Source: a virus
Virus record (IMG/VR): IMGVR_UViG_3300044621_001441
Coordinates: 1 to 25,747 of that record
Strand: one strand, 5' to 3'
Length of the DNA: 25,747 nt
Positions 1 to 25,747 of the stretch are shown piece by piece. Under the pieces are notes generated by a model, which was not told where the DNA came from, searched no databases, and worked only from the letters and a program-made list of their open reading frames with translations. Every line of letters begins with the position of its first letter. Position 1 is the first letter of the stretch. Made by a program: the position numbers and the translations under genes.

Positions 1-98
1 ATTTATTTTTAAAATATTTTTATCAGTCAAATAGACTATAAATCCTTGAAATGTAGTGCTGGACTAGGTTTTAAGAGATTATATAGTTATGGTGTGAT

Positions 99-118
99 AT
101 ATTAAATATATTTAATAT
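99..118. repeat. 20-bp perfect AT-only palindrome
   Basis: The 20 bases from 99 to 118 are their own reverse complement (half-site ATATTAAATA) and contain only A and T. Symmetry stops at 98/119. With no G-C pairs it would make a poor terminator hairpin. A site for a dimeric DNA-binding protein or a DNA-unwinding element are possible roles. It lies 73 bp to the left of the direct-repeat cluster, which fits an origin or operator region. Confidence 0.6.
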
Positions 119-190
119 TCTATTGTCTCATGCCATAAATAAAACACTAAAAAGGTACTAATACCACCCCTGCTTAGTTTTAATCGCTAC

Positions 191-336
191 GCCGATAAGC
201 AAAATTATTAGATCTATTACCTAAATAACTGCTTACTTATGCCGATAAGCAAAGTTATTAGATCTATCCATTTAATTACGCCGATAAGCAATATTAACTT
301 TAAATAACTAAATGTGCTTGCCGATAAGTAAAATTA
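191..336. repeat. Four direct repeats with core GCCGATAAG (iteron-like)
   Basis: Copies begin at 191, 241, 280 and 320, so the spacing is 50, 39 and 40 bp. The first two are 27 bp long (191-217 and 241-267), differ at one base, and include a TTATTAGATCTAT tail. The last two keep only the core plus an A-rich flank. All have the same orientation. Intervals near four helical turns, short identical cores and AT-rich surroundings resemble iterons bound by a replication initiator, or operators for a repressor. There is no CRISPR-like regularity and no neighbouring cas gene. Confidence 0.65.
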
Positions 337-938
337 GGCTTATTTGTTAGTTATGACTTTTATCTACCAGTAGGTAGGTAAAATTGAATAGTTGCTTTGC
401 CTGATTGAGTTTTATTTGTTTCCCTTGGACTTGTGAATCAAGAAATAATGTTTATGTGTTAAGCAGAGCAACGCATAAGCAGCAAGAAAGTAATTACAAT
501 GTAATCACGTTCAATCATCAATTAAGATGCCCCCTCATCATCCAGTACCTACCCCTTACTTTCCGTGTATTATCTTTAACAACATACTGGAATGGCTCTA
601 CAATCACGTTCTTACTTAAGATAATATAATGTTATCTTGAATATGGCACTGTATAAGGGTATTCTAGAAGCTTTAAAACAAGAAAAGTATTTACGGGTAA
701 CATCCTTTACCCCATGCCACCCCTTAAAATTATCACTGCATCCCCTCCCGCTACTCATAAAAAATTTCAAATTTCAGCAATGTAATAAACAAAACTAACA
801 ATCAATCAAAACCCTTCACAAAACCCCTTAAATTTGCCACAGATTAAAAGAAAACAACGCTAAAGCCATAATCATCCCAAAACAAGAAACAAATCAATTT
901 AAAGCAATTTAAACGAGTAATAAATAAAATCAAGAAAG

Positions 939-947
939 TGGTATAGT
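939..947 (+). promoter_or_regulatory. Extended -10 promoter of the first gene (TGGTATAGT)
   Basis: TGGTATAGT matches the extended -10 pattern TGnTATAAT with one mismatch in the hexamer (TATAGT, 942-947). No good -35 box lies 16-18 bp upstream, which extended -10 promoters can do without. The start codon follows 8 bases after the hexamer, so transcription would begin almost at the ATG, and no Shine-Dalgarno sequence is present. A leaderless early transcript made by host RNA polymerase is the simplest reading. Confidence 0.45.
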
Positions 948-955
948 GTTTTGGT

Positions 956-1168
956 ATGGAAAAGAAATCAGAAAAAATTGTAGAAAGAATATATCATGGG
1001 TGGTTGTTTTATTTAGCTGTGGTTGTAGGCTTTGGGGTGTTGATTGAATCGGCTAATAGTTTATTTGAGTCTATTTCGTATGTGGGGATGGGGATTTGCT
1101 GTGTAATCTTGTTTGAAACTCGTCCTGAGAAAAGAGGCTTTTATAACATGTGGTTTGATAACCAATAA
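956..1168 (+). CDS. Small membrane protein of unknown function
   Basis: This 70-residue protein has a charged N-terminus (residues 1-14) followed by two hydrophobic stretches, about 15-33 (WLFYLAVVVGFGVLIESA region) and about 40-54 (ISYVGMGICCVILFE), and a polar C-terminal tail. It looks like a two-pass inner-membrane hairpin. The ATG is preceded by TATAGT 8 bases upstream and by no ribosome site. Small two-helix proteins in phages include holins, superinfection-exclusion proteins and host-membrane modifiers. It is first in the early block and no endolysin is nearby, so a holin role is unsupported. I do not recognise the family. Confidence 0.6.
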   Translation: MEKKSEKIVERIYHGWLFYLAVVVGFGVLIESANSLFESISYVGMGICCVILFETRPEKRGFYNMWFDNQ

Positions 1169-1173
1169 CTAAA

Positions 1174-1240
1174 CACATAGAAACCCATGTGATTAAACCG
1201 AAAGACTAGAGTTTCTAACGCAGGCTAGTGAGAGCTAGAA
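1174..1240 (+). other. Possible structured RNA between early genes
   Basis: The spacer after the first gene contains several complementary segments. CACAT (1174-1178) pairs with ATGTG (1187-1191). The AGAAAC in that hairpin's loop (1179-1184) is complementary to GTTTCT (1211-1216), which would form a pseudoknot. TTCTA (1213-1217) can instead pair with TAGAA (1236-1240). CTAG (1225-1228) can pair with CTAG (1235-1238). Competing pairings suggest a folded 3' region or a small RNA, but the stems are short and no known riboswitch or ribozyme core is recognisable. Confidence 0.25.
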
Positions 1241-1276
1241 GGGTAAAGTTCCGCCGAGATATATTTAAATTAACAG

Positions 1277-1305
1277 TGGTATATTTTTGTATATCGTGGT
1301 ATATT
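1277..1305 (+). promoter_or_regulatory. Tandem extended -10 boxes (TGGTATATT twice)
   Basis: GTGGTATATT occurs at 1276-1285 and again at 1296-1305, exactly 20 bp apart. Each contains TGGTATATT, an extended -10 element, and both resemble the box at 939-947. The second hexamer (TATATT, 1300-1305) ends 7 bases before the ATG at 1313, so a transcript from it would be leaderless. The first would give a leader of about 20 bases. No Shine-Dalgarno sequence precedes the gene. These look like host-type early promoters for the small-gene block. Confidence 0.45.
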
Positions 1306-1312
1306 ATTGATT

Positions 1313-1549
1313 ATGGAAGAAGGTTTTTTAAAAATTGATGGTTGTTATATGTTTTGTTTTCTTAATAAAAGAAAATCATTTGTTAAGGTATTAAATGTTT
1401 TTGCGAATAATTTTGTTGAAGTTCACGAAATGAATGGTGGGTATCGGAGTCGTGTAAGAAAAAGTGATTTTAACAATATTTTATGTACTAAGAGTTTTGT
1501 TAATTTAAATAATTTGGAGGAAATTCAAGAAGTGGCGGTCGTTGATTAA
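1313..1549 (+). CDS. Small early protein, FVKV/FVNLN family, copy 1
   Basis: The product has 78 residues from the ATG at 1313. A TTG six bases upstream is also in frame but overlaps the probable transcription start. Function is not recognised. The sequence alternates polar and hydrophobic residues as beta-strands do: YMFCF (12-16), SFVKVLNVF (22-30), FVEVHEM (34-40), then FVNLNN (62-67). The same order of motifs occurs in the next gene and, more loosely, in the gene at 2281, so these may be diverged duplicates of a small beta-barrel protein. Such proteins in early phage blocks are often host-takeover or anti-defence factors, but that is only context. Confidence 0.6.
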   Translation: MEEGFLKIDGCYMFCFLNKRKSFVKVLNVFANNFVEVHEMNGGYRSRVRKSDFNNILCTKSFVNLNNLEEIQEVAVVD

Positions 1550-1551
1550 TT

Positions 1552-1782
1552 ATGGAAAGAAATTTAACAGATGCTTTTGTTGTTGGTAGTAGTTATAGGT
1601 TTCAGTTTGATGGAACTTTTGCAACAAAATTTGTTAAAGTTATTGAGCTTATTCCTCCTTGTTGGGTTTATGCAAAAGAAGACCCTACACAAGAGTATGA
1701 TTTTGGGGAATTCATTAACCTGAATAATGTCGGGAGAGTATTTGGTCGCAATTTCAAGAAGGCAGTGGAAGATAATGAATGA
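1552..1782 (+). CDS. Small early protein, FVKV/FINLN family, copy 2
   Basis: This 76-residue protein begins two bases after the previous stop and has no clear ribosome site, so it probably depends on the same transcript. It repeats the layout of its neighbour: SYRFQF (14-19), KFVKVIEL (26-33), WVYA (38-41) and FINLNN (54-59). The two probably arose by tandem duplication and then diverged strongly. The alternating pattern suggests a compact beta fold of SH3-barrel type. No catalytic residues, cysteine pairs or membrane segments stand out. Function unknown. Confidence 0.6.
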   Translation: MERNLTDAFVVGSSYRFQFDGTFATKFVKVIELIPPCWVYAKEDPTQEYDFGEFINLNNVGRVFGRNFKKAVEDNE

Positions 1783-2284
1783 ATTTGATTTAGCGAAAAA
1801 TTGGGAAAAAGCTTTACTTAACCAACCAAGGATTAAAGGTCCAGAGCATTGGTGTCTTTACAAGCTGGCTAAGGATGGCACGGTATACGATATAAACGTT
1901 AAGGAATTGGATCAGGTGTTTTGTGCTGGTTATCATTCTTTGAATTTCGAGTCTAAAAAGTTTATCCCGTGGATGAAAGAGAATAGTCAATTAATCACAT
2001 TAGGTCCAAATAAGGTTTATACTTTACCTTTGTCTCATAAGATTAAATACTTAAGTGCTGAAATGAAGGCAGTTATTGCTTATGTTCAGAATCAGGATGA
2101 TGATAATTTTGTTCTTTGTTCTAATCAGATTATTCATAGTGCTAAATATGAGGGATTTTGGTTTAATTTATGGATGAGATTCAGACTGCTAACTGGGTTT
2201 TATAACAAGTTTATCCATGATGTATTCAGGGTTAAGCAGCTAGATGAGGCTCGTAAGATGATTGAGAGGCGTGAGGGTTTATGA
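1775..2284 (+). CDS. Hypothetical early protein (169 aa)
   Basis: The chosen start is the ATG at 1775 (MNEFDLAKNWEKALL), which overlaps the stop of the previous gene. An in-frame ATG at 1727 would bury 55 bases in that gene and is less likely. GGAAG (1767-1771) lies four bases upstream. The product is soluble-looking, rich in aromatic residues, with basic and aromatic clusters near the end (FWFNLWMRFRLLTGFYNKF). It has no recognised domain. Its stop overlaps the next start (ATGA), which implies translational coupling within the early operon. Confidence 0.6.
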   Translation: MNEFDLAKNWEKALLNQPRIKGPEHWCLYKLAKDGTVYDINVKELDQVFCAGYHSLNFESKKFIPWMKENSQLITLGPNKVYTLPLSHKIKYLSAEMKAVIAYVQNQDDDNFVLCSNQIIHSAKYEGFWFNLWMRFRLLTGFYNKFIHDVFRVKQLDEARKMIERREGL

Positions 2285-2640
2285 TAAGTGAACTTTTTAA
2301 GGAAGGAACAATCTGGAAGATAGAGCATTTTTACACACCCATGTGGGGTGGTAAGCCTCAAGAAGCAAAGTGGCATAAGGGTTATTATTATATTGATGGC
2401 GGCTTCTTAGCGAGACTCACCCGTAGAGAAGGTTTCGTCAGGGTTTTATCTGTTAATAGGTGGTGGACTGGGCAGAGCGATAATTGGGGTGTTGAAAGGG
2501 CTAAAAAAGGCAAACATGCTATAGGGAATAGATGTATTTATGAGATTACGGATGAAATTAATTTTATTCCATTGAATAAAATTCGTAAACTTCATAAAGT
2601 TGCAGAAATTAAATTAAGTGAGAGTGAGAATGAAGTCTAA
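2281..2640 (+). CDS. Early protein related to the FVKV/FINLN pair (119 aa)
   Basis: This protein starts on the ATGA overlap with the gene before. It is longer than the two small proteins at 1313 and 1552 but keeps their pattern in order: GYYYIDG (34-40), GFVRVLSV (51-58), then FIPLNKIRKL (95-104). Trp-rich segments (MWGGK, RWWTGQSDNWG) fill an insertion between them. The shared pattern supports a common fold, not a known function. Its last 11 bases overlap the small gene at 2630. Confidence 0.6.
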   Translation: MISELFKEGTIWKIEHFYTPMWGGKPQEAKWHKGYYYIDGGFLARLTRREGFVRVLSVNRWWTGQSDNWGVERAKKGKHAIGNRCIYEITDEINFIPLNKIRKLHKVAEIKLSESENEV

Positions 2641-2782
2641 GCAAGAAAAGTATTTAATTTCTATAAGCAAGGAATTTTCGGAAAAGATGATAACTAAACT
2701 TGGTAAGACTAAGGGTGTTACTTGGGAATATTTGCTTAAGAGGTTATTGGAGAAGGTTGAAGAATTGGAGGAAAGAGAATGA
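2630..2782 (+). CDS. Very small protein, ribbon-helix-helix-like (50 aa)
   Basis: This 50-codon gene fills the gap between its neighbours: it begins inside the end of the previous gene and stops on the ATGA overlap with the next, an arrangement that itself argues it is translated. The protein has a short strand-like segment (KYLISISKEF, 7-16), a helix (SEKMITKLGK) and a second helix (TWEYLLKRLLEKVEELEE). That order matches ribbon-helix-helix DNA-binding proteins such as Arc. GAGTGAGA (2620-2627) sits just upstream of the ATG. A role as a small phage transcription regulator is plausible but unproven. Confidence 0.55.
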   Translation: MKSKQEKYLISISKEFSEKMITKLGKTKGVTWEYLLKRLLEKVEELEERE

Positions 2783-3360
2783 GATTTAAACTAATAAAAA
2801 AAACAAAAGAAGCTTTTAAGAAAATCCATGCACGTTTAGAAATGAATCAAGCTCACTATAGCAGGCATCCAGATGTTACAGGTACTAACATAATTGCAAT
2901 TAGGGAAGCGTTGATTGCAATTACATCGGTAGTCTATACGGTGCTTGATGATTTAGAAATTGAAGATATAAAGGTAAAAGAGCAAGATTCTTGGGAGCAA
3001 GAGGTCGAGGAATTAAGCGGTACTCTAACTAGGTCTAAGCAGGAGGAAGATCAAGAAGCTCGAAGGCGAGAATTTGAGCTTGAATATAACAAGGCTATTG
3101 AAATTGCAAAAGGTAAGGATTGGCAACATGCTATGTTTCAACAATATGGGCTTAGGGATGGAAAGCCCCCAACGGGGAACGATGCTTGGGTAATCCCTTA
3201 TTGTATTGATGAGCTTTTAAAAGCAAACGAAGAGTTAAAGCAAGACACTTCCAAACTTTCACTGGGAGTACAAAAGTCTAATCGAGCTTTTATGGTAGCA
3301 CTTAGGCACTGGATGGGGAAAACGGAGAAAACTAAAATAGAAGAAAGTGAGTTACTATAA
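2779..3360 (+). CDS. Hypothetical early protein with helical charged regions (193 aa)
   Basis: Its start overlaps the stop of the 50-residue gene, and GGAGGAAAG (2767-2775) provides a good ribosome site. The protein is mostly helical by composition: a basic N-terminus (1-18), a charged stretch near 70-110 rich in E, Q, R and K that could form a coiled coil, and an ordered-looking segment around DWQHAMFQQYGL. No membrane segment or known domain is recognised. It is the last gene of the overlapping early block. Confidence 0.6.
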   Translation: MRFKLIKKTKEAFKKIHARLEMNQAHYSRHPDVTGTNIIAIREALIAITSVVYTVLDDLEIEDIKVKEQDSWEQEVEELSGTLTRSKQEEDQEARRREFELEYNKAIEIAKGKDWQHAMFQQYGLRDGKPPTGNDAWVIPYCIDELLKANEELKQDTSKLSLGVQKSNRAFMVALRHWMGKTEKTKIEESELL

Positions 3361-3365
3361 AGTTA

Positions 3366-3734
3366 ATGGGATTTAATAATTTTTACGATTTAGATAAAGG
3401 TGATCTTAATAAAGCTTCTGAAAAGAATACAGAACATAGGCTTGGGCGTTATGTTTATCGCAGAATTGATAATACAAATTACACAATCACTTTAAACCAA
3501 GATCATTTTATTGAATTTCATAATCTTTCGGGAAATAGAACTTTAAACTTACCTGATATTGCAACCGTTCCAGTGGGACAAACTTATATTATTATGAAAG
3601 ATGGTTCAGGGCATAGCATTACTTTAGACCCTTTTAGTTCTCAAACGGTAAATGGTTCTGCGACTTATACTCTTAGTGGAAGCCATGGGACTATTAGCCT
3701 AATTGCAACCCCAACGGAGTGGCACACATGGTAA
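3366..3734 (+). CDS. Small beta-rich virion-like protein (fibre-domain-like)
   Basis: After about 35 charged residues, the rest of this 122-residue protein resembles the beta-stranded domain often seen at the ends of phage fibre and appendage proteins: ITLNQDHFIEFHN, then RTLNLPD, GQTYIIMKDGSGHSITLDP, and SATYTLSGSHGTISLIA ending in TEWHTW. These blocks are typical of domains where a (T/S)xNLP motif precedes GxxYxIKDGSG. It may be a small structural or decoration protein. Its place before terminase, far from the fibre genes at 22625, is unusual. No ribosome site is visible. It overlaps the next gene by 7 bases. Confidence 0.55.
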   Translation: MGFNNFYDLDKGDLNKASEKNTEHRLGRYVYRRIDNTNYTITLNQDHFIEFHNLSGNRTLNLPDIATVPVGQTYIIMKDGSGHSITLDPFSSQTVNGSATYTLSGSHGTISLIATPTEWHTW

Positions 3735-4606
3735 AACGTATAGAGCCATTACCCGAAACGCTGCCAATATTTGATACTGAATATCTAGACCATAAACTAA
3801 TTCAGGATTTATGGCAAATATTTATTGCTTTCCGCCAAGATCCGAATAGAAGCAGCAAAATTCGTCCTACTGGCGATATTGCTATGCGGGTTTATACAGA
3901 AAAGCTAAGGGAACGCGGGCATGGAAAAAAAAACAAAGCCATTGTATTAAACATAATGCACCGCTATGGGTTTTCTGAACGGTTTAAAACGGGGGAAAAA
4001 GCTTATCTTCGCAAGTTTAAGGAAGCAAATAAACAGAAGGAAGAATCTTTAAAAACTGAAGCTCAAATGCACGATGAATTAGGGAAAGAAGTTTACGAAA
4101 AAGCAGTTAAAGCATTAGCTCAAGGTTATGGGTATAAAACTGTAGCTACAAGATTGAACATCCCCGAGGATACCGCAAAGAGTATATATCATTCAAAACC
4201 AGTACAAGAATTAATTAAGGATTTAAGGGATAAATCTTTACGCAAAACGGAAACTGAAATATTTGAGGAACTTATGGCAGAAAATAAAGAAGTTAAAGAA
4301 AAGTATACGCAATTAATACCCAAACTTGCCCAAACAGTAGAAGAGCTGCAAGATAAAATAAGCAAATATATTGATGACCCAGAAGCTTACGGGATTTCAC
4401 ACGAGACTGTTTTTAAAGAAAGTTTAAAAATAATGAAGATGTACGGGGAAGCGACAGAACAATTAACCCCTAAAAAAGAAGTTAAAGGCGGGCAAGACGA
4501 AGCATATAAAATTATTATAGAAATGTCTCAAAAAAACCAATTACCAAGTGCAGAAGCAGAAAAATTGCTTGAGGCGAAATATCAACCGCCAAAATTACTG
4601 GAATGA
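3728..4606 (+). CDS. Terminase small subunit, putative
   Basis: The ATG at 3728 is preferred because GGAG (3716-3719) lies 8 bases upstream; an in-frame GTG at 3719 would overlap that ribosome site. The 292-residue product has a helix-turn-helix-like segment at about 127-158 (KALAQGYGYKTVATRLNIPE and following), as expected for a subunit that binds packaging DNA. A long helical or coiled-coil region (about 180-215) could form the oligomer ring, and the tail is charged. It overlaps the large subunit by 4 bases (ATGA), the usual terminase arrangement. Size is larger than many small subunits. The call rests on position and domain layout. Confidence 0.65.
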   Translation: MVKRIEPLPETLPIFDTEYLDHKLIQDLWQIFIAFRQDPNRSSKIRPTGDIAMRVYTEKLRERGHGKKNKAIVLNIMHRYGFSERFKTGEKAYLRKFKEANKQKEESLKTEAQMHDELGKEVYEKAVKALAQGYGYKTVATRLNIPEDTAKSIYHSKPVQELIKDLRDKSLRKTETEIFEELMAENKEVKEKYTQLIPKLAQTVEELQDKISKYIDDPEAYGISHETVFKESLKIMKMYGEATEQLTPKKEVKGGQDEAYKIIIEMSQKNQLPSAEAEKLLEAKYQPPKLLE

Positions 4607-6192
4607 TTTTAGATAGACTATACACTAATGAAGATTTTACTCCAGAGTTTATTACTTTAAAAATGACTCAATGGGCAAATGACCCTTTTCTTTGGATGGT
4701 CGAACAGGTCTTTACGATTGATGAATCGGATAGAGGCAGTCCATTGAAACGCTTTCCGCCTTATGCTTATATTAAGCATTTAATTGATGAATATTTTAAA
4801 AATAAAGTTATTGTTGTTAATAAAACAAGGCGTATGATGGCAACGCATATTTTTAGTACATTAATGGTGCATCAACTTTTATTTGTTCCTTATTCTGAAA
4901 ATGTCATTGTTTCGATAAATGAAGATCGAGCTAAAAAGGTTATCGCTACAAGATGTAAAGCGGTATATGATAAGTTAGATTTTCGTTTCCCTTATCCTAA
5001 ATTAACCGAAGGGAAAGAGATTAGAGTCTCCGAAATGCGAAATCCTGTAATTGGTTCAACAATTACAGCATTGCCATCAGGTTCAGATAAATGCAGGGGT
5101 CTAACAATTACCAATGCTTTTTATGATGAGTTAGCTTTTCAACAAAACGTAGATCAAAACTTAAAAGCTTTAAAGCCTGCTTTAGAGGGAGGAGGAAGAG
5201 CAGCTTTAGTATCAACTCCACGTTTTGGCACTAAATTTCAAGAGTTGGTAACTAAAATTGCTAAAAATTCACAAATTGAAAAGTTAATGACTGGTTTAGC
5301 TAAATATCGCAATGAATATAACCAAACTGTATTACAGCTTCATTATACCGCTAATCCGTTTAAACGTAGCGATGAATGGTATCACGCTGAACGCTATGGA
5401 GCTTATCCTAACGGTGAGCCAATTCCTGGAGCATCAGGAGTAGATACATATACTTGGGATCAAGAATACGAACTTAAGTTTACCGTTCCAGTTGGCAAAC
5501 CTGTAATCCCCGAATTTTCTAGAGAAATTCACTGCGAGCCGTATAAAGATTGCCCATTTGACGAAGATTTACCTTTACATATCGGAATTGACTTTGGTTC
5601 GCATTATCCAGCAGTTGTATTTTTGCAGAAGGATTCTTTAAATCGCTGTATTTTGCATGATGGGATTTTAGCAGAAGATATGGAGTTAGAAAATTTCATG
5701 GCTTTAATCGCTGAATATATTGCTAAACATTTCCCCGATGCCGAATATATTTTACATGCAGACCCAGCAGGAAAATCAGCTAACAGTCAAGGTACTGCAC
5801 CGCCTGCATTTAAGATATTAGAAAAGTTTTTTAAACGTAAAGTTCATGGGATAAAATCTGCTCCATCAGATAGAGCTATAGCAATACGAAATAAAATGTC
5901 TCGTAGAATTGGTGATGCTATGGGAGTAATCGTTAATCCTGCGGGGGGAATGTTTATTTCTAAAAATGGAGATAAACGAAACGGGTTATTCGTTGAAACT
6001 CTTGAAACAGGCTGGGTTTATGATATGCCAAAAGAGGGGGCTTATCATATTAAAGAAGAGCCAAAGAAAGATGGGTTTTATGAACACTTAATGGATGCTC
6101 TCGGATATGCTTTTATCAATGTATTTCCTTTGTTAAAAAATAATACTATTACTCGAAGTTCAAAACCTAAACGCAAATTTTTGCATTATTAA
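4603..6192 (+). CDS. terL: Terminase large subunit (DNA-packaging ATPase/nuclease)
   Basis: This 529-residue protein drives DNA into the prohead and cuts concatemers. The ATPase half shows a deviant Walker A (VNKTRRMMATH, 72-82), Walker B with catalytic glutamate (FYDE, 173-176) and the coupling motif LVSTP (202-206). The RNase H-like nuclease half has its three acidic positions: D330 in GIDFG, D387 in LHADPAG and D498 in EHLMDALGYAF. Length fits the family. It starts on the overlap with the small subunit. After its stop come the first copy of the candidate late promoter and the next transcription unit. Confidence 0.9.
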   Translation: MILDRLYTNEDFTPEFITLKMTQWANDPFLWMVEQVFTIDESDRGSPLKRFPPYAYIKHLIDEYFKNKVIVVNKTRRMMATHIFSTLMVHQLLFVPYSENVIVSINEDRAKKVIATRCKAVYDKLDFRFPYPKLTEGKEIRVSEMRNPVIGSTITALPSGSDKCRGLTITNAFYDELAFQQNVDQNLKALKPALEGGGRAALVSTPRFGTKFQELVTKIAKNSQIEKLMTGLAKYRNEYNQTVLQLHYTANPFKRSDEWYHAERYGAYPNGEPIPGASGVDTYTWDQEYELKFTVPVGKPVIPEFSREIHCEPYKDCPFDEDLPLHIGIDFGSHYPAVVFLQKDSLNRCILHDGILAEDMELENFMALIAEYIAKHFPDAEYILHADPAGKSANSQGTAPPAFKILEKFFKRKVHGIKSAPSDRAIAIRNKMSRRIGDAMGVIVNPAGGMFISKNGDKRNGLFVETLETGWVYDMPKEGAYHIKEEPKKDGFYEHLMDALGYAFINVFPLLKNNTITRSSKPKRKFLHY

Positions 6193-6200
6193 AATAGTAA

Positions 6201-6231
6201 TATACTTAAAGTGTAACTTACCCTTAAGGAG
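6201..6231 (+). promoter_or_regulatory. Candidate late promoter and strong ribosome site, copy 1
   Basis: TATACTTAAA (6201-6210) is the first of six copies of a motif found upstream of structural or accessory genes. Taking TATACT as a -10 box, RNA would start near 6213, leaving a leader of about 29 bases that carries AAGGAGAT (6226-6233), an excellent Shine-Dalgarno sequence ten bases before the ATG. No convincing -35 box is seen. The motif and leader closely match those of the capsid gene (both contain CCCTTAAG and AAGGAGAT), suggesting that this transcript is also very abundant. Confidence 0.55.
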
Positions 6232-6241
6232 ATTTTTAAAC

Positions 6242-6841
6242 ATGGCAAGGACAAATTTAAACATTGTTGGCGTTAGAGCATCAAACGCAACAGATTTAGT
6301 TGATGTTACTGGAGTCGATACAAAAGATACTATTGCTCCAATCACATCAGGTAGAACGGACATCGTAGCAGTTGGTGCTAACGCTGCAAATGGTACTCCG
6401 ATTACATCTTACAATGGTGTAACTGCAACATTAAAGCAAAGTTTAGCAATACACTATAATTTTGCTACGGATGGCGGAGCTATTGGTACTATTCAACTTA
6501 GAGGCGGCGTACTACCAGCAAACGCAGTTATCACTAATGCTTGGGTCGAAGTAACAACTGCATTTTTACCAATAACAACTTCAACATTCGCAATCGGTTT
6601 AACTGATGCAGCAACAGCACTAAGAACAGCAGTCGTAGCGACTTCTGCTCCAGCACTAAACGCAACTGGCTATGTAGCAGTAATTGCTCCACAAACTCCA
6701 GCTTCGTTTGTAACAAAAGCAGCAACAAACAGAAACTTTATCGCGACAATAGCATCTGGTGCTTTCACGGCTGGTGCTTTTGTACTTCACGTTGATTATG
6801 TTGTATCTGCACTAGATACTTCAACTGCTGCAACTAACTAA
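6242..6841 (+). CDS. Phage structural protein, putative (decoration-like, 199 aa)
   Basis: The protein is rich in Ala, Thr, Val and Asn with almost no charged residues in its middle, as in beta-rich virion proteins. The core pattern HYNFATDGGAIGTIQLRG, PANAVITNAWVEVTTAF and STFAIGLTD resembles small virion-associated proteins seen in many environmental phages. It has its own candidate late promoter and a strong ribosome site, which fits a protein made in many copies. A capsid decoration or head-stabilising protein is a reasonable guess. It lies between terminase and portal. Confidence 0.6.
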   Translation: MARTNLNIVGVRASNATDLVDVTGVDTKDTIAPITSGRTDIVAVGANAANGTPITSYNGVTATLKQSLAIHYNFATDGGAIGTIQLRGGVLPANAVITNAWVEVTTAFLPITTSTFAIGLTDAATALRTAVVATSAPALNATGYVAVIAPQTPASFVTKAATNRNFIATIASGAFTAGAFVLHVDYVVSALDTSTAATN

Positions 6842-6843
6842 AA

Positions 6844-7272
6844 ATGGCTGATATAACTACTGCTCTATTAAATGGCGTAAGCCCTAGTACGACAGGGACG
6901 TTTTATTCTCGTGGGTTCTCAACAAGAGACCTGCGAGATATTTCGTTTTTTCTTTTAATGCCATCAACAACTGGCACAGTTAGCACCTTAGATATATCTA
7001 TAGAAGAATTTGACACTATAGACGCAAATGGTGATCCAGCTAATGCAGAAAGAGTTAGAACTGTATCATTAACAACTCCAGCGAACAGCGTAGTAACAGC
7101 ATTCACCCAAGTAGTAGCAGGGACAAGTTCCCCGAATGCAACGCTTCAACAAAAATTAAATTCAAAGGATAACAACCTGAATAAATTTATTCGTGTAAAA
7201 TATGTAGTAGCAGGAACAGCAACGCATTTTACTAATATTAATGTAATTATGGCAGCTAATCAGAAAGTGTGA
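6844..7272 (+). CDS. Phage structural protein, putative (142 aa)
   Basis: The start lies two bases after the previous stop, so the two genes are co-transcribed and probably co-translated. The product is again Thr/Ser/Ala-rich and beta-like (TTGTFYSRGFSTRDLRDISF, STLDISIEEFDTID, FIRVKYVVAGT). It has no recognised domain. Pairing with the previous gene and placement in the head module suggest a virion protein that partners it. Its stop overlaps the GTG start of the portal (GTGA), so its translation should feed the portal. Confidence 0.55.
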   Translation: MADITTALLNGVSPSTTGTFYSRGFSTRDLRDISFFLLMPSTTGTVSTLDISIEEFDTIDANGDPANAERVRTVSLTTPANSVVTAFTQVVAGTSSPNATLQQKLNSKDNNLNKFIRVKYVVAGTATHFTNINVIMAANQKV

Positions 7273-9539
7273 ATAAGCTTGATATAAACGAAATACCCGA
7301 TAGCCAACTAGAAGCCTTCTCTAGTCATATTAATACCTTAATCGATTCAGTAAAAAATAATAACGATTTTTACAATGCAAGAGAAATTATAGACAAGGTT
7401 ATCTTGCAAGATGAGGATGTCGATTTATCTGATCGTAATAGCGTAATTTATCAAAGACTTAACAATGACAACTTAATTGAACGTGTTGTTGAAGAAGAAG
7501 ACATTGATGAATTTTCAACATTAAAAGATCCTATTTTGTATCGTATTTATAGGACCTGGGTAAACAATATCAAAAATGCGTGCTTCCCAACAAGCGGGGA
7601 TTATGTAGATATTAATAGGAATTTTAGCTCTCAATTTTACAAGATGGGATTAAAGAAGTTTTTACCCGAAGTTAATCAAGCTTGGATAAATATTATTAAA
7701 ACTGAAAATCAAAGATTTAATTTTAAAAAGAAATATTCAGCAGCAATAGCGGAGCTAGTAGCCTATGGCAATACTGGCATTGTTCATTATTACGACCCCT
7801 CAGAGAATATTGTTAATATAAAAACTCCAGGTATCGGAAGATTTAGCATTTATCCAATGACGGATAATTGGAGAGAGTCGAATTTAATTCTTGAATACGA
7901 TATTAATTACAGCGATTTATTAAATAGGGAAGACTTAAACCCTGAATTAATAGAAGCAATTAAGCCCGTGTTAAACTACAATGATTTAGGCGATAATGAA
8001 TTTATTGGCTCAACTAATCGTTTAACTGATGTAGCAACTCAAGCACCTTATGGGCAAGTTCGCTGCTATGACATATTTTTACCAAGTGTTTATTTAGAAG
8101 ATAGGCAAGATCGCAAAAACCCAATTACTGCCAAAGGTGTTTATGTTACTGCAATACAAGCACCAGAAACAATAGAGGGAACAAACCTAGAAGCTTTTGG
8201 TTTTAAAGATAATTTAGTTATTTTAGCAGCGTATCAAGATGTAAGCCCACACGACCACGGGATATGTTTAGCAGCAGCAGGAACAACTTTACCTGGAGTG
8301 TTTTATCATCAAGGCTTTATTAGACCTTTCTTGTCCCATCAATTATTATTAAATCAATTAATTTCGGGAACTTCTAGGGTTGTTGGTTTGTTATGCGACC
8401 CACCATTAAATCTCCTTCGCAATCAAGATTATGATTATGCGAACAGGACTGAAATCCCAGCATTTGAGCCAGGGGCAATGTATGAAGGCTTTGATGTTAA
8501 GGCTTTAGTTCCACCTGAATATAACCAAGTGGTTTCTCAATATGGTGCTTTAACGCAGGTAGTAACTAATATTGTTGAGCAAAGTTCAGGCTTAAGTAAA
8601 GCTCAAATGTCGGGGGTTACTTCTTCTCGGACTTCTGCAAGCGAGATTAAAGAAGTCGTATCAAGCGGGCAATTAAATATAGTTGATGCTTCTAACCAAT
8701 TTGACGAAGAAGTTTTACAACCTTCTGTTAGTAACCGAATTATTTTAACTCAACAATTTTTAAGACAACAAATAGAAGAGATCGAAGATCCTGCAATGCG
8801 TGAAGCGATATTGCTTGAAAATCCTTTATTTGAGCGTTTATTAAACTATTCAGGCATAGAAGAAATGTATGAGCAGTTTTATGAAGAGAATCAAAACGAA
8901 CTTGATAAAAACTCTGAAATTATAGATACAATAGAAGGCTTATTCGGAGAGATTGAGCAGCTTCAACAATTTGCAGCTTCTCCACCTAAAGATTTTGTAC
9001 CACCAGACGTTACGATAAACCCTGAAACTTTAGAGCAAACTCCAAATGCAGCAGAGATTGAACAGCTTAAAATGCAGCATGAGCAAAACGAAAAGGCTCA
9101 ACGAGACCAAGCCTTAAATGATGTTAAATTAAAACAAAAAGAAATTGAACGCAAGCAAAAAGAAATTAATAGAAATGTTCAAGAAATCCCAGAGCCATCA
9201 TTAGGTTTATATTACGATTTGTTAGTTTACCCAATTAAAGAATCAGATGTTCAAATTACTGGCTCAAAAACAACTTTAAGTAAGGAATATGCAAGGCAAA
9301 ATTTAAAAGAATTTGTTGGTTTCTTACAGGCAGCACCAGAGGTATTAGCAGAGTATGATATGAGTTCAGTGGTAGAATATTTTGCTAGAACTCTATCAAT
9401 TCCATTAAATAAACTTAAAAAAGACGAAGCAGAGAAAAGAAGAGATGAAGCGGCTAGGCAGCAGCAGGCAGAATTTGAGCAAGAATTGCAATTAAAATAT
9501 GCTCAAAATCCTGGAGCGCAACCACCAAAGTTTAGATAA
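7269..9539 (+). CDS. Portal (head-to-tail connector) protein
   Basis: The product forms the dodecameric ring through which DNA enters and leaves the capsid. At 756 residues it is in the size range of large podovirus portals such as those of P22 and N4, longer than T7 gp8. Portal-like features are an early WVNNIKNACFP segment, the helical stem and wing region (IRPFLSHQLLLNQLISG onward), SSGLSKAQMSG followed by SRTSASEI, a charged coiled coil near 590-640, and a C-terminal IPLNKLKKDEAE helical tail. It starts with GTG on the stop of the previous gene, and the scaffold and capsid genes follow. Confidence 0.82.
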   Translation: MNKLDINEIPDSQLEAFSSHINTLIDSVKNNNDFYNAREIIDKVILQDEDVDLSDRNSVIYQRLNNDNLIERVVEEEDIDEFSTLKDPILYRIYRTWVNNIKNACFPTSGDYVDINRNFSSQFYKMGLKKFLPEVNQAWINIIKTENQRFNFKKKYSAAIAELVAYGNTGIVHYYDPSENIVNIKTPGIGRFSIYPMTDNWRESNLILEYDINYSDLLNREDLNPELIEAIKPVLNYNDLGDNEFIGSTNRLTDVATQAPYGQVRCYDIFLPSVYLEDRQDRKNPITAKGVYVTAIQAPETIEGTNLEAFGFKDNLVILAAYQDVSPHDHGICLAAAGTTLPGVFYHQGFIRPFLSHQLLLNQLISGTSRVVGLLCDPPLNLLRNQDYDYANRTEIPAFEPGAMYEGFDVKALVPPEYNQVVSQYGALTQVVTNIVEQSSGLSKAQMSGVTSSRTSASEIKEVVSSGQLNIVDASNQFDEEVLQPSVSNRIILTQQFLRQQIEEIEDPAMREAILLENPLFERLLNYSGIEEMYEQFYEENQNELDKNSEIIDTIEGLFGEIEQLQQFAASPPKDFVPPDVTINPETLEQTPNAAEIEQLKMQHEQNEKAQRDQALNDVKLKQKEIERKQKEINRNVQEIPEPSLGLYYDLLVYPIKESDVQITGSKTTLSKEYARQNLKEFVGFLQAAPEVLAEYDMSSVVEYFARTLSIPLNKLKKDEAEKRRDEAARQQQAEFEQELQLKYAQNPGAQPPKFR

Positions 9540-9542
9540 GTT

Positions 9543-9794
9543 ATGCAAGGTAAAGTACAAAAGTTTATTAAAAGTGGAAGCAATCAATTTGATGCTTCAT
9601 TAGACAGAGCCATCGAAAAAGTTAAAACAACATACCCAAGTGAATGGCAGTTTATTTTAGATTATATTGATTCTCAAGCAACAATTACGCCTAAAGTGTT
9701 AAACCTGACAATCGAAGAGGCGGCAAAAGAAGCTTACGGGATAGGGAAAGTGTCAAAAATAGTTTATAGATTGACAAATTCAAAAGAAGAGTAG
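9543..9794 (+). CDS. Hypothetical protein between portal and scaffold (83 aa)
   Basis: This 83-residue, mostly helical protein (FDASLDRAIEKVKTTYPSEW, then LTIEEAAKEAYGIGKVSKIVY) starts three bases after the portal stop. The ribosome site is weak. Small proteins between portal and scaffold are common in podoviruses and their functions are mostly unknown. Nothing in the sequence points to a specific role. Head-assembly accessory factor is the contextual guess. Confidence 0.6.
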   Translation: MQGKVQKFIKSGSNQFDASLDRAIEKVKTTYPSEWQFILDYIDSQATITPKVLNLTIEEAAKEAYGIGKVSKIVYRLTNSKEE

Positions 9795-9810
9795 ATAGGA
9801 GTAAGACAAG

Positions 9811-10566
9811 ATGACTGATGAATTAAATGTAACAGAAGACCAAATCCTTGACGGAACAGAGGCAACAACAGAAGAAACCGCAACAGAAGAACCTCAAGGA
9901 ATTGAAAGCTGGCTTACGGAAGATGAGCCAGAAGCAAAAGAAGAAAACAATGTATTGCCAAATGCAGTAAAGGATTTATACGCAGAAATAGAAGCATTAA
10001 AAGCAGAAAAACAAAAACCTGCACAACAAGAGGAAGAGAAACCCGCAGAAAAAGCAGCGACTTTAGCGGAAATGCAGAAACTTTTAGATCAAAGAGATCA
10101 AATGGCTAAACAAGAAAAAATGCTAGAAGCAAATTATAATGCTTGTGCGGCAGTGATTGATTCTTATTTAGACGGAGTAGATGTTTCCATTAACAAAGTT
10201 TGCGGAGAGGATAACCCAAACAAAGATTTTTTAGTTAATTCTGCGCAAGAATCTTTAGAGCTTGCAATTATAAAAACTCGAATACAAGCAGAAGCAGCAG
10301 GTAAAATCTTAACGCCAGAAGACATAAAACGCATAACGAAATGGCACGCTAAAAAGTTTGTATCTGTATTTAAGAAATTTGAGAAAGGCGGTACTCCACA
10401 GGAAACCAAAGCTGGAGCAATCGGTACGGCAGTTAAACCTTCAAGCCTTAACGCAACAGAAAGAATAAATTTTCAAAAAGAATATGCAAGGGCAAGACAA
10501 GAAGGGAAATTAACTTATCAAATGGCAGTTAAAGCTAGAGAGATGGGTTTAAATTTGAATAAATAA
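9811..10566 (+). CDS. Capsid scaffolding protein, putative
   Basis: This 251-residue protein lies directly before the major capsid gene. Its first 55 residues are strongly acidic (DELNVTEDQILDGTEATTEE), followed by E/K/Q-rich helical stretches (YAEIEALKAEKQKPAQQEEE and LAEMQKLLDQRDQMAKQEK), and the C-terminus is basic and helical. This composition is typical of scaffolds, which guide capsid assembly and leave before DNA packaging; the basic C-terminal helix would bind the capsid protein. AGGAG (9797-9801) precedes the ATG by 9 bases. Position and composition carry the call; scaffolds diverge too much for motif evidence. Confidence 0.75.
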   Translation: MTDELNVTEDQILDGTEATTEETATEEPQGIESWLTEDEPEAKEENNVLPNAVKDLYAEIEALKAEKQKPAQQEEEKPAEKAATLAEMQKLLDQRDQMAKQEKMLEANYNACAAVIDSYLDGVDVSINKVCGEDNPNKDFLVNSAQESLELAIIKTRIQAEAAGKILTPEDIKRITKWHAKKFVSVFKKFEKGGTPQETKAGAIGTAVKPSSLNATERINFQKEYARARQEGKLTYQMAVKAREMGLNLNK

Positions 10567-10574
10567 AACAGAAA

Positions 10575-10584
10575 TATACTTTAG
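10575..10584 (+). promoter_or_regulatory. Candidate late promoter of the capsid gene, copy 2
   Basis: TATACTTTAG (10575-10584) followed by ATGTAC resembles copy 1, where TATACTTAAA is followed by GTGTAA. With TATACT as the -10 box, transcription would begin near 10587, just before a stem-loop at 10590-10605. No -35 consensus is apparent. It would give the capsid gene its own promoter in addition to read-through from 6201. Confidence 0.5.
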
Positions 10585-10589
10585 ATGTA

Positions 10590-10605
10590 CCCCTTAAGAA
10601 AGGGG
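10590..10605 (+). promoter_or_regulatory. Stem-loop at the predicted 5' end of the capsid mRNA
   Basis: CCCCTT (10590-10595) pairs perfectly with AAGGGG (10600-10605) across the four-base loop AAGA. It has no following T-run, so it is not a terminator. It would lie about three bases from the predicted mRNA start, and AAGGAGAT (10613-10620) follows outside the stem, nine bases before the ATG. Hairpins at the extreme 5' end are known to protect abundant phage mRNAs (for example T4 gene 32 and T7 transcripts) from decay, so that is the likely role. Confidence 0.55.
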
Positions 10606-10629
10606 CAAGTCTAAGGAGATATTTCACAA

Positions 10630-11865
10630 ATGGTAAACCCAATTAATAGTGTTCTTTCAATTAACGATGCAAGAACGTATATGGAAGATGTCCAATCGGA
10701 CATCATTAAAACCTCTGGAGTTAGAGCGCCTTTCTTGATGAAACACATGAGAACTGTGAGCAAAATGGGTTCTAAAGTTCAATGGTTTCAACAAGCAATT
10801 TCAAGGGGTGTATTAACTTTATCTGGTAGTTATTCAGCAGGTGCTACAACTATAACAGTAAACGCACCGACAAGAGCTAACCCTTTTGATACTGAAATTA
10901 AGCCAGGGGTAACAAGATTAGTTAATCAATCTGGTAGTGCAAAGTGGTTAATCACTGGAGTGAATGGAACATTTACAAGTTTAACTGTTCAGCTTTTAAG
11001 TGGCTACTCTGACCCAACAAGCTTGGCTTCTGGAACGCAACTATTCACAGATAGATCAGGCGAGATTGGTGATGGTTTCGGGGCAAATAATGACGTAGCA
11101 TTAGCAGGTTCTGATTACAATTTCTACTCTAATTTCTTCCACGACATTCAAATCGCTGGTCCAGTAGCAAATGGTAAATTCAATTACGCTGGTATCAATG
11201 AGTTGGATTTTAGCAACCAAGAAGAAAATTTACTTCCTACTATAATCCGTATGCTTGAAAGAAAAGCACTTAAGGATATTCGCTTAGAGGGTTCAAACCC
11301 ATTAACCGCAGATGGTTTTACTAGAACTTCTGGTACTGGCGCTCAAGCAGGTGGCGTGAAATTCTACATTGAAAACGGTGGTGGATACACGGTTACTGGT
11401 GGTAGTGCGAGCTTAACTGAGGCTACTGTAGAAGCTGACGTAATCGCTCTCAGAGATCGTGGAGCATTACAAGGCCCTAAAGTATTTACTAGACCAACAG
11501 ATCTAACTGAAATTGATATGTATGTATCAGAGAATGGCTTATCTGCTTTACAATCTCAAGTTCGTTTCCAAAGAGAAAACGCACAAAACGCTGATGGCGG
11601 TTTAGGTTCATCGCAAGCTTACCACATGCTTGTTAATGGCTGTAAATTAAATGCTCTTGTTTCTGATGGTATTGGAGACAATGAAGTAATTTACATTCCT
11701 CAAATGAACGATAACGTAATCATCAATGTTATGAGAATGTTTGAGAAAGTTGGTACTCCGTTTGAAGATGGTGATGGAATCAAACAAAAATATGGTACTA
11801 CATTTACAGAATGCGTAAAAGCTCCATGGACTTTAGGTTACAGAAATAACCTAGTGGCTATCTAA
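10630..11865 (+). CDS. Major capsid protein (HK97 fold, SU10-like)
   Basis: This 411-residue protein forms the icosahedral shell. Sequence and order (scaffold before, terminator after) fit a capsid protein of the SU10/DUF5309 type: an N-terminal segment ending in APFLMKHMRTVSKMGSKVQWF, a beta-rich inserted domain at about 62-140 (SGSYSAGATTITVNAP through SLASGTQLF), then HDIQIAG, a long helix with NLLPTIIRMLERKALKDIRL, and a C-terminal P-domain with VFTRPTDLTEIDMYVSENG and YIPQMNDNVIINVMRM. It has its own candidate promoter, a 5' hairpin, a strong ribosome site and a terminator, consistent with the most abundant virion protein. Confidence 0.85.
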   Translation: MVNPINSVLSINDARTYMEDVQSDIIKTSGVRAPFLMKHMRTVSKMGSKVQWFQQAISRGVLTLSGSYSAGATTITVNAPTRANPFDTEIKPGVTRLVNQSGSAKWLITGVNGTFTSLTVQLLSGYSDPTSLASGTQLFTDRSGEIGDGFGANNDVALAGSDYNFYSNFFHDIQIAGPVANGKFNYAGINELDFSNQEENLLPTIIRMLERKALKDIRLEGSNPLTADGFTRTSGTGAQAGGVKFYIENGGGYTVTGGSASLTEATVEADVIALRDRGALQGPKVFTRPTDLTEIDMYVSENGLSALQSQVRFQRENAQNADGGLGSSQAYHMLVNGCKLNALVSDGIGDNEVIYIPQMNDNVIINVMRMFEKVGTPFEDGDGIKQKYGTTFTECVKAPWTLGYRNNLVAI

Positions 11866-11875
11866 TAGAAAAAAA

Positions 11876-11900
11876 AGAGAGGGGAAACCCTCTCTCTTTT
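11876..11900 (+). terminator. Intrinsic terminator after the capsid gene
   Basis: AGAGAGGG (11876-11883) and CCCTCTCT (11888-11895) form an 8-bp stem closed by a GAAA tetraloop, followed after one C by TTTT. This is the only textbook intrinsic terminator in the window. Its position right after the capsid stop would cap the head transcript and lower tail gene expression. A weak TATAAC (11913-11918) lies between it and the next gene and could restart transcription, though it lacks the late motif. Confidence 0.85.
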
Positions 11901-11948
11901 CTTGCTTAACAATATAACAATAGCATTAAAGACAAGTAAGGAGAAGAT

Positions 11949-12755
11949 ATGCCATTTTTAGTATTAGGTGGAGCTTTAGAGTATGATGGGGATATGAAGC
12001 GTTTTTACAATAAACCGCATCCCGCAACAGGTTTATTGGAAAAAGTTTTAGTTCAAGATGGAGAGTATAAAACTCCATTACGCTTAGGTTTTGGGGATGA
12101 ATGTAATTTTATTGCAAGTTCTCCTGAATTTAGAGAAATTGTTTACAGGGGCGTTCCAAATTTAAAAGATAAAAATTGGATGGTTAATCCAGTATGGAGA
12201 GTTCCATCAAATCGCTACTTTAACCTTATCGAAAGAAGTGGGGATGAAGTAGATTATATGCCAATGCACCAAGCATTTAAGAGGCTATTAGAGTTTTACA
12301 AATTAAACTTAACTCAATCAGATCAGGTGATATGGTATGAGCCTGATATTGCCGACATTATGATTCAGAATTGGGGTTCTCAGAAAAACTGGCATTTCCC
12401 ATTATGGTTAATCAAAGAATTAATGAAGATGGGTGAATTTGAAAATGCTTTAAGACGCAGAAAATTATCTTCTGATGGCGGTGAGTATGTTTTAACTCAA
12501 CAAGAGTATGAACAATTAATGGGAGCTATCAAAGAGAGAGAAGCGATTGAAGCTGAGACATTAGAAGAAACTGAATCTCTAGGTTTAAAAGTATTACTTA
12601 AGAGTTATTACGATGGTAAAAAAGCTCAAACGGTTAGGGATGCAATGCCTGCTACTCAAAAAGCAAAAAAACAAAATAAGGATCGTGGAGAATTGCAGCA
12701 AATGATTTCAGAGCAATTTGAAGAGGAGCAAAAAACTGCCAATAACGTATCTTAA
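11949..12755 (+). CDS. Hypothetical virion-assembly protein (268 aa)
   Basis: The ATG is preceded by AAGGAG (11938-11943). The N-terminal half looks globular and aromatic-rich (RFYNKPHPATG, YKTPLRLGFGDECNFIASSP, NWMVNPVWRVPSNRYF). The C-terminal third is charged and helical (QLMGAIKEREAIEAETLEE, then KAKKQNKDRGELQQM). No known domain is recognised. The gene lies between the capsid and the tail-tubular gene, where T7-like and related phages often carry head-completion or connector accessory proteins. The last 38 bases overlap the next gene and contain its ribosome site. Confidence 0.6.
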   Translation: MPFLVLGGALEYDGDMKRFYNKPHPATGLLEKVLVQDGEYKTPLRLGFGDECNFIASSPEFREIVYRGVPNLKDKNWMVNPVWRVPSNRYFNLIERSGDEVDYMPMHQAFKRLLEFYKLNLTQSDQVIWYEPDIADIMIQNWGSQKNWHFPLWLIKELMKMGEFENALRRRKLSSDGGEYVLTQQEYEQLMGAIKEREAIEAETLEETESLGLKVLLKSYYDGKKAQTVRDAMPATQKAKKQNKDRGELQQMISEQFEEEQKTANNVS

Positions 12756-13428
12756 TTTATTAAACGATGCTAGGGGATTGGAGGCTGATTCTCCAATCCC
12801 TTTAATTGAAGCAACATCTGCGACAAGCGGCAATGCTTTAAAAGGTATTCAAGCCGTAAACCAAGCGGTACAGTGGGTTTTAGAATCTTCTTCTGATTAT
12901 GATTTTTATAATCCTGTAGAAAATCTAACAGCTACACTAGGCAATAGTGTTTTAACAGCTCCAGTAGGCGGCTGGGATCCTCAGTTAATAACTAAATTAG
13001 TTTTAGTTGAAGCAGGAGAAAACTATTCTGAGATTTTACCTCGTTCTAAGACAGAAGGCAAAGAATTAGAGTTTATTAACACTAACCAAGGCAGACCGCT
13101 TTATTATTATATTGACGAGGGAGTAGTTAATTTAGTTCCTGTTCCTGATGCGGCTTATACTATTCAAGCTTTTTACAATTATGAAATGCTTAGAATTACA
13201 GCGAGCAATATAGCAAATAATATTATTTTCCCTACTAGCTTTCAAAGGGCTTTAGTTTTAGCAACTCACGCATGGTTAAGAAAAACTAAAGGTGATCCTG
13301 AATGGAGACAGCTTTTAGATATGGACGCAAAAGAGGCATTAAATAAAGCAATTATTAAAAACAAATTTAATTTAAAGATTAAAGGTCGCAGAAAGTTCAG
13401 GGTTAGATCAAGGGATAGGAATTGGTAA
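12718..13428 (+). CDS. Tail tubular protein A-like adaptor
   Basis: Content resembles T7 gp11-type adaptors, which form the ring between portal and tail: a start of the type ITYLNLLNDA, the central QGRPLYYYIDEGVVNLVPVP and IQAFYNYEML (the usual RPxYY...xPxPDxxY block), and a C-terminal helical segment ending in basic residues. The start is uncertain. TTG at 12718 opens the frame, but GAGGAG (12723-12728) lies inside it and is ideally placed, seven bases upstream, for a CTG at 12736 that would begin directly before the conserved ITYLNLLND. No ATG fits. It overlaps the previous gene and the next. Confidence 0.7.
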   Translation: MKRSKKLPITYLNLLNDARGLEADSPIPLIEATSATSGNALKGIQAVNQAVQWVLESSSDYDFYNPVENLTATLGNSVLTAPVGGWDPQLITKLVLVEAGENYSEILPRSKTEGKELEFINTNQGRPLYYYIDEGVVNLVPVPDAAYTIQAFYNYEMLRITASNIANNIIFPTSFQRALVLATHAWLRKTKGDPEWRQLLDMDAKEALNKAIIKNKFNLKIKGRRKFRVRSRDRNW

Positions 13429-13784
13429 ACAAAAGGGATGAAATAAAAAAATACCTTTTTGATACATGGGCTAAGGCTTTTGGTGTTCCTCTTTCTGACG
13501 ATTACGATATGCAAGGTTATTTTGAAAATGAAATTTTAAAAGGTAAATCAAATCAAGACGTTAGTGCCTATGACAATCAAATGCACTTTACTGATGAATA
13601 TAAATTACCCAACCATGAAACTTTCTCTAGGCAGTCTAAGTATTGGAAAGAAGGAATGCCAAACAGGGATTGGGTAGGAAATTATTTTATGGATATGGGA
13701 ACGGGGCAAATCTTAAAAGATGAAACCCCAACACCGCAAGGCGTAGATCCACGATTTTATAATAAATTTAGAAGGGGTAAGTAA
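13422..13784 (+). CDS. Conserved phage protein with DYD...KLPNHETFS motif
   Basis: The 120-residue protein must start at the TTG at 13422, since an in-frame stop lies at 13416 and no ATG follows in a useful place. AGGG is seven bases upstream. It contains YDMQGYFEN, then MHFTDEYKLPNHETFSRQSKYW, a signature I associate with small proteins of many environmental podoviruses, where they occur next to tail and lysis genes. No biochemical role is known to me. Position between two tail-tube genes suggests a virion or tail-assembly role. Confidence 0.65.
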   Translation: MVNKRDEIKKYLFDTWAKAFGVPLSDDYDMQGYFENEILKGKSNQDVSAYDNQMHFTDEYKLPNHETFSRQSKYWKEGMPNRDWVGNYFMDMGTGQILKDETPTPQGVDPRFYNKFRRGK

Positions 13785-15434
13785 TTGGTAGAAGCCACAC
13801 AAACCCTACTAATAAATGATTTTAGCGGTGGTTTAAATCTCCGCGATGCTGAAATTGCTTTACCTTTAAACGAAACCCCAAGAGCTTATAACTTTGAAAT
13901 TGTTACACAGACAGGGCTACAAAAGGTTAATGGTTTTGAAAATCTTTTTGAGTTTTCTTTCCCTAGTCATATTAGCTGGGATTATGTAGACGTATATACT
14001 GATGATGATTTAAATTATTCAATCATCGGTGTTAGTTATCCGAATATTTATTTAATTAATCCTGTATCTGGAGCTTATGAAATAATCGGGACTGGACTGC
14101 ATAGTATTGGTGAGCCGATTGGAGTAGAAGCTAACGGTGGATATTTTTTAGTTGATGGAGCAAATGCACCAAGATATATTTATAAAAAAACAGTAACTAC
14201 AGTTGCATGGCCGCCTGTTTATACAAATAACAATAATGCTTCTGGGAATTTAGATGAAAGCCCTTACGCCACAGCAGCTAATCCAACCGCTAGTACCGTA
14301 GGCTTTCCTTCGGTAGCAGCATTTCACGCTAACAGAATATGGCTAGGTGGAGATGCTTTTAACCCACGCAGGCTGTATGTTTCTAAAATCGGGGACATAT
14401 CAAATTTTTCTTCCAATAACCCGTTAGATTTTGATATTGCTTTCTTTGTCGATATGCCCGTAGTTAGACCCAGTGTAGCTTTAAAAGTTTTATCAAACAA
14501 AAATTTAATTGTTTATTGTGATAACCAAATTGTAGTAGTGCAGGGGATTAATCCGCCTGGTACGGCTTATCCTCAACCTCATTTTTCTTTTGAAGTTTTA
14601 AACAGTGAGTTAGGGTGTTTAAGTAAATATTTAGTTCAAGCTAAAGGTGATAATGACCATTATTTTGTGAGCAATCAAGGGCGAATTTTTCAGCTATCAA
14701 GTACCGATAATTTCCAAGATGCTAAACCTTTTGGTCTAACGCATAAGATATTCCCTCTTTTACAGCAATACGATAATGAAGTTTTTAAGAGAGGACGGTT
14801 AATTAATTTTCCCTTAAAAGGTGAATTACAGTTTTGGTTCCCAAGTAAAACAACAAAACGCTACCCTGACCAAGCTTTAGTATTAAGTTATGGAGATCAA
14901 CCTGCTAGCGAAACGTGGAGTTTAATTAAAGAGTTTGACGAAGACGAAAACATATTAAAGTTAAGATCATTTTATTTAGATAGAGTTACCAATGAGTTGG
15001 TTATAGTAACAGATAAAGCATTTTTGCAAACAAACAAAGGCTTTAATTTCAACGGAAACCCGATTAAATCTATATATCAATTGGCAACATTAGATTTCGG
15101 GCAACCAAACAATACTAAACAAATTACGAACATCACAATTAATGCACGCTCTTCTAGCGGCACAACAATAAAAGTAAAGCATACTTGGGAGAATGGGGCT
15201 TCTGGCTCCGAGGATGTTCAAATCCCTGCATTACCAAATAGCTTTTGGGGTGAAGCTGAGTGGGGTGTTGATATATGGCTATCTAGTGCAGGACTGCCAA
15301 TCATATCTAAAAAATTTACTCCAGCGAATCCAACGGGCAAGTATTTAAAGTTGTTTATTGAGCATACTTCTGATACCGAAGATGTCATCATAGATTCTAT
15401 TGTTATAGATTTTCAAACCATAGGTAAAGAGTAG
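13785..15434 (+). CDS. Tail tubular protein B / stabilisation protein-like
   Basis: This 549-residue protein matches the tail nozzle group (T7 gp12 and P22 gp10 types). The N-terminal FSGGLNLRDAEIALPLNETP and following residues, with a GLQKVNGFENL segment, are the most typical block. The remainder is beta-rich, as in a beta-propeller: SVGFPSVAAFHANRIWLGG, ISNFSSNNPLDFD, then VLSNKNLIVYCDNQIVVVQG. It is near the family length. It starts with TTG one base after the previous stop, with AAGGGG (13772-13777) seven bases upstream. Neighbouring adaptor and ejection genes support the call. Confidence 0.78.
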   Translation: MVEATQTLLINDFSGGLNLRDAEIALPLNETPRAYNFEIVTQTGLQKVNGFENLFEFSFPSHISWDYVDVYTDDDLNYSIIGVSYPNIYLINPVSGAYEIIGTGLHSIGEPIGVEANGGYFLVDGANAPRYIYKKTVTTVAWPPVYTNNNNASGNLDESPYATAANPTASTVGFPSVAAFHANRIWLGGDAFNPRRLYVSKIGDISNFSSNNPLDFDIAFFVDMPVVRPSVALKVLSNKNLIVYCDNQIVVVQGINPPGTAYPQPHFSFEVLNSELGCLSKYLVQAKGDNDHYFVSNQGRIFQLSSTDNFQDAKPFGLTHKIFPLLQQYDNEVFKRGRLINFPLKGELQFWFPSKTTKRYPDQALVLSYGDQPASETWSLIKEFDEDENILKLRSFYLDRVTNELVIVTDKAFLQTNKGFNFNGNPIKSIYQLATLDFGQPNNTKQITNITINARSSSGTTIKVKHTWENGASGSEDVQIPALPNSFWGEAEWGVDIWLSSAGLPIISKKFTPANPTGKYLKLFIEHTSDTEDVIIDSIVIDFQTIGKE

Positions 15435-15437
15435 GAT

Positions 15438-15447
15438 TATACTTAAT
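15438..15447 (+). promoter_or_regulatory. Candidate late promoter, copy 3
   Basis: TATACTTAAT (15438-15447) is followed by ATAT and then the ATG at 15452. If TATACT is the -10 box, RNA would begin at about 15450-15451, at the start codon. No ribosome site is present, so the ejection-protein operon may start as a leaderless mRNA. No -35 box is seen at the usual distance. The motif lies three bases after the stop of the nozzle gene. Confidence 0.45.
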
Positions 15448-15451
15448 ATAT

Positions 15452-16627
15452 ATGGCTAAAAAAGGCGGTTCTGGTAGTGGTGGCGGTGGCGGAAAAGCTG
15501 CTACAGTTGCTAATTCCTCGGCAGGTGTTAAGACGTTAGGTCCAGCAGCAGTAGCACCGATAGCGATTGATGCGATAGCAGGTGCAGTAGACGCCGCTGC
15601 TCCAAAGTTCACATCAGGAATTACAGAAGACGATATAAATAAAGGTCGCAGTGATATTAACAAAGGCTTTGGAAGAGGAAGCGACATTCTTAGGGGTGGC
15701 GTAACTTCTGGCTCAGGCGTTGAGATTGGGAGCTTAACCCCACAAACAAGAAAACAAAGACAGGACGACAAAATCAGAGCTTTTGCTGAGTCGGCAGATT
15801 TCCAATCAAAAACTCCTGCACAACAAAAAGCTTTTGTTGAAAGATTTAGGCAAGGTGAACTTGGCAAAAAGGGCAGGGGTTTAGTCAAGGAAGCCTTGAC
15901 TGGTGGCGGTTATAAATATGATCCTGCTACTGGGAAATATGTAGTAGCAGAAGAAGAGCCTTTTTTAACAACTCCATCTGATGAATTAAGAAAACAAGGT
16001 ATAGAAAATACTGGTGGGATTTTTGGAGAAATGGGGGACTTAACTTCTTTAATCGGTGAAGATGTTAAAGGTGCATTAGAGTATAAACAAAATTTAAGAG
16101 ATTATTTTTCTAACCTTACTGGATCAATGGATCAAGAAGGTTTAACGGCTCAAGATCAAGCAGATTTAGACGCACAATATTCACTGGGGAGGAGAAGGGT
16201 TCAAGAAACCTTAAGAGATGATCTCCAAAGGACAATGGGCGATTTAACGCAACGTGGGTTTAGTTCTTCTAGTTTATCGAATCAAGCTTTACAGCGTGGG
16301 GCATTTGACCCATTAAGTAGAAATATAGTAGATTTAGAAGCAAGCCAAGCAGGGATGAGGCAAGATATATTAAATGCTCGTGCTTCACGTAGAGGGCAAT
16401 CATTTAGAAATTTACTTGGTGCTGGAGCTCAATTAGGTTCAGGTGGATTTAGTAGTTTAACTTCTGGTATTGTTTCCCCAACAGCTTATGGTGGTTTCAC
16501 TGATCCTGCTGCTGCTGAATTTATTTATGGTGGCTTAAAAGATCAAGCTGGCAGGCAAGATACACGTGGCACTAACTTAGCTACAATTCAAACTAAACCG
16601 AGAATGATTCAAACAGGAGGCTTTTAA
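15452..16627 (+). CDS. Internal virion (ejection) protein, putative (391 aa)
   Basis: The product starts with a Gly-rich, disordered segment (GGSGSGGGGGKAATVA), then an Ala-rich stretch, and from about residue 200 onward it is strongly helical (RRRVQETLRDDLQRTMGDL, ending in a Gly-rich tail). This composition is typical of podovirus ejection proteins, which sit in the capsid and enter the host envelope with the DNA. It occupies the position after the tail nozzle and before the giant protein at 17473, like T7 gp14. No catalytic motif is visible. It has its own candidate promoter and apparently no leader. Confidence 0.6.
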   Translation: MAKKGGSGSGGGGGKAATVANSSAGVKTLGPAAVAPIAIDAIAGAVDAAAPKFTSGITEDDINKGRSDINKGFGRGSDILRGGVTSGSGVEIGSLTPQTRKQRQDDKIRAFAESADFQSKTPAQQKAFVERFRQGELGKKGRGLVKEALTGGGYKYDPATGKYVVAEEEPFLTTPSDELRKQGIENTGGIFGEMGDLTSLIGEDVKGALEYKQNLRDYFSNLTGSMDQEGLTAQDQADLDAQYSLGRRRVQETLRDDLQRTMGDLTQRGFSSSSLSNQALQRGAFDPLSRNIVDLEASQAGMRQDILNARASRRGQSFRNLLGAGAQLGSGGFSSLTSGIVSPTAYGGFTDPAAAEFIYGGLKDQAGRQDTRGTNLATIQTKPRMIQTGGF

Positions 16628-16629
16628 TT

Positions 16630-17472
16630 ATGCAAAAACTAGGCGGCAGAGGCTGGGGAATCTTAGCAGGAGCAATCGGCGGAGCAAGTAAAGGTTACGA
16701 TGAATACGCAGAAAAAGAGATTAAGAAACAAAGAGCAGAAGCTTTAAAAGAAGCTTTAGGCGGCTTAGGTTATGACAAGTATAGCCAATTAGTAGACCCT
16801 ACTACTGGCGAGTTAAATGAGCTTGGTACTACTCTTTTAAAAAGCGATTTAGACCAACAAGAGATGGCGGCAAAATATGCGGTTTTAATGGATCTTGAAG
16901 GTGTTAAGCAGGGAAATCGAAGAGATTTGGAAGGCTATAAACACGAACTTGATTATGGGGGTGATTCAGATTTACTTGATAAGACATGGAGACTTAAGAG
17001 CGACTTTGAAGCTAAATTTGGTGGCAGTAGCACTGGTCGCAGTGGCGGGCAGGGAGGAAAACCTGAAGTACCTGAAGCAGTAAAACTTAATCAAAAAAGA
17101 GCAGAAAGTTTGAATACTCCAACAAACTGGGATGCTTACATTAAAGAGACTGGTGCAAACTTGGCGGTTTTAAGAAAAGGTGGGATAGACAGAGGAGCCG
17201 TTCAACAGATGATAGCATCTGGGACAGACCCATCACAGTGGACGAATACGGTAAACCAAGGCGAATTTAAAGGTAGAGCAGCTTTAACCCCAGACGCTTA
17301 TATAGCAGCAAAAGCACAAGGTTTTAGCTTCCCTAAAGGCACAAAGATAGGTGTATCTCCAGAACAGGCTCGCATGATTAGGGCAAGGTCTCAAGGTATT
17401 GTTCCACAAAGCAATCAAGGCGGGGTAATCCAAGCTTTAACGGGAGCTATTAAGAATAGAGCAAAACAATAG
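16630..17472 (+). CDS. Internal virion (ejection) protein, putative (280 aa)
   Basis: AGGAGG (16615-16620) gives a strong ribosome site nine bases before the ATG. The N-terminus has a short Gly/Ala hydrophobic stretch (GWGILAGAIGGASKGY), followed by charged helices (EKEIKKQRAEALKEALGGL) and a low-complexity Gly/Ser-rich segment near residue 135 (FGGSSTGRSGGQGG). The C-terminus is basic. The hydrophobic start could help membrane insertion. Its place in the trio of ejection-type genes is the main support; the family is not recognised. Confidence 0.6.
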   Translation: MQKLGGRGWGILAGAIGGASKGYDEYAEKEIKKQRAEALKEALGGLGYDKYSQLVDPTTGELNELGTTLLKSDLDQQEMAAKYAVLMDLEGVKQGNRRDLEGYKHELDYGGDSDLLDKTWRLKSDFEAKFGGSSTGRSGGQGGKPEVPEAVKLNQKRAESLNTPTNWDAYIKETGANLAVLRKGGIDRGAVQQMIASGTDPSQWTNTVNQGEFKGRAALTPDAYIAAKAQGFSFPKGTKIGVSPEQARMIRARSQGIVPQSNQGGVIQALTGAIKNRAKQ

Positions 17473-20400
17473 ATGGATCTTGTTGAGTCTATTAATAAAA
17501 TAAAAGCAAAAACAGTAGATCCATTATTGGAAGATCAGGCTATCAAATATCTTGCAGGGAAGGTACAGAAAGGGCAAATTAACGAATCCAATGTAAACGA
17601 GGTTGTGTCTAAGATTAATTCTGGGCATATAGAGTCGGGTGGTTTTGCGAAAGAAGCCATAGCAGATGCAATAAGAAGTGTCCCCACGGCATTATATGGA
17701 GAAAATCCTAAAGGCTTATCTCAAGTAGTTGGTAAAACAATAGCAAGTGCAATTCCTAGTGCAATCAAATCAGCAGCAGAGATTCCAGCATTAATGCTAG
17801 AAGTTCCCGAAGCTGTAAAAAGCTTATCTTCTTTTGGTGGAAGGAAGGGCGTTAAGCAAGCATTAGGCGGGGCTGATTTAGCAGGTGGTTTAGCTCAGGC
17901 TGGAAAGTTTACAAGAGATTTAGCAAGTGATGTTACAGGGATACAAGACGGGCAAGGATTCCAAGATTTGCCAACTGGTATTGGTACTGTAGCAGGGGGT
18001 TTAATTGGCGGAGCAGCATACTTTAAAGCTATTGGAGCAGCTACAGAAGGTGCTTTAGCAGCAAACATATTTAAAGATTTGACAGCTAAGGGGATTGCAA
18101 AGACAGCAGCACAAGCAGGAGCTAAAAGATTTATAGCAGGTACAGCAGCTAATACGATAGCAGGCTCTCCATTATCTCTAGCAGCTTCAATGGACGAAGA
18201 GGGGAATATTAACCCTAAAGACTTAGCTTTAAATTTAGCTATAGATACTGCATTCGGTGGAGTAATAGAAGGTGCTGGAGCAGCATTAACAAAGAATTAC
18301 GGCAAGCAAGCTTTAAGAGAAGCGGGCAGAATGGCTCAAGGGCAAGAAGGTTTTATCTTTAGAGGTAATAGTAAAGAGTCTTTAAAAGGGATAGCTGAAA
18401 CAAATAGGGCATTTAATAGACGTAACGTAGAAACTTACAAGGCTAAAGGTGCTAACGAAGCAAGAGCAGCAGAAGAAGCAAAAGCAGCAGCAGCACTGAA
18501 ATATGAAAAGATTGAATCTGATTTAATGCAAGCTAGGTCTTTGACAGAACAAAGGCAAGGGCAATTAGCAGAAGAGCAAACACGTTTAGGGCTTAAAGAA
18601 GAGACTAGGCAGAATGTATCTACTTTAAATGAGATGTACGAAGCTGAAAAGCAAACAGCTTTCAAGCAGATAGACACAGAGCAAGATAAATTAGTATCTG
18701 AAATCCAAAGAGAAAGTGAACAGAAAACAAAAAACCTGCTTAAACAGAAAGCTGATATAGACAAGCAAGAGCGTACATTAACTAAGCCATTTGATTTAGA
18801 AGAAAAGAATTTAGCTAAACAACAGAAGCAAGTTAATGACTCTTATCAACGTGCTAAAAAACAAGCTGAGACGGAGCCTGTAGAAATCACTGAAACTCCC
18901 GAAACTGTTCCCCAAGAAACAGCAACGGCACCACAAAGAAATTACGAAGAAGAATTTAATCTTTTTCAAAAAGAAACAAATACTAAATACGAAAGTTTAA
19001 AAACTCAGCTAGAAGAATCTAGGCAAACAAAAATTGCAGAACTTGATATTAAATTTAAACAGAAGCAAGAATCTTACGCACGTGAAATTGAACAAACTAA
19101 AGCAGAGTATTCTAAATCGCTTGATGAAATTAATAACTTACCAGACTCGGTAAGTAAAGAAAAAAAAGCAAAACGAGTTAAGCAATATTTTGAAAATAGA
19201 TTACAAAGCTTAGAAAGAAACAATCAAAAACTAGAAGGTCAATATTCTCAAGCAGTTAAGCAAACTGAAGAGCAGGTCGCTAGTAAACTAACGGCATCTC
19301 AAGCTGATTTTGAAAAAAGTTTAAAGGCAAAGCAAACAGAATTAGCAGAACAGCAATTAAATAAACTTGATCCTACTTATAAAATTTCATTTAACAAATT
19401 TCAAAAAGATTTAAGTTCCGAAGTTAAAACTAAGATCACAAATATTAAAACAGCAGCAAAAGAAAAAGCCGTTAAGTTTCAAGAGCAATTAGCAAATGCT
19501 CAAAAAGGTTATGATGATTTTCTTGCAAGACAAGCTTCTTTAGGAAGTTATAAGAATGAACCAGCTAGAAGAGCAGCAGAAGGAAGAGCGGCAAAGGCTA
19601 AAGCTAAATTTGAAAACTATAAAAAGCTTCATGCAGAAAAGATTGCACAGCTTAAAGAAACAGTAGCAAAACAAATAGAGACTGTAAAAACAAAACAACA
19701 ACAAGCATTAGAAGCAAAGCAAGCTGAAATAAATCAATTAAAAGCAGATGTAGAAACAAAGCGTTTGCAAGATATAGAACTGCAAAAACAACAACTTAAA
19801 GAACAAAGACTTAAAGCATTAGATGACGAATACAATGCAGCTAGATCGGATGTAGATACCAGGCTTAGTGTAACTAATGCAAACAGAAATCAAGCTATAT
19901 CAGAGTTTCAAGCTAAGAAACAAGCTTTATTAGAGCAACAGCAAAAGCTAGAGCAAGAAGTTAAAGATAAGATAGATTATTTGAACAGGCGTAGAGAGGC
20001 ATTAAAGAAACAAAAAGAAGTAGCTTTAAATCGTCAATTCAAGAAAGATGCCTTAAGAGAATACAGAGAGAAGATGGGGATAGAGACTCCTGTTTTGCGT
20101 AATGCTGATGACATTGAAGTAGATCGAATGATTGCTAAAGAAGAGTTAGATCAAATTGATGCTCAGTTAGCAAAGCTTAAGGCAGAACGCAACCCGATTA
20201 TAGAGACCGAAGAAAAAACAATCTCAAGAGCTGAATCAGAAAAAGAAGCTTTAAACGATATGTATAAAGCGATGTACCGCCATCCAGCGTTAATAGCAGA
20301 AATGAAAAGTGAAGTAGGGAAAGCGGAAGTTGAAAATGCTGGAGCTTTCATTAGTGATGCTTCCGTGAAAATGCCAACTGCAACTAAAAAACCTAAAAAC

Positions 20401-22602
20401 AAAATTATTCAAACTGCTGAAAATGCTGGGAACTTATGGAATACTTTAGTACAACCAATAATATCAGCTTTAAGAGATATTAACCCATCTTTAGCAGGGC
20501 AACTTCGTAAGTTTGAATTTTCAAGTTCAAAAATTGCAAATAAACATTTATCTCAAGCAATGCCTTTATTCAGCAAGTTAGGGAAATTATTAAGCAAAAA
20601 TGAAAAGAAAATTTTCAACTCTTATTTAATTAAAGGCGACCATGATGCAATCATGGCTTTCTTATCTAAGATTGATAAAGAAGGGCGACAGTTTAAGGAA
20701 CTGCCACCAATATTTAAAGCACCTTTAAAATTTTTAGAGGCGGAAGACACCGCAAGAGATTTTGAAAAATTAATAAATAAACCTTTAACGGAACTATACG
20801 AAACAGGGGTTAGACCTGTCCTTGATGATCTTTATGCACAACAAACCGAAGCGGGGCTTGAAGTAGGTTTTATTGAAAATTATTTTCCAACAAGTGTTAA
20901 AAAAGATAGCGTTGAGACTTGGCGTTCACTTTTTGATTTAGATAAAATCACAGATGATTTAAAAGCTGATCCAACAACAAGGACAGAATACGATACAGCT
21001 TTAGCTAAAGAAAGAAAGAAACTTGGGCGTGAACTTGAAGAGCTAGAGCGAATTGAGTTTACTAATAAGTTTTTAAGGGGTTACGGTGGAGTAGGCAGTA
21101 CCCCAACGCTTTCTAATAGAAAACCTAGATCGGGATTAGCTCAACAGATGGAAGGGATTATTTTTAAGGATGCTAAAGGGAACGAGCGTTTTCTTTCTGA
21201 CTTATACGAAGACCCAGCTACAGTATTAGAGAATTATATTAATCGCTCTACTTTTGACATAGAGAGTCGTAAATTCTTTGGTAGAGCGGATGGTGCAGAT
21301 TTAACTACAAGTGTCGGTGCTTTTACAGATAGTCTAAGACAAAACAATGAAATCTCAAGTGAACAAGTTGTTAAGGTTAAGGATTTACTTACAGCACGTT
21401 TTGTTAATGGTCCTAAAAAGCCAGCTAATTTTGCTCGTTTAGCTAAAGACGGAGCATTGCTTACTGCTCTGAATGATATTCAAAGTACAATAACACAGGC
21501 TACGGAGCTTGGCACTAGTGCTTATAGGAATGGTATTTTGAATACTATTAAAGGTTTAGGGCAATCATTTGACCCTGAGACTGTAAAAACCTTAGACTTG
21601 GGCATTGCCCGTATCGGTGCGGATTATGCTGATAATCCTTCCGTGGTTCGTAAAGTTGTTGATTTTGCTTTGAAGATAAACGGTTTTAGGGCAGCGAATA
21701 AATTAATGCAAGAAACACAGTTAAATGCAGGATTTAATTATTTTAAAAATGTTTTTACAAAAGAAAAAGGTGCGAAGTTCGATAAAGAATATTCTTATTT
21801 AAAAAGCATGTTCGGGGTAGATGAAGCCGATAGAATGGTACAAGCTTTCCGTACTAAGAATTTAAAAGAAGCGTATGATGATGATAGCATTGGGCTTGCT
21901 TTATTTGAACGCCTTTCAGGAACGCAAGTTTTATCTTTAAGCGATATGCCTGCTGGATACTTACAAGCTCCAGACCTAAGATTCTTTTATGCGTTAAAAA
22001 GCTTTAGTTTAAAAATGCTTCAATTCACTAAAGATGAAGTCTACAGTGGTATGGCAAATGGGATTAAATCTATTGCAACTAAAGGATTAAACAAACAAAA
22101 CACTAAACAATTAGGTGAATCCCTAAGAAACGCTATTGCTCTTAGTGTTTTAGTTGGTGGTTCAAACTATGGAATTAATTATTTTAAAGATATAATCAAA
22201 GGAAAAACAAGCGAAGAATATCAATCTTTAGAAGAGAGAACGGTTGAGGCAGCTTTTCAAACATTTATACCAATAGTAAATCCTTATATGTTTTACAAAT
22301 TAGATAAGCAAGGTTTAGCGGCAGGGTTCGGAAGCTTTATTATGCCTGCGGCTCCATGGCTTGATGCGTTAGATGCCGATGTAAAAGAATACAGGAAGGC
22401 AGTAGATACAGGCGAAGAATATAATCCTTTCTTGTCTAGAATTTTAGTGAATAATATTCCTATCGCTGGTAAAACATTATATGCGTGGAGTCCTGCTGGT
22501 AGACAGCAATATGAAAATGCGATTGAAGCAAAGCAAAAAGACAGAGCAGCTAAAGAGAAAAAATTGAGAGAAAAACAACTTGCAGAGTTGAGAGGCTATT
22601 AA
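17473..22602 (+). CDS. Giant internal virion / DNA-ejection protein (1709 aa)
   Basis: The product is the largest in the window and is placed like T7 gp16, which threads through the tail and forms part of the trans-envelope DNA channel. Residues about 60-310 are rich in Ala and Gly with hydrophobic stretches (LPTGIGTVAGGLIGGAAYF). Residues about 315-940 are an exceptionally long region of E, K, Q, R and A with coiled-coil character. From about 975 to 1709 it is folded and helical, with ENYFPTS near 1135 and a hydrophobic segment near 1552 (NAIALSVLVGGSNYGINYF). I see no clear lytic transglycosylase motif. It starts directly after the previous stop without a good ribosome site, so translation is probably coupled. 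The ENYFP segment recalls large polyvalent phage proteins. Confidence 0.7.
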   Translation: MDLVESINKIKAKTVDPLLEDQAIKYLAGKVQKGQINESNVNEVVSKINSGHIESGGFAKEAIADAIRSVPTALYGENPKGLSQVVGKTIASAIPSAIKSAAEIPALMLEVPEAVKSLSSFGGRKGVKQALGGADLAGGLAQAGKFTRDLASDVTGIQDGQGFQDLPTGIGTVAGGLIGGAAYFKAIGAATEGALAANIFKDLTAKGIAKTAAQAGAKRFIAGTAANTIAGSPLSLAASMDEEGNINPKDLALNLAIDTAFGGVIEGAGAALTKNYGKQALREAGRMAQGQEGFIFRGNSKESLKGIAETNRAFNRRNVETYKAKGANEARAAEEAKAAAALKYEKIESDLMQARSLTEQRQGQLAEEQTRLGLKEETRQNVSTLNEMYEAEKQTAFKQIDTEQDKLVSEIQRESEQKTKNLLKQKADIDKQERTLTKPFDLEEKNLAKQQKQVNDSYQRAKKQAETEPVEITETPETVPQETATAPQRNYEEEFNLFQKETNTKYESLKTQLEESRQTKIAELDIKFKQKQESYAREIEQTKAEYSKSLDEINNLPDSVSKEKKAKRVKQYFENRLQSLERNNQKLEGQYSQAVKQTEEQVASKLTASQADFEKSLKAKQTELAEQQLNKLDPTYKISFNKFQKDLSSEVKTKITNIKTAAKEKAVKFQEQLANAQKGYDDFLARQASLGSYKNEPARRAAEGRAAKAKAKFENYKKLHAEKIAQLKETVAKQIETVKTKQQQALEAKQAEINQLKADVETKRLQDIELQKQQLKEQRLKALDDEYNAARSDVDTRLSVTNANRNQAISEFQAKKQALLEQQQKLEQEVKDKIDYLNRRREALKKQKEVALNRQFKKDALREYREKMGIETPVLRNADDIEVDRMIAKEELDQIDAQLAKLKAERNPIIETEEKTISRAESEKEALNDMYKAMYRHPALIAEMKSEVGKAEVENAGAFISDASVKMPTATKKPKNKIIQTAENAGNLWNTLVQPIISALRDINPSLAGQLRKFEFSSSKIANKHLSQAMPLFSKLGKLLSKNEKKIFNSYLIKGDHDAIMAFLSKIDKEGRQFKELPPIFKAPLKFLEAEDTARDFEKLINKPLTELYETGVRPVLDDLYAQQTEAGLEVGFIENYFPTSVKKDSVETWRSLFDLDKITDDLKADPTTRTEYDTALAKERKKLGRELEELERIEFTNKFLRGYGGVGSTPTLSNRKPRSGLAQQMEGIIFKDAKGNERFLSDLYEDPATVLENYINRSTFDIESRKFFGRADGADLTTSVGAFTDSLRQNNEISSEQVVKVKDLLTARFVNGPKKPANFARLAKDGALLTALNDIQSTITQATELGTSAYRNGILNTIKGLGQSFDPETVKTLDLGIARIGADYADNPSVVRKVVDFALKINGFRAANKLMQETQLNAGFNYFKNVFTKEKGAKFDKEYSYLKSMFGVDEADRMVQAFRTKNLKEAYDDDSIGLALFERLSGTQVLSLSDMPAGYLQAPDLRFFYALKSFSLKMLQFTKDEVYSGMANGIKSIATKGLNKQNTKQLGESLRNAIALSVLVGGSNYGINYFKDIIKGKTSEEYQSLEERTVEAAFQTFIPIVNPYMFYKLDKQGLAAGFGSFIMPAAPWLDALDADVKEYRKAVDTGEEYNPFLSRILVNNIPIAGKTLYAWSPAGRQQYENAIEAKQKDRAAKEKKLREKQLAELRGY

Positions 22603-22609
22603 ATTAGAG

Positions 22610-22619
22610 TAAACTTAAA
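22610..22619 (+). promoter_or_regulatory. Candidate late promoter, copy 4
   Basis: TAAACTTAAA (22610-22619) precedes the GTG at 22625 by five bases. Taking TAAACT as -10, RNA would start near 22622, within three bases of the start codon, with no room for a ribosome site. A TTGAGA (22588-22593) lies 16 bp upstream of the hexamer and is the one motif copy with a plausible -35 box. It would drive the fibre and accessory genes. Confidence 0.5.
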
Positions 22620-22624
22620 ACAGA

Positions 22625-23347
22625 GTGGCAACTAAAGGCGATTTAACAACTCCATCATCTAGCTCATTAACTACGTTTACTAATGGTGCTGGTAATTTTA
22701 TTGATGCAGTTGATGCGAATGGTAACTTTGCTTATTTACTTGGTCAATTAATAACTTTAAATAATGTAATAGCAGATCAAATGCCACAACTTGGCGTGGC
22801 TAGTGTTTATACTGCTTTGCAAACTTTTACAACGATTGCCGTTAATGTGATTAATGAAGCTACGTTAAATGGCGATATAGTTTTAGACTGTAATGGCTCA
22901 GGGAAGGTACGCTATGCAGATGGTTCTAGCGATACCGAGATAGCTTCCAAAGGCTATGTTCAAGGTGTAGCTTTTACGGCTGGTAATGTTCCAAGTGGTG
23001 GTACTGCTTCAACTTGGCTAGAGGGTAACGGTATTTGGACTGATCCAAGAACATTTACACCGTGGGAAGTTAAAACCTCTAACTTTAACGCAACAGACAA
23101 AGGTCAATATTCTATGAACGCAGGTGTAAATGCTCAGCTGCCTGCACCAACAGCAACATTTACTGCTGTATTTAAACCAGCGATAGGACAAGATTTTACA
23201 GTAACCCCTGGGGTTTTAGTAAGGGCAGGTTCAGAGAAGATAGCTAATGACACTGCTAGTTACACAATGGATATAAATGCAGAGTACAAGATTACAAGTA
23301 ACGGCACAGATTACGATGTGTCAATAGCACCAATAGGGAGAGTTTAA
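22625..23347 (+). CDS. Tail fibre protein, putative (240 aa)
   Basis: The 240-residue protein begins with GTG (no ATG is available nearby) and no ribosome site. The N-terminal MATKGDLTTPSSSSLTTFTN and FIDAVDANGNFAYLL are followed by VYTALQTFTTI, then ASKGYVQGVAFTAG, a phrase typical of fibre and appendage proteins of this phage type. The C-terminal half is beta-rich (QYSMNAGVNAQLPAPT, PGVLVRAGSEKIAND, AEYKITSNGTDYDVSI). It is probably a trimeric adhesin or fibre base that binds the virion and host surface. It follows the ejection proteins like T7 gp17. Confidence 0.65.
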   Translation: MATKGDLTTPSSSSLTTFTNGAGNFIDAVDANGNFAYLLGQLITLNNVIADQMPQLGVASVYTALQTFTTIAVNVINEATLNGDIVLDCNGSGKVRYADGSSDTEIASKGYVQGVAFTAGNVPSGGTASTWLEGNGIWTDPRTFTPWEVKTSNFNATDKGQYSMNAGVNAQLPAPTATFTAVFKPAIGQDFTVTPGVLVRAGSEKIANDTASYTMDINAEYKITSNGTDYDVSIAPIGRV

Positions 23348-23349
23348 TT

Positions 23350-23751
23350 ATGGCAAGTGCAAGTAATTTAGTTGGCAGTAATTTAATCAAGGCTGGAGAT
23401 AACTTAAGAATTGACCAGATTAGTTTTTTGAGTAATCAGACTGGAGCTGATATAACAGTTTTAACTAGAAGCGGCAAAGGTTTTGTTGAAGATTTAACTT
23501 TTATAAGTCCAGGTAATTCAAGTACGTTGTTCTTGACTGTCAATTCAATTAAGGTGACAATAGACGGAGCTGCTGAACGTACTTTTAATTTTGCTACAAG
23601 CCAACTATATAGAGGAATAGCAGGAGTACTGTATATAGTCACTAAAACCTTACCAATTAACTATAATACAAGCATTACAGTTAAAGTAAATTACGATACC
23701 AATGCTGCAACAACAGACGCAAAATGTTATGTAACTCATTCCATACGTTAA
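23350..23751 (+). CDS. Small beta-rich virion protein (133 aa)
   Basis: AGGGAG (23335-23340) lies nine bases before the ATG, two bases after the previous stop. The protein is mostly short beta-strand-like segments (LRIDQISFLSNQTGADITVL, VEDLTFISPGNSSTLFLTV, RTFNFATSQLYRGIAGVLY), with a balanced polar surface and no hydrophobic helix. Likely a fibre-associated or decoration protein that works with the previous gene. Family not recognised. Confidence 0.55.
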   Translation: MASASNLVGSNLIKAGDNLRIDQISFLSNQTGADITVLTRSGKGFVEDLTFISPGNSSTLFLTVNSIKVTIDGAAERTFNFATSQLYRGIAGVLYIVTKTLPINYNTSITVKVNYDTNAATTDAKCYVTHSIR

Positions 23752-23769
23752 AGCAATTTTAGGGATTTT

Positions 23770-24039
23770 ATGAAACCAAACAAAGGCAAAGCAGTAGCTA
23801 AAGAAAACTTTAATTTCAAGAAAGAGCATAAATCTGATAAAGGCGGTTTGACAGAAAAAGGGCGTAAAGCTTATAATGCAGCTACAGGTTCTAACTTGCA
23901 AGCACCTCAACCACAAGGCGGAGCTAGGAAGAAATCATACTGTGCTAGAAGCAAAGGGCAAATGAACGACTTTAATATTGATTGTTCTAAAACCCCTGAA
24001 AAAAGGATTTGTAAGGCTAGGAAAAGATGGAAGTGTTAA
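23770..24039 (+). CDS. DUF6321-like protein (89 aa)
   Basis: The protein is basic and carries the sequence GGLTEKGRKAYNAATGSNL followed by APQPQGGARKKSYCARSKG and a C-terminal KARKRWKC, which I match from memory to DUF6321, found in marine phages. Four cysteines (in SYCAR, DCSK, RICKA and the terminal C) could bind metal or sit in a reduced cytoplasmic protein. Function is unknown. AGGGA is four bases upstream of the ATG. It starts a run of three small basic genes. Confidence 0.65.
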   Translation: MKPNKGKAVAKENFNFKKEHKSDKGGLTEKGRKAYNAATGSNLQAPQPQGGARKKSYCARSKGQMNDFNIDCSKTPEKRICKARKRWKC

Positions 24040-24042
24040 ATA

Positions 24043-24162
24043 ATGCCAAAAAAACTAGAAAGATGTGTTAAAAATGTTCAAAAAACGGGTAAGGATAAAT
24101 CTAGTTCTTATGCGATTTGTACTGCAAGTTTAAAAAAGGGCAAAGCTAAAAAGAAAAAATAG
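24043..24162 (+). CDS. Small basic cysteine-containing phage protein (39 aa)
   Basis: A short gene between the DUF6321-like and HNH-like genes. The 39-residue protein begins PKKLERCVKNVQKTGKDKSS, continues with YAICTAS and ends in a lysine tail. I recall similar tiny proteins with an ERCVKKV ... AYAICTASLKK pattern next to DUF6321-type proteins in environmental phages. Two conserved cysteines and the basic tail suggest nucleic-acid binding, not proven. Spacing is three bases from the previous stop and two bases to the next start, so all three genes are one unit. Confidence 0.6.
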   Translation: MPKKLERCVKNVQKTGKDKSSSYAICTASLKKGKAKKKK

Positions 24163-24164
24163 TT

Positions 24165-24416
24165 ATGGCTGAACGCAATTATAAAAAAGAATACTCAAAT
24201 TATCACAGTTCTAAAGAGCAAAAAGAAAAGCGTGCTTCTCGCAATGCTGCTAGAAGAGAGATGATGGCTGATGGCAAAGTTAAAAAATATGACGGGAAAG
24301 ATATTGACCATAAAAATGGCAATCCAAGAGACAACTCCAAATCAAACCTAAGAGTTCAATCTAAATCACAAAACAGATCATTCCCTAGAAATAGCAATGG
24401 TGGTAAAAAGAGATAA
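24165..24416 (+). CDS. Small HNH-like protein (83 aa)
   Basis: The C-terminal half contains KDIDHKNGNPRDNSKSNLRV followed by QNRS: D48-H49, N51, G52, N53, N57, N61 and N70. This is the core of HNH nucleases, with Asn in place of the last His, a common variation. The N-terminal half is basic (RASRNAARREMM). At 83 residues it is much shorter than most homing endonucleases and has no DNA-recognition domain. It could nick DNA, help packaging or be a remnant. No intron or interrupted gene is visible nearby. Its last three bases overlap the motif at 24414. Confidence 0.7.
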   Translation: MAERNYKKEYSNYHSSKEQKEKRASRNAARREMMADGKVKKYDGKDIDHKNGNPRDNSKSNLRVQSKSQNRSFPRNSNGGKKR

Positions 24417-24423
24417 ACTTAAA
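24414..24423 (+). promoter_or_regulatory. Candidate late promoter, copy 5
   Basis: TAAACTTAAA (24414-24423) is identical to copies 4 and 6. Its first six bases end exactly six bases before the ATG at 24426, so the RNA would begin at the start codon. The gene has no Shine-Dalgarno sequence. The motif begins on the last base of the HNH-like stop codon's frame, overlapping the end of that gene. No -35 box is evident (ATAGCA at that distance). Confidence 0.5.
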
Positions 24424-24425
24424 AC

Positions 24426-24746
24426 ATGAGCGGACTAGGACCAAGAGGAACATCAGCAACACCAGTAGCTATTTTAGGTGGAGCAACGCACGCAATCTCT
24501 TTTACTGCGACAAGTGCAAGAAATGCGACACCATTTAACTCAAAAACAAGAATTTTAGCAGCAATGGTAGCAGACCAAAACTGCTACATTGAAGCTGGTG
24601 ATAGTACGGTAGTAGCCACTACATCAAGCACGTACCTAGCAGCAGGGGCAGTATATAGTTTTGGTATTGACTCAAACATTACGCATATAGCAGTTATCAG
24701 GGCTACTACTGATGGTACACTAAGATTCTTTGAATCAAAGCCTTAA
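24426..24746 (+). CDS. Small virion-like protein (106 aa)
   Basis: The protein is beta-rich and Ala/Thr-rich, with the pattern FNSKTRILAAMVADQNCYIE, AGDSTVVATTSSTYLAAGAV and ITHIAVIRATTDGTLRFFE. I recall similar small proteins (ADQ-x-CYIEAGDSTVVA) in many phages near virion genes, without an assigned function. A decoration-type protein is likely. The gene ends facing the sigma gene and the two reading frames overlap by 12 bases. It has a candidate promoter and would be read from a leaderless RNA. Confidence 0.6.
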   Translation: MSGLGPRGTSATPVAILGGATHAISFTATSARNATPFNSKTRILAAMVADQNCYIEAGDSTVVATTSSTYLAAGAVYSFGIDSNITHIAVIRATTDGTLRFFESKP

Positions 24747-25517
24747 GGCTTCATAATCCCCCCGCAAAGATTCTTTTAAGAAGGTTACATTGCGGTTCAG
24801 TATTTGATTCAATTCAATAAGAGTTAAGTTATAAATTTCGCATAGTTTATTTTTAGTAAACTCTTGATTTAGATAACTTAGCACTATAGGGTATTCATCT
24901 TTGGGAATTTGTGATAAAAAATATTCCAAGTTTTCGGAAAGATCATCATACTCTTTAGAAGAAACGGGGATACTTTCTTTAATTAATTCATGGTCATTCA
25001 AAGGTACATCTATAGACTCAACTAATTGGCTTGAGTAGGCTTGGTATAATTTATTAAATTGATTTTTTGAAAGCTTTAATTTTTCTCTAATAGTCTCTAG
25101 TGGTTCAACATTAAGTAGGCTATGCAGCTCTTGAATTGCGTAATATTTCAATACGGGAATTTTAATCGTTGAAGAAGTTTGAATAAACTTTTGGATTCGT
25201 TGGTTAATCCATTGCCCAGCGTAAGTGCTAAATCTATAGCCTAGTTTTGGATTAAACTTTTCAGCAGCACGCTTTAAACCTGTAACAGCTTCTGAAATTA
25301 AATCTTCTAGTTCATAACCCCGATCCATAAATCTATTTGCAATATGTCTAGCCAATCTTAAGTTATGATAAATTAAAATCTTTTCATAAATTGGTCTTGC
25401 TAATTCATTGGAATTAAACCAAGAAGCCAACTCTTCTTCTTCGTTTTTCTTAAGAACTGGGATTTTTTTTATTTTGTCTAACAGGTTAGATAAACTCATG
25501 TTCTTATTATAAGACAT
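24735..25517 (-). CDS. Phage-encoded sigma-70 family factor
   Basis: This protein of up to 260 residues would redirect host RNA polymerase. Region 1.2-like IPVLKKNEEEELASWF lies at 19-34. Region 2 runs from about 44 to 122 (NLRLARHIANRF, LEDLISEAVTGLKRAAEKFN, RFSTYAGQWINQRIQKF, TIKIPV). A degenerate region 3 follows, and region 4 lies at about 205-252. The usual YATWWIRQ is YAGQWINQ, so the first Trp of the melting pair (W433 in E. coli) is Q102, while the -12 contact Gln is kept (Q106). In region 4 the RERIRQ contact block reads LIELNQ, so -35 binding is probably weak or lost. Coordinates take the longest frame; Met7 (25499) is equally possible because TATAAT lies six bases upstream of it. 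It is the only minus-strand gene. Confidence 0.85.
   Translation of the reverse strand: MSYNKNMSLSNLLDKIKKIPVLKKNEEEELASWFNSNELARPIYEKILIYHNLRLARHIANRFMDRGYELEDLISEAVTGLKRAAEKFNPKLGYRFSTYAGQWINQRIQKFIQTSSTIKIPVLKYYAIQELHSLLNVEPLETIREKLKLSKNQFNKLYQAYSSQLVESIDVPLNDHELIKESIPVSSKEYDDLSENLEYFLSQIPKDEYPIVLSYLNQEFTKNKLCEIYNLTLIELNQILNRNVTFLKESLRGDYEALRL
24738..24751. repeat. 14-bp palindrome at the convergent gene ends
   Basis: AAGCCTTAAGGCTT (24738-24751) is a perfect palindrome shared by the last codons of the plus-strand gene and the minus-strand sigma gene. As RNA it gives a 5-bp stem with a TTAA loop in either direction. A second small inverted repeat, GATTC-TTT-GAATC (24724-24736), sits next to it. 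Neither has a strong T-run, so a weak bidirectional terminator or RNA 3'-end stabiliser is possible but not convincing. Confidence 0.35.
25506..25511 (-). promoter_or_regulatory. Candidate -10 box of the sigma gene (TATAAT)
   Basis: On the minus strand a perfect TATAAT lies inside the first codons of the longest sigma frame and ends six bases before Met7. That is the same spacing as the late motif at 24414 has to its ATG. A poor -35 candidate, TTTAAG, lies 16 bp upstream. If real, host polymerase would make a leaderless sigma mRNA starting at Met7, independent of the phage sigma factor. The hexamer overlaps coding sequence of the alternative start, so both cannot be right together. Confidence 0.35.
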
Positions 25518-25523
25518 ATAGAG

Positions 25524-25533
25524 TAAACTTAAA
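25524..25533 (+). promoter_or_regulatory. Candidate late promoter, copy 6
   Basis: TAAACTTAAA (25524-25533) is preceded by GAG, as copy 4 is. The hexamer TAAACT ends seven bases before the ATG at 25537, with no ribosome site. The motif lies 6 bp from the longest sigma start on the other strand, so polymerase bound here would collide with expression of the sigma gene. It drives the last, rightward genes of the window. Confidence 0.5.
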
Positions 25534-25536
25534 GTA

Positions 25537-25659
25537 ATGGGGAATAGTTTAGACCTAGAATTGGATTTAATGATTGAGCAACAAGCCGTAACAGGGGAAA
25601 CTCCATCTTTAACAGGGCAATCAATGGGGCTTTTATTGGCTTTAACTTACACAAATTAA
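25537..25659 (+). CDS. Very small phage protein (40 aa)
   Basis: The reading frame runs from ATG to TAA with 40 codons of sense. The protein begins MGNSLDLELDLMIEQQ and ends TGQSMGLLLALTYTN. I recall similar tiny acidic or hydrophobic-tailed proteins next to virion genes in related phages, without a function. It is preceded by a candidate late promoter and followed after one base by the next gene, whose start is well supported, which argues that it is translated. Confidence 0.5.
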   Translation: MGNSLDLELDLMIEQQAVTGETPSLTGQSMGLLLALTYTN

Positions 25660-25660
25660 C

Positions 25661-25747
25661 ATGGCAGATAACGTAACGATTACCGAGGGTTCAGGAACAC
25701 AGATAGCGGCTGATGAAGTCGGGGGAGTTAAATATCAACGTGTAAAA
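25661..25747 (+). CDS. Start of a virion-associated protein, cut by the window end
   Basis: Only the first 29 codons are present. The sequence starts MADNVTITEGSGTQIAADEV and continues GGVKYQRVK. The MADNVTI...GSG...A.DEVGG..YQRVK pattern is, from memory, a common start of conserved phage proteins of unknown function, found near structural genes. The gene follows the 40-residue gene after one base and is probably translated from the same RNA. Its length and remaining domains cannot be seen. Confidence 0.6.
   Translation, partial: MADNVTITEGSGTQIAADEVGGVKYQRVK

Follow-up and report, generated by a model that had tools for sequence, protein, structure and literature searches.

A 13-base motif, TAWACTTWAnnYR, precedes six late genes or gene groups of the phage DNA analyzed here (25,747 nucleotides, hereafter the window), and we consider it likely, with a probability of roughly 0.75, that this motif is a late promoter composed of a -10 box plus an initiator, with no -35 element, and that it is read by a sigma factor encoded by the phage itself. 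The assignment was made from sequence comparison. A phage-specific late promoter had been proposed in an earlier note on this DNA, and the proposal is supported by the conservation of the motif at orthologous gene boundaries, its confinement to the late strand, the initiator step and the matching residues of the sigma factor. What is added here is the combination of a longer late box that includes an initiator, late genes that are mostly predicted to be leaderless, and a matching loss of residues in the sigma factor.

Positions of the late motif

All six copies listed in the earlier note were found at their positions with the reported sequences, all on the plus strand, and the two further matches that it mentioned, one in the portal gene (9410) and a near copy at 12304, are also real. 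Exact TAWACTTAAA occurs five times in the window, four times before genes and once in the portal gene, always on the plus strand and never on the minus strand; the late copies at 10575 (TATACTTTAG) and 15438 (TATACTTAAT) are plus-strand variants, and a reversed control pattern of TAWACTTAAA gave 0 matches in the window search. Each copy lies directly before a structural or accessory gene, as had been claimed, with the correction that the copy at 25524 precedes a 41-codon ORF (25537-25662) and then the next gene on the same strand. Taking TAWACT as positions -12 to -7, the candidate late promoters and the two decoys are as follows:

6201-6213, plus strand: candidate late promoter 1, TATACTTAAAGTG (-12 to +1) with G6213 as the predicted start; TATACT unchanged across 9 distinct relatives
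10575-10587, plus strand: candidate late promoter 2, TATACTTTAGATG; before gene 10630-11865
15438-15450, plus strand: candidate late promoter 3, TATACTTAATATA; ATG at +3 of gene 15452-16627, predicted near-leaderless
22610-22622, plus strand: candidate late promoter 4, TAAACTTAAAACA; GTG at +4 of gene 22625-23347, predicted near-leaderless
24414-24426, plus strand: candidate late promoter 5, TAAACTTAAAACA; transcription predicted to start on the A of the ATG of gene 24426-24746 (leaderless)
25524-25536, plus strand: candidate late promoter 6, TAAACTTAAAGTA; ATG at +2 of the short ORF 25537-25662, predicted leaderless
9410-9419, plus strand: decoy, TAAACTTAAA in the portal-like gene; no pyrimidine-purine step at -1/+1; not preserved in most relatives
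12304-12313, plus strand: decoy, near copy in a coding gene; most relatives do not retain the copy

The first promoter would produce a 29-nt leader with AAGGAG before the gene of a 199-aa protein (6242-6841), and the second a 43-nt leader with a hairpin and AAGGAG before gene 10630-11865, which probably encodes the major capsid protein; the stability of this hairpin is only mildly above that of shuffles (z -1.5). At promoter 5, the TAA of the motif doubles as the stop codon of the preceding gene. Directly 3' of the probable capsid gene, at window positions 11876-11895, there is a strong terminator-like hairpin, AGAGAGGGGAAACCCTCTCT followed by CTTTTCTTGC.

When the 10-mer was searched with 1 mismatch over the whole window, its count was ordinary (15 observed versus 17.5 expected), and because such whole-window counts gave no enrichment, position-restricted and comparative tests were adopted. 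The enrichment over shuffled controls that the earlier note had expected is therefore absent from the window as a whole but present in the late intergenic gaps: 6 of these 11 gaps (485 nt in total, including 15 nt of each preceding gene) contain TAWACTTWA, whereas 2000 dinucleotide shuffles averaged 0.125 gaps and never exceeded 2. Leaving the motif free (9-mer, 1 mismatch) returned the late motif as the best one, present in 6 gaps, a number reached by 0 of 300 shuffles, with 13 reaching 5. The signal was not separated from shuffles when 8-mers were used for discovery (6 gaps observed, and 6 or 7 in 56 of 300 shuffles). The motif is shared by late gene groups and is rare elsewhere on the plus strand.

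Conservation in related phages

Relatives of the same phage type were found in IMG/VR, namely G001 (42.7 kb), G011 (40.9 kb), and G008 (29 kb), together with shorter pieces. DNA identity among the four long records, the window included, is about 70-98% over aligned stretches. In G001, G008, and G011 the motif recurs at these six boundaries, as it does in fragments that include them; fragments contribute further copies for the first five sites, and the other motif matches in the three long relatives are within genes or outside the late cluster. Across distinct relatives, TAWACT shows 0 differences in 198 cells and the nine-base motif 6 differences in 297 cells, all of them at the first site (6201). 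These phages are closely related, with identities of 76-98% for the sigma factor and 91-100% for the capsid, and the conservation at orthologous boundaries is therefore not fully independent. As an upstream control, 87 of 972 cells (9%) differ in the nearest 30 bases and 497 of 3495 in the next 110 bases. The decoy hexamers drift, with 5 of 36 cells differing at 9410 and 15 of 48 at 12304.

The capsid and portal proteins had no match in described phages, no relative of the terminase was found in GTDB genomes, matches of the terminase and helicase were distant and scattered, and no Rfam family was present in the window. At positions 1-10129 and 40179-42635 of the reverse-oriented G001, helicase, lysozyme-like and other functional genes (named by eye) occupy the minus strand, with the structural genes on the other one; in G011 the helicase (also named by eye) is on the plus strand instead. 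G011 further contains, at 29249-32534, two minus-strand genes that are absent from the window; judged by eye, the 799-aa product resembles a restriction-type DNA helicase and the 303-aa product a transposase. A 1709-aa protein of the window (17473-22602), perhaps an internal virion protein, matched nothing in Pfam or PHROG.

Box architecture and predicted leaderless starts

The C at -8 is invariant across the six late sites and differs from TATAAT; at each site the predicted start, +1, is a purine preceded by a pyrimidine at -1. Positions -16 to -13 are mostly purines. Inspection of the six sites revealed no TG at -15/-14 and no -35 consensus, in agreement with the earlier observation that the copies share no -35 box. 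The 13-mer TAWACTTWAnnYR finds the six sites in every one of the four long records; the only extra match is the decoy at 12304, in the window and G001, and none occurs on the opposite strand of the four records.

A feature absent from the earlier note is that four of the six copies imply a leaderless arrangement. From the predicted +1 to the start codon there are 0 nt at 24414, 1 at 25524, 2 at 15438, and 3 at 22610, the first T of the box lies 12, 13, 14, or 15 nt before the start codon at these four sites, and a Shine-Dalgarno site was sought at the four starts and found at none. Some bacteria have many leaderless genes with a TANNNT box approximately 12 bp upstream of the start codon (PMC3160421), and the four late sites have the same features, a TANNNT box about 12 nt before the start and no Shine-Dalgarno site. 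The likeness lies in the spacing from the first T of the box to the start codon (12-15 nt at the four late sites, 13-14 at the early sites and 12 at the sigma gene); unlike in the bacterial genes, here two phage promoter classes share the arrangement and the late consensus is longer. Because four copies lie 2-5 nt before a start codon without a Shine-Dalgarno site, the motif could also be regarded as an RNA or translation signal, such as an initiation enhancer or a processing site, rather than a promoter. We consider this highly improbable, since the other two copies are 31 and 45 nt before their starts and are accompanied by a separate AAGGAG, the motif is absent from most other genes of the window that have no Shine-Dalgarno site, and only a promoter explains the pyrimidine-purine step at the predicted start. 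As promoters, the four sites are predicted to give leaderless or near-leaderless mRNAs that start 0-3 nt before the start codon.

Predicted early promoters and the phage sigma factor

The early genes carry different boxes, as previously noted, and both boxes given for them, TGGTATAGT and TGGTATATT, are real. Their class box is TGGTATANT, in which the early sites, unlike the late ones, carry TGG. The predicted early promoters and the sigma gene with its predicted promoter are:

939-947, plus strand: early promoter, TGGTATAGT, extended -10; ATG 956 at +3
1297-1305, plus strand: early promoter, TGGTATATT, extended -10; ATG 1313 at +2; another copy at 1277-1285
24735-25517, minus strand: member of the sigma-70 family; translation probably begins at the second Met, 25499
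25506-25511, minus strand: predicted promoter of the sigma gene, host-type and leaderless, TATAAT 6 nt before ATG 25499; polymerase bound at this box would overlap with candidate late promoter 6

At the early sites, the first T of the -10 hexamer is 13-14 nt before the ATG, and in G001 TGGTATAAT precedes the minus-strand cluster, with the ATG at +1. Upstream of the early genes, a long non-coding region contains four GCCGATAAGYAAWRTTA copies (window 191-336, spaced by 39-50 nt), which are possible replication iterons or operators.

The predicted promoter of the sigma gene and late promoter 6 are divergent. The TATAAT is kept in all four long records, where it stands back to back with late promoter 6, 12 bases apart on opposite strands, a distance at which RNA polymerase could not occupy both simultaneously. 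Negative autoregulation of the sigma gene through late promoter 6 is possible.

Each long record has one sigma-70 factor gene, and the protein scores above the curated cut-offs for sigma-70 region 2 (PF04542, 53.7 bits versus 24; TIGR02937, 63.3 versus 42.9). A second scan using the sigma alignment added nothing beyond these three relatives (G001, G008, and G011) apart from weak fragments. In E. coli sigma-70, Q437 and the aromatics of region 2.3 read or melt the -10 element, H455 and E458 read the extended -10, and R584, E585, and R588 read the -35 (PMC2613000, PMC4593229). Aligned with it, the sigma factors of the four phages keep Y425, F427, T429, Y430, W434, and Q437; W433 and T440 are replaced by Q, so sigma-70 is not a straightforward model for how they read the -10. 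The extended -10 residues are changed in all four phages (H455L, E458Y), as are the -35 residues, with R584 replaced by L, C, F, or Y, E585 by I or F, and R588 by N or S. The elements missing from the late sites, the -35 and the extended -10, match what the sigma factor appears unable to read. The protein was rejected as a housekeeping-type (group 1) sigma-70, which would have the region 4.2 residues R584, E585, and R588 as well as H455 and E458. AlphaFold gave a poor model (mean pLDDT 52), and a PDB fold search matched sigma factors only loosely; the helix-turn-helix fold is probably kept in the model, where residues 201-250 have a pLDDT of 68-88.

The same boxes could be -10-only promoters for the housekeeping or another sigma factor of the host, perhaps with a phage activator, in which case the phage sigma would serve other genes or modify the host. 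TATACT and TAAACT both fit TAnnnT, so a host sigma could read either weakly, and leaderless genes behind such boxes are common in some bacteria (PMC3160421). This explanation is nonetheless unlikely: the C at -8, unlike TATAAT, is found in 6 of 6 sites, the TTWA extension is retained, the early boxes of the same genomes consistently differ by their TGG, and the contacts lost by the phage sigma are those for elements absent from the late sites. A short conserved late motif confined to one strand would also suit a phage single-subunit RNA polymerase of the T7 or Xp10 type. The chance of this is slight in the extreme, as no RNA polymerase match was obtained among the scanned window proteins, the box has the form of a sigma -10 element and the genomes encode a sigma factor. 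A PF00940 profile search of the genomes gave no match, its controls being equally silent.

Discussion

We propose that the host sigma would transcribe the early genes from the extended -10 promoters and the phage sigma gene from its TATAAT. Host RNA polymerase core carrying the phage sigma would then switch on the six promoters along the strand of the structural genes, reading the late box through sigma regions 2.3/2.4 with neither a -35 nor an extended -10, and perhaps reading the TTAAA discriminator through region 1.2. At four of these promoters, transcripts would begin 0-3 nt ahead of the start codon, and those ahead of the genes of the 199-aa protein and the capsid would give short leaders containing a Shine-Dalgarno site, as would fit high-output genes. 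More tentatively, and less likely than not, the phage sigma may have shed -35 and extended -10 reading and direct leaderless late transcription from the -10-plus-initiator box alone, with the overlap between late promoter 6 and the host-type promoter of the sigma gene silencing that gene as late expression begins.

By analogy, the nearest described systems are those of phiEco32 and Salmonella phage 7-11, in which a phage sigma reads a motif of approximately 9 bp that occurs in few copies before structural genes, at promoters TAATGTATA with a TGATGT core (PMC4331800). As in the phages studied here, the sigma factor is the phage's own, with a distant relationship to the sigma-A family, a few motif copies of about this length precede structural genes while early promoters are of the host type, and structural and functional genes are on opposite strands, as in G001. 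The motif itself differs, however, and here the sigma factor is encoded within the structural region, most copies imply leaderless mRNAs, and no anti-sigma was identified. The earlier note had drawn the parallel with T4, whose late promoter TATAAATA is a -10-only promoter read by the phage sigma factor gp55. To that extent the parallel stands, but it is the looser one: the sigma factor described here spans regions 1.2 to 4, whereas gp55 is reduced, and the motif, with its C at -8, is different. Neither a gp33 co-activator nor a sliding clamp was recognized by eye among the predicted genes.

These results pair an unstudied phage sigma factor with a probable promoter in a phage clade that has no close cultivated relatives. 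They offer a clean natural case in which the residues lost from a sigma factor, which serve extended -10 and -35 recognition, agree with the elements missing from the promoter. If the leaderless prediction is true, most late transcription units of this phage would begin at the start codon or at most 3 bases from it.
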